Assembly (NCBI RefSeq): GCF_040939125.1
Contig: NZ_CP162495.1
Location: 2,852,001-2,916,000, forward strand
From: Clostridium sp. BJN0013
GTDB taxonomy: Bacteria > Bacillota > Clostridia > Clostridiales > Clostridiaceae
DNA length: 64,000 bases
Direction: 5' to 3'
Shown: positions 1-64,000 of the stretch, piece by piece
Position numbering within the stretch: the stretch's first letter is position 1
How the letters are laid out: every line of letters starts with the position of its first letter
The notes under the pieces: generated by a model
Seen by the model: the letters and a program-made list of their open reading frames with translations, nothing else
What the model was told of the DNA's origin: nothing
Databases searched by the model: none
Program-made: the position numbers and the translations under genes

Positions 1-197
1 CATATGTATTTAGCTTGCTTGGAGAATTAAATCAACTCAGCAACTGTCTTTTGACCGATGGTGCTGAACCATTCTTCATCAAGCAAACAAGAACAAGAAT
101 AAGAAACTTGTATGTAAAACTTCATCCTGACTCATTTGCTGGAGCATTTCCGTATGATGCTTTCATTGATGATTGGGACGATGGAGAATTTTATTAA
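1..197 (+). CDS. C-terminal fragment of an unidentified protein (runs off window start)
   Basis: The reading frame is open to the first base of the window, so this is the last 65 or so codons of a longer gene, not a 60-codon ORF starting at an internal TTG. The tail is acidic (ends in an IDDWDDGEF stretch). I do not recognise the family. It ends 18 nt before the next start, and the ribosome site of the helicase gene lies in that gap, so the two are probably co-transcribed as one accessory locus. Confidence 0.6.
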   Translation, partial: YVFSLLGELNQLSNCLLTDGAEPFFIKQTRTRIRNLYVKLHPDSFAGAFPYDAFIDDWDDGEFY

Positions 198-215
198 ACA
201 GAAAGGAGGATGTCG

Positions 216-3008
216 ATGCCAACGATAGATGAGTCTATCCGAAAAATAGACAATGTAATATGTAGGCATTTAGATAATATTGAAGACTCATCTCGTGGTG
301 CTATATCTCAAGATATTTTAGAGCAGTTAATGAAGCTCGTAAATCATATTATGCTCAAGTTTTATGCTAACAGCAGAGATATCTCCATTAGTGAAGAAAA
401 TATAGCTAAAGCAGTCGAATTTGCTCAAGTAACCAGTGAAATAAACACTTTATATAAATTTCGCAACTATCTACAAATTGTTACCACTCAATATACTTTA
501 GATGAAGATGGCTCAGAACGCTTAATGCTGAAGTATTATCAATACCTGCTAGAAGCCAAAAATCTACTTAGCCAATATTATGGTATACAGATACTACATA
601 ATTTAGATAAGTTTCCTCTACACCTAGATGATACATTGCAGGAATACTATGCAAAAATCTCTGAAAAGATTGAACAGTACCCTGTAAGGACAGATGGTTA
701 TGAAAGCAACAAATATTATATACAGAAGACAAAGCCTCTGTTTTTAAACAGAAAAATATATTATGAAATCACATTTGCTCCTGTAGATGATAGAAAAAAC
801 AAATCTAAATCTAACAGAGTAATTGCTTTTACAAAAATACCTGTTAAAAGCAACTACGCATCCAGATTCCATCTTGTACAGGATTCAATAGAAATTCTAG
901 GCAAGACAATGCCAATTATCATTATTGATGGTTGGGAAGTGTCAATCCGTGACTGTGAGTTTAAAAATTTTGTTTTGTTAATAAAGGGCGAGAAAAAAAG
1001 AGTACCTTACCCGGAGCAACGATTAATCTGTGACTTTCTTACTAAAAAGAAATTTACACTTAATGATCTAATGGACTTCCCGGATAAGGCGTATGATAAA
1101 ATTACGCTCGAATGGAAAAACAATCTTAATTCTCCGGTATTTATTCCTATTTTAGATTACTGCAGAAATCTTATACGAAGTGGCCGCAATGGACAAAATG
1201 TGCTGCGATATCTTCTTTATAACATGAACAATGTCATCATCAAGAGCCAGTATTCATCTGGCTACTATGATAGATATCGTGAGGAGTGGGTGAATGCTGG
1301 AAATAACCTTCTTTCTGGGTTGTATTTTGCAAACGGTTGCAGGCAGTTTGATTCTCTACCATTTAATAGATCACCTCTTGGTCATAATCCCAAACTAAGT
1401 GCTGTCTTCGATTGCATTCCTTGTAAGGATAAACGCCCTGAATTGTTCGCTAGATTTATAAGAAATAATACGGAAGGTAAAGGTCAGCTATTCACCAATA
1501 TTGATGAACTTAGCAATTTCCCCGATTATAAAATCCTTATAACCAAATATAACGATAGCCTTTGGTCTGGGCATAGACCAGAAAGTGATTTGATGCTTGA
1601 ACATAATCAAGTGTTTATAAATGACTACAAGTTGGATACCTGCAAAATAATTGAGAAATTACAAAAGTTAGCTGAATCGGGCATTGAAAATTACTCCGAT
1701 GATGTTGACATTTGGTTGCTTCTTGATGACTACAAAATTGATTGTGACGAAAAGAAAGATATCATCAACAGTATTTTCTCAGAATCAAGAGTTGGTGTAA
1801 TATATGGTTCTGCTGGTGTAGGGAAATCTACACTGATAAACCATGTTTCCCACTATCTAAATGCTAAAGAAAAACTTTATTTAACACAGACAAATCCTGC
1901 AAAAGAAAACTTGATGAGAAAGATTGATGCTGATAATACAACTTTTTCAACAATTGCAAGTTTTCTGAGTCAAGGTTCTAATATCACAGAATATGAACTG
2001 TTAGTTGTAGATGAATGTAGTACTGTTAGCAATAAAGACATGGTTAAAGTGCTAGAAAAAGCAAATTTTAAAATGCTATTGTTAGTCGGAGATACTTATC
2101 AAATAGATGCTATTCAATTTGGTAACTGGTTCTCTGTATTAAAATCATTCTTACCTGAAAGTGCTGTTTTTGAACTTACACAGCCTCATCGAACTAAGGA
2201 CAAGCGATTACTTGAACTTTGGGACAAGGTTAGACATATGGAGGATACAGCAAAAGAAGTTATCGAGAGAGAAAGTTACTCTTTGAAAGTTGATGAAACC
2301 CTACTCTCCTCTCTTGAAAAAGGCGAGGCTATTCTCTGCTTAAATTATGATGGCCTATACGGAATTAACAATATTAACAGATTCCTACAAGAGAGTAACC
2401 ATAACCCTGCCGTCACTTGGGATATTCAACAATATAAAGTCGGAGACCCTATTCTTTTCCTCGACTCAGACAGATTCCGCCCCATTATACACAACAACAT
2501 GAAAGGCATACTTCAAGGGGTAGAAATTATAGATGCAGGCACTATGGAAGAGCGTATTCAATTTGATGTTGAAATAGAAAAGGCTGTAGATGAAAGTGAT
2601 GTTTTAGGTTTGGATCTCGAACTTCTTGAATGTTTCGAGGAAGAAGAAAAGTCTTTAATTAGATTTTATGTTCATAAACTAAAAAGTGCTGATGAGGATG
2701 GCGAGGATTCCAGCACAGCAGTCCCATTCCAAGTTGCTTACGCCGTATCTATCCATAAAGCACAAGGCTTGGAATATGACTCTGTTAAAATAGTAATCAC
2801 TGATGAGGTCGAAGAATTAGTAACTCACAATATTTTCTACACTGCAATTACGAGAGCAAGAGAAAAATTAAAGATTTATTGGACTCCCGAGGTTGAAGAA
2901 AAGGTAATCAACCGAATCAAGCCACGAGATATAAGCAAAGATGTAGAACTCTTAAAAAACTATCTCACTGATAAACAACAAGATGATTCACTTGATTTTT
3001 TACTATGA
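216..3008 (+). CDS. RecD/UvrD-like superfamily 1 helicase with a large unrecognised N-terminal region
   Basis: 930-aa protein. The C-terminal 400 residues carry the helicase core: a Walker A loop (GSAGVGKST) near residue 530, a Walker B-like VVDECS, a GDTYQID motif III, a QPHRT motif and a late SIHKAQGLEYDSV plus YTAITRAREKL, the RecD/UvrD motif V-VI signature. The first 500 residues match nothing I know. The start at 216 is preferred over the ATG at 210 because AAAGGAGG abuts 210 directly but sits about 6 nt from 216. It is followed at short distance by an HTH gene and a restriction endonuclease in the same direction, so I infer a role in DNA defence. A housekeeping RecD2 is less likely because the N-terminal half is unlike it. 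Confidence 0.75.
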   Translation: MPTIDESIRKIDNVICRHLDNIEDSSRGAISQDILEQLMKLVNHIMLKFYANSRDISISEENIAKAVEFAQVTSEINTLYKFRNYLQIVTTQYTLDEDGSERLMLKYYQYLLEAKNLLSQYYGIQILHNLDKFPLHLDDTLQEYYAKISEKIEQYPVRTDGYESNKYYIQKTKPLFLNRKIYYEITFAPVDDRKNKSKSNRVIAFTKIPVKSNYASRFHLVQDSIEILGKTMPIIIIDGWEVSIRDCEFKNFVLLIKGEKKRVPYPEQRLICDFLTKKKFTLNDLMDFPDKAYDKITLEWKNNLNSPVFIPILDYCRNLIRSGRNGQNVLRYLLYNMNNVIIKSQYSSGYYDRYREEWVNAGNNLLSGLYFANGCRQFDSLPFNRSPLGHNPKLSAVFDCIPCKDKRPELFARFIRNNTEGKGQLFTNIDELSNFPDYKILITKYNDSLWSGHRPESDLMLEHNQVFINDYKLDTCKIIEKLQKLAESGIENYSDDVDIWLLLDDYKIDCDEKKDIINSIFSESRVGVIYGSAGVGKSTLINHVSHYLNAKEKLYLTQTNPAKENLMRKIDADNTTFSTIASFLSQGSNITEYELLVVDECSTVSNKDMVKVLEKANFKMLLLVGDTYQIDAIQFGNWFSVLKSFLPESAVFELTQPHRTKDKRLLELWDKVRHMEDTAKEVIERESYSLKVDETLLSSLEKGEAILCLNYDGLYGINNINRFLQESNHNPAVTWDIQQYKVGDPILFLDSDRFRPIIHNNMKGILQGVEIIDAGTMEERIQFDVEIEKAVDESDVLGLDLELLECFEEEEKSLIRFYVHKLKSADEDGEDSSTAVPFQVAYAVSIHKAQGLEYDSVKIVITDEVEELVTHNIFYTAITRAREKLKIYWTPEVEEKVINRIKPRDISKDVELLKNYLTDKQQDDSLDFLL

Positions 3009-3024
3009 AACAAGGAGGTGCAAA

Positions 3025-3228
3025 ATGCGTATCAGCTATAACAAGTTATGGAAAATGTTAATTGACAAAGAAATGAATAAACAGGACTTAAAAGAGGCGG
3101 CTGGAATCAGTGCTGCTTCCATTGCTAAACTTGGCAAAGGTGCGAACATTACCACCGATGTTCTTTTGAAAATTTGCGAATCGCTTGATTGTAAGCTAGA
3201 AGATATAATTGAAACAATGGATAATTAA
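3025..3228 (+). CDS. Small XRE/Cro-type HTH protein, putative controller of the restriction gene
   Basis: 67-aa protein that is almost entirely one Cro/CI-type helix-turn-helix domain (LKEAAGISAASIAKLGKG is the recognition region). The start at 3025 is set by AAGGAGG about 7 nt upstream; the longer frame from 2983 would overlap the helicase and lacks a site. The stop is 14 nt before the endonuclease start. It is clearly paralogous to the HTH protein at 5864-6094 (shared KLWK(M/L)LID, GIS...IAKLG, LVKIC/LLKIC positions). By analogy with C proteins of type II systems it probably times endonuclease expression. Confidence 0.8.
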   Translation: MRISYNKLWKMLIDKEMNKQDLKEAAGISAASIAKLGKGANITTDVLLKICESLDCKLEDIIETMDN

Positions 3229-3242
3229 AGGAGGCTAAAACA

Positions 3243-4427
3243 ATGGCTTTTACAAATGCGGACAAACAACAACACGGTCAAAGTGCTCAGGAAAGTTTAG
3301 AATCAATATTGGAACATTGTAAAGATGCAGGCTATATCAAATCCTTTATTAAAACGTATCGAATTGGAAAACCAGGTTATAACAATGATACGCAGTTCTA
3401 CGCCCCTTTTTTAATTGAATTTAATGATGAAACAAAATGGGCTTTATTTACTACCACATCTATGAGAACCGACCGTATAAAAGGGCAGCAATGGGACGCT
3501 AAAAATTTAAAGGAAATTGAAGATTCAATAAAAAAGGTTTATCTCGTATATCCCGATGCGGTTCCGGGCGAAAGTGAATTTGTGCGTCAGAATATGAAAT
3601 ATGCTAACAATGATGAATATTCAGCTATAGATGCAGTAATTTCGCAGAATCAAGTAGCTAATTTTATAGAAGTATATGCTATCAAAGACAAAACAGATGG
3701 TCAGATTAAAGATATTCAAGGTAACAGCTTTGAAAGCAGGGTGGCTGCAATATTAAGCTATCCAGAAAATTTACGCAAGTGGAAAACGAACGCTGCAACA
3801 CTAGAAGGTGTGCACTTCGGTATGTTCAAAAATATTGTAGATTGCTTTGAATTAGACTCGGATGACATATGTGAGATTAAAGCAACTTCAGATAAACGTA
3901 TAATAGGTAAATTGCCAAGCGGCGGAAATCCCAAAACAGATGTCTTAGTAGAAATAACAAACAAAGAAGGTTATAAAGCTTATTACACAATTAGTTGCAA
4001 AAGGAGCAGTGATAAAAGTGTAAGCGTTCATCAATATACGGCTGACACCTTTGCAAATGTATTGGATCCCGAAAATCAAGAACTTAGAGTTCTTTTAAAT
4101 GAATTTCAAAGCGCTGGCAGTCTTTCTGCTTTTGGAGAAGAGAACTGCAATCTTCTTACCGAAAGGATTAAACCTTATCTTAAGAAGCTATCTCTTTGGG
4201 TATTAGGTGGAGTAGGCGGTGGGGGCAATCCTATCACGCAATGTGCAGATTTTATACTTACATACGATAATAATGATGATACTGCAACGATACATCGTTT
4301 ATCCTCTTATTATGAAATGCTTGTTGATAAAGGCGTTTCAGGAAGTTTCGGGACTCTTTTTAGTTGGACATACCCTTCAAAGAGAAGAGGTGAAAGCATT
4401 CAGCTAAAATGCAAGATACTTAAATAG
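3243..4427 (+). CDS. Type II restriction endonuclease, MspI-like (inferred)
   Basis: 394-aa protein. Around residues 227-253 it reads GGNPKTDVLVEI, then SCKRSS: Asp233, Ser251 and Lys253. As I recall, MspI uses Asp99, Asn117 and Lys119, which gives the same 18/20 residue spacing and a similar context; a small polar residue replaces Asn. A Gly-rich loop (GGVGGGGNP) lies near residue 325. The position opposite a C5-cytosine methyltransferase with matched HTH genes supports a restriction role. The protein is longer than MspI, mainly at the N-terminus. The family call is an inference from motif spacing and context, not from an alignment. AGGAGG lies about 8 nt before the start. Confidence 0.65.
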   Translation: MAFTNADKQQHGQSAQESLESILEHCKDAGYIKSFIKTYRIGKPGYNNDTQFYAPFLIEFNDETKWALFTTTSMRTDRIKGQQWDAKNLKEIEDSIKKVYLVYPDAVPGESEFVRQNMKYANNDEYSAIDAVISQNQVANFIEVYAIKDKTDGQIKDIQGNSFESRVAAILSYPENLRKWKTNAATLEGVHFGMFKNIVDCFELDSDDICEIKATSDKRIIGKLPSGGNPKTDVLVEITNKEGYKAYYTISCKRSSDKSVSVHQYTADTFANVLDPENQELRVLLNEFQSAGSLSAFGEENCNLLTERIKPYLKKLSLWVLGGVGGGGNPITQCADFILTYDNNDDTATIHRLSSYYEMLVDKGVSGSFGTLFSWTYPSKRRGESIQLKCKILK

Positions 4428-4429
4428 CA

Positions 4430-4472
4430 AAGAGGGTTAGTAATCTAACATTGACTACTAACCCTCTTTTTT
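4430..4472. terminator. Bidirectional terminator between endonuclease and methyltransferase genes
   Basis: Perfect 13-bp inverted repeat (AAGAGGGTTAGTA / TACTAACCCTCTT) with a 13-nt loop, followed by a T-run on the + strand. The two genes converge here with only about 43 bp between their stop codons, and the methyltransferase stop lies in the T-run. It can serve both directions. Confidence 0.85.
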
Positions 4473-5871
4473 ATATTTGTTTAGGCAAACAATCTACAAA
4501 CTGTCGAGCAATTGCATACGCAAGTAAAGGTGGTATTGCATCGCCGATCTGTTCATACTTATCCTGTTCTTTAGCTCCATGAAATAGTACATATGGTCCA
4601 GCAAATTGATACCAATCTGGAAAACTCTGTAGGCGAGCCGCCTCCCTTGGAGTTATGGCTCGATTGATTGTCGGATGGATTATCTCATCGAGACAATGTG
4701 ATGTAACTGTGAAACTCGGTTCATCTATTGACAGTCTTCTATTTCTGCTTCCGTATATTGTCTTCGGAAAAAGATGTCTGTACTTGTCAATTTCTCCGTT
4801 TTCCGTTAACTTGTCAAATGTGGAGCGCATACTTTCTCGTTCACCAATAAGCGCCAGCAAATCTTGTTTTCTTTTTATGTGCCCTGGCCCTTTATGGCAA
4901 CTTATACTATATTCATCATATAGACCACTATCAATCAAATGTTGTGGCGAACGAGAATGTATTCCATTTCCATCATAATTACCTCGCATGATTGATACAT
5001 ACCATTCTTGGTTTTCATTCTGGAATGTTTTCGGATATATGTAATTCGTAGATTCTTCACCCATACCTACAATCGGCAAATCTGAAATTGCATCGCCTGA
5101 TGTAACAAACGGCTTATCGCATCCAGGGCCATGAGTTTTTTCTGGGTAATGAAATTCGATATTCTTTAGATCCCTTCTAATCGCAACTAAGAATAACCTT
5201 TCTCTCGTTTGAGGGACACCATAGTCACTTGCTCTGAGCAAAATCTCATCTTGATTTCTTGATACAAGTCTGTAACTCGGAGTAACTTTTTCATCTTCAA
5301 ATGAGTCACAAATATATTGAAATATTGCTCCCTTAACACCATTCTTTGACTTGGAGAACATTCCTTTCACATTCTCAAAGAGAATTGCTTTAGTATTTAC
5401 TGTTCTTGCAATTCTTATGATGTTGCTGAACAAATCATCTCGTTCATCTCCAACAGTTCTTGTCCCTGCTATACTGAAACTCTCACAAGGCGCCCCTCCA
5501 GATACAATGTCCACCGTTTCATTTTCAGAATCAATCCCATATCGAGCCAATAAGAAACTTTTTATCATTTGGCTACTTACTAGGTTGATATCGCCGTGTA
5601 TGAGTAAAGTTTGTGTGCTTTCATGCATAAATGATTGAAGATATGCCTCATCATTTCCGTTCTCCGTAGTGTATTTTGCAAGTTCAAATACTTCAGCATT
5701 ATGGCTTATAGAATATGTTTCTGCGGTTGTATCTGTCCATTCAACAGCCAACAGTGGCAATATACCAGCCCACTTAAAGCCTGTGCAAAGCCCCCCCGGG
5801 CCTGCGAATAAGTCTATACTCACTAACTGAAACCCTTCTTCTTGCATCCTTTGTTTTAAGCTATTATTCAT
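4471..5871 (-). CDS. DNA (cytosine-5) methyltransferase
   Basis: 466-aa enzyme that would transfer methyl from SAM to cytosine C5 and protect the host from the neighbouring endonuclease. All key motifs are visible: motif I SIDLFAGPGGLCTGF (residues 18-32), motif IV with catalytic Cys129 in GGAPCESFS, motif VI ENVKG, motif VIII QTRERLFLVAI, motif IX near RRLSIDEPSFTV and motif X GDAIPPLLAYAIARQ. The start at 5871 follows GGAGGT by about 4 nt; the longer start at 5886 lacks a site. It overlaps the end of the upstream HTH gene by 8 nt, so translation is probably coupled. Target sequence unknown; CCGG would be consistent with the MspI-like partner. Confidence 0.92.
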   Translation of the reverse strand: MNNSLKQRMQEEGFQLVSIDLFAGPGGLCTGFKWAGILPLLAVEWTDTTAETYSISHNAEVFELAKYTTENGNDEAYLQSFMHESTQTLLIHGDINLVSSQMIKSFLLARYGIDSENETVDIVSGGAPCESFSIAGTRTVGDERDDLFSNIIRIARTVNTKAILFENVKGMFSKSKNGVKGAIFQYICDSFEDEKVTPSYRLVSRNQDEILLRASDYGVPQTRERLFLVAIRRDLKNIEFHYPEKTHGPGCDKPFVTSGDAISDLPIVGMGEESTNYIYPKTFQNENQEWYVSIMRGNYDGNGIHSRSPQHLIDSGLYDEYSISCHKGPGHIKRKQDLLALIGERESMRSTFDKLTENGEIDKYRHLFPKTIYGSRNRRLSIDEPSFTVTSHCLDEIIHPTINRAITPREAARLQSFPDWYQFAGPYVLFHGAKEQDKYEQIGDAIPPLLAYAIARQFVDCLPKQI

Positions 5872-6094
5872 GATTACCTCCATCATCTGAAGCAGTCTCT
5901 GTCAACTCTAAAATATCGCTGATGTCGCATTCAAGTGCGTTACATATTTTCACAAGGATGTTCGTATTAACATTTTCATTTCGTCCAAGCTTGGCTATAC
6001 AGGTTGAACTAATCCCTGCCATCTTACTCAAATCTTTCTTTTTTAAATCTCTATCTATAAGTAATTTCCAAAGTTTTTTATATGAAAGTTGCAT
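5864..6094 (-). CDS. Small XRE/Cro-type HTH protein coupled to the methyltransferase
   Basis: 76-aa single HTH-domain protein, paralogous along its length to the 3025-3228 protein. The start at 6094 has AAAGGAG 8 nt upstream; a frame extends to 6157 without a site. It overlaps the methyltransferase start by 8 nt. Each half of the restriction-modification pair therefore has its own member of the same regulator family, which could balance modification against restriction. DNA targets are unknown. Confidence 0.8.
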   Translation of the reverse strand: MQLSYKKLWKLLIDRDLKKKDLSKMAGISSTCIAKLGRNENVNTNILVKICNALECDISDILELTETASDDGGNHE

Positions 6095-6507
6095 GGTTCT
6101 ACTCCTTTCTCGCAAATCCTCGTTCTTTATTATACTAATTTTAAGCGCAAAAGTCAATGCAAAAATTAAGTTATCGCATAATTTATTATTAAATTACCGG
6201 TTTTAAACCGGGTTTCGCTTAATATCAATTAATTATTGTTAGATTTTCTAGTGTGATGATAACACCTCTTTTTATATTGCATTAATATCGTCAACTCGTA
6301 ACTTCTTTTACAGTAATTTTATCCACTCACCACATCTTTGACAGTAATTTTGTCAACTCACTAGCCAAAAAGTAATAACATCTACACAACCTTGTGTTTT
6401 TATGATTTTAGATATGTTCTTACAATAAAAAATTCCGTGACCTTGAACCTAGTTTAAATTTGGTTCAAAATCACGGAAATCCCTTTATATCAAGCACTAT
6501 TACACTC
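6095..6507. other. Gene-free stretch with transposon-end-like repeats and an inverted repeat
   Basis: No gene seen. At 6308-6330 and 6339-6361 there are two imperfect copies of a 23-nt unit (ACAGTAATTTTRTCMACTCAC core), and a third partial copy (CGTCAACTCGTAA) lies near 6291. Multiple short repeats of this kind occur at the ends of some insertion sequences, notably the IS21 family, so this may be an eroded element end; that is a guess. At 6433-6478 a paired 8+7 bp inverted repeat (TTCCGTGA...TCACGGAA, with TTGAACC/GGTTCAA inside) lies just downstream of the leftward rRNA methylase gene and may terminate it. Confidence 0.45.
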
Positions 6508-7869
6508 TTATTTCTCTACCCTTGACATCAATACTACCGTCTCCACATGATACGTATGCGGAAACATATCCATAAGCTTTACTTTATCTATTTCATAACC
6601 TCCATTTATTAACACTTTTAAATCTTCAACTAAGGTCTTAGGGTTACAGGATACATAGATTATTTCATTTACATTAAAATCAATAATTTGTCTCAATGCT
6701 TTAGGATGGATTCCAGGCCTTGGTGGATCAAGTATTATTAAATCCGGTTTATCCTTTAAAGTTTTTACTACCTTTGCCACATCTCCCGCTATAAATTCAC
6801 AGTTTTCTATTTTGTTTAGACAGGCATTTTCATTGGCGGATTTCACTGCTTCCTCTACAAGTTCCACTCCTATTACTTTTTTTGCATTGGAGGCTATTAT
6901 CTGCGCTATAGTTCCAGTACCACAGTATAGATCAAATACTGTCTTTGAGGACACATCCCCTAAAAACTCTTTAACTATGCCATATAATTTTTCTGCTCCC
7001 TTAGAATTAGTTTGAAAGAAGGTCTTAGGCGATATTTTAAATTTTAGGCCTAAAATTTCCTCCATAATATAATCCCTGCCGTACAAAACTTCCAGTCTAT
7101 CTATCTGGACTACATCCGATAGACTATCGTTTACAGTATGAACTATACCTGATAATTTACCTTTATATTCTAAATTTTTTAATATTTCAGTGATTTCGCT
7201 GAAATCAAATTCAACCTGAGAAGTAGTTACAATATTTATCAGAAGCTCTCCTGTATTTTTACCCTTTCTAAGTACCAAATTCCTTAAATATCCATTGTGG
7301 TTTCTCACTCTATAATAAGGTAATTCTATTCTCCTGAAATATTTTACAACTTTATCTAACACCACTGTAAAATCTTCATCAACTATTTTACAGTGATCCA
7401 CGTTTACAATGCTAAATCCTTTTCCCTGAACATGCATTCCCAGAGTAAGCTCACCGTCTTTTTCCTCATCTCCAAAGGAAAATTCCATCTTATTTCTGTA
7501 TTCGAATTCTTCCGGGCTTTTTTCTATGCCTAAAAATTTAAAATTCTCAATACCTGCAGAATGAAATAAATCTAAAACCTGCTGCTTTTTTAGCTCAATT
7601 TGTTTATCATAGGGTATAAATTGAGAAACACAGCCACCACAAAGGTAGAAGTGTGGGCATGATACTTCCTTTGCATATTTTACATTTTCAATTATTTCTG
7701 TTACTTTAGCTTCTACATAGTTTTTCTTTTTTCTACTAATTCTAGCTTTTATTTTTTGACCTGGAAGAGTATTTTTTATAAATACGGTTGTTCCATCTTT
7801 TTCTGCCACTCCTATAGCTGGAAATTTAAGCTTTTCTATATAAAATTCATATTCATTACCCTTTCTCAA
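6508..7869 (-). CDS. rlmD: 23S rRNA (uracil-5-)-methyltransferase, RlmD/RumA family
   Basis: 453-aa SAM-dependent enzyme expected to make m5U in 23S rRNA. There is an N-terminal TRAM-type region (residues about 1-60), then four Cys in [14 protein letters not shown] with an upstream Cys that resemble the Fe-S ligands of this family. The Rossmann methylase core has [18 protein letters not shown] and the catalytic YVSCNPKTL. The start is a TTG with GGGAAG about 8 nt upstream. It stands alone on the minus strand. Gram-positive members of this family may be RlmCD, modifying two sites, so the exact uridine is uncertain. Confidence 0.9.
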
Positions 7870-7899
7870 TTCACAATCTTCCCTTTCTTATTTTAGTAT

Positions 7900-8592
7900 T
7901 TAACTAAATTTTTGTCCTATAGTTTGTTTGTATTTAAATTTACTCATTATAGAAGGATATAAAATCAATACTATTATAAATATCAATATATACATACCTT
8001 TCATATCTGCCACTTGATATCCCATAAGCCTTAAAATAACATCAAATAAATACAGAACTGCTAAAGAAACAATTGATGTTATAGCTGTATCTATTATAGA
8101 AGCTTTTAAAATTTTAGGCAAAAATGCTACTTTAAATTTACTGTGGGAAACTTTTTGATCCTCTTTTTGTACTTTATTTTCTAATTCAACTACACTATTT
8201 TCATTTTCATCTTCTTTTGCTTCATTTTCTGTATTGGATTCATCATTTTTATCCATATGTTCCAAATTATGTTTTAATTCATCTTTTTCCACGTCAACCA
8301 CATCATGTTCACTCTCCCCTTTTTTCTCTGGCTCCACTTCTCCATCTGAACCTATATCCTCAATCTCATTTACCTGTTCACCAGCATCCTCTTTTTCTCT
8401 ATCCCCATCAGCTATGTCATCTTCATCTATATTTTCCAGTTCATCTCCCGATTGATTTTTTTCCTGTTGATTTTTAAATTCTTCTAATTTTCTTTTTTCT
8501 TCCATATTTTTATTCTTAAGTTCCTCTAAAAACTGCTGTTTAGCTTGTTCATCTACTGAGAGCTGTTCTTGATTATCATTTCTTTCTGTCAT
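7900..8592 (-). CDS. Acidic, charged-repeat protein with a C-terminal RDD-like membrane segment
   Basis: 230-aa protein. The first 145 residues are almost all Glu, Asp, Lys, Asn and Gln, low complexity and probably partly coiled coil. The last 85 residues hold two hydrophobic helices with a KAS-IIDTAITSI start and a K-TIGQKF end, the pattern of one half of an RDD membrane domain. ATG 8592 follows AAGGAGG by about 10 nt. It lies 30 nt upstream of the rRNA methylase. Function unknown; the antisense frames over the acidic region are artefacts. Confidence 0.7.
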   Translation of the reverse strand: MTERNDNQEQLSVDEQAKQQFLEELKNKNMEEKRKLEEFKNQQEKNQSGDELENIDEDDIADGDREKEDAGEQVNEIEDIGSDGEVEPEKKGESEHDVVDVEKDELKHNLEHMDKNDESNTENEAKEDENENSVVELENKVQKEDQKVSHSKFKVAFLPKILKASIIDTAITSIVSLAVLYLFDVILRLMGYQVADMKGMYILIFIIVLILYPSIMSKFKYKQTIGQKFS

Positions 8593-8823
8593 CAAATATG
8601 CCCCTCCTTGTTCTTTTAACTTTCCTATAACAAATATATTATGCTACACTACAACATTTATGTAAATAGATATAAAAAATTCTTTCATTTTGTTAACATA
8701 TTATTTTATAATTGCGTCTTAAAATTTTCACAGGAATATTTGGTAGGTATATATGAAATATCCTTATTATCTTTAACTTGTCATTTATTTTTAGATATCT
8801 TATTATAATTATAATAGTATATC

Positions 8824-8950
8824 AAGTGATTCTAAGGTTTAGGTGAAGTTTGCCCATAAGAAATGCTTTTCTCCATCTAAACATTAGAAGATCTTATTCC
8901 CCACTTCTTCGAAGAAGCTGGGGGTTAACTAATTACCGTATTCGGATAAA
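8824..8950 (+). repeat. Structured repeat, copy A (with internal deletion)
   Basis: Member of the six-copy family. It starts AAGTGATTCTAAG and ends TTCGGATAAA. The 5' hairpin is TTCTAAGGTTTAG paired with CTAAACATTAGAA; the 3' hairpin is CCCCACTTC/GAAGCTGGGG. Compared with copy E it lacks about 22 nt between the two CTTAT direct repeats, removing part of the closing stem. It lies just upstream of the ltaS ribosome site, so it would be in the ltaS leader if transcribed from upstream. Confidence 0.85.
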
Positions 8951-8973
8951 TTTATAAAATAGGAGTAATTGCT

Positions 8974-10836
8974 ATGAATAAATTTAACTTTTCTCTTTTA
9001 GATTTTATAGATATAATTTTTTTTATAGTTATTGTAACAATTAAAATTTTAGTATATGGAAGGCATATAGAAACCGGATACATATCTTCCGCCAAACTCT
9101 TCATTCCAGTTATTGCTTCTGTGCTAATTTTTACTTCTATAGCTTGTATTTTTAAAACCAAAGGGCGTGCCAGATTTTTATATCTATGTAATCTTATAAT
9201 AAGTATTGCTATAATTAGTAATTCCATTTATTTTAGGTATTTCAAAGATCTCATATCTATACCTGTGCTAATAAGTGGATTTCAATTAAATGCAGTAAAA
9301 TCCAGTGTGATTAACTTAATTGATTTTAAGGATTTTTTATACCTTTTTGATATTTTATTTATAATTCCTTTTATCAATAGATATGTATCCAAAAGCAGTC
9401 AGAAGCTTTCCTTAAACTTTAGGCTGTCAATATTTTCAATATTGCTCATATTAGGACTTTTAATAAATTACAGAAGTTTTTATAATTTATCTAAAGAGCA
9501 ACCTAGACTTTTAAGTACTATGTATAATAAGGTGTATATATCAAGAAAATTAGGTATACTGAATTATCACTGTCTGGATATTTATAACACCATTTCTGCA
9601 AATATAAATAAACTTGTTCCTGTTTCTAAGGAGAAATTAGACAAAATACATAACTTTCTGGTATCAAATAAATCCAGTCATGAAAATTTAAAGGGTATTG
9701 CTAAAAATAAAAATCTAATAATGATTCAAGTAGAAGCCCTGCAGAATTTTGTTATAAATAGCTCTATTAATGGTCAGGAAATAACTCCAAATTTGAATGG
9801 GTGGATAAAAAGATCTGAATACTTCAATAACTTCTACTATCAAACAGCTACTGGCGGAACTTCTGATGCAGAGTTTATGACAAATACCTCATTGTATCCT
9901 GCTTCAGCAGGGGCAGCTTATCTTCTTTATTCTAGTAACTATTATAACGCAATGCCTGAAAATTTTAAGAGTAGGGGCTATTCTACCGCTGCCTTCCATG
10001 GATTTAGAGAAAATTTCTGGAATAGAAATATAATGTATCAAAAATTTGGTTTTGATACATTTTACGGTAAAAGCAGCTATAAACAGGATGAATCCATAGG
10101 ACTTGGGTTAAGTGATAAGTCTTTTCTTACCCAGTCTTTAGATAAGCTAAACAAAATGCAATCTCCCTACTATGCCTTTTTAATAACACTTACAAGTCAT
10201 TTTCCCTTCGACGATGTAAACAAGTATGGAGATTTTGATACAGGTGACTTTAAGGATACTCTTATAGGTAATTATATAAAGGCTGTACATTACACAGATG
10301 AACAGCTCGGAATGTTTCTTGATGAATTAGATAAAGAAGGCATATTGAAAAATTCTGTAGTAATATTGTATGGGGATCACCACGCAATACCCAAAGATAA
10401 ACAATTGCAACTTTTTGAATACTTAAATAAGAATTCTCACTCTGATGTGGAGTGGGAGAAACTCCAAAAAGTTCCTATGTTTATCCACTTTCCTGATGAA
10501 TCTGTAAAAGGTGTAAACCCTGTTTATGGAGGACAAATGGACATATATCCTACTGTATGCAATTTGTTTGATTTACCTGAGAAAGAAATGCTGGGAAAAG
10601 ATTTATTCAATGCTGAAAATCAAAGTGTTATATTTAGAAATGGATCTTTTATAAATAAAAATTATTACTATTCCTCTCAAGATGATGCATATTATGATAT
10701 AAATACAGACAGCAAAACCGCAAAAAATGATATACTTAAAGCAGAAAAGGAAAATGTATTAAATCAATTAGAGTACTCAGATTATATATTGAAGCATAAT
10801 TTAATTAAAAAATTAGATTCCTATAAAAATAAATAA
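8974..10836 (+). CDS. ltaS: Lipoteichoic acid synthase-like membrane sulfatase
   Basis: 620-aa protein of the LtaS family, which polymerises glycerol-phosphate from phosphatidylglycerol outside the membrane. Five hydrophobic segments fill residues about 1-165, followed by a linker and an extracellular alkaline-phosphatase-like domain. The catalytic-Thr region ATGGTSDAEF is near residue 290, and the metal-site pieces MIQVEALQNF, HGFRENFWNR and YGDHHAIPKD are present. AGGAG lies 7 nt before the ATG. Structured repeat copy A ends 23 nt upstream. The downstream tatD gene is 18 nt away and probably co-transcribed. Phosphoglycerol transferase is the safe call; exact polymer unproven. Confidence 0.88.
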   Translation: MNKFNFSLLDFIDIIFFIVIVTIKILVYGRHIETGYISSAKLFIPVIASVLIFTSIACIFKTKGRARFLYLCNLIISIAIISNSIYFRYFKDLISIPVLISGFQLNAVKSSVINLIDFKDFLYLFDILFIIPFINRYVSKSSQKLSLNFRLSIFSILLILGLLINYRSFYNLSKEQPRLLSTMYNKVYISRKLGILNYHCLDIYNTISANINKLVPVSKEKLDKIHNFLVSNKSSHENLKGIAKNKNLIMIQVEALQNFVINSSINGQEITPNLNGWIKRSEYFNNFYYQTATGGTSDAEFMTNTSLYPASAGAAYLLYSSNYYNAMPENFKSRGYSTAAFHGFRENFWNRNIMYQKFGFDTFYGKSSYKQDESIGLGLSDKSFLTQSLDKLNKMQSPYYAFLITLTSHFPFDDVNKYGDFDTGDFKDTLIGNYIKAVHYTDEQLGMFLDELDKEGILKNSVVILYGDHHAIPKDKQLQLFEYLNKNSHSDVEWEKLQKVPMFIHFPDESVKGVNPVYGGQMDIYPTVCNLFDLPEKEMLGKDLFNAENQSVIFRNGSFINKNYYYSSQDDAYYDINTDSKTAKNDILKAEKENVLNQLEYSDYILKHNLIKKLDSYKNK

Positions 10837-10854
10837 TTTATACGGAGGTAAAAT

Positions 10855-11592
10855 ATGTTTGTTGATGCACATAACCATTTAGACTTTTATAAGGACAGTT
10901 TGAATTTAAATAAGGCGTTGAACATAATAGACTGTGATAATATTAAAACGCTGGGTTGTTCTATGAATCTGGAAAGTTACCTTTTCACTAAAAATTTAAG
11001 TATATCCCACAAAAACATAATCCCCTGTTTTGGAATTCACCCCTGGGAAGCTTATAAAAACTACAGAAACCTGGATACCTTTGATGAATATATAAAAGAG
11101 TGCAAGGTCATTGGTGAAATAGGTCTTGATTATCACTGGGTTTTAGAAAGTGAAAAATTTCCTTATATGAATAGAGTTTTTGAATACTTTTCAGATAAAG
11201 CTAGTAAATACAATAAAATTACCAACATACATACAAAAGGAGCTGAAAATGAGGTACTACAGACTATAAAAAAATATAACTTAAGGACACCTATTATTCA
11301 TTGGTACAGCGGAGATTTGGATACATTAAAAAAATTTTTAGATTACGGCTGCTATTTTACAATAAGTATTGATATAGGTCATTCCAGCCTTACCAATGAA
11401 ATAGTAAAATTACTTCCTTTAGGTAGAATTTTCACCGAAACTGATGGACCAACAGCTTTAAAAAATAATAAATATGTATATCCAGACGAGGTAAAAAACA
11501 TAATAAAATGGATTTCTTTTATAAAAAATATCCCTTATGAAGAAGTTAAAGCACAAATTTGGAATAATTTCAACACACTATTTAGCAACTAA
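10855..11592 (+). CDS. TatD-family metal-dependent hydrolase
   Basis: 245-aa TIM-barrel hydrolase. Metal-ligand motifs follow the TatD order: VDAHNHLD at the N-terminus, GIHPWE, GEIGLDYHW, NIHTKGAE, PIIHWYSGD and a final ETDGP. TatD enzymes are DNases or related phosphoesterases; the substrate here cannot be told. Some positions (HWYSGD for the usual HCFSG) match the Qat/anti-phage-type or divergent TatD branch rather than classic TatD, but the context next to ltaS is not a defence locus. AGGAGGT-like site (CGGAGGT) before the ATG. Confidence 0.8.
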   Translation: MFVDAHNHLDFYKDSLNLNKALNIIDCDNIKTLGCSMNLESYLFTKNLSISHKNIIPCFGIHPWEAYKNYRNLDTFDEYIKECKVIGEIGLDYHWVLESEKFPYMNRVFEYFSDKASKYNKITNIHTKGAENEVLQTIKKYNLRTPIIHWYSGDLDTLKKFLDYGCYFTISIDIGHSSLTNEIVKLLPLGRIFTETDGPTALKNNKYVYPDEVKNIIKWISFIKNIPYEEVKAQIWNNFNTLFSN

Positions 11593-11608
11593 TTATTATG
11601 TATGATTT

Positions 11609-11642
11609 AAATGAGCAAACTCTATTATAGTTTTGCTCATTT
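11609..11642. terminator. Bidirectional terminator
   Basis: An 11-bp inverted repeat, AAATGAGCAAA / TTTGCTCATTT, separates the rightward tatD gene from the leftward membrane-protein gene. A- and T-rich edges on both sides suit termination in either direction. Confidence 0.7.
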
Positions 11643-11663
11643 ATAGTATGTATTATTTTAAAC

Positions 11664-11990
11664 TTATTTCTTTTCTTTATTTTGATTTTTCTTGATTCTG
11701 GACTTTTTATACATAAAATCTACAGTAATAGCTAAAAGTAAAAATGCCGATAATAGTATCTCCAGATTATCTCCCACTGGTGAATAATAGTATGAAACAA
11801 ATTGAACTATTAATATTACAGTGCCCAATACAATAAGAAAATTCACTTTGAAATTTACATATTTTTTATCTACACCTTCCGCATCCAATCTAAATTTTTT
11901 TCTCACTGCTTTGCTGTATTTCATTCCTAGTCCCTGAATAACACCCATAAAGCCTAAAAGGGTTAATAAATTTGTCATAGCTGACTCCAT
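11664..11990 (-). CDS. Small membrane protein, three predicted helices
   Basis: 108-aa protein with hydrophobic segments near residues 5-20, 47-65 and 75-93, and a Lys-rich C-terminal tail. The ATG at 11990 has GGAGG 8 nt upstream; the earlier ATG at 12017 has no site. I do not recognise the family. It is monocistronic, flanked by a convergent tatD gene and a divergent MBL hydrolase gene. Confidence 0.6.
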   Translation of the reverse strand: MESAMTNLLTLLGFMGVIQGLGMKYSKAVRKKFRLDAEGVDKKYVNFKVNFLIVLGTVILIVQFVSYYYSPVGDNLEILLSAFLLLAITVDFMYKKSRIKKNQNKEKK

Positions 11991-12160
11991 ACCAAATACC
12001 TCCACATAAATTTTCATTGTCAGTAAAAACTTCTTTAAAAATTATATCATGGCAGCATTAAAATTTCAAAATCCCTATATAGTCATCTTGATTACATAAT
12101 AGAATATGATATGATTAAATATATATTAATCTTATCAACAATACAAGGAAGTGTCACAAA

Positions 12161-13057
12161 ATGAATTTAAATAAAATAAAAGGCAGTACTTATTATATAG
12201 ATGCTCCCACCAACTGTGGAATATTCATTTTTAAGAATAAAAATTGCTTGATTATAGACACCGGCATAAATAACGGAGACGCTAAAAAAATAGAAACTTT
12301 ACTTCTTGAAAATAATCTTCATCCCAAATATATAATAAATACTCACAGTCACATGGATCACTGCGGCGGCAATCTATATTTCAAAAAAAATTATCCTGGC
12401 TGCCTGGTATATACTTCAAAAGGTGAAAAGATATTTATGGAAAATCCAGATCTTTTTTCTTCCATACTTTCATGCTGCCATCCTTCAAAAGCATTTAATA
12501 AAAGCAGTAAACCCATAGATGTAGATTTTATTTTAGATTATGGTATTAATAAATTGAATGATGAAAAATTCAATATAATTTCACTGCCTGGACATTCTAA
12601 AGAACATATAGCCATAGTTACCCCAGAAAAAGTTTGTTTTCTTGGAGATTCCATATTTAGCAGTGAAATATTAGATAAATATTCTTTTCCCTACTTATAT
12701 AATATAGAAGATAGCCTGACCTCTCTAAATACTATAAAAGAATTGGAGGCAGATTATTTTGTAATAAGTCATTCTGAAAAAATACTAACTAAAGAAGAAA
12801 TAATCAATTTAGCCCAGGCTAATATTACAAATATATACAAATACAAAGATGAAATATTAGATCTTTTAGAACAGCCATTAACCCGGGAGGACATACTTGA
12901 AAATATCACTATACTAAATGAATTATCCCTGGATTTTCATCAATACCACTTAAATTTTGCAGGTATATGCGCCTTTATAAACTATTTGTACAATAATAAA
13001 CTTATAGATTACTCCATAGAAGATGGTAAACTATATTATTTTAAGGTATCTGACTGA
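12161..13057 (+). CDS. MBL-fold metallo-hydrolase
   Basis: 298-aa protein of the metallo-beta-lactamase superfamily. Zinc ligands are in THSHMDHCGG (residues about 65-74), SLPGHSKEH, GDSIF and SHSEK near residue 205. Glyoxalase II-like and quorum-quenching-like members share these motifs, so the substrate is open. AAGGAAGTG lies before the ATG. Its last 22 nt overlap the end of the convergent gene on the other strand. Confidence 0.8.
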   Translation: MNLNKIKGSTYYIDAPTNCGIFIFKNKNCLIIDTGINNGDAKKIETLLLENNLHPKYIINTHSHMDHCGGNLYFKKNYPGCLVYTSKGEKIFMENPDLFSSILSCCHPSKAFNKSSKPIDVDFILDYGINKLNDEKFNIISLPGHSKEHIAIVTPEKVCFLGDSIFSSEILDKYSFPYLYNIEDSLTSLNTIKELEADYFVISHSEKILTKEEIINLAQANITNIYKYKDEILDLLEQPLTREDILENITILNELSLDFHQYHLNFAGICAFINYLYNNKLIDYSIEDGKLYYFKVSD

Positions 13058-14106
13058 AATAAACTACTTCTTATTTTGTTGTCACTTTCACTGATTACTC
13101 CATAATCATATACAGCTATTAGATTTCCCGAATATTTTGTAACCTCACCTGTAGTAATCTCTTTCACCTGGCTATTGACAGGATCATCTATGTATATTTT
13201 ACCATATCTTGTAATATGTATATTATTCTTATCAATATATTCTGACAATGCATGGATCTTCCAGTTGGTACCAGTAGATTGGAGATTTGTTACAAATATT
13301 TTATTTATCTTATTATTGTCTCCATTTCCTATATAAACATTATTTTCTTTATCCGTGTTTAATAGATAGTGCATTGCATTTTCTCCTGTAGCTATTACTC
13401 CACCTTTCCCCGTTCTTATCCTGTTATAGGTTCTGTCCTCATAGATTAGCTCATCACCATTTTTTGTATTTACAGCTTTTATATTTCCAAGTTCACAGTT
13501 TACAAAATTAACCAGGTTCATTTGATTCATAATATTTACTCTGTATATTCTACTTCTTGCCCCTTCTCTCCCCGAACTTACGTAAGTCACATTACTCGCC
13601 CCGGAAAAGGCTATATATTTAACTTCATACTCTTCATCTGGAAGCAGTATAGATAATTCTTCATTGCTCTCTTCATTTTTTAAAGTATAGGTAGCATCTT
13701 TCTTCGGATTATAGGATTCAAATTTTAAATAACTATCTCCTCCTTCAATGGACTTTTCTGCTATAAGAATATTATTGGTATCCAAAAACCAGGTATAATA
13801 TGACAATTCATTGCCATCAGCTAAAGTTACTTCTTTTTTATCATTATTTGATGTATCAACTACAATTAAAGATTCACCATTATAGTAGGATATATACTCT
13901 CCACTATGAGAAATCTTTATATCTTTTGCATCCTCCGGGATTTTTACATTAATTTTGTTGGGTTCCTTCTTTGAAGATACATCTACTTTTTTTATATTAA
14001 AATTTAATTCATCATTAAAATAAAATTTATCCATAAATAAAAGAGCTGCCATCTCTATAATTATTGGAATTAAAGTCCACATCATTATTCTCTTAAGTTT
14101 TTTCAT
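13036..14106 (-). CDS. Membrane-anchored extracytoplasmic protein, possible beta-propeller
   Basis: 356-aa protein with one N-terminal transmembrane anchor (residues about 7-25) and an outside domain. The body has repeated segments of the form ISHSGEYISYYNG, TYTLKN, SGRE, IRTGKGG and VYIGNGDNN that resemble propeller blades, but no family is recognised. The start follows GGAGAG. It sits 15 nt downstream of the phosphodiester-glycosidase-like gene, so the two exported proteins probably form an operon and act together at the cell surface. Confidence 0.65.
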   Translation of the reverse strand: MKKLKRIMMWTLIPIIIEMAALLFMDKFYFNDELNFNIKKVDVSSKKEPNKINVKIPEDAKDIKISHSGEYISYYNGESLIVVDTSNNDKKEVTLADGNELSYYTWFLDTNNILIAEKSIEGGDSYLKFESYNPKKDATYTLKNEESNEELSILLPDEEYEVKYIAFSGASNVTYVSSGREGARSRIYRVNIMNQMNLVNFVNCELGNIKAVNTKNGDELIYEDRTYNRIRTGKGGVIATGENAMHYLLNTDKENNVYIGNGDNNKINKIFVTNLQSTGTNWKIHALSEYIDKNNIHITRYGKIYIDDPVNSQVKEITTGEVTKYSGNLIAVYDYGVISESDNKIRSSLFQSDTLK

Positions 14107-14121
14107 ATATCACACTCTCCT

Positions 14122-15141
14122 CTAAGGCTTTACATATAATACCGTAGCCACGGTTCTCTCCCCATTCCAATCACAAGGGTCGTTTATTACTTCCCCATTA
14201 AAATACATAGTAGTAGAGGAACCTCCATCTAAATTGCCGGCATTAACTACCCCCTGCTGTAAGAGTATGTTTTGTATTTCTTTCAAAGAGGCACCGGTTT
14301 TGAATCCTTTTCTCCCATCTACAACCAACATTACTATAGTTCCATCTGCTTTTTGGCCTATAGCTGTTCTGGGATTTAAGCCCTCATTTTCTACAGCTAC
14401 AGTCTTTCCATTTATTATTAGTGAATTTCTGAAAGAAATTGCCTCCTGTACATTTTCATCTAAAAGTTCCTGCAGGGTATGATCCCCAACTATAAGCCTG
14501 CCATCTGAAGTAAAAGCTGTAACATTTATCTTATCGGAATAGTCAACATCACTATATATAAGTTTTCCTCCAGATATTATAATTCCCTCGGGATAAGCTC
14601 CTGTTCCCACCCACATCTTACCGCTGGTGGTTTTATCTGAGAATCCTCCTCCATTTATGGCAGCTACGGCTCCATTACGCTCTGCTATTTCACTGGTTCT
14701 CTCCCCTACTTCTTTTAATTTACTTGTATATCCCACCTTTATCCTCTTTGGATCATTTATTTCAAGAATGTACCCATCAAATTTTCTATTATTTGTTATA
14801 TCATACCTTTTAATATCATTATCACCTACATGACTTATATTTACATTATCAGGATTTTCCTTTTCTGCACTGGTGGTTTCGCCACTTTTACCCTGATTGA
14901 GTATTTTTGTTATTTCATCATCAGACAAAAAAATGGTAGCTATATACTGATGGCTGAGAGTTGCCATAGCCGTACCTACTATCTGACTTTTTACATTCTT
15001 AAAAGGTCCATAAAATACCAATATAGGACCTGCAATAATAAATACTATTAATTCATATATTAGAAATAAAATAAGTGACTTAAAAACACTTTTTTTCTTC
15101 TTCTTTCTTTTCTTTCTACGCCTATTTTCTAAATTACTCAT
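14122..15141 (-). CDS. Phosphodiester glycosidase (NAGPA/DUF2233) family exoprotein
   Basis: 339-aa protein with a basic N-terminus (RRRKKRKKKKK) and one transmembrane helix near residues 22-45, so the catalytic part faces outside. Family motifs are clear: AAINGGGFSD, NPRTAIGQ, VVDGRKGF and the terminal NAGNLDGGSSTTMYFNG. The family cleaves or handles GlcNAc-phosphodiesters and is common beside cell-wall polymer genes. GGAGGT lies 8-9 nt before the ATG. First gene of a probable two-gene operon. Confidence 0.85.
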   Translation of the reverse strand: MSNLENRRRKKRKKKKKSVFKSLILFLIYELIVFIIAGPILVFYGPFKNVKSQIVGTAMATLSHQYIATIFLSDDEITKILNQGKSGETTSAEKENPDNVNISHVGDNDIKRYDITNNRKFDGYILEINDPKRIKVGYTSKLKEVGERTSEIAERNGAVAAINGGGFSDKTTSGKMWVGTGAYPEGIIISGGKLIYSDVDYSDKINVTAFTSDGRLIVGDHTLQELLDENVQEAISFRNSLIINGKTVAVENEGLNPRTAIGQKADGTIVMLVVDGRKGFKTGASLKEIQNILLQQGVVNAGNLDGGSSTTMYFNGEVINDPCDWNGERTVATVLYVKP

Positions 15142-15272
15142 AAAAGTTATACCTCCATATAATATAGGTACTATTTTACTATTATTTTTAAATTATTTCT
15201 ACCGAAAAAGGTATCATGAGTAAATTTGTAACATAATATTTATAAACTTTCCCTAATAATTTAGAGGTCTAA

Positions 15273-15315
15273 ATAAAAAAGCTAATCACCCCTTATAAAA
15301 ACAGAGTGATTAACT
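15273..15315 (-). terminator. Terminator of the pur operon
   Basis: On the minus strand AGTTAATCAC pairs with GTGATTAGCT across a loop of about 16 nt and is followed by TTTTTTATTT. It starts 12 nt after the purD stop. Confidence 0.8.
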
Positions 15316-15326
15316 ATTTATCTAAA

Positions 15327-16568
15327 TTATCGCCCTATATCAGTTCTAAAATACATTCCTTCAAAATTTATTCCCTTCAAACTGTTATAAGCTGATTCAA
15401 TTGCTTCATTTAAATCATTTCCCAATCCATAGGCGGATAAAACTCTTCCTCCTGATGTTATAAACTCTCCATTTTTCATTTTAACTCCTGCTGCAAAAAT
15501 ATTATTTGACTTTTCCATACCTTCTATGCTAAAACCAGTATTATATTTTCCTGGATAGCCTTTAGATGCAGCTACTACCGAGCAGCAGGCACCCTTCTTC
15601 CACTGTAAATCAAACTTATCAAGTTTTCCTTCAAGTGAAGCCTGTATAAGCTCTACTAGATCACTTTTCATTAGAGGAAGTACTGCCTGAGTTTCAGGAT
15701 CTCCCATTCTTACGTTGTATTCCAGAAGATAAATTCCTTTTTTAGTTATCATTATTCCAAAAAAAATTATGCCTATATAATCCAGGTTTTCTTGCTGTAT
15801 TCCTTTTAATGTAGGATTCATTATACTTTCCTTAAAATCCTTTAATACCTTTTTGCTGCAATAAGGATTCGGCGATATGGCTCCCATACCTCCTGTATTT
15901 GGTCCCTTGCCTCCATCATAAATTTGTTTATGATCTTTTGCAGACATAAATGGGATAATACTCTTTCCATCTGTTATTGTAAGTATGGAAGCTTCCACTC
16001 CCTCTAAAAACTCTTCAATAACTATATTTTTTCCTGCCCCTTTAAATATATCTTTCACCATAAAGTCCTCTATTGTAAACTGAGCTTCTTTATAATTTTT
16101 ACATATGGATACACCTTTTCCCGCTGCCAATCCATCTGCCTTTATAACTACTGGATATTCACACTCCCTGATATATTTTAGTGCCTCATCTTTATCATTG
16201 AATACACCATATTTTGCAGTTTTAATTCCATATTTTTTCATGAAATCTTTAGAATAAATTTTACTTCCCTCAAGCATTGCAGCCTTTGAAGTAGGTCCAA
16301 AAATATTCAATCCTCTGCTTCTAAATTTGTCTACTATACCTTCTATAAGTGGATTCTCCGGGCCCACTACAGTTAAATCTATTTTTGATTCTAATACAAA
16401 ATTTACAAGTTCATCTATATCTGTTATATCTATGTTAGTGCATTTACTCTCTGCCTGAATTCCACCATTTCCGGAAGCACAAAATATTTTATCTACTTTA
16501 GGATTCTGTGCTATTTTCCAGCAAATAGCATGTTCCCGTCCTCCTGAACCAATTACAAGTACTTTCAC
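15327..16568 (-). CDS. purD: Phosphoribosylamine-glycine ligase (GAR synthetase)
   Basis: 413-aa ATP-grasp enzyme that joins glycine to phosphoribosylamine, step 2 of purine synthesis. N-terminal VLVIGSGGREHAICWK, PENPLIEGI, KADGLAAGKG, GPNTGGMGAISPNPY and YNVRMGDPETQ are PurD signatures. The start is GTG at 16568, preceded by AAAGGGGTG; the longer frame to 16601 has no better site. Last gene of the pur operon, about 43 nt after purH. Confidence 0.95.
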   Translation of the reverse strand: MKVLVIGSGGREHAICWKIAQNPKVDKIFCASGNGGIQAESKCTNIDITDIDELVNFVLESKIDLTVVGPENPLIEGIVDKFRSRGLNIFGPTSKAAMLEGSKIYSKDFMKKYGIKTAKYGVFNDKDEALKYIRECEYPVVIKADGLAAGKGVSICKNYKEAQFTIEDFMVKDIFKGAGKNIVIEEFLEGVEASILTITDGKSIIPFMSAKDHKQIYDGGKGPNTGGMGAISPNPYCSKKVLKDFKESIMNPTLKGIQQENLDYIGIIFFGIMITKKGIYLLEYNVRMGDPETQAVLPLMKSDLVELIQASLEGKLDKFDLQWKKGACCSVVAASKGYPGKYNTGFSIEGMEKSNNIFAAGVKMKNGEFITSGGRVLSAYGLGNDLNEAIESAYNSLKGINFEGMYFRTDIGR

Positions 16569-16611
16569 TGTATACACCCCTTTTTTCAATTCACAATTCA
16601 CGATTTACAAT

Positions 16612-18111
16612 TTAGTGTTTAAAATGCCTTATTCCTGTAAATATCATTGATATTTCATTTTTATTGCATTCTTCTATGGAATCCTTATCTCTTACAGAAC
16701 CTCCCGGTTGAATTATTGCCTTTATGCCATATTTTGCAGCTTCACAAACTACATCATTAAATGGGAAAAATGCATCAGATGCTAAAACTACTCCATCTCC
16801 TGCCCTGTCCAGTGCATGACAAGTAGGCCATATTCTATTTACCTGACCCCCACCAATACCTTTAGCCATAAAATCCTTAACTACTACAATGGCATTTGAT
16901 TTTACATATTTACATACTTTCATTCCAAATATTAAATTATCTATTTCCTCTTTGGAAGGTTCCTTATCAGTAACTACTTTCATATCTTCTAGGAGCTTGT
17001 CATCGGCAGACTGTACAAGTATTCCTCCGTCCACCTTGGCTAATTCCATACTATTAGTTGGTTTTACACTACATTTAATTATTCTCAAATTTTTCTTTTT
17101 TGTTAATACCTTTAAAGCTTCTTCATCAAAATCCGGTGCAATAACTATTTCAACAAAAATTTTTGATATTTCCTCTGCAGTTTTTACATCCACTTTTCTA
17201 TTTACAGCTATAATCCCCCCATAAATTGAAGTTGGATCACATTCATAGGTCTTAACATAGGCCTCATATAAGTCTTTTCCAAGAGCCACACCGCAAGGAG
17301 TATTGTGCTTAACTGCCACACAGCATATTTCTTCAAATTCATTTACTACCTTCCATGCTATATCCATATCTTTTATGTTATTATAAGAAAGTTGTTTACC
17401 GTTTAGCTGGGTAAAATCTTTCATAGGGGCAGTTCCTGCTGTAGCAGTATAGTAAGCGGCACTTTGATGTGGATTTTCTCCATATCTTAAATTATCCATC
17501 TTTTTATAAGAAAGACTTAAATACTCAGGATAATCTTCTTCCAGCAGAAAGTTGCTTATAGCCCCGTCATAAGCAGACATTAGATTAAACACCTTTCCCG
17601 CCAATTTTTTTCTAAAATCATAGGGTACATCTCCCTTTGAATCCATTTCTTCAATTAATTTTGAGTAGTCTCCTACATCTGTAACTACTATTACGTCCTT
17701 AAAATTTTTAGCAGCAGCCCTTATCATGGTAGGCCCGCCTATATCTATAAATTCCACTTTTTCTTCAAAGGTAATATTGTCATCTACTTTGTCAAAAAAA
17801 GGATACAAGTTTACTACTACCATATCTATGGGAAGAATACCCTTCTTAGCTATGGTATCCATGTGTTCTTTATTGTCTCTCTTAGCCAGTATGCCTGAAT
17901 GTATAGCAGGATGAAGGGTCTTTACCCTGCCATCTAATATCTCATCAAAACCTGTAATCTTTGACACTTCTGTAACCTGTATATTATTTTCTTCCAAATA
18001 CCTATAAGTTCCCCCTGTAGATATTAACTCCACTCCTTTGTTTCTTAAAAATTGTGCCAACTCCAATAAACCTTCTTTATTATAAACACTTATCAATGCA
18101 CGATTTATCAT
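16612..18111 (-). CDS. purH: Bifunctional AICAR formyltransferase / IMP cyclohydrolase
   Basis: 499-aa protein that performs the last two steps to IMP. The N-terminal cyclohydrolase domain has [28 protein letters not shown] and [15 protein letters not shown]. The C-terminal transformylase has [47 protein letters not shown] and [12 protein letters not shown]. Full length. It follows purN by about 23 nt. Confidence 0.96.
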
Positions 18112-18134
18112 ATTTAAGCCTCCAATTATTTTAT

Positions 18135-18746
18135 TTATAAAATTTTTACTCTTTTTCCTTCCACTATTACCTTATTTTCAGAAATCAGCTTAATCACCTT
18201 TGGAAGAGCCTTATGCTCCTCTTTTAGCACCCTTTGTTGAAGCTCCTCTGGAGTGTCTTCAAAATATACAGGTACTGCCTTTTGAAATATTATAGGTCCG
18301 CTATCTGTACCTTCATCTACAAAATGTACGGTACACCCTGATATTTTAACTCCATGTTCCAGTACTTTTTCATGAACTTTTATGCCATACATTCCATCTC
18401 CACAAAAGGAGGGTATAAGTGAAGGATGTATATTAATCATTCTGTTTTGAAATTGTGAAATCAAATCACCTTTTAGTATAGAAAGCCAGCCTGCACACAC
18501 TATTAATTGAACCCTATTATGTAAAAGTTTCAGTATTTCATCGGAAATATTAGATTTATAAATTTTTCTATTCAATACGTGATATTCAATATTATTTTTT
18601 TTAGCCCTTTCCAGAACATATACTCCCGGCCTGTCACTTATTAAGATATCTATAATGCAATTTTTTAAATACCCACTATGGACAGCATCTATTATGGACT
18701 GAAAGTCAGTACCTCCCCCGGAAGCTAAAACTGCTATTTTAAACAT
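18135..18746 (-). CDS. purN: Phosphoribosylglycinamide formyltransferase
   Basis: 203-aa folate-dependent GAR transformylase. N-terminal [16 protein letters not shown], the catalytic [11 protein letters not shown] (Asn and His) and a [17 protein letters not shown] stretch are diagnostic. One extra residue block, FCGDGMYG, replaces the usual F-G-GMYG. Its start overlaps the purM end by 13 nt, so translation is probably coupled. Confidence 0.95.
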
Positions 18747-19729
18747 ACCCTTTTTTCCCTTCTTTTCACATGCCCAATAATATAGGCTTTTTCCCCCATT
18801 TCATTCAAATCCTTTATTATATTTGGAGCATCTTTGCTATCTACACAAAGTACAAAACCTATACCCATATTGTAAGTATTGTACATATGTTCTTCATCCA
18901 CACCTAAATCCATTATATATTTAAATATCTCAGGTACCTCAAAACTATTTTTATCTATAACCGCTGTAAAATCATCTTTAAACATTCTGGGTATATTCTC
19001 ATAAAAACCTCCTCCTGTTATATGAGCCATAGCTTTGATTTTAAATTTCTCCAAAAGCTTTAAAACTGGCTTTACATATATCTTTGTAGGAGTTAAAAGT
19101 ATTTCACCTAAAGTGCTTCCAAAAAAATCTACCTTTAGATTATCTATGAGCCTTCTAACAAGAGAGTATCCATTACTGTGTACTCCACTTGAAGCTATCC
19201 CAACCAATACATCTCCTTCTTCTACAGTACTACCATTTATTATGCTGTCTTTTTCCACAACTCCCACGGCAAATCCTGCCATGTCATATTCTCCTTTGGA
19301 GTAAAAACCCGGCATCTCAGCTGTCTCTCCCCCAATTAGTGCACAGCCTGCATCCATGCATCCTCTTGATATTCCTTTAACTAGTTCTGCTGCTACTTCT
19401 GCTTCTAAATTAGAACAAGCCAAATAGTCCAGGAAAAACAGTGGTTTTGCACCATGGCATAAAATATCATTAACACACATGGCAACGCAATCTATTCCTA
19501 CAGTATCATATATTTTCATTTCAAAAGCTATTTTAAGCTTTGTTCCAACTCCATCTGTTCCAGATACAAGTACCGGATTTTTGTACTTACCCAGTTCAAA
19601 CATACCAGCAAAACTACCAAGTCCATTTAAAACTCCCGGAATAAAAGTCTGCGTGGAATATTCCTTCATAAGCTTTACAGACTTATACCCTTCTTCAATA
19701 TTTACACCAGAATCCTTATATGTTATCAT
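18734..19729 (-). CDS. purM: Phosphoribosylformylglycinamidine cyclo-ligase (AIR synthetase)
   Basis: 331-aa ATP-dependent enzyme making AIR. SGTDGVGTKLKIAFE, MCVNDILCHGAKPLFFLDY, GGETAEMPGFY, SSGVHSNGYSLVRR and AHITGGGFYENIPRM are all present at the expected order. The start follows GGAAGG. Operon position is between purF and purN. Confidence 0.96.
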   Translation of the reverse strand: MITYKDSGVNIEEGYKSVKLMKEYSTQTFIPGVLNGLGSFAGMFELGKYKNPVLVSGTDGVGTKLKIAFEMKIYDTVGIDCVAMCVNDILCHGAKPLFFLDYLACSNLEAEVAAELVKGISRGCMDAGCALIGGETAEMPGFYSKGEYDMAGFAVGVVEKDSIINGSTVEEGDVLVGIASSGVHSNGYSLVRRLIDNLKVDFFGSTLGEILLTPTKIYVKPVLKLLEKFKIKAMAHITGGGFYENIPRMFKDDFTAVIDKNSFEVPEIFKYIMDLGVDEEHMYNTYNMGIGFVLCVDSKDAPNIIKDLNEMGEKAYIIGHVKRREKRVCLK

Positions 19730-19742
19730 AGTATACCTTCCT

Positions 19743-21194
19743 TTACTCTAAATAATTTTTATTTTTTTCCATAGGGGCTGATATAGGATATACCCCGCTA
19801 AAACATCCAAGACAATACCCTTTATTTTCATTATCACTATACTCCAGAGCTTCTAAAGTTCCATCTATGCTTATATATCCTAAACTATCTGCTCCTATTT
19901 CTTCCCTTATTTCTTCTAATTCAGCATTGGAACCTATAAGTTCATTCCTGTAAGGAGTATCAATACCAAAATAACAGGGATATTTAACTACAGGGGAAGA
20001 AACTCTAAAATGCACTTCTGTAGCTCCTGCTCTTCTCAATATTTCCACAAGCTTTTTACTGGTAGTACCTCTAACTATTGAATCATCTACAATTACCACT
20101 CGTTTACCTTCTACATTTACTTTAAGGGGATTGAGTTTCACAGCCACTGCTTTAGACCTAAGTTCCTTGGAAGGAGAGATAAAAGTTCTTCCCACATATT
20201 TATTTTTTATAAATCCTATACCATATGGTATTCCTGATTCTTCTGAATATCCTATAGCAGCAGGTATACCAGAGTCGGGAACTCCAATTACCACATCTGC
20301 TTCTACTGGATTTTCCCTGTAAAGTATTCTTCCAGCTTTTAATCTTGATGTATATACATTTATTCCATCTATAGTGCTATCAGGTCTTGCAAAATATATA
20401 TATTCAAAAGAACAGGTTTCACATTTTGTCTTTTCTGCAAAATTTATGGATTTAATTCCCTCTTTATTTATTATAACAATTTCTCCAGGCTCTACATCCC
20501 TTATAAAATTAGCACCTATGGAATCCAGGGCACAACTTTCAGAACAGAATATGTAATCTCCATTAAATTCTCCCATACAAAGTGGCCTTATTCCATTTGG
20601 ATCTCTTACTCCTATAAGTTCATTTTCTGTTAAAATTACAATGGCATAGGAACCCTTAACCGCCTGTACTGCATCTACTACTGCAGTTCCTATATCTTTT
20701 TTTGATCCCCTTGCAATAAGGCTTAAAATAATTTCTGAATCCACAGAGGTTTGAAATGTATATCCTGCCTCCTCCAAAAGATCCCTTATAATGTCTGCAT
20801 TTACTAGATTTCCATTATGTGCTATAGCAATAGAACCTAATTTATACTGTACTATAAGAGGTTGTGCATTATTTAAAGTACTAGATCCTGCCGTGGAATA
20901 TCTCACATGTCCTATAGCACTTTTGCCTTTTAAGCCCTGTAATAATTCCCTATGAAATACATCAGAAACCAATCCCATTTCCTTATGATACTTTAATTCA
21001 CTCCCATCTGAAACTACAATTCCTGCACTTTCCTGTCCTCTATGTTGAAGGGCATAAAGACCATAATAAGTTAAAGATGCTACGTCTATATTATTTTTAG
21101 AAAACACCCCAAATACTCCACACTCATCCTTAAATTTATCCTCTTCCATGTCAATATAGGAGCATTGATTAAATTGCTCATTTAAACCACTCAT
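19743..21194 (-). CDS. purF: Amidophosphoribosyltransferase
   Basis: 483-aa enzyme for the first committed purine step. ATG 21194 has AAAGGAG 9 nt upstream; the frame extends to 21245 without a site. Residues 1-24 look like the cleaved propeptide, exposing Cys25 (DE|CGVFG) as the glutaminase nucleophile. PRPP-site VVIVDDSIVRGTTSKK is clear. Cys in KCETCSF, KYPCYF and YCLGCFSG fit the 4Fe-4S form seen in Bacillus PurF, whose cluster makes the enzyme oxygen-sensitive. Confidence 0.96.
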   Translation of the reverse strand: MSGLNEQFNQCSYIDMEEDKFKDECGVFGVFSKNNIDVASLTYYGLYALQHRGQESAGIVVSDGSELKYHKEMGLVSDVFHRELLQGLKGKSAIGHVRYSTAGSSTLNNAQPLIVQYKLGSIAIAHNGNLVNADIIRDLLEEAGYTFQTSVDSEIILSLIARGSKKDIGTAVVDAVQAVKGSYAIVILTENELIGVRDPNGIRPLCMGEFNGDYIFCSESCALDSIGANFIRDVEPGEIVIINKEGIKSINFAEKTKCETCSFEYIYFARPDSTIDGINVYTSRLKAGRILYRENPVEADVVIGVPDSGIPAAIGYSEESGIPYGIGFIKNKYVGRTFISPSKELRSKAVAVKLNPLKVNVEGKRVVIVDDSIVRGTTSKKLVEILRRAGATEVHFRVSSPVVKYPCYFGIDTPYRNELIGSNAELEEIREEIGADSLGYISIDGTLEALEYSDNENKGYCLGCFSGVYPISAPMEKNKNYLE

Positions 21195-21234
21195 TAAAAT
21201 TTCTCTCCTTTTTACCATAAATAGTAGAATGAAA

Positions 21235-21942
21235 TTAGTTGTCACTTATTCTTCTTAGTATTTCTTCATAAGCTTCCTTTACATTTCCCATATCACGTCT
21301 GAATCTATCCTTATCCAATTTCTCATTGGTTACTGCATCCCATAATCTGCAGGTATCTGGAGATATCTCATCTGCAAGTATTATCTTATCTTTAAATTTT
21401 CCAAATTCTAGTTTGAAATCTATAAGTTTTATACCTAATTTTCTAAAAAACAACTCAAGTATATCATTTATAGAAGCTGTCATGCCATATATGGTTTTAA
21501 GTTCATCCCAGGTGGCAATTCCTATTGCAACTGCATGATAATCATTTATAATAGGATCTCCCAGGCTATCATCTTTATAACTTAATTCGAACACAGTGGT
21601 TTTAAGAGGTGTTCCTTCTTCAAGACCAAGTCTTTTTGCCATACTTCCTGCAGCCACATTTCTTACTATTACCTCAAGTGGTATTATATCTACTTTTTTA
21701 CAGAGCTGTTCTCTATCATTTAGCTTTTTCTCAAAATGGGTTGGTATATTATTTTTTTCCAACAACTCAAATAAACTGGAAGTAATGTTATTGTTAAGTA
21801 TTCCTTTATCAGAAATCTGTCCCTTTTTTTCACCATTGAAAGCTGTAGCATCATCTTTATAATAAATTATAACTTTATCCTTATCATCTGTTTCATACAC
21901 TTTTTTTGCCTTTCCCTGATAAATCATTTCTCCTTTTTTCAT
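21235..21942 (-). CDS. purC: SAICAR synthetase
   Basis: 235-aa enzyme joining aspartate to CAIR. It begins [18 protein letters not shown] and carries [39 protein letters not shown] and [12 protein letters not shown], all family signatures. Its start codon lies 2 nt after the purE stop, indicating tight coupling. Confidence 0.96.
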
Positions 21943-21944
21943 CT

Positions 21945-22424
21945 TTACAACTCAACCCCTTTTCCATTTTCCATTATAAATTTTTGTTTCATATTTTTTC
22001 TATACTCAACCAATTTTTCTTTAATTTCAGGATACTTAAGTGCTAAGATTTGTACTGCCAGCATACCTCCATTATAACTGTTATTTATTCCAACCGTAGC
22101 TACAGGTATGGATTTTGGCATCTGAACTATTGAAAAGAGAGAATCAAGCCCAGAAAGTGCTGCATTCAGTGGAACTCCTATAACAGGAATAACAGTTTTA
22201 GATGCTATAACTCCTGGAAGGTGGGCTGCAAGTCCAGCACCAGCAATAATACATTCACAGTTTTCCCTTTCCAATTTTTCTATAGTCTGTAAAAGTTTTT
22301 CAGGCACCCTATGTGCCGACAAAATAAAAGCCTCATATTCGATATTAAATTCTTTCAAGGCTTCAGCAGCACCCTTCATTTTTTCTATATCAGAACTACT
22401 GCCAAATATAATTGCAACTTTCAT
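21945..22424 (-). CDS. purE: N5-CAIR mutase (class I PurE)
   Basis: 159-aa first gene of the operon. [44 protein letters not shown] and [17 protein letters not shown] match class I PurE. No purK is nearby, and purQ, purL and purB are also absent from this operon, so they must be elsewhere. AGGAGG precedes the ATG. It is controlled by the guanine riboswitch and terminator in its leader. Confidence 0.96.
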
Positions 22425-22516
22425 CTGAATCCTCCTTAAAGTTTTATAGGTTTCAATGATAAATAATTAATCTGTTATTTATTTTCCCATATCTCAACCT
22501 AAAATATTTCATAAAT

Positions 22517-22563
22517 ATAAAAAAGATTTCATAAACTCATAATCTTGAATCTATATGAAACCT
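22517..22563 (-). terminator. Riboswitch-controlled terminator in the purE leader
   Basis: On the minus strand GGTTTCATA pairs with TATGAAATC across a 20-nt loop, followed by TTTTTTATA. It lies about 60 nt after the guanine aptamer and 90 nt before purE, the position expected of an off-switch expression platform. Confidence 0.7.
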
Positions 22564-22620
22564 TAAAATCGACAAACCAATTTAAAACTCAACAAAAAAT
22601 ATCAAGCTTTAAAGGAATTC

Positions 22621-22690
22621 ATCCATAGACGGGAAATTTACGGCTTCCTGTAGAAACTCCTAAACCACATTATTAGGATTATATGGATAC
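22621..22690 (-). promoter_or_regulatory. Guanine riboswitch aptamer, pur operon leader
   Basis: On the minus strand the purine-aptamer layout is complete: P1 GTATCCATA/TATGGATG, the ATAATCCTAATAATGTGG P2 arm, the GTTTCTAC junction, and the P3 loop with CCGTAAAT. The specificity position lies in GTCTATGG and is C, which in this family means guanine or hypoxanthine rather than adenine. Guanine binding is expected to favour the terminator at 22517-22563 and shut off the operon. Confidence 0.93.
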
Positions 22691-22712
22691 TTTATTTATT
22701 TATGATATAATT

Positions 22713-22741
22713 ATATTAACATATGAAATTATATAGTTCAA
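22713..22741 (-). promoter_or_regulatory. Putative pur operon promoter
   Basis: On the minus strand TTGAAC and TAATAT are 17 nt apart, about 20 nt upstream of the guanine aptamer, so the aptamer would be at the 5' end of the transcript. A palindrome AATGTTC-N10-GAACATT at 22808-22831, further upstream, resembles PurR-type CGAAC boxes and lies between this promoter and the divergent gene. Confidence 0.45.
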
Positions 22742-22886
22742 TATATTAGACCTAACTTTCAATTCAACATTCGTATATTTTGAAATTGTATTACATTTTA
22801 CAGCAATAATGTTCATACCATTACGAACATTACTATAATAATATTGAAATTAAAAAATTTTATTACAAGGAGGAAAAATATTTGCA

Positions 22887-23465
22887 ATGAAATTAGTATG
22901 TTTAGGGGATAGTTTAACTTCTGGATACGGCGTTTTTAAAGAGGATTGTTGGGTATCTCTTATAAGAGACCTACTAAAAATTGAAGTTTTAAACAAAGGA
23001 ATAAATGGAGATACCATGCCGGGAATGTTATCCCGTTCCTATAGAGATGTGGTTAAAAATTATCCAACTCATGTAATTATACTTGGAGGATCCAATGATT
23101 TTATGGCTGGCAGACGTCTAAAACTTGTAACAGATAATTTAACTGAAATAATAAAAGAATCTTTAAATGCAGGGATAATCCCCATTATAGGTACAGAACC
23201 TATTATAGATAAAACACTGGCTGAAAAAAAATGGGACGGAACTGTAGATTATGATAAAGTAAATAATTTACTGGTTCATTATAGAAATTGGATATTGGAC
23301 TTTTGCACCGAAGATAATATTTATTACATAGATCTTTATACTTGCTTTCTTGAACAATTAAAAACAACGGATAACAGCTCTCTATTTATAGATGGCATAC
23401 ACCCCACAGCAATAGGACATAAGTTAATAGCAGAATGTATCTTAAATTTTTTCAGAACTCTTTAG
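22887..23465 (+). CDS. SGNH/GDSL-family lipase or esterase
   Basis: 192-aa hydrolase. Block I is LGDSLTSGYG (Ser nucleophile near residue 8), block III is GGSNDF with the oxyanion Asn, and block V is DGIHPTAIGHKL with Asp and His. No signal peptide, so it acts in the cytoplasm. Similar to TesA-like thioesterases and lysophospholipases; the substrate is unknown. AAGGAGG lies about 11 nt before the ATG, with a TTG between, so the start is slightly uncertain. Divergent from the pur operon. Structured repeat copy B begins 22 nt after the stop. Confidence 0.82.
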   Translation: MKLVCLGDSLTSGYGVFKEDCWVSLIRDLLKIEVLNKGINGDTMPGMLSRSYRDVVKNYPTHVIILGGSNDFMAGRRLKLVTDNLTEIIKESLNAGIIPIIGTEPIIDKTLAEKKWDGTVDYDKVNNLLVHYRNWILDFCTEDNIYYIDLYTCFLEQLKTTDNSSLFIDGIHPTAIGHKLIAECILNFFRTL

Positions 23466-23486
23466 AATACGTTATCCTTTAGGGGA

Positions 23487-23566
23487 AGGACTTATCCAGG
23501 GGCGTTAGGCTTATCCCCCCACTTTGAAGAAGATGGGGGTGCAGCTAATTCTAGCCTTCGGATAAA
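23487..23566 (+). repeat. Structured repeat, copy B (3' domain only)
   Basis: Only the closed 3' domain is present, from CTTATCCAGGGGC to GCCTTCGGATAAA. The closing stem is TTATCC-A-GGGGC with GCCTT-C-GGATAA, and the inner hairpin is CCCCCAC...ATGGGGG. Compared with copy E the stem carries a swapped C-G/G-C pair. The absence of the 5' hairpin shows that the two domains are separable. Confidence 0.8.
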
Positions 23567-23591
23567 CATTTTGGTATTAGCCTACTCTATA

Positions 23592-23620
23592 TTGAATTCT
23601 AATGGGAAAAGTGGTATACT
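23592..23620 (+). promoter_or_regulatory. Sigma-A promoter for the small gene at 23706
   Basis: TTGAAT and TATACT with a spacing of 17 nt, about 85 nt before the small coding gene and just after repeat copy B. Confidence 0.6.
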
Positions 23621-23705
23621 TAAATCGAAATATAAGTTATATAATATTTAAAATTATAATATGTGTTTTACTAAATACTTATATTATAGAGGAGGATTTA
23701 TTAAA

Positions 23706-23897
23706 ATGAATACTACTTACTGTCTTTCTGACATACCTGAAGATTTAAAGAAACAGGTAACAGATTTAATATCCAAATCTGGAATACCAGCAGAAGATTT
23801 TATAAAGGGACTAGCTGATTACTATAATGTAAAAAATGCCAACGTAGATTCAATGGTTCTTGATTATTCAAATTACTGGAATAGTTTTGTAGATTAA
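23706..23897 (+). CDS. Small soluble protein of unknown function
   Basis: 63-aa protein starting at the ATG that follows GAGGAGGAT by about 8 nt. It is acidic with no membrane segment; residues 10-40 (DIPEDLKKQVTDLI...) are probably helical. It has its own promoter upstream and a terminator downstream, which supports a real monocistronic gene. No family recognised. Confidence 0.65.
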   Translation: MNTTYCLSDIPEDLKKQVTDLISKSGIPAEDFIKGLADYYNVKNANVDSMVLDYSNYWNSFVD

Positions 23898-23914
23898 TAT
23901 AAATTAAAATTCAT

Positions 23915-23948
23915 ACCTCATGGCTAAGCTATGAGGCATATTTTTTAC
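23915..23948 (+). terminator. Terminator
   Basis: CCTCATGG / CTATGAGG hairpin followed by CATATTTTTT, just after the small gene at 23706. Confidence 0.75.
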
Positions 23949-23952
23949 CATA

Positions 23953-24543
23953 TTAATATATTCTAAAAATCTGATAAAAATGATATTTCCAAACAGCAGG
24001 TATTTCCCTGATATACCCTGTAATTTCTCTGTTCTTATACGGATATACAAATACTCCAGAATAACTTCCATCTATACCCTGACTTTCAGCCATTAAAGAT
24101 GCTCTTTTTAAATGATATTTATTGGATACTATTACTGCAGTTTTAAAACCTTTATCCACCATTACCTTTTTAGAATTTGATAAATTCTCCATAGTAGATA
24201 CAGATTTATCTTCCATTATTACTTTTGATGAATCCGCTCCTTTATAAACAAGATAATTCTTCATCGCTTTGGCTTCTGATATGTTTTCTCCTGGACCTTT
24301 TCCTCCAGAAACAATAATATAATCTCCATAACCTTTACGATAAAGCTCAAGACTTCTGTTTAATCTCCACATAAGAAAAGGACTTGGAGTGCTGCCATAA
24401 ACTTTACATCCTAGAACAATTATACAATCTGATTTTTTCGGTTTTGCATTTTTCCCAAAATAAATTACCTGAACTTCTGTTATTAAAGTAACTACAAATA
24501 CAATAATTACAAAATATAATATAAATTTAACGCTTTTTTTCAT
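23953..24543 (-). CDS. YdcF/SanA-type DUF218 membrane protein
   Basis: 196-aa protein with one N-terminal helix (residues about 5-25) and a DUF218 domain. Core motifs are IIVLGCKVYG, RLNRSLELYRKG, IIVSGGKGPGE, EAKAMKNYLV, EDKSVSTMENLSNSK and VSNKYHLKRA. The family includes ElyC and SanA, linked to cell-envelope integrity and undecaprenyl lipid use. Start at 24543 from AGGTGG 8 nt upstream; the 24555 start has no site. Confidence 0.85.
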   Translation of the reverse strand: MKKSVKFILYFVIIVFVVTLITEVQVIYFGKNAKPKKSDCIIVLGCKVYGSTPSPFLMWRLNRSLELYRKGYGDYIIVSGGKGPGENISEAKAMKNYLVYKGADSSKVIMEDKSVSTMENLSNSKKVMVDKGFKTAVIVSNKYHLKRASLMAESQGIDGSYSGVFVYPYKNREITGYIREIPAVWKYHFYQIFRIY

Positions 24544-24664
24544 ATTAAAAACCACCTAAAATTATCCTCTTTAATATCATAAATTATTGAAGATATAATT
24601 TCAATCCAATACAATTTAACAATCTATTAATAACTAGTTAAATTTTAGCATTAGATAAAAACAA

Positions 24665-24703
24665 CTCGTTGAAAACTATTAGTTTTCAACGAGCTTTACC
24701 CTA
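24665..24703 (-). terminator. Terminator of the purine permease gene
   Basis: Perfect 13-bp inverted repeat CTCGTTGAAAACT / AGTTTTCAACGAG. On the minus strand it is followed by TTGTTTTTATC. It lies about 70 nt past the permease stop. Confidence 0.8.
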
Positions 24704-24767
24704 TATTTACTCAAAATTTTTTAATTAAAATATCAATATGTAAGTTCAAGTAGATTTAATATGGACT

Positions 24768-26174
24768 TTATGCCAACATGGCAAATCTAAATATAAATAA
24801 TATCGCAAGTACATATATTATAGGATGAACTTCTTTGTATTTTCCTGTAGCAATCTTAACTATTGGATAAAATATAACTGCTGCTGCTATACCATTTGCT
24901 ATACTGTAACTAAATGGCATAAATGCTATAGCAAAAAAGGCTGGAAGTGCTTCTGAAAAATCATTAAAGTCTATTTTTGTAACCGCTCCCATCATAAGCA
25001 CTCCTACAATTATAAGTGCTGGAGCTGTAGCTTGTGTTGGAACTATTCCGACTAATCCTGAAAAAAACAATGACAGTATAAATAGAATCCCTACAGTACA
25101 AGAAGTAAGTCCTGTTCTACCCCCTGTAGATATTCCTGATGCAGATTCTACATATGTAGTAACAGTACTGGTTCCCAGCATTGAACCAACAGTAGTTGCT
25201 ATTGAATCTGAAAAAAGAGCTTTATGCATATTCTTGAATTTTCCATTTTCATCAACCATACCTGCTTTTTCAGCCGTTCCAACTAGAGTTCCTATTGCAT
25301 CAAATAAATCAACTAAAGTAAATGTAATAATTACTGTAAGTATACTGGTAATTGCTCCTATTATTCCTGCTTTCATACTAAAGAGACCCTTAAAATCAAA
25401 AGCTAAAAATGTAGGTGCAAGTGAAGGTGGAGCACTTATTATATTTACACCTGAAATATGGGTTATTCCAAAAGGTATGCCAATTATCGCCGTTAAAATT
25501 ATCCCAATCAATATTGAGCCTTTAATGTTCCTTGCCATAAGTATGGCTGTAATTAGAATACCTATAATAGAAAGCAGTACTCCAGGACTAGTCAATTTCC
25601 CAAAAGCAACCAATGTAGCCGCATCCGGTATTATGATACCTGAATTCTTAAGACCTATCAAGGCTATAAAGAGTCCAATACCACCTGATATGGCAAATTT
25701 TAAATTTCGTGGGATGGCATCAACAATTTTTTCTCTTATAGAGGTTACAGTAATTATTATAAAAATTACTCCCGAAATAAAAACTGCTGCCAGAGCTTGC
25801 TGCCATGTATACCCCATACCTAAACAAACACTATAAGTAAAAAATGCATTTAACCCCATTCCTGGTGCCTGTGCAAAAGGAAGATTTGCATAGAATGCCA
25901 TAACAAGAGTCCCTATTGCCGCAGCTATACAAGTGGCGGCAAATATAGAAGCCACTAAAGGATCATTACTTACAGATATGCCAGCTTTTACAGCCGCATC
26001 TCCCATAAGTCCAAGAGAATTCATTCCGGATTGCATAAGTATGCTTGGATTTACAAAAATTATATAGGCCATAGTTATAAAAGTGGTAACTCCTGCTATA
26101 ATTTCTGTCTTTATACTGGTATTATTTTCTGTTAACTTAAAAAATGAGTCCAGCTTGCTTTCTTCAACATTCAT
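24768..26174 (-). CDS. pbuG: NCS2-family guanine/hypoxanthine permease (AzgA/PbuG type)
   Basis: 468-aa membrane transporter with about 12-14 hydrophobic segments. AGVTTFITMAYIIFVNPSIL at the N-terminus, AQAPGMGLNAFF, LVDLFDAIGTLVGT, TTYVESASGISTGGRTGLTS and a final NGIAAAVIFYPIVKI are AzgA-like signatures. GGAGGT lies 4-5 nt before the ATG at 26174; the earlier start at 26222 has no site. The upstream guanine riboswitch makes guanine/hypoxanthine the likely cargo. Confidence 0.9.
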   Translation of the reverse strand: MNVEESKLDSFFKLTENNTSIKTEIIAGVTTFITMAYIIFVNPSILMQSGMNSLGLMGDAAVKAGISVSNDPLVASIFAATCIAAAIGTLVMAFYANLPFAQAPGMGLNAFFTYSVCLGMGYTWQQALAAVFISGVIFIIITVTSIREKIVDAIPRNLKFAISGGIGLFIALIGLKNSGIIIPDAATLVAFGKLTSPGVLLSIIGILITAILMARNIKGSILIGIILTAIIGIPFGITHISGVNIISAPPSLAPTFLAFDFKGLFSMKAGIIGAITSILTVIITFTLVDLFDAIGTLVGTAEKAGMVDENGKFKNMHKALFSDSIATTVGSMLGTSTVTTYVESASGISTGGRTGLTSCTVGILFILSLFFSGLVGIVPTQATAPALIIVGVLMMGAVTKIDFNDFSEALPAFFAIAFMPFSYSIANGIAAAVIFYPIVKIATGKYKEVHPIIYVLAILFIFRFAMLA

Positions 26175-26210
26175 ATTAATACCTCCAAAAATAAAAAAAT
26201 TTCTAAAATG

Positions 26211-26264
26211 AATTACGGGCAATCCAAATTAGAAAATAACAAAAAATATTACTTTCCCGTGATT
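26211..26264 (-). terminator. Putative expression-platform terminator of the permease riboswitch
   Basis: On the minus strand AATCACGGG pairs with CCCGTAATT across a long loop and is followed by TAGAAATTTTTTT. Its 5' arm shares a few bases with the 3' end of the aptamer P1, so ligand binding could bias the fold. Confidence 0.5.
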
Positions 26265-26336
26265 CACTCATAGTCAAGGATTTTTGGTGCCTTGGTAGAT
26301 ACTCTTGAACCATATTATCAAGATTATACGAATGAT
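26262..26336 (-). promoter_or_regulatory. Guanine riboswitch aptamer, purine permease leader
   Basis: Second purine aptamer, about 90 nt upstream of the permease start. The minus strand reads CATTCGTATAATCTTGATAA, the P2 arm closes with TTCAAG, then GTATCTACC, a P3 arm with loop CACCAAAAAT, and GACTATGAG. The specificity base is C, so guanine. The L3 sequence differs from the usual CCGTAAAT, unlike the pur operon copy. Confidence 0.9.
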
Positions 26337-26466
26337 TTATCGAAAAATTTAGTAAATTTACGTAATTATCTTATCATTATATACGTAATAAGTCAACATT
26401 TATGTTTTAAAAAAGTTAACAATATATTTTAATTCATAGTTATGATAAATTCAGTCTGTAGCCTGT

Positions 26467-26676
26467 CTACTTTTTTACAGTATATAAAATATACAATATT
26501 ACAATTACTATTAAAAAGGGAAGTGAGAACATTACTTTAAGAGCCACACCAATTAGTGCCACAAATAAAGCTATAGCCATTACTATTCCTATGACTGGCA
26601 GCACTATAACTCCTATTACTGATAATACAAGGCACAAAGTTAAAATTATCATTATAATACCAATTAAAGCAATCAT
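26467..26676 (-). CDS. Very hydrophobic 69-aa membrane protein
   Basis: Nearly all residues are Ile, Leu, Val, Ala or Gly in two or three helices, ending in a YTVKK tail. Its ATG overlaps the stop of the adenine methyltransferase gene by 4 nt (ATGA), which indicates translational coupling. The reading frame looks deliberate but no family is recognised. Confidence 0.6.
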   Translation of the reverse strand: MIALIGIIMIILTLCLVLSVIGVIVLPVIGIVMAIALFVALIGVALKVMFSLPFLIVIVILYILYTVKK

Positions 26677-28358
26677 ACATTGTCTCCTTCCTTTTTTAAT
26701 CCCATCATATTTTCTATATCTTTCAATATAATACTTCTATAATTATAATTAATACTATATAACTCAAATATTATCTCATTTAACTTTTTTTCAAGCATAT
26801 CATCTTGCTTTTTTTGGTGAACTAATTTACTCACCAATTTCTCTATATTTCTTGTGTATCCAGCACTAAAATTGCTTACAGGTATTCTATCCAAACTAAA
26901 TTTTTTGATTTGGGGGGTAGAGTTGGCATTAGTTATTAAAAAATTTAGATAATACCACTGGATTAATTTTGAATTTAATAACCCTAGAATATAATAAGGA
27001 GAAAACCTTTCATCCAAGCATATTATACCATATAAAGACTGTTCTATTATACAGCCTTTTGTATCTAAGGCCGCTATTAAATGCTTTCCAGTTTTTCTTA
27101 TAACTATTTTATTTTTAGTTGTAAGCTTCTTTATATCACTGGTTCCCCCTTTTATGTTGCAGGGAATAAAATCATAGTAATAATTATTTAATATACTAAA
27201 TTTTTTTATATTTTCACCCTTTAATATTTCAGTTTGATTTTCACTTGCCCTAGAAGAACTTATTCTTTCCTTATATCCTATAAATCCTGTAAAAGTTTTG
27301 CATATCTGACCAAGTAATAGGCTGTTTTTATCAATGGAATTTTTTATATGTAAACTTTTACTATCACGATAATAAAAAAATTGGCAATTTGAATTTTTTG
27401 TATATTCATCTTGTTCTACATTGTACACGCCTTTTTTATATACATCCACTTTTATTTTATTGTGCTTACTATATCTATTTTCAGCTATTATAATCATGGT
27501 ATCTGTATTTATTTCTGGAAATTTTACTTCAAATACAATATTTATTATATTATATTCTTTAAGTAACCTTTTTCTAAAATCCTTATATTGAAGATTGCTG
27601 GCCAATCTATCTGGAATTATAAATCCAAATCTTCCACCAACTTTTAAAATTTCCATGGATCTTTTTATAAAATATTCGTATAAATTAGGCAAATATGTAT
27701 TGCCCTCATAATTTTTACTATAGTACTCTTTTAAATTCTCCTCTATGTCCTTTTTATGCTTTCTGCTTAAAGAAACCCATGGAGGATTTCCTAATACATA
27801 GTCATATTTTCGTGCCCAAAACTTACTTATATGTTCAAATCCATGTTCCTTATGTTCTTTCTCCCACTTTATCAGGCTGTTACAACATATAATATTATTT
27901 TTAAAATCAAAATTAATTCCACTCCTTCTGCATAAATTTATTTTGGTAAGCTCTACAGCTTTACTATCTAAATCAGCCCCATATATACATTCTTTAAGTA
28001 TATGATAGCTTAGGTTAGAATACTGCCAGTATTCTAACCCACATATATTTTTCAATCCACTTTGGGTTTCAACAATATAACTTTCATCCTTAAAATTATA
28101 TTGTATACTTTCTAAATTTTCATTGAATTTCTCCATTAAAATATCATATATTTTTAATAAAAAATAGCCACTACCACAGGAGGGATCCAATATTTTTACA
28201 AAAGGATTTAATTTAACATCCAAATTTGATAGAGTATTTTCCACTATATATTCTACTATAAAATAAGGGGTATAAAAACTTCCCCTTTCTTTTCTTTCAG
28301 ACTTATTCATTAATTTTTCATAAGCTTCACCAAGTATAGTAGAGTCATAGCATTTCAT
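26673..28358 (-). CDS. Orphan N6-adenine DNA methyltransferase, Eco57I/TaqI type
   Basis: 561-aa protein. Motif X is near RGSFYTPYFIVEYIV, motif I is ILDPSCGSGYFLL, and the catalytic motif IV is VLGNPPWVSLS. The C-terminal third (from about residue 340) contains IVIRKTGKHLIAALD, YYILGLLNSKLIQWYYL and TPQIKKFSLDRIPV, like the TaqI-type target-recognition domain. It has no endonuclease domain of its own and no endonuclease gene beside it, so it is probably a solitary methylase with a regulatory role. GGAGGG precedes the ATG. Confidence 0.88.
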   Translation of the reverse strand: MKCYDSTILGEAYEKLMNKSERKERGSFYTPYFIVEYIVENTLSNLDVKLNPFVKILDPSCGSGYFLLKIYDILMEKFNENLESIQYNFKDESYIVETQSGLKNICGLEYWQYSNLSYHILKECIYGADLDSKAVELTKINLCRRSGINFDFKNNIICCNSLIKWEKEHKEHGFEHISKFWARKYDYVLGNPPWVSLSRKHKKDIEENLKEYYSKNYEGNTYLPNLYEYFIKRSMEILKVGGRFGFIIPDRLASNLQYKDFRKRLLKEYNIINIVFEVKFPEINTDTMIIIAENRYSKHNKIKVDVYKKGVYNVEQDEYTKNSNCQFFYYRDSKSLHIKNSIDKNSLLLGQICKTFTGFIGYKERISSSRASENQTEILKGENIKKFSILNNYYYDFIPCNIKGGTSDIKKLTTKNKIVIRKTGKHLIAALDTKGCIIEQSLYGIICLDERFSPYYILGLLNSKLIQWYYLNFLITNANSTPQIKKFSLDRIPVSNFSAGYTRNIEKLVSKLVHQKKQDDMLEKKLNEIIFELYSINYNYRSIILKDIENMMGLKKEGDNV

Positions 28359-28389
28359 AAAATCATATCCCTCCTCTCTTTTAAAATAT

Positions 28390-29775
28390 TTATATCTCTC
28401 CTAGAGATACATTATTACCAGATGCATCTATTTTATCTTTAGAATTCAGTTTTTTGATTTGAACCACTAAAAATATTACTGTCAGTATGGAAGCTACTCC
28501 ATCGGATACAGGTGCTGCCGCCCATACACCATTAAGCCCAAAAATATGGGGTAATAAAAAAAGCATTGGAATAAGCACTATTACCTGTCTTGAAAGTGCT
28601 AGAAACATAGAAATCTTTGCCTTTGCTATAGCTTGGAAAAAATTAGCACTTACTACCTGAAAGCCTACTATAGGAAACAATAACATATATATCTTCATTC
28701 CATTTACCGTTATATTGGTTAAATTAATATCTGATTTGTTAAAGAATGCTACTAAAACATTTGGAAAAATATGAGCACATAGTGCTCCTGCAGTAGATAT
28801 TACAGTAGCTGCTATAATAGCCAACTTTAATGACCTCTTCACACGAGGATATAACTCTGCTCCGTAATTGAACCCAATCACCGGCTGAGCTCCCTGGTTA
28901 ATTCCAAATATAGGCATAAGAATTACAGTGGCTATTCCATTTATTATTCCCATGGCTCCTATGGCTAGATCGCCTCCATATATTCCAAGGCTCCTGTTTA
29001 ATACTATATTTACAACGCTGGCTGCAAGCTGCATGGCAAAAGGAGACATGCCTATGGAAAATATACTTATAACTGTTTTCCATTTCAATATTAAATTTTC
29101 TTTTCTTATCTTAAGCATACTATTTCCCTTCAAAAAATAGTATAACACCCATATCATATTTATGCATTGAGCGATAATAGTAGCAAAGGCAGCTCCTTTT
29201 ATCCCAAAATGAAATATATATATAAATAGAAAATCTAATACTATATTTGTTATTCCTCCTATAAGCATTGTGGTCATGGCTTTTTTAGGATTTCCTTCTG
29301 ATCTTATTACATTATTAAGTCCAAATCCTATTATTTGAAATATAGAACCCCACAGTATTATAGTAATAAATTCTCGGGCATAACCTATGGTATTATTACT
29401 TGCTCCAAAGGCTCTAAGCATAGGATTTACCAATATAAGGCCTGATATAGTTACTATAATAGACACTATAATAAGAAGTATTAATGCATTGCCCAATATA
29501 TGTTCTGCCTCTTGCTTATTATCTTGCCCAAGTTTTATAGATATTCTGGCGGCGGCTCCTATACCTACCAACATACCAAAAGCCATCACTATAATTGCTA
29601 TGGGAAAGGTCAAACTCACTCCAGATATGGCCATAGCCCCTACAACTCTTCCTATAAACATTCTATCTACTACGATATATAATGAATTCACTAGCATACC
29701 AACTATAGCTGGTATAGAAAACTCAAGCAGCAATTTACTTACCTTTTCACTTCTTAATTTAATAGAACGTTCCAA
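28390..29775 (-). CDS. MATE-family efflux transporter
   Basis: 461-aa, 12-helix protein of the MatE fold. Typical regions are LLEFSIPAIVGMLVNSLYIVVDRMFIG at the start, SEGNPKKAM after helix 4 and GINQGAQPVIGFNYGA in the second half. The start is TTG at 29775 with GGAGGT 8 nt upstream; upstream codons to 29799 have no site. The downstream methyltransferase is 31 nt away. Drug or cationic-compound efflux is likely but the substrate is unknown. Confidence 0.88.
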   Translation of the reverse strand: MERSIKLRSEKVSKLLLEFSIPAIVGMLVNSLYIVVDRMFIGRVVGAMAISGVSLTFPIAIIVMAFGMLVGIGAAARISIKLGQDNKQEAEHILGNALILLIIVSIIVTISGLILVNPMLRAFGASNNTIGYAREFITIILWGSIFQIIGFGLNNVIRSEGNPKKAMTTMLIGGITNIVLDFLFIYIFHFGIKGAAFATIIAQCINMIWVLYYFLKGNSMLKIRKENLILKWKTVISIFSIGMSPFAMQLAASVVNIVLNRSLGIYGGDLAIGAMGIINGIATVILMPIFGINQGAQPVIGFNYGAELYPRVKRSLKLAIIAATVISTAGALCAHIFPNVLVAFFNKSDINLTNITVNGMKIYMLLFPIVGFQVVSANFFQAIAKAKISMFLALSRQVIVLIPMLFLLPHIFGLNGVWAAAPVSDGVASILTVIFLVVQIKKLNSKDKIDASGNNVSLGEI

Positions 29776-30009
29776 ATAAAAAGCACCTCCTTCATACACT
29801 TAAGTGTAATACTTTTCTGTTTTATTGTAAAACAAATTCTATATATTAAATTATAATATATTTTCTATCATAATTATTATTTTCAAATAATTGTAACACA
29901 TATTCAACAAAATTGTCATAACTCATTAACAGTTCTGCCATACAACTGTAACAAAATGCATTTATTATATAATAAAAATGGTTATATTAATATTAAGGGA
30001 GGGTCTCGT

Positions 30010-31221
30010 ATGGATAACTTTAACAAAGATAAAAATGCTTCAAAAGCAATAGTAAAGTATGACTTTAGAGATAAATTTAAAAAAACTTCAAGATTTAAAA
30101 GACTTTTATCCTATATAGCAGTAGGATTAATATCCAGTTTGATAGGAGGAAGTGTATCAGTTGCAGCATTTTTATATTTAATACCAACTACAACTTTTTT
30201 CAAGAATACGCCGCTTTATGAAAACATTAATTCAAGTACAAATACATCTACTACCTCGCAAACCAAAGCATCTACTATATCTACTACAAGTACAAATGGT
30301 CTTACTGTAGCTGAAATAGCAAAAAAAGTAAGTCCTGCAGTAGTAGGAGTGTCTATTAAAACTGTTTCTCAGAACAATGTATTTGGCTTCTCAAATAATG
30401 GAGATACTGGTGAAGATGACGGAATGGGATCTGGAATAATAATAAGTTCTGATGGATATATACTTACCAATTACCATGTAGTACAAAGTGCTCAGAGCAT
30501 AACTGTAATACTAAGCACCGAGAAGGAAGTACCTGCTAAAGTTGTAAATTATGATGCAGATCAAGACTTAGCTGTAATAAAGGTTACTCAATCCACTACC
30601 ATGCCTGCTGTAGCAGAACTTGGGGATTCAGATAAAGTTCAAGTGGGTGATTCTGTAGTTGCCATCGGAAATCCTCTAGGCAAGGAACTCTTAGGTTCTG
30701 TAACAAGTGGCATCATAAGTGCTACCAAAAGAGAAATCAATACTGGAAATACCACTCAAACTTTTCTGCAGACAGATGCAGCTATAAATGCAGGAAATAG
30801 TGGAGGAGCTCTTGTGAATTCACTAGGACAGGTGATAGGTGTAAATTCCGCTAAAATAGGTGGAAATGGTGTTGAAGGTATAGGTTTTTCAATTCCTATA
30901 AATACAGTAAAATCCAAATTAACGGGCCTTTTAAAGCCAGTATTAAAAATTGGAATTGCAGGAAGGAATATAGATTCCACTTTATCTAAGCAATATAATC
31001 TTCCAGAAGGTGTATATGTGGCTGAAGTAGAAGAATTTAGTGCTGCTGAAAAAGCAGGGTTGAAAGCAGGAGATATTATACAAAAATTTGATGGTAAATC
31101 TGTTAAGTCTATAAGCGAAATAAATACTATAAAAGCTACTCATAAATCTGGAGATACTGTTTCTATAGTAGTCTATAGAAATGACTCTACCAAAAAATTA
31201 GACTTGAAATTATCAGAATAA
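30010..31221 (+). CDS. htrA: HtrA/DegP-type membrane serine protease with PDZ domain
   Basis: 403-aa S1C protease. Residues about 30-52 form a membrane anchor, then a Ser/Thr-rich linker (about residues 65-90). The triad is His in TNYHVV, Asp in DQDLAVI and Ser in GNSGGALVN. A PDZ domain occupies the last 95 residues (YVAEVEEFSAAEKAGLKAGD). It handles misfolded proteins outside the membrane. ATG 30010 follows GGGAGG; the 29956 start overlaps promoter DNA. Confidence 0.93.
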   Translation: MDNFNKDKNASKAIVKYDFRDKFKKTSRFKRLLSYIAVGLISSLIGGSVSVAAFLYLIPTTTFFKNTPLYENINSSTNTSTTSQTKASTISTTSTNGLTVAEIAKKVSPAVVGVSIKTVSQNNVFGFSNNGDTGEDDGMGSGIIISSDGYILTNYHVVQSAQSITVILSTEKEVPAKVVNYDADQDLAVIKVTQSTTMPAVAELGDSDKVQVGDSVVAIGNPLGKELLGSVTSGIISATKREINTGNTTQTFLQTDAAINAGNSGGALVNSLGQVIGVNSAKIGGNGVEGIGFSIPINTVKSKLTGLLKPVLKIGIAGRNIDSTLSKQYNLPEGVYVAEVEEFSAAEKAGLKAGDIIQKFDGKSVKSISEINTIKATHKSGDTVSIVVYRNDSTKKLDLKLSE

Positions 31222-31224
31222 ACA

Positions 31225-31250
31225 TTAAGGGCTGTTCATTCAGCCCTTAA
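31225..31250. terminator. Bidirectional terminator
   Basis: Perfect 10-bp inverted repeat TTAAGGGCTG / CAGCCCTTAA with a 6-nt loop between the convergent htrA and lgt genes. Confidence 0.8.
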
Positions 31251-31256
31251 ATTACA

Positions 31257-32024
31257 TTAATCAATTTTTTTACTTCTACCTTTTAAGTATATAAAAAAAC
31301 TTATACTCAATACAATCCCTATAAAACTAACTAATTGGGCAACTCTAATATGTCCAATCATTAAACTATCTGTTCTTAGTCCCTCTATGAAGATCCTTCC
31401 CAGTGAATACAATCCAACATAGGCACATATTACGGAGCCTCTTTTATGTTTCTTTCTAAAAATATAAATTAAAATAATACATACTATTAAATCCCAAAGG
31501 GATTCATACAAAAATGTAGGATTATAATAATCACCATTTATGTACATTCCTCTTTGTATAAACAAAGGAAACTTACTTATAAATTCATAGCTTACAATCC
31601 CTCCATGAGCCTCCCCATTAAAAAAATTCCCCCATCTACCTATTGCCTGGCCAAGAATTATAGAAGGTGCAAAGCAGTCCCACAATTTTATAAAATCCAT
31701 CTTTTTGTATCTAGAAACTATGTAAGCTGCTCCAAGTCCAAATATAAGGCCTCCATGAATAGCAAGTCCCCCCTGCCTTATATTAAATATGTCCATAAGG
31801 CTACTTCTATAATCTTGAAACTGGAAAATAACATAATAAACTCTAGCCCCTATAATTGCCAGTGGGAAAGATATCAAAAATACATCTATTAAACTATCAA
31901 AGTCATATCCTTTATATTTACAATTTAAATTAGCCAAAATAAGAGCTGCTAAAACTCCCAGGGCTATCATTATTCCATACCACCTGATTTGAAAACCACC
32001 AATAGAAAAAGCTATGGGATCCAT
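31257..32024 (-). CDS. lgt: Prolipoprotein diacylglyceryl transferase
   Basis: 255-aa membrane enzyme that adds diacylglycerol to the lipobox Cys of prolipoproteins. The Lgt signature is [14 protein letters not shown], and RVYYVIF with [14 protein letters not shown] and the C-terminal [13 protein letters not shown] fit. About seven hydrophobic segments. Full length for the family. Confidence 0.96.
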
Positions 32025-32111
32025 AAGTATTACAACCTTTCTTTATGAATTAAAAATCATAGCATATTAACTGCCACTCTTGTTAGTATATACATTTTAG
32101 GTAATATTATT

Positions 32112-32945
32112 TTAAACACTTATAACTTTTGTAACAGTCAATACAAGTACTATTATACCTATAAATATTCTATATATGGCAAAAACTCTCATAGGTTTTC
32201 TCTTTAAAAAATTCATAAACTTTTCCACTACCACTAAAGCTACTAAAAATGAAACTATAAACCCAACAGATAGGGCAATAACCTGCATTATACTCATATC
32301 TATTTTTACTTTTATAAGAGACCATCCTGACGCAGCTATCATAGTTGGTATGGCAAGAAAAAAAGAAAACTCTGCTGCAGCTACATTGGTAAGTCCACTT
32401 ATCCATCCTCCCATTATTGTAGATGCGCTTCTTGACATTCCAGGCCACAGAGCAAGACATTGAAAACATCCTATTTTAAAGGCCTGCAAAATATTCACAT
32501 CTTCAATATTTTTAGTACTATTTCCCCTTCTATACTTATTCTCCATATATATCATAAGTACTCCTCCAACTACTAGTGCAGAGGCCACTGTAATTGAGTT
32601 AAACAGTTTTTCTTGAATAAAATCATTAAATATGAACCCCACCACAGCGGAAGGTAAAAATGCAATTAAAATGATAACCCAAAGTTTAAATCCCCATTTA
32701 CCCGGTTTAATATTTTTAAGTGAATTAAATATTTTGTCCCAATAAAGAACCACTATAGCAAGTATAGCTCCCAGTTGAATTACAATCTCAAACATGTTTA
32801 TATAAACTTTATCATAAATTGGTGCTTTAAAGTTTATCAAATCCCCCACTATTATCATATGTCCCGTAGAAGATATTGGCAAAAATTCCGTTATTCCCTC
32901 TACCACCCCAATAATAGCAGCTTTAATAATAAAGATTAATTCCAT
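32112..32945 (-). CDS. uppP: Undecaprenyl-diphosphatase
   Basis: About 277-aa membrane enzyme that recycles the C55 lipid carrier for peptidoglycan and teichoic acid. Family motifs are EGITEFLPISSTGHM and WPGMSRSASTI. The start is chosen at ATG 32945; a GTG at 32954 (three codons longer) is possible because the upstream site (GAGTGAGTGG) is ambiguous. Upstream of lgt with an 87-nt gap. Confidence 0.94.
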   Translation of the reverse strand: MELIFIIKAAIIGVVEGITEFLPISSTGHMIIVGDLINFKAPIYDKVYINMFEIVIQLGAILAIVVLYWDKIFNSLKNIKPGKWGFKLWVIILIAFLPSAVVGFIFNDFIQEKLFNSITVASALVVGGVLMIYMENKYRRGNSTKNIEDVNILQAFKIGCFQCLALWPGMSRSASTIMGGWISGLTNVAAAEFSFFLAIPTMIAASGWSLIKVKIDMSIMQVIALSVGFIVSFLVALVVVEKFMNFLKRKPMRVFAIYRIFIGIIVLVLTVTKVISV

Positions 32946-33076
32946 TATTTCCACTCACTCTCTATATTTTAAATTTTTACAACAATTACTATTATACTAT
33001 CATTATAAGTTTGTTCACAACCACTATATTATTAATAAATTGTTACACAAAATATATAACTTAATTAGAGACAAAA

Positions 33077-33114
33077 GAAAACTGTTTTCTATAACAATAA
33101 AGAAAACAGTTTTC
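33077..33114 (-). terminator. Terminator of pckA
   Basis: Perfect 14-bp inverted repeat GAAAACTGTTTTCT / AGAAAACAGTTTTC; the minus strand continues TTTTGTCTC. It begins 8 nt after the pckA stop. Confidence 0.8.
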
Positions 33115-33121
33115 AATAAGT

Positions 33122-34708
33122 CTATATACAAGTAAAGCGTCTAATCTCAGGACCTGCTTTAACTATATTTTCTGAAACGCTACCAAATTTTTTAAAATTC
33201 TCATTAAATTTTTTAGCTAGTTTTTTTGCCGCAGCATCATAAGCCTCTTTATCTGTCCATGTGTTTTTAGGATCCAACATTTCTTTTGGAACTCCCGGGC
33301 ATTCTTTAGGCATCATTACTTTAAATATAGGATGCTCTACAAACTCTATATTCTTAAATTTGCCATTTAAGGCTTCTCTAATCATAGCTCTCGTATAAGG
33401 AAGATTTATTCTATCTCCTTTTCCATAGCCGCCACTTAACCATCCTGTATTTACTAAATACACTTCTGTATTATGTTTGTCTATTTTTTCTCCCAACAAT
33501 TTAGCATATACCGCAGGATTCATAAGCATAAATGGTTCTCCAAAGCAAGATGAAAAAGTCGCTTCTGGGTCAACTATGCCTCTTTCTGTACCTGATACTT
33601 TACTAGTGTACCCCGACATAAAATGATACATAGCCGCTTCTTTTGAAAGCTTGGATATAGGAGGCATTACACCAAAAGCATCTGCAGTTAAAAATATAAT
33701 AGTCTCAGGATTTCCTCCAACTCCACTTTTCTCTATATTATCTATATAGTCAATAGGATAAGCCCCTCTTGTATTTTCTGTATATCTTCCATCATTATAA
33801 TCAGGTACTCCATATTCATCTGTAACTACATTTTCAAGTACAGTACCAAATCTTATGGCATTATATATTTCATGTTCTTTTTCCTTATCAAGTCTTATGG
33901 TTTTTGCATAGCATCCCCCTTCAAAATTGAACACTCCTTTATCACACCATCCATGTTCATCATCTCCAATTAACTTTCTCTCTGAATCTGCTGATAAGGT
34001 AGTTTTCCCCGTTCCTGAAAGTCCAAAGAAGAGAGATGTCTTACCATCCTTTCCTATATTGGCAGAACAATGCATTGGAAGGACTCCTCTTTCAGGCAGC
34101 AAAAAATTCATTACAGAAAATAGTGATTTTTTTATTTCACCTAAATACTGAGTTCCTCCTATCAGTATAATTTTCTTATCAAAATTTATTAATATAAAAG
34201 CCTCTGAATTTAAACCATCTGCTTTTCCTTGGGATTTAAAGTCCGGTACTGCTATTACATTAAATCCAGGTATAAAAGATTGTAAATCTTCCACTGTTGG
34301 TCTCCTAAATAGTTGATTAGCAAATAAAGCTTCACATGCTTTTTCACATATAACTCTTATAGGAAGAGTATATTCTTTTAAAGCTCCTACAAATCCATCA
34401 AATACAAAAATATCTTTACCCTTCAAATAGTTTAAAACTTTATCATACATTCTATCAAAAATTTTTTCCTCTATAGATAAATTTACACTCCCCCAGTTTA
34501 TTTTATCCTTTATACTGTCCTGATTAACTATGAATCTATCCTTAGGTGATCTACCTGTATACTTTCCTGTATTAATTATTAACGCTCCTTTGTTAGATAG
34601 GCATCCTTCTCCTCTTTTAATAGCTAACTCTACTAATTTGGCAGGTGGTAAATTTTTATACACATTTTTATATTCCTTAATATTTAAATACGATAAATCC
34701 ATACTCAT
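33122..34708 (-). CDS. pckA: Phosphoenolpyruvate carboxykinase (ATP)
   Basis: 528-aa enzyme interconverting oxaloacetate and [29 protein letters not shown] is the P-loop and metal site region; [39 protein letters not shown] and RMP-type TRAMIREAL also match. The start is ATG 34708, preceded by AGGGGGAAG; the 34726 start lacks a site. In an anaerobe it can run either way, as gluconeogenic or ATP-yielding. Confidence 0.96.
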
Positions 34709-35207
34709 ATTACTTCCCCCTAACATTTTATATTATATATATTACACCATTTATAGAAAAATGCAACACAAAAGATTGTTTTATTTACATTATGCAACAC
34801 TTTTATTGTTATCCTTGCATTAATATAATATATATTTTAAAAAAACTCGATATAAGCTACATTTTATATATATGTGCTACATTATTTATGCAATTTCAAT
34901 TTTTACATCCTTCACAGTTATTCCTTTAAATTTTAACGAACTAAATTCTAGTATATATATTTTTTAGAAATTGCTCTTCATAATATTTCCTCAAAATGTA
35001 TTAGTTTTTTATATTTATAGTTAAAAAACTAATATTTATACGTGAATTGTCTGTAGAAATTGTAATGTGATTTCAATATAATTTTATGACATTTAAAATT
35101 CTATTAAAATATGAGAATTAATAGATAACTTTTACTTTTTTGATGTAAAAATTCTCATATTGTATTATAATATTTAAGAGTTACCTTAAAGTTTATATAG
35201 TTAACAT
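34709..35207. promoter_or_regulatory. Divergent regulatory region between pckA and murT
   Basis: 499 bp without a gene. Near pckA there are two 9-bp direct repeats ATGCAACAC at 34761-34769 and 34792-34800, 31 bp apart, possibly an operator. At 35000-35033 lies an inverted repeat ATTAGTTTTTTA / TTAAAAAACTAAT. At 35108-35119 and 35150-35161 a 12-bp inverted repeat AATATGAGAATT / AATTCTCATATT overlaps a likely murT promoter (TTGATG about 17 nt before TATAAT near 35165). No regulator is identified. Confidence 0.5.
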
Positions 35208-36593
35208 ATGAATAATGTGTCTGGACAAAGGGTGGTGTACAAAATTAATATAAATTCTTTTTTTAGTATTATTATTTGCAAAATTATAATAAAATTATCA
35301 AAAATTTTGTTTAAAGGCGGAAGTAATTTTCCTGGAAAAGTTGCATTAAAATTAGATAAAAATATTTTAAAAACTATATGTAATAACTATAAAATTATAA
35401 TTATCACCGGTACAAATGGTAAAACTACAACTACAAGCATGATATATAACATATTAAAAGATAGTAAAAAATGTGTGATTACAAATAGTACAGGAGCTAA
35501 CATGCTTACGGGGATAGTATCCTGCTTTGTAGAAAACTATTCATTTAAAAAATGCTATAGCACAAAATATGCAGTAATAGAGTGTGACGAAGCAAACATA
35601 CCTCTTTTCACTAATTATGTAATACCTGAAATTATAACCGTTACCAATTTATTTAGAGATCAGCTGGACAGATATGGTGAAGTTTACTCTACCTTAAACA
35701 AAATTATCCAGGGAATTGAAAAAGTTCCTCTTTCAAATTTAGTTTTAAATGGTGATGAATCTCTACTTGGAGACTTAAATTTGCCAAATAGAACTATTTA
35801 TTATGGATTTAACTGTGCTCTTACTAACAGTAAAAAAGTGTCACTTAATTCTGATGCAAAATTTTGTAAAAAATGCAAAAGCCCTTATATGTATAATTTT
35901 CTTACATATAATCATTTAGGAGATTACTATTGTCCTAACTGCGGATATAAACGTCCTGAATTAGATTATACTTTAGACGAAATAAAGGAACAGACACCAG
36001 AAGGTTCTCTTATAATCATAAATGGAAAAGAATATTATATAAATCAACCTGGTACATATAATATGTATAATGCCCTGTGTGCCTACTCTGTAGCTATGGT
36101 TTGTGATATACCTATTTCTAACATATACAACTCCCTAAAAAATCAAAAAAGTAGTTTTGGGAGACATGAAAACATAAAGATAGGGGATAAACAAGTTAAA
36201 ATAATTTTAGTAAAAAATCCTGCTGGTTATGATCAGGCTATAAATACCTTAAGCCTTGATAGTAGAACTTTCAATCTGGTAGTACTTTTAAATGATAATT
36301 ATGCAGACGGGAGAGATGTTTCCTGGATATGGGATGTTAATTTTGAAAAATTATCATCTTTAGATATAGATAAAATAATGATTTCCGGCATAAGACCTTA
36401 TGATATGGCTGTAAGATTAAAAATCGCCGGCCTACCAGATAAGAACTTTATAATCTCCGAGACCTATGAGTCTCTTACTGAAGAAATAAAAAATTGCAAA
36501 TTGAACACAGTATATGTGCTCGCTACTTACACTGCCATGATAAACTTCAGAAAATTTCTCAATTTTAAAGGTTATATTAAAAAATTTTGGTAA
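35208..36593 (+). CDS. murT: Lipid II isoglutaminyl synthase, ligase subunit MurT
   Basis: 461-aa Mur-ligase-fold protein that with GatD amidates the D-Glu of lipid II. Visible are ITGTNGKTTTTSM (P-loop), VIECDEANIP, NLFRDQLDRYGE, and an inserted Cys4 ribbon CKKCKSPYMY...YCPNCGY characteristic of MurT. The C-terminal DUF1727 domain has NPAGYDQAINTL and LNDNYADGRDVSWIWD. The ribosome site is weak, so the first few codons (a GTG at 35217 is an alternative) are uncertain. GatD follows by 27 nt. Confidence 0.94.
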   Translation: MNNVSGQRVVYKININSFFSIIICKIIIKLSKILFKGGSNFPGKVALKLDKNILKTICNNYKIIIITGTNGKTTTTSMIYNILKDSKKCVITNSTGANMLTGIVSCFVENYSFKKCYSTKYAVIECDEANIPLFTNYVIPEIITVTNLFRDQLDRYGEVYSTLNKIIQGIEKVPLSNLVLNGDESLLGDLNLPNRTIYYGFNCALTNSKKVSLNSDAKFCKKCKSPYMYNFLTYNHLGDYYCPNCGYKRPELDYTLDEIKEQTPEGSLIIINGKEYYINQPGTYNMYNALCAYSVAMVCDIPISNIYNSLKNQKSSFGRHENIKIGDKQVKIILVKNPAGYDQAINTLSLDSRTFNLVVLLNDNYADGRDVSWIWDVNFEKLSSLDIDKIMISGIRPYDMAVRLKIAGLPDKNFIISETYESLTEEIKNCKLNTVYVLATYTAMINFRKFLNFKGYIKKFW

Positions 36594-36620
36594 AAATATT
36601 TTAATAAGGAGTTATATAAA

Positions 36621-37352
36621 ATGGAATTGAATATATGTCACCTATATCCTGATTTACTAAATGTATATGGGGATTTAGGAAATATACTTATTTTAAAATA
36701 CAGGGCACAGCAAAGAGGCATAAATGTAAATATATTTAATATATCTCTAGGTGACCCCTTTGATGAATCTAAATATGATATAGCTTTTTTTGGAGGCGGA
36801 CAGGATTATGAACAGTCTATAGTATCTGAGGATCTGGTAAAAAATAAAAGGGAGGGTATTTTAAATTATATTGAAAATGAAAATGTATTTTTATCAATTT
36901 GTGGAGGATACCAGCTTTTGGGAAAGTATTATTCCACTCCTCAGGGTGAAAAACTTTCCGGCCTTAATGTACTGGATATTTACACCGAAAGCGGTAATAA
37001 AAGATTTATAGGAAATACGGTAATATATAATGAACGGTTTAAGGAAACCTATGTGGGTTTTGAAAACCATTCTGGAAGAACTTATATCGGAGACTTAGAA
37101 CCCCTTGGAAAAGTAATTGTAGGCTATGGAAATAATGGTGAAGATGGTTATGAAGGGTGTATATATAAAAATTGTTTTTGTACATATTTTCATGGTTCTC
37201 TTCTTTCTAAAAATCCTGAATTAGCTGATAGATTTATAAGTTTAGCCCTTGCAAAAAAATATGGTGCCATAACACTGGAACCTTTAGATGATGAATTGGA
37301 AATACATGCTAAAAACTTTATAATAGCAAGAGAAACTAGGAGAAAAGCATAA
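36621..37352 (+). CDS. gatD: Lipid II isoglutaminyl synthase, glutaminase subunit GatD
   Basis: 243-aa class I glutamine amidotransferase. It supplies ammonia to MurT. FFGGGQDYEQ, catalytic Cys in LSICGGYQLLG and His in TYFHGSLLSKNPEL match GatD/CobQ-like glutaminases. AAGGAGT precedes the ATG. Operon with murT; terminator downstream. Confidence 0.94.
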   Translation: MELNICHLYPDLLNVYGDLGNILILKYRAQQRGINVNIFNISLGDPFDESKYDIAFFGGGQDYEQSIVSEDLVKNKREGILNYIENENVFLSICGGYQLLGKYYSTPQGEKLSGLNVLDIYTESGNKRFIGNTVIYNERFKETYVGFENHSGRTYIGDLEPLGKVIVGYGNNGEDGYEGCIYKNCFCTYFHGSLLSKNPELADRFISLALAKKYGAITLEPLDDELEIHAKNFIIARETRRKA

Positions 37353-37381
37353 CTTTATCCAGTACATTTTCATATATGAAA

Positions 37382-37412
37382 AAAGAGATTAGAATATTCC
37401 TAATCTCTTTTG
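37382..37412. terminator. Bidirectional terminator between gatD and clpB
   Basis: Perfect 12-bp inverted repeat AAAAGAGATTAG / CTAATCTCTTTT with a 7-nt loop between convergent genes. Confidence 0.85.
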
Positions 37413-37420
37413 CCTGCTAT

Positions 37421-40021
37421 TTAATTTTTATCCAAATTAATATTAAAATCCCCATCATAACTTACTCTTATAGCACATCCATTGTATATTTCTCCCTTAA
37501 TTATCTTCTTTGCAATAGACGTCTCCAGCACATTTTCTATATATCTTTTTAAAGGTCTGGCTCCATAAACTGGATCATAACCTTCCTTAACCATAATTTC
37601 CTTGGCATTATCCTCTACACTTAAAGAAATACTTTTATCTTTAAGTCTATTTTCTATATACCTTAAAAATATATCTATTATAGATTTAATTTCTTCCGTA
37701 TTTAACGGTTTAAACATTATTATGTCATCTAATCTATTTAAAAACTCAGGTTTGAATTTTAATTTCATTTCATTCATTACCCTATGTTTTATTCCTTCCT
37801 CTATTCCACTCTCCTTTTTATTTTCTAACAAATAACTGCTTCCTATATTAGATGTCATAATTATAATACAATTTTTAAAGTCTACTACTTTACCCTGATT
37901 ATCCGTAAGTCTTCCATCATCTAATATTTGTAAAAATACATTAAATACATCATCATGGGCCTTCTCAATTTCATCAAATAATATTACACTATATGGTTTT
38001 CTTCTTACTGCTTCTGTAAGCTGTCCTCCTTCTTCATAACCCACATATCCCGGAGGAGCACCTATAAGCCTGGAGACAGAATATTTTTCCATATATTCTG
38101 ACATGTCTATTCTAATTATATTTTCTTCACTGTCAAACAATGTTCTTGCTAAAGTTTTTGCTAGCTCTGTTTTACCTACACCTGTAGGTCCCAGGAATAT
38201 AAAAGAACCTATAGGTCTTCCTGGATCTTTCATTCCTGCCCTAGCCCTTATTACAGCATTGGATACTGCTCTAACCGCTTCTTCCTGTCCTATAACTCTT
38301 TTTGAAAGTTCCTCTTCTAATTTAAGAAGCTTTTTTCTTTCTCCTTCTACCAGTTTGGAAACAGGTATTCCAGTCCACTTAGACACTATCTGTGAAATTT
38401 CCTGTTCCGTCACTTCTTCTTTTAACATGGCATTCTCATTATTTTCTTTTAACTTTTCTTCTTCTTTTTCTATTTCTTTCTCCAATTTAGGAACAACTCC
38501 ATATTTTAATTCTGCCATCTTATTTAAATCATATTCTCTTTCTGCTTTTTCAATCTGCCCTTTTACCTCATCTAATTGTTTCTTTAAATTTCTAACCAGA
38601 GTTATATTAGATTTTTCCATCTCATATTTTGAAGTAAGTTCATTGTCTCTATCTTTTAAATTGCTCAGTTCTTTTTCCAAATCCTTAAGTCTTTCTATAG
38701 AGGCAGTATCTTTCTCTTTAGATAAGGCTTCTTTTTCAATTTGCAGCTGAAATATTTTTCTTTTAACACTGTCCATAACAGTAGGCATACTGTCAATTTC
38801 CGTTCTTATCATGGCACAGGCCTCATCAATTAAATCTATGGCTTTATCTGGCAAGTACCTGTCTGTTATATATCTATCTGAAAGTTTAACCGCCGTTACA
38901 ATAGCAGAGTCATGGATTCTTATGCCGTGGTATATTTCAAATTTTTCTTTGAGACCCCTAAGTATTGAAATAGAATCCTCCAAATTAGGTTCGTCTATTA
39001 CTACAGGTTGAAATCTTCTCTCTAAAGCTTTATCCTTTTCTATATACTTTCTGTATTCATCAAAAGTAGTAGCACCAATACAGTGAAGTTCACCTCTTGC
39101 CAGCATTGGTTTGATTAGATTTCCTGCATCCATAGAGCCTTCTGTTTTCCCAGCTCCAACTATAGTGTGAATCTCATCTATAAATAATATTATTTTCCCC
39201 TGGCTTTTTTCAACTTCCTTAAGTACAGCTTTGAGTCTCTCTTCAAACTCTCCCCTAAATTTTGCTCCTGCAATTAAAGCTCCCATGTCTAGTGAAAATA
39301 TTATTTTATCTTTTAAGCCTTCTGGCACATCTCCTCTTACAATTCTCTCCGCTAATCCTTCAATTATAGCAGTCTTTCCTACTCCTGGTTCTCCTATAAG
39401 TACTGGATTATTCTTAGTTCTTCTTGAAATTATTCTAACTACCCTTCTAATCTCCTCATCTCTGCCTATTACTGGATCCAATTTATGCTTCTTAGCCTCT
39501 TCCACTAAATTTCTTCCATACTTAACTAATGCTTCATAAGTCCCTTCTGGATCCTGAGTATCCACTTTTTGATTTCCTCTAATTAGAGTTAATGCCTCTA
39601 AAAATCCTTTTTTTGTTATATTGAACTTTTTCAAGATTCCTTCTACTTCTCTAGAGCCACTTTCCATAATAGCCAACATTACATGCTCTACACTTATATA
39701 AGAATCTTTGAATTTCTTAGTTATATTTTCTGCCTTTATAAAAATTTCTTCAAATCTTCTAGTAGCATAAAGTGAAGAACTCTGTGCACCTTCTCCTAAT
39801 ACTTTAGGCATTTTATTCAACACATCTTTAGTTGAGTTTATCAATGCTTTTACATCTACAGACATTTTTCCAAATATATTTGGAATCAAACCATCTTCCT
39901 CAAATACTAATGCTGAAAATAAATGAATAACATCTATCTGCTGATGGTTATACTTTACAGCTATACTCTGTGCATTATTTATTGCTTGTTGAACTTTAAT
40001 AGTAAGCTTATCTATATCCAT
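37421..40021 (-). CDS. clpB: ClpB disaggregase (Hsp104 family)
   Basis: 866-aa AAA+ chaperone that rescues aggregates with DnaK. N-terminal Clp-N repeats lie at about residues 1-140, NBD1 Walker A is GEPGVGKTAIIEGLA with Walker B KIILFIDEIHT, a long coiled-coil M-domain lies near residues 400-530, and NBD2 has LGPTGVGKTELAKTLA and ILFDEIEKAH. Full length. No CIRCE or CtsR-type box was seen in the 190 nt upstream, and the ribosome site is weak (TTTTAGG). It is preceded on the same strand by a possible 27-codon ORF and two HTH-TPR genes. Confidence 0.96.
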   Translation of the reverse strand: MDIDKLTIKVQQAINNAQSIAVKYNHQQIDVIHLFSALVFEEDGLIPNIFGKMSVDVKALINSTKDVLNKMPKVLGEGAQSSSLYATRRFEEIFIKAENITKKFKDSYISVEHVMLAIMESGSREVEGILKKFNITKKGFLEALTLIRGNQKVDTQDPEGTYEALVKYGRNLVEEAKKHKLDPVIGRDEEIRRVVRIISRRTKNNPVLIGEPGVGKTAIIEGLAERIVRGDVPEGLKDKIIFSLDMGALIAGAKFRGEFEERLKAVLKEVEKSQGKIILFIDEIHTIVGAGKTEGSMDAGNLIKPMLARGELHCIGATTFDEYRKYIEKDKALERRFQPVVIDEPNLEDSISILRGLKEKFEIYHGIRIHDSAIVTAVKLSDRYITDRYLPDKAIDLIDEACAMIRTEIDSMPTVMDSVKRKIFQLQIEKEALSKEKDTASIERLKDLEKELSNLKDRDNELTSKYEMEKSNITLVRNLKKQLDEVKGQIEKAEREYDLNKMAELKYGVVPKLEKEIEKEEEKLKENNENAMLKEEVTEQEISQIVSKWTGIPVSKLVEGERKKLLKLEEELSKRVIGQEEAVRAVSNAVIRARAGMKDPGRPIGSFIFLGPTGVGKTELAKTLARTLFDSEENIIRIDMSEYMEKYSVSRLIGAPPGYVGYEEGGQLTEAVRRKPYSVILFDEIEKAHDDVFNVFLQILDDGRLTDNQGKVVDFKNCIIIMTSNIGSSYLLENKKESGIEEGIKHRVMNEMKLKFKPEFLNRLDDIIMFKPLNTEEIKSIIDIFLRYIENRLKDKSISLSVEDNAKEIMVKEGYDPVYGARPLKRYIENVLETSIAKKIIKGEIYNGCAIRVSYDGDFNINLDKN

Positions 40022-40085
40022 ACCATAATTGGTTGCCTAAAACTTTTTGTAAAATTACCATTAGCTTAACTAATATTTTCAATCC

Positions 40086-40169
40086 TCAGCTTTTTAAAAA
40101 TGAGGAATAAACACTTCTATACACATTATGAACTGTGGATTGATAATCTAGCCCGGCATAAGTTTTAAT
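40086..40169 (-). CDS. Possible 27-aa peptide ORF in the clpB leader (ATT start)
   Basis: Too short for a standard ORF call. On the minus strand AGGAGG is followed after 8 nt by ATT and 26 more sense codons, reading IKTYAGLDYQSTVHN then VYRSVYSSFLKS and TGA. The stop lies in a small hairpin (CCTCA...TGAGG). It is 40 nt after the HTH-TPR gene and 64 nt before clpB. The strong ribosome site is the main evidence; ATT starts are rare. It could be a leader peptide, a signalling peptide without an export sequence, or coincidence. Confidence 0.4.
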   Translation of the reverse strand: MKTYAGLDYQSTVHNVYRSVYSSFLKS

Positions 40170-40209
40170 GCAACTTTCCTCCTTTCTTAAAATTTATAGA
40201 TTATGGTAT

Positions 40210-41472
40210 CTATAAAAAATCATATTTTTGTTCTAACTTTATAGCAAAATCAAAATACTTAATTGACTCTGAGACACTGCCCATTTTATAATACATTTCT
40301 CCCATCTTTATATATCTTTTATATATTTTAGTATTTGTTGCAAATTTAAGAAGAGTATCCAGTGATAGATTCATATACATTTCACCAAACTCAAAATTTC
40401 CCTGTTTTATAAGTATAACAGCTTTATAATAATAAGCTCTTTCTATACATTCTATATTATTTAAAAATATGGCATAATTTAAAACCATGTCACATATGTA
40501 CTGTGCTTTATCCAAAACTTCATTTTTTATAAAAATATCTACAATCATAAGCTGAAATCTTACTAGTTCTTTTATATCATCTTTAGGATACATATCTTCT
40601 GCCTTAATCAAGTAATGTATTGCACTGTCTTTCATATCTAAAATAAACATAGCACAAGCATAATCAAATAGAGCTCTAGCTTTATTTCTCAGGTTCTTCC
40701 CATAAAATATATCTACCTTTTTTTCATATTCTTTAAATTCTCCTATATTGGTTTTAAGAGAAAGAAGTGCCATCAAATGATATATTTTTGCTTTCTTTAT
40801 ATCTTCCTCCACAAAGTCCATTAAATCCATAATCTTATTAGCAAGCTCATAAGATTTTTCATAGTTATCCATCTCAAAATAACACATAGCTTGATAATAA
40901 AGAGCTTTTATCAAAAGCCCTTTATTATCAATTTTCAAACTAATATCTATAGCATTATTATAATAATTTACAGCATGTAGAAATTCCCTAGACATAAGAA
41001 ACCATTTAGCAATATCTATATAATACACTACTGTTCTTTCATAGGAAAAACATTTTTGTAAATAATAATAATAATTATGTACTATATGTTGTGCTTTTTC
41101 CAATTCTTCTTTATTTAAATAACAGTTAAATAAAAGGTGTAATATTTGAAAACATATGTCACTATAACAGCCATCTCTGGCAAATTTGAAGTTATACTTT
41201 AAAATTTCCTCATGATCTTTTGTATCATTACTTTTAACTATATCATTTATATTCTTTGCTAGTTGATCTTTTATATCCTGCTTTAAATATAAAAGATCAA
41301 CTTCAAGTTTATTGGCTATAAATTTTAATACCCATTCCTCAGGTTTTACTTTATCATTTTCAATACAACTCATTTTAGATACCGATATTTTATTATCACA
41401 TAGTTCCTTCAAGGTATACCCTTTATATATCCTCGCCCTTTTAATTTTTTCTCCAGTAGAAAGTATTTCCAT
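40210..41472 (-). CDS. HTH-TPR transcriptional regulator (second of a tandem pair)
   Basis: 420-aa protein. Residues 1-62 are an XRE-type HTH (GEKIKRARIYKGYTLKEL...SVSKMSCIEN), the rest is a string of TPR-like helices (YYYKAVILIKQGNFEFGEMY and similar) suited to peptide or protein binding. The same plan occurs in RNPP regulators such as PlcR and in other clostridial TPR regulators. It begins MEILSTGEKIKR, almost identical to the upstream paralog. No classic exported pheromone gene follows it, only the 27-codon ORF. Confidence 0.8.
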   Translation of the reverse strand: MEILSTGEKIKRARIYKGYTLKELCDNKISVSKMSCIENDKVKPEEWVLKFIANKLEVDLLYLKQDIKDQLAKNINDIVKSNDTKDHEEILKYNFKFARDGCYSDICFQILHLLFNCYLNKEELEKAQHIVHNYYYYLQKCFSYERTVVYYIDIAKWFLMSREFLHAVNYYNNAIDISLKIDNKGLLIKALYYQAMCYFEMDNYEKSYELANKIMDLMDFVEEDIKKAKIYHLMALLSLKTNIGEFKEYEKKVDIFYGKNLRNKARALFDYACAMFILDMKDSAIHYLIKAEDMYPKDDIKELVRFQLMIVDIFIKNEVLDKAQYICDMVLNYAIFLNNIECIERAYYYKAVILIKQGNFEFGEMYMNLSLDTLLKFATNTKIYKRYIKMGEMYYKMGSVSESIKYFDFAIKLEQKYDFL

Positions 41473-41491
41473 AATTACTCACCCGTTTTAT

Positions 41492-42796
41492 TTAAATCTC
41501 TTTCAATATTCCAATCTTTTTAAAAATATTAACACCTTCATTTAAATATTTAGCTGCTTCCTTATCTCTTTTATTATCTATATAAAATTTCCCCAATATT
41601 ATAGAAATATCACCAATCTCCTTAACATAATCCATATTTTTCACAAAACTCAATGCACTGATAAGTGTACTTTCCGCTTCTTTTTTATTGGACTCAAGCA
41701 TATCTATTCTAAATTTCAATAAATAATAATATACTAAAGTTCTATCATTACCTTCATCTATTCTTTCCATTATTTCCTGAAGAATTTTTCTAGAATTAGA
41801 TACATCCTTTAATTTAATGTAATTTTCACATATATTTACAAGGGTCTCGATTATATTACTATCTTTAAGCTTTAGTCTTAATTCTTTAGCCTTATTTAAA
41901 TGTATAAAAGATTCTTCAATATTATCAAATTCAAAAAAAAGTTTCCCCAAATTATTTTCAATTTTTGCAATATTAACTACATCATCTAATTTTCTATATA
42001 CACTTAATGTCTTTTGGGAATATTTTATAGCATTATCTATATCTCCTCTTTTTTTATACTCTTCCGCTAATAGAAAAAGTGTTTTTGCATATTCCTTTTC
42101 ATCGTCCATTTGTTTAAATTTTTCTTTTGCCAGATAAGAATAATTTATAGCCTCTGGAATATTTTCTAATTCAAAATTCACACAAGCTATATAATAATAT
42201 ATTTGTCCAAGTAAGAAATCATCACCTACATTATTTCCCTTATATACTGTTTCTGCTTGCTGAAAATAACTTAAAGAGGAATAATAGGCCTTTAATTTCT
42301 TAGATATTTTACCTAAATTCACAAAAGTATTTATAGTTTCTTCATATTTATTATCTTTTATAAATATAACATTTGCCGACAATAAAAATTGTTGTGCAAT
42401 AGGATACTCTCCCTTGGCCATATGCACTATGCCTCTTAAATATAGATTCTTTGCTTTTTTATGTTCCAAAAAATATTTTTCAGCATAATATAAAGCTTTA
42501 TCAATATATTCTTCTGATTGATTTAAATTTTCATTTATTATATAAGATTCAGCTATATTTTCAAAATAAGTACAGATTTTTTCTGCCTGAGTTTCTTCTG
42601 ACTCCATTAGATATTCAATGGAGGTTTTTAGCTCAGATGCTAGATATTCCAATAAATCCATACTAGGATTTGACTTTCCGGATTCTACAAGGCTTATCTG
42701 ACCTGGTGTAATTCTATCTCCTGCTAAATCTTTTAAGGTCATATTAAGTTCTTTTCTTCTTCTTTTTATTTTTTCTCCTAAAGAAAGTATTTCCAT
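41492..42796 (-). CDS. HTH-TPR transcriptional regulator (first of a tandem pair)
   Basis: 434-aa paralog of the next gene. The HTH is at residues 1-65 (GEKIKRRRKELNMTLKDLAGDRITPGQISLVESGKSNPS), followed by at least eight TPR-like units (LGKISKKLKAYYSSLSYFQQAETVY, FLLAEEYKKRGDIDNAIKYSQ). GAGGGAA precedes the ATG. The 19-nt gap to the second gene implies one transcript. Targets unknown. Confidence 0.82.
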   Translation of the reverse strand: MEILSLGEKIKRRRKELNMTLKDLAGDRITPGQISLVESGKSNPSMDLLEYLASELKTSIEYLMESEETQAEKICTYFENIAESYIINENLNQSEEYIDKALYYAEKYFLEHKKAKNLYLRGIVHMAKGEYPIAQQFLLSANVIFIKDNKYEETINTFVNLGKISKKLKAYYSSLSYFQQAETVYKGNNVGDDFLLGQIYYYIACVNFELENIPEAINYSYLAKEKFKQMDDEKEYAKTLFLLAEEYKKRGDIDNAIKYSQKTLSVYRKLDDVVNIAKIENNLGKLFFEFDNIEESFIHLNKAKELRLKLKDSNIIETLVNICENYIKLKDVSNSRKILQEIMERIDEGNDRTLVYYYLLKFRIDMLESNKKEAESTLISALSFVKNMDYVKEIGDISIILGKFYIDNKRDKEAAKYLNEGVNIFKKIGILKEI

Positions 42797-42957
42797 ATAT
42801 TCCCTCTTCCTTTACCCTTGTGTTTTTATTTTAACCATATTAAAATTTTACTTAATAACTATTTTAATTATATCATATTTTTAGGGATAAAAGAAAAAAT
42901 TTTAACTATATTGACATTAATACAAACTATTTAGTATATAATAACAAAAATATAATG

Positions 42958-43202
42958 AAGTGTTGCAAAACTGCTTTTTTAAAGTAACTTTACAACGCTC
43001 CATTTTTATATATAGATATCCAACTTCAAAACTAAATCATCATTTAACCCTCCCAATATTTGGCTTAGCAGACAAACTGAATCATCTTCAGATATCAACA
43101 TTTCGATATTAAATGGTAAAACCAGTTCATAATATCTTCTTATTTCGGTATAATTTTTATGTTAATAATTTGTTTTTTTCATAGATTAATTATACAACAC
43201 TT
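42958..43202 (-). mobile_element. Decayed IS1182-family element (N-terminal transposase remnant with terminal repeats)
   Basis: On the minus strand, frame 43158 down to a stop at 43006 encodes about 50 residues: YTEIRRYYELVLPFN..., IEMLISEDDSVCLLSQIL and GGLNDDLVLKLDIYI. The LVLPxNxEMLIxEDDSVxLLSQIL block is the N-terminal signature of IS1182-type transposases. The catalytic part is gone. 8-bp inverted repeats AAGTGTTG (42958-42965) and CAACACTT (43195-43202) bound the remnant, so it looks like an internally deleted, MITE-like copy of about 245 bp. Confidence 0.7.
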
Positions 43203-43249
43203 GCGAGGCTTTCGAGCCACACATCTTCTATATTTGAGCAAAAAATAAA

Positions 43250-43276
43250 CTGCCGCATAATTAAATTATGCGGCAG
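43250..43276 (-). terminator. Terminator of the small YtxH-like gene
   Basis: Perfect 11-bp inverted repeat CTGCCGCATAA / TTATGCGGCAG; the minus strand continues TTTATTTTTT. It lies 20 nt past the stop of the gene at 43296. Confidence 0.85.
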
Positions 43277-43295
43277 CCCTTCACATTTCAAAACA

Positions 43296-43460
43296 TCATA
43301 TTGTAAAATTTGACATTTTCCCATATATATTACCCACACTGTTTCTTAAGTATCTAGAAGTTCTTCTTATTCTTCTTCTAGTAGTTTTATCTAATTCAGG
43401 TACTATCATCATGCCTACTGCTGTTCCAATTATAGCTCCTGCTACAAATTTTCCTTTCAT
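43296..43460 (-). CDS. Small YtxH-like protein (54 aa)
   Basis: A short gene with AAAGGAG 8 nt before the ATG and a strong terminator after it. The protein starts MKGKFVAGAIIGTAVGMM, a Gly-rich membrane-inserting helix, then PELDKTTRRRIRRTSRYLRN, a strongly basic stretch. This Gly-zipper helix followed by a charged tail is the layout of YtxH-family and related small clostridial proteins. Function unknown. Confidence 0.7.
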   Translation of the reverse strand: MKGKFVAGAIIGTAVGMMIVPELDKTTRRRIRRTSRYLRNSVGNIYGKMSNFTI

Positions 43461-43849
43461 CTAATTCACTCCTTTCATAATTTTTCATCCAATACTTTTT
43501 TGTTGATTGAATTTCATAAATTTATTTAAGCTCTAAATTTAGATATCTAAAATAAGTAGTAAGTTATATTTTACTCTATATAGCATAGAATATGCAGTTT
43601 TAACTTTTTTAAACTATATATTTGTGTAGGCTGTACAATTATTAAAAAGTGCAACAAATCCTACTCTAAATGTCCCCTTCTGGAACATTTAGCACATACT
43701 CAAAACTTTAGCTCAGGGCATCTTCCGCCACATTATTTATTATTTTTATATAGATAAAACAAGTTTTCTATACAAAATCATAACAAATATATTTTTATAT
43801 CAACTAACTCTGGGAAAAACTAAATTTTTATTGAAAAGATATGCTGTTG
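43461..43849. other. Gene-free stretch
   Basis: About 390 bp with no coding frame that I can support. A short inverted repeat AAATGT / ACATTT lies near 43668-43690. The part nearest 43461-43500 should hold the promoter of the YtxH-like gene. Confidence 0.4.
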
Positions 43850-44497
43850 CTATTCATCTAGAATAGCAACAGCTCTAATAGGTGCTCCATCGGAATTATC
43901 ATATTTTATTGGAAGGACACATAATGTAAATAGCTTATTACCTATTTTTTCTAAGTAAGTCAAATTTTCTATAATAATCATATCCGTTTTATGAAGAAGT
44001 TTTTTATGCACAGTTAAATTTTCATCTGAAATGGGAACAACACTTATCACATCTAACCCCACTCCCTTTTTCTTGCTGCAAATTAGATATTCACAGACTT
44101 CCTCTGTAATACAGGGATATTCTCCAAAATAAGAACTTGTACCCCATCGCTTATCCCAACCAGTATGAAATAAAATAAACTGTGCTCTGCGGGCTGTTTC
44201 TTTTACTTTCTGGATATATTTCATGGTAATTCCCTCACCCTCCTTTAGGTCACTACAATCAATCACCAACGCTTTTCCTATAAATTGTTCTACAGGAAAA
44301 GAATCTAAAGTAGTTCTTTCAGGAAATAAATGAGCTGGAGAGTCCATATGTGTTCCAGTATGGGAAGACATTGTGAGCAGGGTTTCTTTAAAACCATCTT
44401 TTTCATATATATTTCCAACTTCTAATTTGGGTGGCTCTGTGCCTGGATAAACCGGCATATTCTCTGAAATAGTATGTGTTAAATCAATTATCTTCAA
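43850..44497 (-). CDS. Cyclase-family (kynurenine formamidase-like) metal-dependent hydrolase
   Basis: 215-aa protein of the PF04199 family. The metal motif is HTGTHMDSPAHLF (residues about 46-58), with DLTHTISENMPVYPG at the N-terminus and FHTGWDKRWG in the middle. The family includes KynB and other amidohydrolases; no tryptophan-degradation genes are nearby, so the substrate is open. TTG start, with GAGG about 9 nt upstream. Confidence 0.85.
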   Translation of the reverse strand: MKIIDLTHTISENMPVYPGTEPPKLEVGNIYEKDGFKETLLTMSSHTGTHMDSPAHLFPERTTLDSFPVEQFIGKALVIDCSDLKEGEGITMKYIQKVKETARRAQFILFHTGWDKRWGTSSYFGEYPCITEEVCEYLICSKKKGVGLDVISVVPISDENLTVHKKLLHKTDMIIIENLTYLEKIGNKLFTLCVLPIKYDNSDGAPIRAVAILDE

Positions 44498-44540
44498 AAA
44501 TAAAACCTCACCCTCTTAACTAAACATCTCTTTAATTATT

Positions 44541-44777
44541 TCAATATTTTTGTATTGACAACAAATCCTCAATCCTGTCATTCATATACTTATAGGAATC
44601 ATAAACCCCTTGATTATAAAATTCCGGTGCCAATTCTTCTATAATAAATTTTAAAATAAGACTTGAAGCCAAATCGCCTAATTCTTCTCCTCTTTCTTCC
44701 AAGAAATAATTTTTTATTGAAGAAATCATTTCATCCTTTTTCTCTTTACTTAATTTAATTGTGTTATTATTTCTCAT
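44541..44777 (-). CDS. DUF2164 family protein
   Basis: 78-aa soluble protein. KLSKEKKDEMISSIKNYFLEE, EELGDLASSLILKFIIEEL and YNQGVYDSYKYMNDRIEDLL match the DUF2164 pattern. ATG 44777 follows GGAGGT; the 44789 start has no site. Between the YitT/YczE-like gene and the cyclase, all in one direction, so probably one operon. Function unknown. Confidence 0.8.
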   Translation of the reverse strand: MRNNNTIKLSKEKKDEMISSIKNYFLEERGEELGDLASSLILKFIIEELAPEFYNQGVYDSYKYMNDRIEDLLSIQKY

Positions 44778-44808
44778 ATATACCTCCATATTATAGATAT
44801 TATTCCCT

Positions 44809-45441
44809 CTAGTTTACAAGTGCACTCATTTGCTTTTTAAATAACATATTAACAAGAGCAATGGAACGTCCCACCCCAAGTACAGCTGTCAAAGTTCCAA
44901 TACCAATTCCGATTATTTTTCCGCCAAATACTAAGCCAATAAATAAGGTAATCAAAACGCAGGATATATCTACTATGTTTTTTGCAAAGCCAAGTCCTTT
45001 GTTCATTCTATCCCCTAGTGCCTGTGTAAGGCCATCTGCTGCATTAGGAACAAACTTCATTTCAACAGAAATAGCTACCCCTATTCCAGTAAGCATAATG
45101 GCTGCCGCAAGCAAAAGTAATCTTAGCATTAAACTATTGCAATTTATAATTATCATATCATTAAATATATTAATGACTCTGCTAAATAACACACTCATAG
45201 GAATTTGCAGCAGGTCAAAATAGCGAAATTTCTTTCCAAGAAGCACTATCTGCCCCACCACACATAGTACATAGGTGCATAGAGTTGCATTTCCTAAATT
45301 TATTTTCCAAATATCGGAAGCACAATAGGGAATAGATATAATTGGTGATACACCTAAACCTGTCTTTGTATTCAATATAATTCCTAATGCAAGTATTACA
45401 AGTCCAATACAATACATCACTGCTCGACAGAATTTCTTCAT
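44809..45441 (-). CDS. YczE/YitT-like integral membrane protein
   Basis: 210-aa protein with five hydrophobic segments. It begins with a helix and KTGLGVSPIISIPY, the pattern of YczE/YyaS-type proteins, and repeats it with ADGLTQAL and IGIGTLTAVLGVGRSI. GAGAGGAAG precedes the ATG. First of three leftward genes. Transport or regulatory role unknown. Confidence 0.75.
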   Translation of the reverse strand: MKKFCRAVMYCIGLVILALGIILNTKTGLGVSPIISIPYCASDIWKINLGNATLCTYVLCVVGQIVLLGKKFRYFDLLQIPMSVLFSRVINIFNDMIIINCNSLMLRLLLLAAAIMLTGIGVAISVEMKFVPNAADGLTQALGDRMNKGLGFAKNIVDISCVLITLFIGLVFGGKIIGIGIGTLTAVLGVGRSIALVNMLFKKQMSALVN

Positions 45442-45579
45442 ATGTCTTCCTCTCTTCTTAATTCTATTTATAGATAATTACCTATAGAAAAACATCTATT
45501 TAGAGATATTCTTTATAATTTCCATTATATCAAATAATAATATAGATAAACAATCTAATTTTAAAATAAACAAAAAATT

Positions 45580-45604
45580 CTCCATGCAAAAATCAAACAT
45601 GGAG
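45580..45604 (-). terminator. Terminator of the DUF2089 operon
   Basis: CTCCATG / CATGGAG with an 11-nt loop; the minus strand then reads AATTTTTTG. It follows the stop at 45615. Confidence 0.75.
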
Positions 45605-45614
45605 ATTAATCTTT

Positions 45615-45866
45615 TTATAGGGTTATAATTACTTCAATGCCATCCTTTGCTCTAACTTCCACGATTCTTAACCCCTTATATTGCTTTAAAATTCCAAGGC
45701 ATTTGGAAAATTCTCTAAAATCAATCATATCAAAGTACTTTCTGTCTTTTTGCGGAATATGTGTTCTTACAAAAGATGAACTGAAAATTGATATACCAAG
45801 CTTTAAAAATATAAATGGTATAGGTATTATAAATCTCACTTTTCCTGATTTTACATACACTCTCAT
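45615..45866 (-). CDS. Small conserved-type protein of the DUF2089 operon
   Basis: 83-aa protein. MRVYVKSGKVRFIIPIPFIFLKL suggests a surface beta hairpin plus a hydrophobic segment. It resembles the region that follows the SHOCT-like domain in the preceding gene (both have VKxxKI/IIPIPF-like hydrophobic strands). GGGAGAG lies before the ATG. 12 nt after the upstream gene, so co-transcribed. Function unknown. Confidence 0.6.
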   Translation of the reverse strand: MRVYVKSGKVRFIIPIPFIFLKLGISIFSSSFVRTHIPQKDRKYFDMIDFREFSKCLGILKQYKGLRIVEVRAKDGIEVIITL

Positions 45867-45878
45867 ATACTGCTCTCC

Positions 45879-46256
45879 CTATTCTATTACCACCTCAACT
45901 ATATCTCCATTTGCACTTTTTACATCCACTATTTTACCTAAAAGTCCATTGTCTATAGCTTCTGAAATAAGATTCAAATCAATATTTTCCATTCCTTTCA
46001 CATTATCACTTAGGGGAATCTTGCCTACAGTTTTAAGCATTATCTTTATAAATTTTACTGGAAGATTTACATTTACATTATCGCCATCATTAGAATTAAC
46101 TCTTATCTTTAACATTTTATCCATGATATCATTATCTGAAGAAAGTTGAACGTCTGTATTTTTATCCTTAAGCGACTCTATAAGTTCCTGGGCCTTATCT
46201 GCTGTAATCTTGCCTTCTTCCACCATCTTTAATATTTTTGCCATTTCTTCATTCAT
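45879..46256 (-). CDS. SHOCT-like/YvlB N-terminal domain protein
   Basis: 125-aa protein. Residues 1-30 (AKILKMVEEGKITADKAQELIESL) are a SHOCT-like helix pair as seen at the start of YvlB-type and anti-sigma-like proteins. The rest contains LKIRVNSNDGDNVNVNLPVKF and LLGKIVDVKSANGDIVEVVIE strands. ATG 46256 has GGAGG 8 nt upstream. Middle gene of the operon that begins with the DUF2089 regulator. Confidence 0.7.
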   Translation of the reverse strand: MNEEMAKILKMVEEGKITADKAQELIESLKDKNTDVQLSSDNDIMDKMLKIRVNSNDGDNVNVNLPVKFIKIMLKTVGKIPLSDNVKGMENIDLNLISEAIDNGLLGKIVDVKSANGDIVEVVIE

Positions 46257-46282
46257 TTTTTTATCCTCCATTTTATTTATAT

Positions 46283-46645
46283 TTATTCATTCAACATTTT
46301 AATAGCTTCATCTGCGCTTATCTGTCCTCTATCCAACATATCCACTACTTTCTTTTTATCAACTTTCACATCCTGAGCTACATCATATCCAAGGGCAGCT
46401 ATGACCTCATCAAGCTTTGCTCTTACAGTAGGATAGGATATACCAAGTTCCTTTTCCACATCTTTTATATTTCCTCTGTTCTTTAGAAATACCTCTATAA
46501 ATTTAAGCTGTTCCAGTGTTAAATATTCAAATTTTGACATTTCAAAATTATTTTCAATTATTGTGCTGCATTTAGGACATTTAAGTTTTGAAATTAAAAG
46601 CTTAGATTTACATATAGGACATTTACCTATTATTTTATATGCCAA
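46283..46645 (-). CDS. DUF2089 family zinc-ribbon/HTH protein
   Basis: 120-aa protein. A zinc ribbon (CPICKSK...CPKCSTI) is followed by an HTH: LTLEQLKFIEVFLKNRGNIKDVEKELGISYPTVR in pieces, and a C-terminal SHOCT-like VDMLDRGQISADEAIKMLN. This is the DUF2089 layout. The start is TTG 46645, preceded by AAAGGAG, and lies 22 nt after a good promoter, so the leader is very short. Probably an autoregulated transcription factor. Confidence 0.85.
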   Translation of the reverse strand: MAYKIIGKCPICKSKLLISKLKCPKCSTIIENNFEMSKFEYLTLEQLKFIEVFLKNRGNIKDVEKELGISYPTVRAKLDEVIAALGYDVAQDVKVDKKKVVDMLDRGQISADEAIKMLNE

Positions 46646-46667
46646 CCTATCATCTCCTTTCACAAAT

Positions 46668-46696
46668 AGTATATCATGATATTTCAATATATTCAA
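46668..46696 (-). promoter_or_regulatory. Promoter of the DUF2089 operon
   Basis: On the minus strand TTGAAT and TATACT are 17 nt apart. The -10 is about 22 nt from the TTG start of the first gene. The perfect palindrome at 46730-46775 lies 34 bp upstream of the -35 box. Confidence 0.6.
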
Positions 46697-46729
46697 TATG
46701 TAAATTAAATATATAAAGTATATTATGGT

Positions 46730-46775
46730 TATTTATTAAAATAATTAATTTAGTAATTAATTATTTTAATAAATA
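46730..46775. repeat. Perfect 21-bp AT-only palindrome
   Basis: Arms 46730-46750 and 46755-46775 are exact reverse complements with a 4-nt loop TAGT and contain no G or C. There is no T-run behind it in either direction beyond the arm itself, and a separate normal terminator serves the adjacent operon. It sits between that terminator and the DUF2089 promoter. Confidence 0.85.
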
Positions 46776-46797
46776 CTAGTGTTTGGTATAATAAAAT

Positions 46798-46833
46798 AGC
46801 TTTCCATGATATTTAACTTTATCATAGAAAGCT
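46798..46833 (-). terminator. Terminator of the ECF sigma operon
   Basis: AGCTTTCCATGATA pairs with TATCATAGAAAGCT with one mismatch; the minus strand continues ATTTTATTAT. It lies 35 nt past the last gene of the operon. Confidence 0.75.
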
Positions 46834-46867
46834 CCATTTAATATGTTATTATACATTTTTAAAAGAC

Positions 46868-47173
46868 TTAAAACATACTCTTAAATTGAGGATAATCTGT
46901 AATTGCAAACTGAATTGCACCCATTATCATGGCAAAAATACAAAGTACCATTACAATAAATATGGCTCCTGTATCATAGCTTAGTTTCTCCTCTTTATTT
47001 ACAATATAGGCTATAATGATCTCTATTCCAATAAGAATTAATATTGCCGGCCACAATGATATTATTAGATTATAATTTATATTTCTAAATATACTATGCA
47101 TTAAAAACATTACCCCAAATACAATGAGCAGTACACCAGAAGTAAATGTACCTACCCTTCTCCCCCTAATCAT
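46868..47173 (-). CDS. DUF5668-like (LiaF/LiaI-type) membrane protein
   Basis: 101-aa protein with three hydrophobic helices. RRVGTFTSGVLLIVFGVMFL, LWPAILILIGIEIII and a charged linker are typical of the LiaI-LiaF-like/DUF5668 membrane region. It overlaps the preceding gene by 8 nt. Last gene of the ECF operon, possibly an envelope-stress sensor part. Confidence 0.75.
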   Translation of the reverse strand: MIRGRRVGTFTSGVLLIVFGVMFLMHSIFRNINYNLIISLWPAILILIGIEIIIAYIVNKEEKLSYDTGAIFIVMVLCIFAMIMGAIQFAITDYPQFKSMF

Positions 47174-47690
47174 CCATATCTCTCTCCTTTTTCTTTCCCA
47201 TGATAAGTTTTATTCCAATTACAATTATTGCTATTGCTACAATTATCTGGGGAATAATTGCTGTAAAATTGCTTATAATTTCATAGACTTTTATATTTAT
47301 ATATGGTCTAATGACATACCTAATATTGTCCCATATAAGGTAGATTCCCATGCACACTAAAAGTATTCCCAAAAATAATCTTTTCCTTTTAAATAAATTT
47401 TTGTCCCAATTAAGCAATTTGTTTATAGAAAATATATAATTATCTTCCATAAGTGAAAACTCCTCTTGAGATAAACTCTGTTTGTTTATACAGTCAAAAA
47501 AAGAATAGAACCAAATTAGAGGTAAAACAAATAGAAGAGGTCCTATATGAAGCCATGTTGAAAGAAATATTACAAAGAAAAATGCAGACATAATTGACAA
47601 TCCCATTTTCATGAATCCCATGTACATATGACCTGCACCAGGAAGAAAAGAAAATAAAATGGTTAAAAAATTACCTTTTTTCATTTTCAT
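47166..47690 (-). CDS. Polytopic membrane protein of the ECF operon
   Basis: 174-aa protein with about five helices. The first half (LPGAGHMYMGFMKMG, PLIWFYSFFDCINKQ) resembles TM2-like and DUF5683-like membrane proteins; the second half ends IVAIAIIVIGIKLIMGKKKERD like the DUF5668 motif of the next gene. GGAGGT is in the end of the anti-sigma gene, which it overlaps by 20 nt. Confidence 0.7.
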   Translation of the reverse strand: MKMKKGNFLTILFSFLPGAGHMYMGFMKMGLSIMSAFFFVIFLSTWLHIGPLLFVLPLIWFYSFFDCINKQSLSQEEFSLMEDNYIFSINKLLNWDKNLFKRKRLFLGILLVCMGIYLIWDNIRYVIRPYINIKVYEIISNFTAIIPQIIVAIAIIVIGIKLIMGKKKERDMDD

Positions 47691-48129
47691 TATTAAATAC
47701 CTCCATATTAATTATTTTATTAGTGAAATTACCAAGCTCTATATTAATTGAATTTATTACCGTAAACTTAGGTGAAACAATTTCCAATGTTTTTATTTTA
47801 GTATTTGCCATAAAACTCAATGTACTTGAAAACACAAATATAAGGGATATACATGCGGCAATGGAGACTCTAAGAGAATAAAACAAAAACTGTCTATTTT
47901 TCTTTTTATATTTAACTATTTTATTTTTTACTTCTTCTTCAAATCCAAAAGGTACTTCCATAAGTTCACTATCATCAAAACTTTCTGTAAGATATTGAAC
48001 ACATTTTTCACAGCACTCAATATGCTGGAATACAACAATAAGTTCCTTATTATCCAGATCTCTCTCTTTAAACTTTTTTATACACAAATTACTTATATGC
48101 CCATCATTATCAAATAGATTATTCCTCAA
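47671..48129 (-). CDS. Zinc-finger anti-sigma factor
   Basis: 152-aa protein. A cytosolic zf-HC2-like motif (FQHIECCEKCVQYLTE) is near residue 35, followed by a transmembrane helix at about residues 85-105 and a short outside tail. TTG 48129 has GGGAGG 7 nt upstream and overlaps the sigma stop as TTGA. It should bind and hold the sigma factor until an envelope signal releases it. Confidence 0.8.
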   Translation of the reverse strand: MRNNLFDNDGHISNLCIKKFKERDLDNKELIVVFQHIECCEKCVQYLTESFDDSELMEVPFGFEEEVKNKIVKYKKKNRQFLFYSLRVSIAACISLIFVFSSTLSFMANTKIKTLEIVSPKFTVINSINIELGNFTNKIINMEVFNNENEKR

Positions 48130-48641
48130 ACAAATTCCTCCCTCCATAAAATTTTAAGAAGTTTTTTTGATCTATATAATCTTGTTTGGAGTGTTTTTAA
48201 ATTTTCTCCTGTATCTTTTGCCATATCAGAAAGTTTTATATTTTTACAAAAATAATTTACTGCCACAGTTTTGTAGGGTTCTTTTAATCTATTACACAGG
48301 TTATATATTTTTTCATCACTATACTTGCTTAGTACACTTTCTTCTGGAGAGTCCTTTGTATCCTCTATGTATTTATAATCTTCATTGGTAAGACTTTCTA
48401 ACTTTCTAGAAGGACTTTTAACATGATCCTTACATTTATTTAACGCAATTTTTGTAACCCATGCTTTAAAATTTTTACCATCAAATTTATTCATATTTTC
48501 ATAGGCAGTTAAAAAAGTCTGCTGTGCTATATCCTCTGCATCAAAATAATTTTTAGTAAAGGAAAAACAAATGGTAATGATTAAACGTTCATATTGTTTT
48601 ATGTAACTTTCAAATTGATTTTCACAAATAATCACCACCAC
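48126..48641 (-). CDS. ECF-family RNA polymerase sigma factor
   Basis: 171-aa protein. Region 2 has ICFSFTKNYFDAEDIAQQTFLTAYENMNKFDG and AWVTKIALNKCKDH; region 4 has LKEPYKTVAVNYFCKNIKLSDMA and ETLKTLQTRLYRSKKLLK in pieces. It directs transcription, probably including its own operon. The very start is unclear: three GTG codons in a row (48641-48633) lie within a GGTGG ribosome-site-like run. First gene of the four-gene operon. Confidence 0.85.
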   Translation of the reverse strand: MVVIICENQFESYIKQYERLIITICFSFTKNYFDAEDIAQQTFLTAYENMNKFDGKNFKAWVTKIALNKCKDHVKSPSRKLESLTNEDYKYIEDTKDSPEESVLSKYSDEKIYNLCNRLKEPYKTVAVNYFCKNIKLSDMAKDTGENLKTLQTRLYRSKKLLKILWREEFV

Positions 48642-48943
48642 CTTTTTAGTCTTATAATAATATAACGATTTATAAATAAAAAATACTTCACATAGTTTAG
48701 AATTATTTCACATTTCCACAAACTCATTTTATCTTGCATTCAAATACATATTACGACATTTTTTACAAACTATGTGATAGCATATATTATATTCTTAGCA
48801 TATTAGGAAATCTAAAAGCAAACTCCACCTGAACCTCTGAAGCACTTAATAAAGCTTCTAGTATACATTATTTATACATTAATAATACATACTAGAAGCT
48901 CTTGAAACTATATTCAGAATTATCCCCATCAAACAGAAGATAT
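48642..48943. other. Intergenic region upstream of the ECF operon
   Basis: About 300 bp. A 10-bp inverted repeat CACATAGTTT (48689-48698) and AAACTATGTG (48767-48776), 68 bp apart, lies where the sigma promoter should be; it could be an operator or a small element. At 48852-48900 AGCTTCTAGTAT pairs with ATACTAGAAGCT across a 24-nt loop, facing the end of the leftward gene at 48944 and probably terminating it. Confidence 0.45.
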
Positions 48944-49123
48944 TTATAGCAAAAACTTCACCACTACAGAAGCAACAGCCAATACTACACCTATAATAGA
49001 TATATTTCTATATATCCTTACAGATTCAACATCAGTTTTTTCTTTTTTCATATATATAATCCCTGCAATAAACATTCCTACCCCAACAATAATAAAAAGT
49101 CCAAATAAAATCCATGCCTTCAT
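48944..49123 (-). CDS. Small two-helix membrane protein behind the P-type ATPase
   Basis: 59-aa protein with two hydrophobic segments (FGLFIIVGVGMFIAGII and NISIIGVVLAVASVVV) joined by a charged loop with KKEKTDVES. Its ATG overlaps the ATPase stop as ATGA, with GAGG 6 nt ahead of it, so translation is coupled. Probably an accessory to the pump; no family recognised. Confidence 0.65.
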   Translation of the reverse strand: MKAWILFGLFIIVGVGMFIAGIIYMKKEKTDVESVRIYRNISIIGVVLAVASVVVKFLL

Positions 49124-50979
49124 TTTAATTTCCTCCATTTCAATAATAATGATGAATTAATAATAACTGCAACAGAGCCCACATTATGTACCAGTGCTCC
49201 GACAACGGGATTTAGTATACCTGTAATGGCCAAAGCAATAGCAATAAAGTTAAGCATCATAGAAGCGGTAAGGTTTATATTAATGGTTTGCATGGTTTTT
49301 CTGGAAAGTTGTAAAAGATGTGGGATTTCTTTGATATCATCCCCCACAAGGGCAATATCTGCAGCATCAATTGCAATATCACTTCCAATTCCACCCATGG
49401 CTATTCCTACATGTGCTGTCTTTAATGCAGGGGCATCGTTAATTCCGTCACCTACCATGCAAACAAGATCACCCTTATCTTGATACTCTTTAATGGCTTT
49501 CATTTTATCCTCAGGCATACAGTTTGATTTTAAATCCGTAATTCCAGCAATTTGCGCCATATGCTTTGCTGCCTGTGGTGCATCACCAGTAATCAATACA
49601 GTTTGAATTCCTGTCTGATGGATTGCATCAATTGTTTTTGAAGCATCGGGACGAAGCGTATCTGACAAAGCAATAAGTCCAATAGCTTTCTGGTTTGCTG
49701 CAAGATAAATCACTGTACTTCCATCTGCCCTGGCTGCTTCCGCTAATTGACAAAGGGTAACTGGCAATTCAGTTCTTTGTTCAGATAACAAAGCTTCATT
49801 GCCTGCCAATATCCTGTTACCGTCTACATCAGCCAAAACCCCTCTGCCTGCAATAAGCATAAAATTATTTGGTTCCTCTGGTAATCTGCCATTCTTCTCT
49901 TTATAATAGGAAACAATTGCTTTCCCCAAAGGATGTTCTGAACACAACTCCGCAGATGCTGCAAGTGCAAGTAATGATTCTGAGTTGATATTTGGTACAC
50001 AGCTTTTTACTTGAACTACTGCAGGCTTGCCGTAGGTAATAGTACCGGTTTTATCAAATGCCATTCTCTTTATTTTCGCAAGCCGTTCTAAAGCATCGCC
50101 TTCCCGGATAAGAATACCATACTTTGTAGCATTTCCAATTCCGGCCATAATCGCTGTTGGTGTTGCAAGCACTAATGCACAAGGACAAAATACAACAAGA
50201 ATAGTAACTGATCGAATAATTTCATGGGTAGCAAGCCATGTGCCAACTGCCGCTGCAAGTGCTATCACTACAATCCATGTAGCCCACCTATCAGCTATTC
50301 CAACAATTTTTGCCTTCCCCGCATCTGCTGATTCAACAAGACGAATCATTCTTTGCAGTGAACTGTCCTCTCCAACTTTTTGTGCAACCATTTCAAAAGT
50401 GCCAAATTGATTGACAGTTCCACTGAAAACCTCATCGCCCTCATCTTTATCTACGGGCAAAGATTCACCGGTCATCACAGATTGATCCACAGAAGTTTGT
50501 CCTTTAATAATTATTCCATCAACAGCTATTGTTTCTCCTGCCAATACCCTCAGGATATCACCCTCTTTGATTTGATCAGCAGAAATTATAGATTCTTCGC
50601 CATTTTGTACAATCCTTGCAATTGTAGGAGTAAGATGTACCAACTTTTCAATTCCAGCACGGGCTTTGGCAACAGTACGTTCTTCTAAATAAGCTCCAAT
50701 CATCATAATAAAAGCCACTTCACCAGCTGCAAAGATTTCTCCAATAGAAATTGAAGCAATCAATGCAATGGAAACTAGCACATCCGCCTTAATATCAAAC
50801 TCAGTTACCAATCCCCAAATGGCCCCTTTTACAATGGGAATACCACAAAAAATAATTGCGATCCATGCCACATTGATAGGTAAATTTCCCACATTGAAAA
50901 AACTTACAGCCAAAGCTATTAGAGATAATGAAAGAAATAACAAAGTTCTTTTGTCATCATCCTTTAATAACTGTATCAA
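49120..50979 (-). CDS. Heavy-metal P1B-type ATPase
   Basis: 619-aa metal pump. Signatures are VFCPCALVLATP (metal site CPC), MTGESLPVDK, FDKTGTITYGKP (phosphorylated Asp), HPLGKAI, GDGINDAPALK and HNVGSVAVIINSS near the end. There is no N-terminal HMA/CxxC domain. The TTG start at 50979 follows GGAG by 8 nt; the 31-codon longer frame would begin in the operators. The C-terminal HN-G motif is nearer Zn/Cd/Pb or Co-type pumps than Cu pumps, whereas the repressor next door is CsoR-like, so the metal is unresolved. Confidence 0.88.
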   Translation of the reverse strand: MIQLLKDDDKRTLLFLSLSLIALAVSFFNVGNLPINVAWIAIIFCGIPIVKGAIWGLVTEFDIKADVLVSIALIASISIGEIFAAGEVAFIMMIGAYLEERTVAKARAGIEKLVHLTPTIARIVQNGEESIISADQIKEGDILRVLAGETIAVDGIIIKGQTSVDQSVMTGESLPVDKDEGDEVFSGTVNQFGTFEMVAQKVGEDSSLQRMIRLVESADAGKAKIVGIADRWATWIVVIALAAAVGTWLATHEIIRSVTILVVFCPCALVLATPTAIMAGIGNATKYGILIREGDALERLAKIKRMAFDKTGTITYGKPAVVQVKSCVPNINSESLLALAASAELCSEHPLGKAIVSYYKEKNGRLPEEPNNFMLIAGRGVLADVDGNRILAGNEALLSEQRTELPVTLCQLAEAARADGSTVIYLAANQKAIGLIALSDTLRPDASKTIDAIHQTGIQTVLITGDAPQAAKHMAQIAGITDLKSNCMPEDKMKAIKEYQDKGDLVCMVGDGINDAPALKTAHVGIAMGGIGSDIAIDAADIALVGDDIKEIPHLLQLSRKTMQTININLTASMMLNFIAIALAITGILNPVVGALVHNVGSVAVIINSSLLLKWRKLK

Positions 50980-50996
50980 TAAAACCACTCCTTTAT

Positions 50997-51047
50997 ATAC
51001 CCATAGGGGTATATGTATATTGTACCCTTGTAGGTATGCCCTGTCAA
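50997..51047 (-). promoter_or_regulatory. ATPase promoter with CsoR-type operators
   Basis: On the minus strand TTGACA (51042-51047) and TACAAT (51019-51024) are exactly 17 nt apart. An imperfect operator GTACCCTTGTAGGTAT (51022-51037) fills the spacer. A near-perfect palindrome ATACCC-ATAG-GGGTAT (50997-51012) lies just downstream of the -10, between it and the ribosome site. Both match the ATACCC...GGGTAT type of CsoR-family sites. Confidence 0.75.
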
Positions 51048-51049
51048 TA

Positions 51050-51079
51050 GAAAAAGCAACTGTTACTTTCAACAGTTGC
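51050..51079 (-). terminator. Terminator of csoR
   Basis: GCAACTGTT / AACAGTTGC hairpin; the minus strand continues GCTTTTTCT. It lies between the csoR stop and the -35 box of the ATPase, so the ATPase is transcribed from its own promoter. Confidence 0.8.
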
Positions 51080-51091
51080 CCATTAGGACAT

Positions 51092-51367
51092 CTATGACAT
51101 TCTTGAAAAATGCTCTACAGCCTTGGCAAAATCTGCTATTGTTTTATCAGCATCTCCATGTTCAATACCTTCTCTGACACAATGGTTTAAATGGCCTTCT
51201 AAAACCACCTGACCTACTTTATGCAAAGCACTCTTGGCAGCATTGATCTGAATTAAAACATCTTCACAGGGAATATCTTCATCAACCATTTTATCAATAG
51301 CTTTTATCTGTCCCATAATTTTATTCAGTCTTCTATGTAGATTGCCTGCATCCATGCATTGGCGCAT
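51092..51367 (-). CDS. csoR: CsoR-family metal-sensing repressor
   Basis: 91-aa four-helix repressor. HRRLNKIMGQIKAIDKMVDED is the family N-terminal helix. The C-H-C metal site typical of Cu(I) sensors is visible: Cys34 in IPCEDVL, and His59 and Cys63 in EGHLNHCV. Nickel/cobalt members use other ligands. Its operators lie in the ATPase promoter just downstream. AGGAGGT precedes the ATG. It should release DNA on metal excess and induce the pump. Confidence 0.88.
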   Translation of the reverse strand: MRQCMDAGNLHRRLNKIMGQIKAIDKMVDEDIPCEDVLIQINAAKSALHKVGQVVLEGHLNHCVREGIEHGDADKTIADFAKAVEHFSRMS

Positions 51368-51675
51368 TATTACACCTCCTTAATATAGTATATACTACCA
51401 TCCTCCTGTTATAACGTCAACTTAATCTAAATTCTGATACTTCGAGGCATTCACCTTTTTCCACAAATTGCTTTAGAACATTTAAATTTAGAAAAATAGA
51501 GAATCAGTTTTATTTTTTGAAAAGAATAAGTCTTTATGTTTTTTGGGTAGTTCATTTTTTACAAATTTTAAATCTGCTGTCCACTTTTCATTTCTACCTA
51601 CATTTTTTACTATCAGTATAGAAATGTAAAATCAATTTAAAGGTTAATCTTTAGCACATTAGGCGGTGAAGCATT
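51368..51675. other. Intergenic stretch with the left 21-bp direct repeat
   Basis: About 300 bp without a gene. It should hold the csoR promoter near 51390-51420. At 51458-51478 lies TTTCCACAAATTGCTTTAGAA in two parts (TTTCCACAAAT + TGCTTTAGAA), which recurs exactly at 53955-53975. Confidence 0.6.
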
Positions 51676-51924
51676 TTGAAAATATATTGGTATGAAAGAA
51701 GCAAAAATGTTATAGGATCTAGAGTTAAAAAAGCTCGTCATATGTTTAGTCCTACTTTAACTCAAGAAAACTTAGCTGCAAAATTGGAACTTATGAATAT
51801 CAGACTTGATAGAATATCTATCTCAAGAATTGAATCTGGTGATAGATTCGTAGCTGATTATGAGGCAATTGCAATTGCTAAGGCACTTAATGTTTCTCTT
51901 AATTGGCTTCTACTGGGTAAGTAG
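51676..51924 (+). CDS. XRE-family HTH regulator (paralog 1)
   Basis: 82-aa single-domain HTH protein. IGSRVKKARHMFSPTLTQENLAAKL, ISISRIESGDRFVADYEAIAIAKAL and a final NWLLLGK match small Cro/CI-like regulators. TTG start with a GGCGGTGAA site upstream. It is clearly related to the protein at 53066 (shared RVKxAR, TISKIESxxR, ALDVS-LWLLGK). Confidence 0.78.
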   Translation: MKIYWYERSKNVIGSRVKKARHMFSPTLTQENLAAKLELMNIRLDRISISRIESGDRFVADYEAIAIAKALNVSLNWLLLGK

Positions 51925-52133
51925 TTCTTATATAACCTAATATTTTTCTGAACTCTCATCCCACTCTTCAACACAAAAATAAAATACATTAGTTGAGAAT
52001 TTCTACCTTCTTCTACCAACTATTTAATATCTTATCATGAAAATTATGATATAATTACCATTAGTAAAGACAAGATAGTAAAATTATAAGTAATAAAGAT
52101 TATTTATATAACCTTTTGTCAGGAGGTAAATTT

Positions 52134-52637
52134 ATGCTGATGCAAGAGCTAACACCAGAAACAGTTGAAGAATGGAAAACTATTTATGTTGAATACAAAA
52201 CAAAACTGTATCCAAATAGAAAAACAGCTTTAGAAATAATCGAATATCTTAAGCAAAAATATCCTATAACAGAGGAAACAAAAGAAGAATTAAAACAGGT
52301 TGTTGTGGACAATGTGCTAGTAAATGAGTATTATTCAAATAAGTTGCCTAACAGCAAAATACCTGTTGCGAAAGTGTTTTTTATTGAAAACATGGGGTTA
52401 GGAAAGTGTCTTTATGAGAAACAGGATGATGTGTTCAAGGAAAATAAAATTATTGTAGGAGTAGAACTTGAATCAGCGTTTTTCATGGTTGAAGGAAGCA
52501 GTATGTTGTGGGATGAATTATTTGCTTTCAGAGGTTTAGATGAGGATGATTTAAATAACTTTTATTTAGTTGCAGAATATATTATTTGTTTGAAAAAATT
52601 TGATATGTTGGACAGCGTATTAGCAGGAGTAAAATGA
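52134..52637 (+). CDS. Unrecognised soluble protein
   Basis: 167-aa, mixed acidic and basic, no membrane segment. It begins LMQELTPETVEEWKTIYVEY, continues with ALEIIEYLKQKYPITEETK and ends LKKFDMLDSVLAGVK. ATG 52134 follows AGGAGGT by 7 nt. No family recognised. Neighbours are small regulators, so it may be part of an accessory module. Confidence 0.65.
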   Translation: MLMQELTPETVEEWKTIYVEYKTKLYPNRKTALEIIEYLKQKYPITEETKEELKQVVVDNVLVNEYYSNKLPNSKIPVAKVFFIENMGLGKCLYEKQDDVFKENKIIVGVELESAFFMVEGSSMLWDELFAFRGLDEDDLNNFYLVAEYIICLKKFDMLDSVLAGVK

Positions 52638-52786
52638 GAATAATTTGTATTTGCAGTTAAGAGACAATATTCATATTTAACATAATAACTAAAAAAGCAA
52701 ATAATTTATTCTAGCACCGTAAAATTTAAATTTGAACTGCACCCTGTCAAGTAGACAGGATAGATTTCACAGATAAACAATAACTT

Positions 52787-52963
52787 CTATTTATCTAAAA
52801 TTCCTTTTTTCATATAATCTACAATTAATTTGTCCAGTTTCCAACTTAGATTTAATGTATCCATACTCATTGTACCTTTGTTTAGAATATCCTGTAATAA
52901 TTTATTATTCAAAGTTTCTCTCACTTCTTCTATTTGATGTTTCATTTTTATATTCTTATCCAT
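52787..52963 (-). CDS. Spo0E-like aspartyl-phosphate phosphatase (58 aa)
   Basis: A short gene below the usual length cut-off. The protein is two helices with HQIEEVRETLNNKLL and the signature SWKLDKLIVDYM (the S-x-x-LD motif of the Spo0E family, PF09388). In Bacillus these enzymes dephosphorylate Spo0A~P and delay sporulation. AGGGGGA lies 4-5 nt before the ATG. It lies divergent from the XRE gene at 53066, whose promoter shares the same 100-bp gap. Confidence 0.82.
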   Translation of the reverse strand: MDKNIKMKHQIEEVRETLNNKLLQDILNKGTMSMDTLNLSWKLDKLIVDYMKKGILDK

Positions 52964-53065
52964 ATATATCCCCCTGGAGAATCAGAAAACTTGCTCTACA
53001 AGCAAATTATAACATTATTTCTCACATATAATCAATATGAATGACTATTTTGGGGGATTATCTTA

Positions 53066-53311
53066 ATGGGATACGCTAAAAATAAAGACAAAAATTTAAT
53101 TGGTGATAGAGTAAAATATGCAAGGCTTAAAAATAAACCCAAGGTAACTCAAAATGATTTACTTGCAAGACTTGCAGTAAGAGGTATAGAGCTTGAAAAA
53201 ACAACAATATCCAAAATTGAATCCAAAACAAGACCAGTCTCAGACAAGGAACTTGTTGCTATTGCTGATGCACTAGATGTAAGCATATTATGGCTTCTTG
53301 GAAAGGAATGA
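53066..53311 (+). CDS. XRE-family HTH regulator (paralog 2)
   Basis: 81-aa protein. IGDRVKYARLKNKPKVTQNDLLARL, TTISKIESKTRPVSDKELVAIADALDVSI and WLLGKE define one Cro/CI-type domain. GGGGGA about 9 nt before the ATG. It is paralogous to the gene at 51676 and divergent from the Spo0E-like gene, so it may control that phosphatase. Confidence 0.78.
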   Translation: MGYAKNKDKNLIGDRVKYARLKNKPKVTQNDLLARLAVRGIELEKTTISKIESKTRPVSDKELVAIADALDVSILWLLGKE

Positions 53312-53602
53312 TAATATTCTCTTTTTTGTATAATGGCTTTCCTTTAATAAATCTTGGGCTATTTCTACAGCCTTTTCTTCCTTAGCACTACTTATTTATG
53401 TCTTCCACACAGTACTCTCTCTAGCCTTATAAATTTCTTAGACAACATAAAAATATATGCAACATAATTATTAAAACTTAAATAAAAATTACATTTATTT
53501 GTTGTAAACCATTTACTTTAGCTCCATATTTCACAAAGGATATATTAATCCAGCAAGGATAAAATATTAATGAGTTAAAAATATGCACTTATAGGAGGTA
53601 AT

Positions 53603-53890
53603 ATGATGGGTCTATTTGACAATATTTTAGGCAATGACAATAATAATAAGAAAAGTGAAGATGAAGGAAGACTTACACTTCATAAGGAAGAGCTCGATAT
53701 AAATAAAAATAAGGTTAAAATCGACATACATAAGCAGCCAGTGGCTTTAGAAGATGTTTCAGTTAGTAACAATCAATATAAAGAGATAAAGCATATAACT
53801 AAAACACTAAAAAAGGAAGTTCCTCATATAAGTACTAAAGGGGATGTAAAAATTGTGGATAAGGAAATTGATAAGAAATATCAAAACTAG
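53603..53890 (+). CDS. DUF2382 (YsnF/AvaK-like) small protein
   Basis: 95-aa protein. After a short MGLFDNILGND start and an Asn/Lys linker, LTLHKEELDINKNKVKIDIHKQPVALEDVSV and KKEVPHISTKGDVKIVDKEID follow the DUF2382 stress-response pattern in two halves. AGGAGGT precedes two adjacent ATGs (53603 or 53606). Function unknown, stress-linked in other bacteria. Confidence 0.7.
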   Translation: MMGLFDNILGNDNNNKKSEDEGRLTLHKEELDINKNKVKIDIHKQPVALEDVSVSNNQYKEIKHITKTLKKEVPHISTKGDVKIVDKEIDKKYQN

Positions 53891-53954
53891 AAATGTGGGA
53901 TAATTTAATAGTTCCAAACGCTTTCTAATTCTCATTATAAAAAGATTTTATCCC

Positions 53955-53975
53955 TTTCCACAAATTGCTTTAGAA
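53955..53975 (+). repeat. Right 21-bp direct repeat flanking the XRE/Spo0E island
   Basis: Exact copy of the 51458-51478 sequence, same orientation, 2.5 kb apart. The segment between holds the two XRE paralogs, the unknown 167-aa protein, Spo0E and DUF2382. No integrase or transposase lies between the copies. Confidence 0.7.
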
Positions 53976-54110
53976 AATTTTATGATTTTAATTAGACTAA
54001 CAGAGAAAAATATTATAATATCATTATTATAGTAAAATAATAATACAGTTTATTTATTTTTGTAAAAATATATATTAAATTATTGAATTATAGGTATTTT
54101 TTATATTATT

Positions 54111-54258
54111 AAGTGATTCTAAGATTTAGATGAAGTTTGCTTATGAGAAATGCTTTTCTCCACTTGAATCTTAGAAAAACTTATTCAAACGCAGGCAGTG
54201 CTTATCCCCTACTTTGAAGAGGCTGGGGGGTATTAGCTAGTTGCAGAGTTTGGATAAA
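54111..54258 (+). repeat. Structured repeat, copy C
   Basis: Starts AAGTGATTCTAAGATTTAG and ends GTTTGGATAAA. The 5' hairpin TTCTAAGATT/AATCTTAGAA carries A-T where copy E has G-C. Closing stem TTATTCAAAC / GTTTGGATAA. Inner hairpin CCCCTACTTT...GGCTGGGGG. It ends 18 nt before the ftsH ribosome site. Confidence 0.85.
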
Positions 54259-54288
54259 TCAATTGATCTATTCCGGGAGGGGATGCTT

Positions 54289-56052
54289 ATGAAGAACATA
54301 ATAAAAAATATAAAAAATAAATTTATTTTAATACCAGTTTTTACCTTTATACTGTCTTTAACTTTTTTAATATTCATAAGTTATACAAATAATTCTATAG
54401 GCTACAAATCATACACTTTATTTCAGAAAGACTTATTGGATAAAAGAATTTCAACAGTTTATATTACAGACAACCCTAAAATGAGGATAAAATTGAAAGA
54501 TGGCAGTATATATGAAACAGACAACCCTAGGACACCTAATACTAAACAAATGCTATTAGAAAATAATATACTCGTATCTGAAGATTATCCCATAAATAGT
54601 AAACAAATATACCCGGCTACCTTACTACTTTTATCTTTTATATCAATTATATTTATGAGGATAAAAAATTCTGAAAAAGTTTCCAAAAAAACTTTAGCTA
54701 TTGACTCTTTAGATACTGCTGCTGTAAAAGATTTTAATTATACTTTTGAAAATGTAGCAGGAAATGAGGAGGCAAAAGAAAGTGTAAAAGATATAGTAGA
54801 TTTTTTAAAAAATCCTGAAAAATATGCATCCTATGGAGCAAGAATGCCAAAAGGCATAATGTTATACGGACAACCTGGAACCGGCAAAACTCTTCTGGCA
54901 AAAGCCGTTGCAGGTGAGGCAAATGTTCCTTTTTATGCAGTGTCCGGTTCAGATTTTATCCAGGTATATGTAGGTGTAGGAGCCAGCCGTATAAGACAGT
55001 TATTTAAAAAAGCTAGAAACAACAGTACAGGAAAGGCAGTTATATTTATAGATGAAATAGATGCTATTGGCAAAAAAAGAGATGGTACCAATGCTTCTGG
55101 AGGTTCTGACGAAAGAGATCAAACCTTAAATGCCCTGCTTACAGAAATGTCTGGCTTTAATGAAAAAAAAGGAATTGTAGTGATAGCTGCAACAAATAGA
55201 TTGGACATGCTAGATCCTGCACTTTTAAGACCTGGAAGATTCGACAGGCATATAGAAATAACTCTTCCGGACATTTCTTCAAGGGAAAAAATTATAGCTG
55301 TTCATTTAAATAATAAACCTGTAGGTAATTTGGATTTGCATGAATGGGCTCAAAAAACTTCTTATTTTTCAGGTGCAAAAATTGAAAATTTAATAAATGA
55401 AGCTGCAATAATTGCATGTAAAGAAAATAGCAGAGTTATTGAAGATACACATATGGATAGGGCTTTTTCTATAATTTTGGCGGGATATGAAAAGAAAAAT
55501 AGAGACTATATAAAAGATATGGACAAAAAAATAACTGCATATCATGAAGTAGGTCACGCTTTAGTATCTTTAAAGGTACTTCCAAATGAAAAAATATCTA
55601 AAGTAACAATTATACCAAGTACTAATGGAGTTGGAGGTTATACTTTAAGCATTCCAGAAGACAAACTTTATGAGAATAAAGATTACTTAAAAAAGAGAAT
55701 AATGATACTTTTAGGAGGAAGAGCTGCAGAAGAAGTTATATTTGGTTCCAATTATATAACCACCGGTGCTCATAATGACCTGCAACGAAGTACCCACATA
55801 GCTTTCAATATGATAACTCAATATGGTATGGGAGAAACTTTGGGGCTTTTAAATATGCAAGAGCTTATGAAATTAAATATAAATCAGGATAAAATTATTG
55901 AAGAATGTAAAAAGTTAATTGACTCTATGTACTATCATACAAAAAACATTATAATCGAAAACAGACCCCATCTTAAAAAAATAACTGAATTACTTATAAA
56001 AAAAGAAACATTATATGCAAAAGACCTAAATCTAGAGTTAATATCTAAATAA
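54289..56052 (+). CDS. ftsH: FtsH-type membrane AAA+ zinc metalloprotease
   Basis: 587-aa protease, somewhat shorter than typical FtsH. Two N-terminal helices (near residues 10-33 and 100-120) flank a small outside domain. Walker A is GQPGTGKTLLAKA (from residue 194), Walker B VIFIDEIDAIGKKR, SRH NRLDMLDPALLRPGRFD, and the zinc site HEVGH is at residues 419-423. The C-terminus is short after TTGAHNDLQRSTHIA. ATG 54289 follows GGGAGGGG by 9 nt. It may be a second FtsH beside a housekeeping copy elsewhere; that needs the genome. Confidence 0.9.
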   Translation: MKNIIKNIKNKFILIPVFTFILSLTFLIFISYTNNSIGYKSYTLFQKDLLDKRISTVYITDNPKMRIKLKDGSIYETDNPRTPNTKQMLLENNILVSEDYPINSKQIYPATLLLLSFISIIFMRIKNSEKVSKKTLAIDSLDTAAVKDFNYTFENVAGNEEAKESVKDIVDFLKNPEKYASYGARMPKGIMLYGQPGTGKTLLAKAVAGEANVPFYAVSGSDFIQVYVGVGASRIRQLFKKARNNSTGKAVIFIDEIDAIGKKRDGTNASGGSDERDQTLNALLTEMSGFNEKKGIVVIAATNRLDMLDPALLRPGRFDRHIEITLPDISSREKIIAVHLNNKPVGNLDLHEWAQKTSYFSGAKIENLINEAAIIACKENSRVIEDTHMDRAFSIILAGYEKKNRDYIKDMDKKITAYHEVGHALVSLKVLPNEKISKVTIIPSTNGVGGYTLSIPEDKLYENKDYLKKRIMILLGGRAAEEVIFGSNYITTGAHNDLQRSTHIAFNMITQYGMGETLGLLNMQELMKLNINQDKIIEECKKLIDSMYYHTKNIIIENRPHLKKITELLIKKETLYAKDLNLELISK

Positions 56053-56110
56053 ATCTAAAACTCATATTCGGTATAAGCTGTCATATTTTAGCTGTTTACA
56101 TACCGGAATC

Positions 56111-56257
56111 AAGTGATTCCTAGGTCCAGGTGGAGTTTGCACATGAGGAATGCTTTTCTCCATCTGAACCTTAGAATTACTTAGCCATGTACACAGCAGT
56201 GCTTATCTCCCTCTTTGAAGAAGATAGGAGTATTAGCTGATTACTGCGTTCGGAAAA
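56111..56257 (+). repeat. Structured repeat, copy D
   Basis: Starts AAGTGATTCCTAGGTCCAG and ends TTCGGAAAAAA. The 5' hairpin TAGGTCCAGGTGGAG / CTCCATCTGAACCTTA is kept; the closing stem is degenerate. Inner hairpin CTCC...TCTT-TGAAG-AAGA...GGAG. It ends directly at the stop codon of the leftward rhomboid gene and follows ftsH. Confidence 0.8.
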
Positions 56258-56259
56258 AA

Positions 56260-57285
56260 TTAAACTTTTTTAAGACCTATATTACTTATTACGTAAGTAA
56301 TAAGTATACCTCCTATAAGCCCCCCTATATGTCCAAAATTATCTACATTAGCTACGGAAAACCCTATTATAAGGTTCATTATAATTATAGTTACTATATT
56401 CATAACAAATTCCTTAGCTACAGAATGTTTCATTTTAAGGGCAAATACCAAAGATGCACCCAAAAGTCCAAATATTGCTCCTGAGGCTCCTACAGATATG
56501 GAAGATGAGAACATATAACTAAATATGGAGGAAAACAATCCTGAAATAATATATATAACTATATATTTAAGTTTTCCATATACTTTTTCAATAAAAGTGC
56601 CCATCACATAAAGAGAATACATATTTACTCCCAAATGTACTATGCCTGCATGTAAAAACATACATGTAAATAATCTATAGTATTGTCCTTTATCTATGAG
56701 AAGATTCACCTTAGCTCCCATAAATACCAATACATTTAAATTACTATCTATTATGCTGCCGGATAAATATGAAGTTCCTATATATACTAATATATTTAAA
56801 GCTATAATTATATAGGTAACAATTATCTCTTTTATTCTTTTTCTACTGGATATATTTTTAGAATCCCTCATATAAATCATACTCTGTAATATTTGGTTTG
56901 CCAGCTCTCTTGATCCTTCTGTATAATATACTAATTGATTTGAATCAGGATTAATTAAAATTAATTCACACTGTCTATGTATTTTATAATCTAATTGATA
57001 ATTATTTATATGTTCTACAGATAAGTTAGTTTTTCTATTCATAATTATTTGTGTAAACTGTAAATTCCTATTTTGAAATAACTTTTCTAAGTCTGAAATA
57101 AGAGATTCAAAATTCATATTTCTATAACTTTCATCTTTGAGGAAAAATATAACTCTTACTGCATTATTTTCTTCCCTCCATAATGCCCACTTACCATATA
57201 ATCCCTGATTTTTTTCTATTTCTATAATTTTAAAATTATAAGCTTTATATAATATTTCTATTAAATTATCAATATACAAGTTCAT
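56260..57285 (-). CDS. Rhomboid-family intramembrane serine protease
   Basis: 341-aa protein. An N-terminal cytosolic domain of about 170 residues precedes six or so helices. Catalytic Ser is in SVGASGAIFGLLGA (GxSG) and His in DNFGHIGGLIGG; the LFTCMFLHAGIVHLGVNMYSL motif is typical. AGGGAGAAG precedes the ATG. The soluble domain has no recognised family. Monocistronic. Confidence 0.9.
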   Translation of the reverse strand: MNLYIDNLIEILYKAYNFKIIEIEKNQGLYGKWALWREENNAVRVIFFLKDESYRNMNFESLISDLEKLFQNRNLQFTQIIMNRKTNLSVEHINNYQLDYKIHRQCELILINPDSNQLVYYTEGSRELANQILQSMIYMRDSKNISSRKRIKEIIVTYIIIALNILVYIGTSYLSGSIIDSNLNVLVFMGAKVNLLIDKGQYYRLFTCMFLHAGIVHLGVNMYSLYVMGTFIEKVYGKLKYIVIYIISGLFSSIFSYMFSSSISVGASGAIFGLLGASLVFALKMKHSVAKEFVMNIVTIIIMNLIIGFSVANVDNFGHIGGLIGGILITYVISNIGLKKV

Positions 57286-57357
57286 ATTCTTCTCCCTAAA
57301 AGCATAAAATAATATATATCTAATTTACACTATATAAAAATTTTTATTCTGCTTTTA

Positions 57358-58416
57358 TTAAATCAATCCCTTTATAACCACATTAGGTGTCTGTAATAGG
57401 TCCAATTCATAACCAGGTATAGAGTTCCCTGTATCCACATCATAAAGCACTCTTATTACTGGCCTATCCGGAAATCCTTTATTTTGCTTTACAACATAAC
57501 CTTTAATTCTATTTGATAATTGAACTCCACACCCTAGAGGATATATAGCAAAAGTATTCTTAAAATTATATACTAAATTTTGATCAAAATTACTACCACT
57601 TCCCGAAAGTATAAGTTCATAGGCATCATTTGGACTGAATTTTCTTCTATAACACCTATCATTGCTCACTGCGTCATATACATCACATATACAAATTAGT
57701 TTTGCATAGTTTGTTATCTGCTTGTCCTCAAGTCCATAAGGATATCCCCTGCCATCTATTCTTTCATGGTGTTGTTCAACTATTTTAATTACTGCATCTG
57801 AAATTATAACATTTTTTTTAAGAATTTTAGCCCCATATATAGGATGATTTTTTATCTCTTTAAATTCTTCATCTGTTAACTTAGTTTCCTTATTCAATAT
57901 TTCTAAGGGAATCTTTGTTTTCCCTATATCATGCAAGGAAGCCCCTATGCCAATTTCTCTCAATTGCCATTTGTCATATCCTGCTGAGACACCTAGAAAA
58001 GAAGCCATAATACAAGTATCTATTGAGTGAATAAATGTATAATTATCATAGGTCTGTATATCATAAAGACTTTTATTCACATCGCCAAGTTCAATTATAT
58101 AGTTTACCATATCTTCTATACCTATAAAGGATTTTCTCAATTCTTTTTCATTACAATTATATAAATTACTCATTATATTTGACATACTTTTCATTGACGC
58201 TTGCTTCAATTCCAATAACTTTTCATCTTCTATATTCACATCTTCTAATCTTTCATCTTCTACATATAAATAAAATACACCTAACTCTTTCAATTTATTT
58301 ATATAATTATTGGTCAATTCTACTCCTGTTTTTAATAAAACTTGTCCATCGCATGTCAATATGCTTTTTCCAAGCACATCTTTTTCATTAACTCTATTTA
58401 TGAACTCTAATCTCAT
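57358..58416 (-). CDS. HD-GYP-domain cyclic di-GMP phosphodiesterase-like protein
   Basis: 352-aa protein. The HD pair is in ASLHDIGKTKIP and the GYP motif in EQHHERIDGRGYPYGLED; ICDVYDAVSNDRCYR is also typical. The N-terminal 120 residues begin with a short beta-rich piece and no membrane segment. Such proteins hydrolyse c-di-GMP and affect motility and surface life. GAGGTGAAG precedes the ATG. Confidence 0.9.
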   Translation of the reverse strand: MRLEFINRVNEKDVLGKSILTCDGQVLLKTGVELTNNYINKLKELGVFYLYVEDERLEDVNIEDEKLLELKQASMKSMSNIMSNLYNCNEKELRKSFIGIEDMVNYIIELGDVNKSLYDIQTYDNYTFIHSIDTCIMASFLGVSAGYDKWQLREIGIGASLHDIGKTKIPLEILNKETKLTDEEFKEIKNHPIYGAKILKKNVIISDAVIKIVEQHHERIDGRGYPYGLEDKQITNYAKLICICDVYDAVSNDRCYRRKFSPNDAYELILSGSGSNFDQNLVYNFKNTFAIYPLGCGVQLSNRIKGYVVKQNKGFPDRPVIRVLYDVDTGNSIPGYELDLLQTPNVVIKGLI

Positions 58417-58560
58417 TGCTTCACCTCAATAAAATTTGATATATTCAATTTCTTTTCTAACTAAAAGCATATCACATTTAAGATATAAATTAAAATATTT
58501 TAGTTAACTTACTAAAAATTAATTATGAAGGATTAATTCATTTTTAGCTAAAAATACTAA

Positions 58561-58605
58561 AATTTCTATTTACTTACAAATAGAAATTGGTTATTATAAT
58601 TATAA
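58561..58605 (+). promoter_or_regulatory. Inverted repeat and PerR/Fur-box-like site upstream of a small exported gene
   Basis: AATTTCTATTT / AAATAGAAATT (58561-58588) is a perfect 11-bp inverted repeat. Right after it TTATTATAATTATAA (58591-58605) matches the PerR box TTATAATnATTATAA at all but one position. The same 15-mer occurs at 8800-8814. AT-richness makes chance matches possible. The fur/perR gene converges from the other side. Confidence 0.45.
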
Positions 58606-58635
58606 AGAATATTTTTTATATTATGGAGGTATCTC

Positions 58636-58959
58636 ATGAAAAAATTTATATTTTCCATAATAGTTACCTTGTTAACTATTGTAATAATAAAAAATATATA
58701 TATATCAAAAAAATGTATGGATATCAACTATGCAGTTAAAAACTATTTTACTACAGGAATTTTTAACAAATACAGAATATATAACATGGAAGATGTAACT
58801 CTATCATTTTCCAACGGTAAAGCTGCTTTCATTAAAGTTAAAGGTATATCAGGTAAAACACCTCACCACAAAGTAGAATATACTGTATTTTTAGAAAAAA
58901 ATATTAATGGTACTTGGAAAGTAAAAAAGGTATATACTAATGAAGTAACTCTACAATAA
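58636..58959 (+). CDS. Small exported or membrane-anchored protein
   Basis: 107-aa protein. Residues 3-22 form a signal anchor (FIFSIIVTLLTIVIIKNI), followed by a soluble part rich in beta strand (VEYTVFLEKNINGTWKVKKVYTNE). GGAGGT lies 7 nt before the ATG. Its last 9 nt overlap the end of the convergent fur gene. A PerR-like site in its promoter suggests stress or metal control. No family recognised. Confidence 0.7.
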   Translation: MKKFIFSIIVTLLTIVIIKNIYISKKCMDINYAVKNYFTTGIFNKYRIYNMEDVTLSFSNGKAAFIKVKGISGKTPHHKVEYTVFLEKNINGTWKVKKVYTNEVTLQ

Positions 58960-59397
58960 TTTTCTTGTACCATGATTTAGTTGTTTATTTCTACAATCTT
59001 TACATATACCACTTATTTTAAAATCCAATTCTTCATCTACAAGTACAAAATCTGTTTTACTTTTTATTATTTCTTCTATTTGTTGCATGGGACAATCTAT
59101 CTCTACTTGTTTTTCACATACCTTACATTGTAATATATGTTTATGATTTTTTCTTATTATAGCATAGCTGTGTCTTCCTTTACCTAAATCAAATTTTCTC
59201 ACAATTTTTTTATTTTCAAATAACTCCAAAGTTCTATAAATTGTAGATAAATCTACATTTACATTTTTTTGTTTATACTCTTGAAATAAATCTTCTACAC
59301 TCATTGCACTTTCACTTTCATATAATATATCTAAAATATTTAATCTTGCCTGTGTAACTTTTATTCCATATTTTCTTAAGGATTTTTCTATATCCAT
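58951..59397 (-). CDS. Fur-family metalloregulator (PerR/Fur/Zur type)
   Basis: 148-aa regulator. The winged HTH (KVTQARLNILDILYESESAMSVEDLF...LSTIYRTLELFE) is followed by RKNHKHILQCKVCEKQVEIDCPM and CKDCRNK. The two CxxC pairs form the structural zinc site; HKHILQC is the conserved metal-binding face. Full length. It follows mntP by 20 nt, which favours an oxidative or manganese/iron role, PerR-like. GGGGTGG precedes the ATG. Confidence 0.88.
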   Translation of the reverse strand: MDIEKSLRKYGIKVTQARLNILDILYESESAMSVEDLFQEYKQKNVNVDLSTIYRTLELFENKKIVRKFDLGKGRHSYAIIRKNHKHILQCKVCEKQVEIDCPMQQIEEIIKSKTDFVLVDEELDFKISGICKDCRNKQLNHGTRKLL

Positions 59398-59417
59398 AAA
59401 ACCACCCCAAATTCCAC

Positions 59418-59969
59418 TTAAAAAAGCATCATTTTGATACCAAATATAATAAGTATTATGCCCCCAATATAGTCTGCATACTTGCTTATAGCATGTATTT
59501 TTCGAAGATACCTTGAGATAACAAAAGCAAAAGAAGTCAATATAAGGGTTACCACACCTATAAATAAAGTATGATATAGTATATCTAACACATTTCTCAT
59601 ATTGTTTAAAGCAGTAAATCCAATCACTAAAGCATCAATACTTACAGAAATCCCAAGTATAATAACCATTCCAGGTTTCACAAGCGTATGCTGTTTTTTA
59701 CTTTGAAAACCTTCTTTAAGCATAAGTATACCTACAATTGATACTACTGCCCCTCCAACTATTTCAGGAATAGAGACAATATACTTATTAAATAAAAAAC
59801 CTCCATAGGCACCCATCATAGCAAAGAAAAACTGAAAAAATGCAAAAGATATTATAAATTGAATTTTTTTATTTCTTTTTATTGAATTGTTTAGACCTAT
59901 AGATATAGCAACACTAAAAGCATCTAAAGAAAGTGCCAGAGCAATTAAAAATAAGGATCGAAATGCCAT
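59418..59969 (-). CDS. mntP: MntP-type manganese efflux pump
   Basis: 183-aa protein with six helices. LFLIALALSLDAFSVAISIGL, GMVIILGISVSIDALVIGFTAL and YADYIGGIILIIFGIKM are MntP hallmarks, including the conserved Asp residues of helices 1 and 4. AGGAAAGG precedes the ATG. No yybP-ykoY manganese riboswitch is visible upstream; instead structured repeat E lies there in the opposite sense. Operon with the Fur-family gene. Confidence 0.88.
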   Translation of the reverse strand: MAFRSLFLIALALSLDAFSVAISIGLNNSIKRNKKIQFIISFAFFQFFFAMMGAYGGFLFNKYIVSIPEIVGGAVVSIVGILMLKEGFQSKKQHTLVKPGMVIILGISVSIDALVIGFTALNNMRNVLDILYHTLFIGVVTLILTSFAFVISRYLRKIHAISKYADYIGGIILIIFGIKMMLF

Positions 59970-59998
59970 ATTACCTTTCCTCTCACATTGAAATTATC

Positions 59999-60147
59999 AA
60001 GTTCTTCTAAGGTTCAAGTGGAAGTTTGCCTATGAGAAATGCTTATCTCCATCTGAACCTTAGAAGAACTTATCCAGGCGCATAGCAGCGCTTATCTCCC
60101 ACCTTGAAGAAGATGGGAGTATCAGCTAATTCTAGCGTTCGGATAAA
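59999..60147 (+). repeat. Structured repeat, copy E (best preserved)
   Basis: 5' hairpin with an 18-bp perfect stem: AAGTTCTTCTAAGGTTCA (59999-60016) with TGAACCTTAGAAGAACTT (60054-60071). Closed domain: TTATCC-A-GGCGC with GCGTT-C-GGATAA, inner hairpin CTCCCACCTT-GAAG-AAGATGGGAG. It ends 6 nt before the stop codon of the leftward gene at 60153. Confidence 0.88.
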
Positions 60148-60152
60148 TAACA

Positions 60153-60923
60153 TTACCTCACTATATGTATATATGGTTTATTTATATATATTCCACCTTT
60201 AAGATTCATAGGAAAAACAAGTATATATCCATTATTCTTAAGCCAATCTCTTCGACTTACATAATCAGGTATCTCATGTTCCACCAGCTTCCAATAATCT
60301 TTAGAATGATTCATATACACCAGATGACATAATTCATGTACAACTATGTATTCTATGATCCTCATAGGCGCCATTAAAAGTCTGCAGTTAAAATTTATAT
60401 TTCCATTTGAATAACAACTTCCCCATATGGTTTTCTGACATCTAATAGTTATATTCTTGGGATATACATTCAGTTTTTTGCTATACACATTTACCTTATA
60501 CTTAAAAATCAATTTAGCTTTTTCCCTATAAAATTTAAATATGATATCTCTCATATTTTCTTCGTCTTCCAACAAAGTTTTACTTCCATAGATTACAAAG
60601 TTATTTTTAAAAATTTTAATATAATATTTTTGTGTGTCCAATATATATTTTTTAATATTTAAAAGTTTCCCAAGCCATAGTATTTTTTTCCCCTGTTGGA
60701 TATCTATTAACTTTACATTTTGCATTCTTTCTTTTACTATGTGGACATTTTTCAATATCCAGGGTATCTTATTTTTTACAACTTCCTCTATATACTTATA
60801 GCTTATATGATAGGGAGCATATATAATTACTTTTCCCTTTTCATCAATTTTGATACTTATATTTTTTTTACTTTTTCTAATTACCGTATAACTTAATGAA
60901 AGAAATTGATGAGTAGTTTCCAT
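60153..60923 (-). CDS. YgjP-like (DUF45) M48-family metallopeptidase-like protein
   Basis: 256-aa protein. IEYIVVHELCHLVYMNHSKDYW is the HExxH zinc motif with the distal His, and TIRCQKTIWGSCYSNGNINFN is the YgjP region just before it. No signal peptide. The N-terminal beta-rich domain (KKNISIKIDEKGKVII...) is standard for the family. The start follows GAGAGG. It is 12 nt downstream of ctpA, so in one operon. Confidence 0.87.
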   Translation of the reverse strand: METTHQFLSLSYTVIRKSKKNISIKIDEKGKVIIYAPYHISYKYIEEVVKNKIPWILKNVHIVKERMQNVKLIDIQQGKKILWLGKLLNIKKYILDTQKYYIKIFKNNFVIYGSKTLLEDEENMRDIIFKFYREKAKLIFKYKVNVYSKKLNVYPKNITIRCQKTIWGSCYSNGNINFNCRLLMAPMRIIEYIVVHELCHLVYMNHSKDYWKLVEHEIPDYVSRRDWLKNNGYILVFPMNLKGGIYINKPYIHIVR

Positions 60924-60935
60924 ATTTTTACCTCT

Positions 60936-62558
60936 CTATTTCTTTACAACAATAGGCTTTATGACATCTTTAATCTTTATGTAATAAGTCTGTCCCTTAT
61001 CTAATTTTTCTTTTGGGGTAAGAACGGCCTTACTGCCTTTTAAAATGTTTATATCAAAATCCACTCTCTTACCTGTATTACTATTTATGATCTCCATAGT
61101 TATATTACTATTTAAATCAAAATTTATTTCTTTATTAAAAGTTACAGTAAATGACTTATCTTCCGGTACTTTATTTAAAGTATCTAATAACTTATAATCA
61201 GAGTAAAAAAATTTATATATATTGTTAAAGTATTCATCAGGAGCATTTTTCCAACCATCTTTAGTTCCTATATAAACTTTAGATTTTGATGCATGTCCTA
61301 TTATATACTTAAAAGTTGACCAATACTCTTCACTTTTAGCCATATTTAAATCTATATTAAATTCTCTCTCATCTAATGTAATTTTCACAAATCCACGCTT
61401 ATCTATATTATTTCTACACTTTCCTGATAACAGTTGCGCTACTTTTAAAGCATCTAAATCGTCTGTATCCAAGTCAGGTTTTACACCTACTTCTTGTATT
61501 TCTTTACCCAAAGGAGAATAAAATTTTTGTGTAGTCAATTTTAACGCACTTCCATTAGAAAGTTGAAATATTTGTTGTGCTACTCCTTTTCCATAGGTAA
61601 CATTGCCTATAAAAAAGGCTTTCTTATAATCCTTAACCGCAGCCGCCAATATCTCAGAAGCACTGGCTGTATTTCCATTGGTTAAAAATATAACTGGTTT
61701 ATCCATTACAATTTTATGTTGCCCGGTTAAATATCCTATTTTATTCTTATTCTTGTCCTCAACTATTAAAGCCAAATTATTCCCTATAAAATTTCCAGCT
61801 ATATCTACCGCAGAATACATATACCCTCCCCCATTATCTCTCAAATCTATTATATAGCTTTCCGGGTTTTTTACACTAAGCTCCTCCAATGTCTCATCTA
61901 ATTTCTGAGAAGTATTTTCTCCAAAAGATGATATATAAATATATGCCGTGCTATTATCTAACATAATACCCTCTACTGTAGATAATTGTAATTCTGCCCT
62001 CTGTATACTAAAATTTAGTATTTCATTCCCCCTTTGTACTACAAGATTTACATTAGTACCTTCTTCACCACGTATATATTTCCCTATTTCATTTATATTC
62101 AAATCAATAATTGAACTTGAATCCACAGAAGTTATAATGTCTCCTTCTTTTAATCCTGCAATTTCTGCCGGAGAATTCTTGATTACAGAAACCACCTGAG
62201 CTCCAGTAGAAACTTTATTCATTTCTATGCCTATTCCACACACTTTGTTATCTATCTGATTTAAAAAATCTTCCTCTTCCTCAGCTGAAAAATATTGGCT
62301 ATAAGGATCACCCAATCCAGTCAATATTTCATCTATGCTAGATTTATTTAATACACTATCGGATACATCATTAATATAGTTATCTTTAATTATATTTCTA
62401 ACCTCGTTCAAAGTCTGGGAATCTTGAGCATGTACACTAACCGTAAAACCAAATATAAAAAACATTAATGAAAATATTATAAAAATATTTTTCACATTAA
62501 AATTTAGTTTTAATTTCTCAGCTGAACCTATACCCCCAAATTTAGATCTGATTTTCAT
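60936..62558 (-). CDS. ctpA: S41 C-terminal processing peptidase with a C-terminal Ig-like domain
   Basis: 540-aa exported protease. ATG 62558 follows GGAGGAA; the longer frame to 62678 has no site. Signal peptide or anchor at residues about 25-45. PDZ domain with VVSVIKNSPAEIAGLKEGDII; catalytic Ser in TNGNTASASEILAAAVKDY and Lys in TYGKGVAQQIF. The last 80 residues (FTVTFNKEINFDLNSNITMEI...) resemble an SbsA Ig-like domain and may bind the wall. Typical CtpA lacks this tail. Confidence 0.88.
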   Translation of the reverse strand: MKIRSKFGGIGSAEKLKLNFNVKNIFIIFSLMFFIFGFTVSVHAQDSQTLNEVRNIIKDNYINDVSDSVLNKSSIDEILTGLGDPYSQYFSAEEEEDFLNQIDNKVCGIGIEMNKVSTGAQVVSVIKNSPAEIAGLKEGDIITSVDSSSIIDLNINEIGKYIRGEEGTNVNLVVQRGNEILNFSIQRAELQLSTVEGIMLDNSTAYIYISSFGENTSQKLDETLEELSVKNPESYIIDLRDNGGGYMYSAVDIAGNFIGNNLALIVEDKNKNKIGYLTGQHKIVMDKPVIFLTNGNTASASEILAAAVKDYKKAFFIGNVTYGKGVAQQIFQLSNGSALKLTTQKFYSPLGKEIQEVGVKPDLDTDDLDALKVAQLLSGKCRNNIDKRGFVKITLDEREFNIDLNMAKSEEYWSTFKYIIGHASKSKVYIGTKDGWKNAPDEYFNNIYKFFYSDYKLLDTLNKVPEDKSFTVTFNKEINFDLNSNITMEIINSNTGKRVDFDINILKGSKAVLTPKEKLDKGQTYYIKIKDVIKPIVVKK

Positions 62559-62702
62559 ACATATTCCTCCTAATTTTAAATCAATTATACACTTTTTTGA
62601 AAAATATATACCGTTTTTGAAAAATATCACATAAAAAGGATATACATTCAATATAAAGTTTAAAATATTGATCTGCACATCCTTTTTTAGTATTTCTAAA
62701 TT

Positions 62703-62846
62703 AAGTGATTCTTAAATTCAGGTTAAATTTTCTATAAGGAAGCTTTTTCTTCATCTGAATCTTAGAAGAACTCATAAAGGAGCATATCAGTACTTATCCC
62801 ACCCTAAAGAAGCTGAGGTATTAGCTAATTACCGCTTTGGAATAAA
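62703..62846 (+). repeat. Structured repeat, copy F
   Basis: Starts AAGTGATTCTTAAATTCAG. The 5' hairpin TTCAG/CTGAA and flanks are kept with two mismatches. The closing stem is GGAGC / GCTTT, where copy E has GGCGC/GCGTT and copy B GGGGC/GCCTT. It lies between ctpA and the next leftward gene, ending 42 nt before its stop codon. Confidence 0.82.
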
Positions 62847-62887
62847 TATCATATTAAAAACGTCTGTTATTTATCTGAAAATTTTAA

Positions 62888-64000
62888 TTATTTCTTCTCA
62901 CTATTAGTCGCCTCTAAAAGCTTATTATAATCTATAGAATTGGTCTCTGTGACTTCAGGTAAACTTACTTTTACATTTTTATTCATATTATAGCTTTCAA
63001 TTGTAAAATTAAATCCTAATCCTAAAGTATTCTTTATATTGTCTGGTGTGATTTTTTCATTATTTTTACTTGCATTATTTATAACTGACACTAGTTTAGC
63101 AGTATCAATATTTAAATCTATAGTACCATTTTCTGCTATAATATATCCATCGCATATATTATAAGTTATATCTATCCCTTTATCTCCAATTATATTTACA
63201 TATTTTACAGCATCTATAAAAGTTTTTATATTATCTGCAGTTGTTTCCGGATGTAAGTACATAAGAGAAAAAGTCTCCTCCAACTGTTTTTTTTGCATAT
63301 CCTTATCCCCATCTTTGGAAAGATCTATAAATGTAATTAATAGTTGTTTTACAAAACTTATAAAATCTTTATCCTGTATGAAATTTTGTGCTGTATAGTC
63401 CAATATCGATTTAAAAGTAACATCTGTAAGTTTTAAATTATAAGTTTCAGCATACTTGGCCTCCCCTTGAGTATCCATTCTCATTAAACCCTTATAAGTT
63501 ATAAAATCAAATCCTGAATTCCATCCTTCTGAATATCTTTTTAAAAAGCTTTCAAACTGAGGTTGAAAATTGTTTTCAAAATCCACCATGTCTTTAAAAT
63601 CCAAACTGCTGTTATCTGTATTTTTTATTATTGCTAAAGGATCCATAATTATATATTGTTTTTCTTGAAATTCCTTTGGAAGGTAAGGTCGCAATACATC
63701 CGGTATTTTCACAACTTCCTTAATCCCTGTATTATTTTCATTGATATCTACGGCTAACCAGCCCGTAGTCTGTATATCCATACCCGCAACTTGTATTGTA
63801 ACATCTTTTTCAATGTTACTGAGAATTTTCTCCTTGCTACTATTAATCTTAGTGCTTAAACCTATTTTAGGATTATTTATAATTGAAATGGTATATTTAC
63901 CCTCTTCCTGATTTTCTTCAGGTAGTCCACCTCCTAACTCGGTATAAGCTGAAAGGTCACTATCCCTTCCTATGGAATTTATTTCTTGTTCATTTGTAGA
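62888..64000 (-). CDS. Partial protein, 5' end beyond the window
   Basis: The frame is open to the window end (no stop between 63781 and 64000), so ATG 63781 is internal and at least 370 residues are present. Upstream residues read EGKYTISIINNPKIG and STKINSSKEKILSNIEK. The body contains EATNSEKK at the C-terminus, WLAVDINENN and a repeated alpha-helical pattern. It is probably a secreted or lipoprotein-like hydrophilic protein. No family recognised. Confidence 0.55.
   Translation of the reverse strand, partial: STNEQEINSIGRDSDLSAYTELGGGLPEENQEEGKYTISIINNPKIGLSTKINSSKEKILSNIEKDVTIQVAGMDIQTTGWLAVDINENNTGIKEVVKIPDVLRPYLPKEFQEKQYIIMDPLAIIKNTDNSSLDFKDMVDFENNFQPQFESFLKRYSEGWNSGFDFITYKGLMRMDTQGEAKYAETYNLKLTDVTFKSILDYTAQNFIQDKDFISFVKQLLITFIDLSKDGDKDMQKKQLEETFSLMYLHPETTADNIKTFIDAVKYVNIIGDKGIDITYNICDGYIIAENGTIDLNIDTAKLVSVINNASKNNEKITPDNIKNTLGLGFNFTIESYNMNKNVKVSLPEVTETNSIDYNKLLEATNSEKK

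What the first reader, a model, noticed from the sequence alone, without database searches (positions are those of the whole stretch)
8824..62846. Six-copy family of structured repeats with compensatory base changes
Copies A-F (8824, 23487, 54111, 56111, 59999, 62703) share an arrangement of 5' long hairpin plus a closed domain containing an inner hairpin. In the closing stem the pairing strands are GGCGC/GCGTT (E), GGGGC/GCCTT (B) and GGAGC/GCTTT (F): the middle pair is C-G, G-C or A-T while pairing is kept. In the 5' hairpin, A-T in copy C replaces G-C in copy E. This shows the fold, not just the sequence, has been maintained, so it acts as a folded RNA or as a structured DNA such as a transposition substrate. 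I do not recognise a named family.
Basis: partly seen in the sequence, partly recalled or inferred. Interest (0 to 1): 0.72.

Follow-up and report, generated by a model that had tools for sequence, protein, structure and literature searches.

The report
Two-hairpin mobile repeat of Firmicutes
The six repeats are copies of a small, gene-less mobile DNA element made of two hairpins, present more than 150 times in this Clostridium-like genome and found in other classes of its phylum, which inserts at the five letters ATAAA and whose enzyme is unknown.

Summary
Copies A-F belong to a ~151-nt family with sharp ends and at least 150 copies in this 4.10-Mb genome (capped at 150). Compensatory changes keep the pairing: 26 of 41 pairs change on both sides in a cross-family alignment, against 14.6 in shuffles (0/500). 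No Rfam family matches. Matches occur in 23 of 59 genomes of the relatives sample, own included, 18 of 391 of the class and 33 of 398 of the phylum, 31 of these in other classes.

It is a mobile element. In sister genomes empty sites read xxATAAAyy where the filled site reads xxAT[CAAG...CGG]ATAAAyy. Copies are intergenic, unoriented to genes, and change no more slowly than four-fold sites. Wobble pairs exceed A-C mismatches little or not at all, so I favour a DNA transposition substrate over a host RNA, with RNA not excluded.

Y1 transposase was not found in G004, which has recent insertions; reverse transcriptase and IS110 transposase were not found in some other copy-bearing genomes. The enzyme is unidentified. 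The target motif recalls Bacillus cereus bcr1; homology is untested.

The parts
8821..8950 (+). Copy A: element with internal deletion (130 nt). At this place G004 and G011 show only a short 3' remnant (TATTCAGATAAA).
23438..23566 (+). Copy B: 5'-truncated copy of the long sub-form; keeps part of the 51-nt insert and the whole 3' domain.
   Evidence: long-form profile positions 74-202
48818..48851 (-). Fragment: 5' end of an element (first arm of hairpin P1).
54108..54258 (+). Copy C: full element ending 16 nt before the purine-rich GGGAGGGG (54275-54282) that precedes an FtsH-like gene; absent from G004 and G011, whose empty site reads ATAAA.
54254..54258 (+). ATAAA at the 3' edge of copy C: the target, kept once.
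56108..56258 (+). Copy D: full element, present at the same place in G004 and G011.
59996..60147 (+). Copy E: full element, the window copy with the highest model score; present at the same place in G004 and G011.
60000..60070 (+). Copy E, 5' hairpin P1 (17 + 5 bp in the predicted fold).
60071..60145 (+). Copy E, 3' domain P2-P5 (closing stem with inner hairpin).
62700..62847 (+). Copy F: old, decayed full-length copy; a degraded counterpart stands in G004 and G011.

Best explanation
The repeats are copies of a non-coding, non-autonomous mobile DNA element, a bcr1-like miniature element made of two adjacent long hairpins. Shown: it inserts precisely at the pentamer ATAAA (TTTAT on the other strand), give or take one base. 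The left edge (ATCAA, ATTAA or ATAAA) belongs to the element, the right ATAAA is the target, and no true target duplication is seen. Shown: insertions differ between sister genomes, and copies at shared positions change no more slowly than four-fold sites. Shown: complementarity of both hairpins is kept across lineages of the phylum. Inferred: a trans-acting enzyme reads the two hairpins as a DNA structure, cuts or recombines at the AT step at both edges (TT[T/G]AT^ on the minus strand), and joins a circular or single-stranded intermediate into ATAAA. Only copies that still fold can move, which would explain compensatory change without function of individual copies. The enzyme is not identified.
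For: At least 150 copies in the genome (capped). In 121 copies picked because the profile matched end to end, the flanks outside AT...ATAAA show at most 0.16 bits of preference, for A/T. Empty sites: 13 loci listed, seven with clean junctions. Four read exactly ATAAA (L054:4859, window C, L083:7837, G004 31509). Three differ by one base (GTAAA opposite G004 51265, ATAGA opposite G004 210745, ATGAA opposite L084:4717). Copies are intergenic: 1 of 133 overlaps an ORF of at least 100 aa, and orientation to genes is random (44 same sense as both genes, 42 antisense, 24 convergent, 21 divergent; 131 of 133 classed). Seven orthologous pairs of G004 and G011 diverge 0.120 against 0.084 at four-fold sites. 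Covariation. Little strand preference of the fold. Matches in six families of the class and in other classes of the phylum.
Against: No autonomous partner or mobilising enzyme was found. Y1, RT and IS110 each fail in some copy-bearing genomes. No match in 72,556 plasmid records (five queries) or 50,697 phage records (two queries), nor in viral contigs with three exact patterns; this is odd for an element spread over a phylum. The consensus fold is more stable on the plus strand (-60.7 v -49.1 kcal/mol), G-U outnumbers A-C when consensus G-U pairs are counted (483 v 305; 45 v 26 and 43 v 29), and one G-T position in P1 (columns 24-59) recurs in several lineages: this leaves room for an RNA role. 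Elements differ more than four-fold sites (0.120 v 0.084); one pair (G004 51265 / G011 37920) is 25% different between flanks 97-99% identical, which simple insertion and drift do not explain. Orientation to the replication fork is slightly skewed (62 of 150 with the terminus at 2.05 Mb; p 0.007-0.04 by the terminus assumed).
Confidence: 0.62

Rival explanations
1. A bacterial SINE-like element: a ~150-nt RNA ending in AUAAA anneals to a nicked TTTAT end and is copied into the target by a reverse transcriptase supplied in trans.
For: The element ends AUAAA and the target is ATAAA. Hairpins covary. The fold is stabler on the plus strand and some counts lean to G-U. Long and short copies share backbone variants. 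RT genes are present in 13 of 17 copy-bearing genomes, G004 among them.
Against: No excess of 5'-truncated copies: of 30 partial copies in the G000 stretches and window, 12 keep the 3' end only, 16 the 5' end only, 2 neither (my count). No RT match in G003, G007, G015 and G031, which gave 51, 22, 47 and 18 matches, though whether their copies are recent was not tested. No G-U excess at consensus Watson-Crick pairs.
Confidence: 0.15
2. An IS200/IS605-derived element moved as single-stranded DNA by a Y1 TnpA; TTTAT is the left cleavage site on the minus strand and TTGAT the right one.
For: No target duplication, a pentamer at one edge only, hairpins near both ends. Y1 genes exist in 46 of 59 genomes, own included.
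Against: The IS200 of G000 has different ends. Little replication-strand bias: 62 of 150 co-oriented with the fork and 18 of the 40 best-scoring (terminus at 2.05 Mb).
Confidence: 0.1
3. A functional structured RNA (regulator or UTR element) dispersed by duplication, with each copy selected for its fold.
For: Strong covariation; copy C sits just before an FtsH-like gene; bcr repeats are often co-transcribed in B. cereus (passages of PMC3446304).
Against: Orthologous copies change no more slowly than four-fold sites. G-U does not exceed A-C at consensus Watson-Crick pairs of single copies. No orientation bias to genes. Copy F no longer folds.
Confidence: 0.07

Closest known systems
bcr1 (group A Bacillus cereus repeats, bcr1-bcr3)
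   Same: Short, interspersed, non-coding, many copies per genome (11 to 130 of bcr1), movement linked to a TTTAT motif (passages of PMC6542083); described as MITE-like (passages of PMC3446304); listed with a conserved structure (table passages of PMC2267715).
   Different: bcr1 is titled as specific to the B. cereus group (title seen in reference lists only). No bcr1 sequence was available, so homology is untested. Five queries found no blastn match among 72,556 plasmid records.
IS200/IS605 derivatives (PATEs, REP/RAYT)
   Same: No target duplication, short target at one edge, hairpins near the ends (general features recalled).
   Different: No Y1 match in four copy-bearing genomes, one of them with fresh insertions; different ends from the local IS200; weak strand bias.
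Classical MITEs
   Same: Small, non-coding, high copy, intergenic.
   Different: No terminal inverted repeats across the element (two side-by-side hairpins instead) and no true target duplication.
Other stem-loop repeat families (Clop-1, Clot-1, Efa-1, Bhal-1; PMC2267715)
   Same: Interspersed, structured, in Firmicutes.
   Different: Sizes listed are 93, 74, 163 and 74 bp (table passage); sequences not compared.

Membership tests
bcr1-type repeat | TTTAT motif at the insertion site | tested here: met
   ATAAA/TTTAT at the right edge of the 121 end-to-end copies (97-100% per position); exact in 4 and one base off in 3 of 7 clean empty sites
bcr1-type repeat | Sequence homology to bcr1 | tested here: inconclusive
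   Key papers not held, no bcr1 sequence at hand; no blastn match among plasmids, some of which are reported to carry bcr1 (passage)
MITE | Terminal inverted repeats | tested here: not met
   Two adjacent hairpins; the element's two ends do not pair with each other in the folds
MITE | Target site duplication | tested here: not met
   Target present once, on the right; the left edge is element-coded AT(C/T/A)AA
IS200/IS605 derivative | Y1 TnpA in active hosts | tested here: not met
   PF01797 without a match at E <= 0.001 in G003, G004, G015, G025; recent insertions shown for G004 only
IS200/IS605 derivative | Pentamer target at one edge, no duplication, subterminal hairpins | tested here: met
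IS110/bridge-RNA element | DEDD transposase (PF01548) in host | tested here: inconclusive
   No match in 7 of 17 copy-bearing genomes (G005, G007, G009, G025, G031, G034, G048); 22 matches in G004
SINE-like retroelement | 5' truncation excess | tested here: not met
   12 v 16 of 30 partial copies (my count)
SINE-like retroelement | An RT in the host | tested here: inconclusive
   Present in 13 of 17, absent in G003, G007, G015, G031
Rfam RNA family | Match at gathering score | tested here: not met
   at E up to 10 gave four sub-threshold matches, to snoRNA and microRNA families
Structured RNA | G-U tolerated over A-C on one strand | tested here: inconclusive
   252 v 302 at consensus Watson-Crick pairs but 483 v 305 over all pairs in 84 copies; 45 v 26 and 43 v 29; 23 v 18 in 15 lineage consensus sequences
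Structured RNA | Transcript with discrete ends | not testable with these tools
   no RNA-seq

The most novel reading that the evidence does not exclude
A phylum-wide class of gene-less elements whose mobility is encoded in a two-hairpin nucleic-acid structure read by a conserved host or RNA-directed machinery rather than by a transposase of its own kind. It is built of exchangeable hairpin modules: the 51-nt insert is itself a miniature of the family's first hairpin, and the same module sits at the same site in very different backbones, with a second module inside hairpin tips and nested in its own kind.
Probability: 0.22. Interest if true: 0.85.

Novelty: new variant of a known kind. Interest (0 to 1): 0.6.

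Why it matters
A structured mobile repeat with well over a hundred copies in this genome and relatives in other classes of the phylum has no Rfam match and was not met in the papers searched. It gives a covariance model for annotating such genomes, may explain many odd intergenic hairpins, and marks insertions that separate closely related species, one of them just before an FtsH-like gene. It also poses a sharp question: what enzyme moves a 150-bp hairpin pair into ATAAA when the usual candidates are missing from some of the hosts?

Tried and rejected
Rfam at gathering score and, for one copy, at E up to 10: no family for the element. IS200 of the host as driver: its ends differ. The decayed tnpA between two copies at L162 looked like a bystander. 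Search for an autonomous version as split halves with a gene between: gaps of 40-123 nt are the inserted modules or local variants; the few gaps of 1-3.4 kb are pairs of partial copies, e.g. L071 7191/9832 around what I read as an ordinary hydrolase gene. Reverse transcriptase and IS110 as universal drivers: no match in some copy-bearing genomes, though both are present in G004. Replication-strand bias: weak. Long form as one clade: weak support at best (nearest neighbour also long in 10 of 27, mean of 500 shuffles 5.9, maximum 15). Faster-than-flank evolution of orthologous copies (0.120 v 0.030) seemed striking until compared with four-fold sites (0.084). The G000 figure (0.255) includes one mis-paired locus, copy B against G011, and is too high. 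RNAalifold alone on 84 copies gave no structure, so structures were drawn from single folds and tested by pair counts. Literature listings for bcr-like or Clostridium repeats, and for short sequence strings of the element, showed no description (first 8 to 20 titles of each seen, none returned in 101). A 16S search to place the distant genomes matched 4 of 11 genomes, one of them outside the genus, and was not taken further.
Full report
What is there. The window is G000:C1:2852001-2916000 of a single-contig genome of 4,101,691 bases. Blast of copy F found 40 places. In 794,795 bases of fetched stretches plus the window, R1 gave 176 matches at E <= 0.01; some of the weak ones are the 5' hairpin read backwards. 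I carried forward the best 125, of at least 59 bits. In 400-kb samples of G004 and G011, chosen for position, the profile found 16 and 18 copies. The G000 stretches were chosen for holding copies, so they do not give a density.

Anatomy. The consensus is a 5' hairpin P1 (positions 5-28 with 51-74) followed directly by a closed domain: P2 TATCC/GGATA, P3, P4 and an apical hairpin P5. Structure R2 (49 pairs, 70 sequences) is paired in 87.2% of cells; slid controls reach at most 51.1%; covariation 0.163 against 0.137 shuffled (0/500), but the number of pairs changed on both sides is not unusual (21 v 18.0, 79/500). The cross-family alignment A4 (44 sequences, 43 distinct, 41 pairs) has 89.8% paired cells, 26 pairs changed on both sides against 14.6 (0/500), covariation 0.272 against 0.117 shuffled and at most 0.111 slid. 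RNAalifold left to itself found 19 pairs on 39 copies and none on 84. Some distant copies are nearly perfect double hairpins: L216 folds at -97.3 kcal/mol, z -17.7.

Ends and target. In 121 copies selected for end-to-end profile matches, no position outside AT at the left and ATAAA at the right carries more than 0.16 bits. Comparison with G004 and G011, about 92% identical to G000 in coding genes, gives empty sites. Copy C is absent from both: TATATT-ATAAA-TTAATT stands against TATATT-ATTAAG...GGATAAA-TCAATT. One search lists 13 loci. Seven have clean junctions; four empty sites read ATAAA exactly and three differ by one base. Three others (window A, window F, G004 78066) hold remnants or degraded copies, and three more (L065:3222, L083:1960, G004 104697) are too diverged to read; I left these six out. 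In other families the left edge is as a rule ATAAA or ATCAA and the right ATAAA, with exceptions such as ATATA or ATACA at the right of L214 and L220. The left pentamer therefore belongs to the element and the right one to the target; only the shared AT is ambiguous.

Fate of copies. Of 133 copies in three genomes one overlaps an ORF of at least 100 aa by a simple caller; 131 could be classed by neighbours: 44 same sense as both genes, 42 antisense to both, 24 convergent, 21 divergent. Seven orthologous pairs of G004 and G011 differ at 0.120 of sites, their 150-nt flanks at 0.030, and 22,399 four-fold sites of 212 genes at 0.084. So copies at shared positions are not conserved; they are if anything faster than four-fold sites, in part through one odd pair. 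Departures from pairing in 84 copies are G-U 252 and A-C 302 at consensus Watson-Crick pairs, but 483 and 305 when pairs with a G-U consensus are counted. In A4 the counts are 45 v 26 in the genus and 43 v 29 in distant copies, and 23 v 18 in 15 lineage consensus sequences. An RNA under selection should favour G-U strongly. Selection on the fold therefore seems to act on lineages that move, and more likely on DNA. This is inference; against it stand a plus-strand fold 11.6 kcal/mol more stable and a G-T position in P1 recurring in several lineages.

Breadth. Matches occur in 23 of 59 genomes of the relatives sample and 11 of 13 of the genus, own included, at E <= 0.001; in 18 of 391 genomes of the class at E <= 1e-6; in 33 of 398 of the phylum at E <= 1e-5, 31 of them in other classes. 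An exact 26-base pattern found 33 named stretches, in C. ragsdalei, C. ljungdahlii, C. luticellarii, C. pascui, C. peptidivorans, C. tetanomorphum, Clostridium sp. OS1-26 and BSD9I1, Clostridiaceae BL-3 and one uncultured Clostridium. The length of the G011 main contig, 3,964,618, is as I recall that of C. kluyveri DSM 555; no call names it. No match was found in plasmids (five queries) or phages (two), or with three exact patterns in viral contigs.

Who moves it. Reverse transcriptase has no match in G003, G007, G015 and G031. IS110 transposase has none in seven of 17. RT and IS110 are present in G004, and whether copies are recent in the genomes lacking them was not tested, so these two are excluded only as universal requirements. 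Of 30 partial copies in the G000 stretches and window, 12 keep the 3' end and 16 the 5' end, which does not favour target-primed copying. Orientation to the replication fork is slightly skewed: 62 of 150 co-oriented with the terminus at 2.05 Mb, p 0.04; 58 of 150, p 0.007, with it at 2.2 Mb; 18 of the best 40. The enzyme remains unknown.

Copy C and its gene. The gene after copy C is FtsH-like: Peptidase_M41, AAA and FtsH_ext match in Pfam. Copy C ends 16 nt before the GGGAGGGG stretch that precedes the start codons. Whether expression changes is not known.

Modules. Twenty-seven near-full copies (23 in G000, 3 in G004, 1 in G011) carry a 51-nt insert at one site in P1, between CTTA and GAAG. 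It differs from its consensus at 3.1% of sites against 11.9% for the backbone, while private mutations are equally dense (0.023 v 0.022), and long copies cluster little by backbone (10 of 27 v 5.9 expected). The long form moves as a unit (empty sites at G004 31509 and 51265). The insert resembles the two arms of a distant-type P1 (29 of 34 positions, 0 of 20,000 shuffles; the arms were chosen after seeing the likeness). By my reading it recurs at the same site in a distant-type backbone in C. ragsdalei, which also carries a second, 57-nt module in the P5 tip (L170). That second module gave 15 matches in 10 loci, 13 inside elements and two in L196 outside any detected element, in another hairpin; in L165 it is nested inside a related module. 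Exchange of modules between backbones is suggested by presence; how it happens is not known.

Comparison and verdict. By passages read, bcr1 of the B. cereus group is short, repeated, MITE-like and linked to a TTTAT motif (PMC6542083; PMC3446304). The present family works like it as far as can be seen; membership could not be tested. I file it as a new variant of a known kind, the short structured non-autonomous bacterial elements, with unusual breadth and an unidentified driver.

Noticed in passing
L170:4181-4417 (C. ragsdalei); L165:4760-5028 and 1500-1655; L196:480-640: A ~57-nt hairpin module (AAGCAGATATCCCAAATC...), 88-100% alike over its matches, sits in the P5 tip of several Clostridium copies, is nested inside a related module in L165, and appears twice in tandem in another hairpin in L196.
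   Followed up: partly
long copies in the G000 stretches, e.g. L050:13742-13943: A 51-nt insert at a single site of P1, much less variable than the rest of the element, which resembles a miniature P1 of the distant sub-type.
   Followed up: yes
G004 C1 ~211265 (G4c 51265) and G011 C2 ~117920 (G11b 37920): Long copies at the same place with flanks 97-99% identical but 25% different from each other; independent insertion, replacement or exchange.
   Followed up: no
window 22606-22706 and 26251-26351 (-): Two purine riboswitches with a shared 30-nt repeat just beyond their ends.
   Followed up: no
window 54283-56052: FtsH-like gene (Pfam Peptidase_M41, AAA, FtsH_ext) flanked by copies C and D; copy C stands just before it in G000 and not in G004 or G011.
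   Followed up: partly
L150-L158: Nine ~700-bp IS200-type copies in G000, at least 99.4% alike; several stand, by my reading, beside hairpin-like sequences.
   Followed up: no
L205:1786-1880 and 1934-2010: Two c-di-GMP-I riboswitches in tandem close to an element copy in a genome of another family.
   Followed up: no
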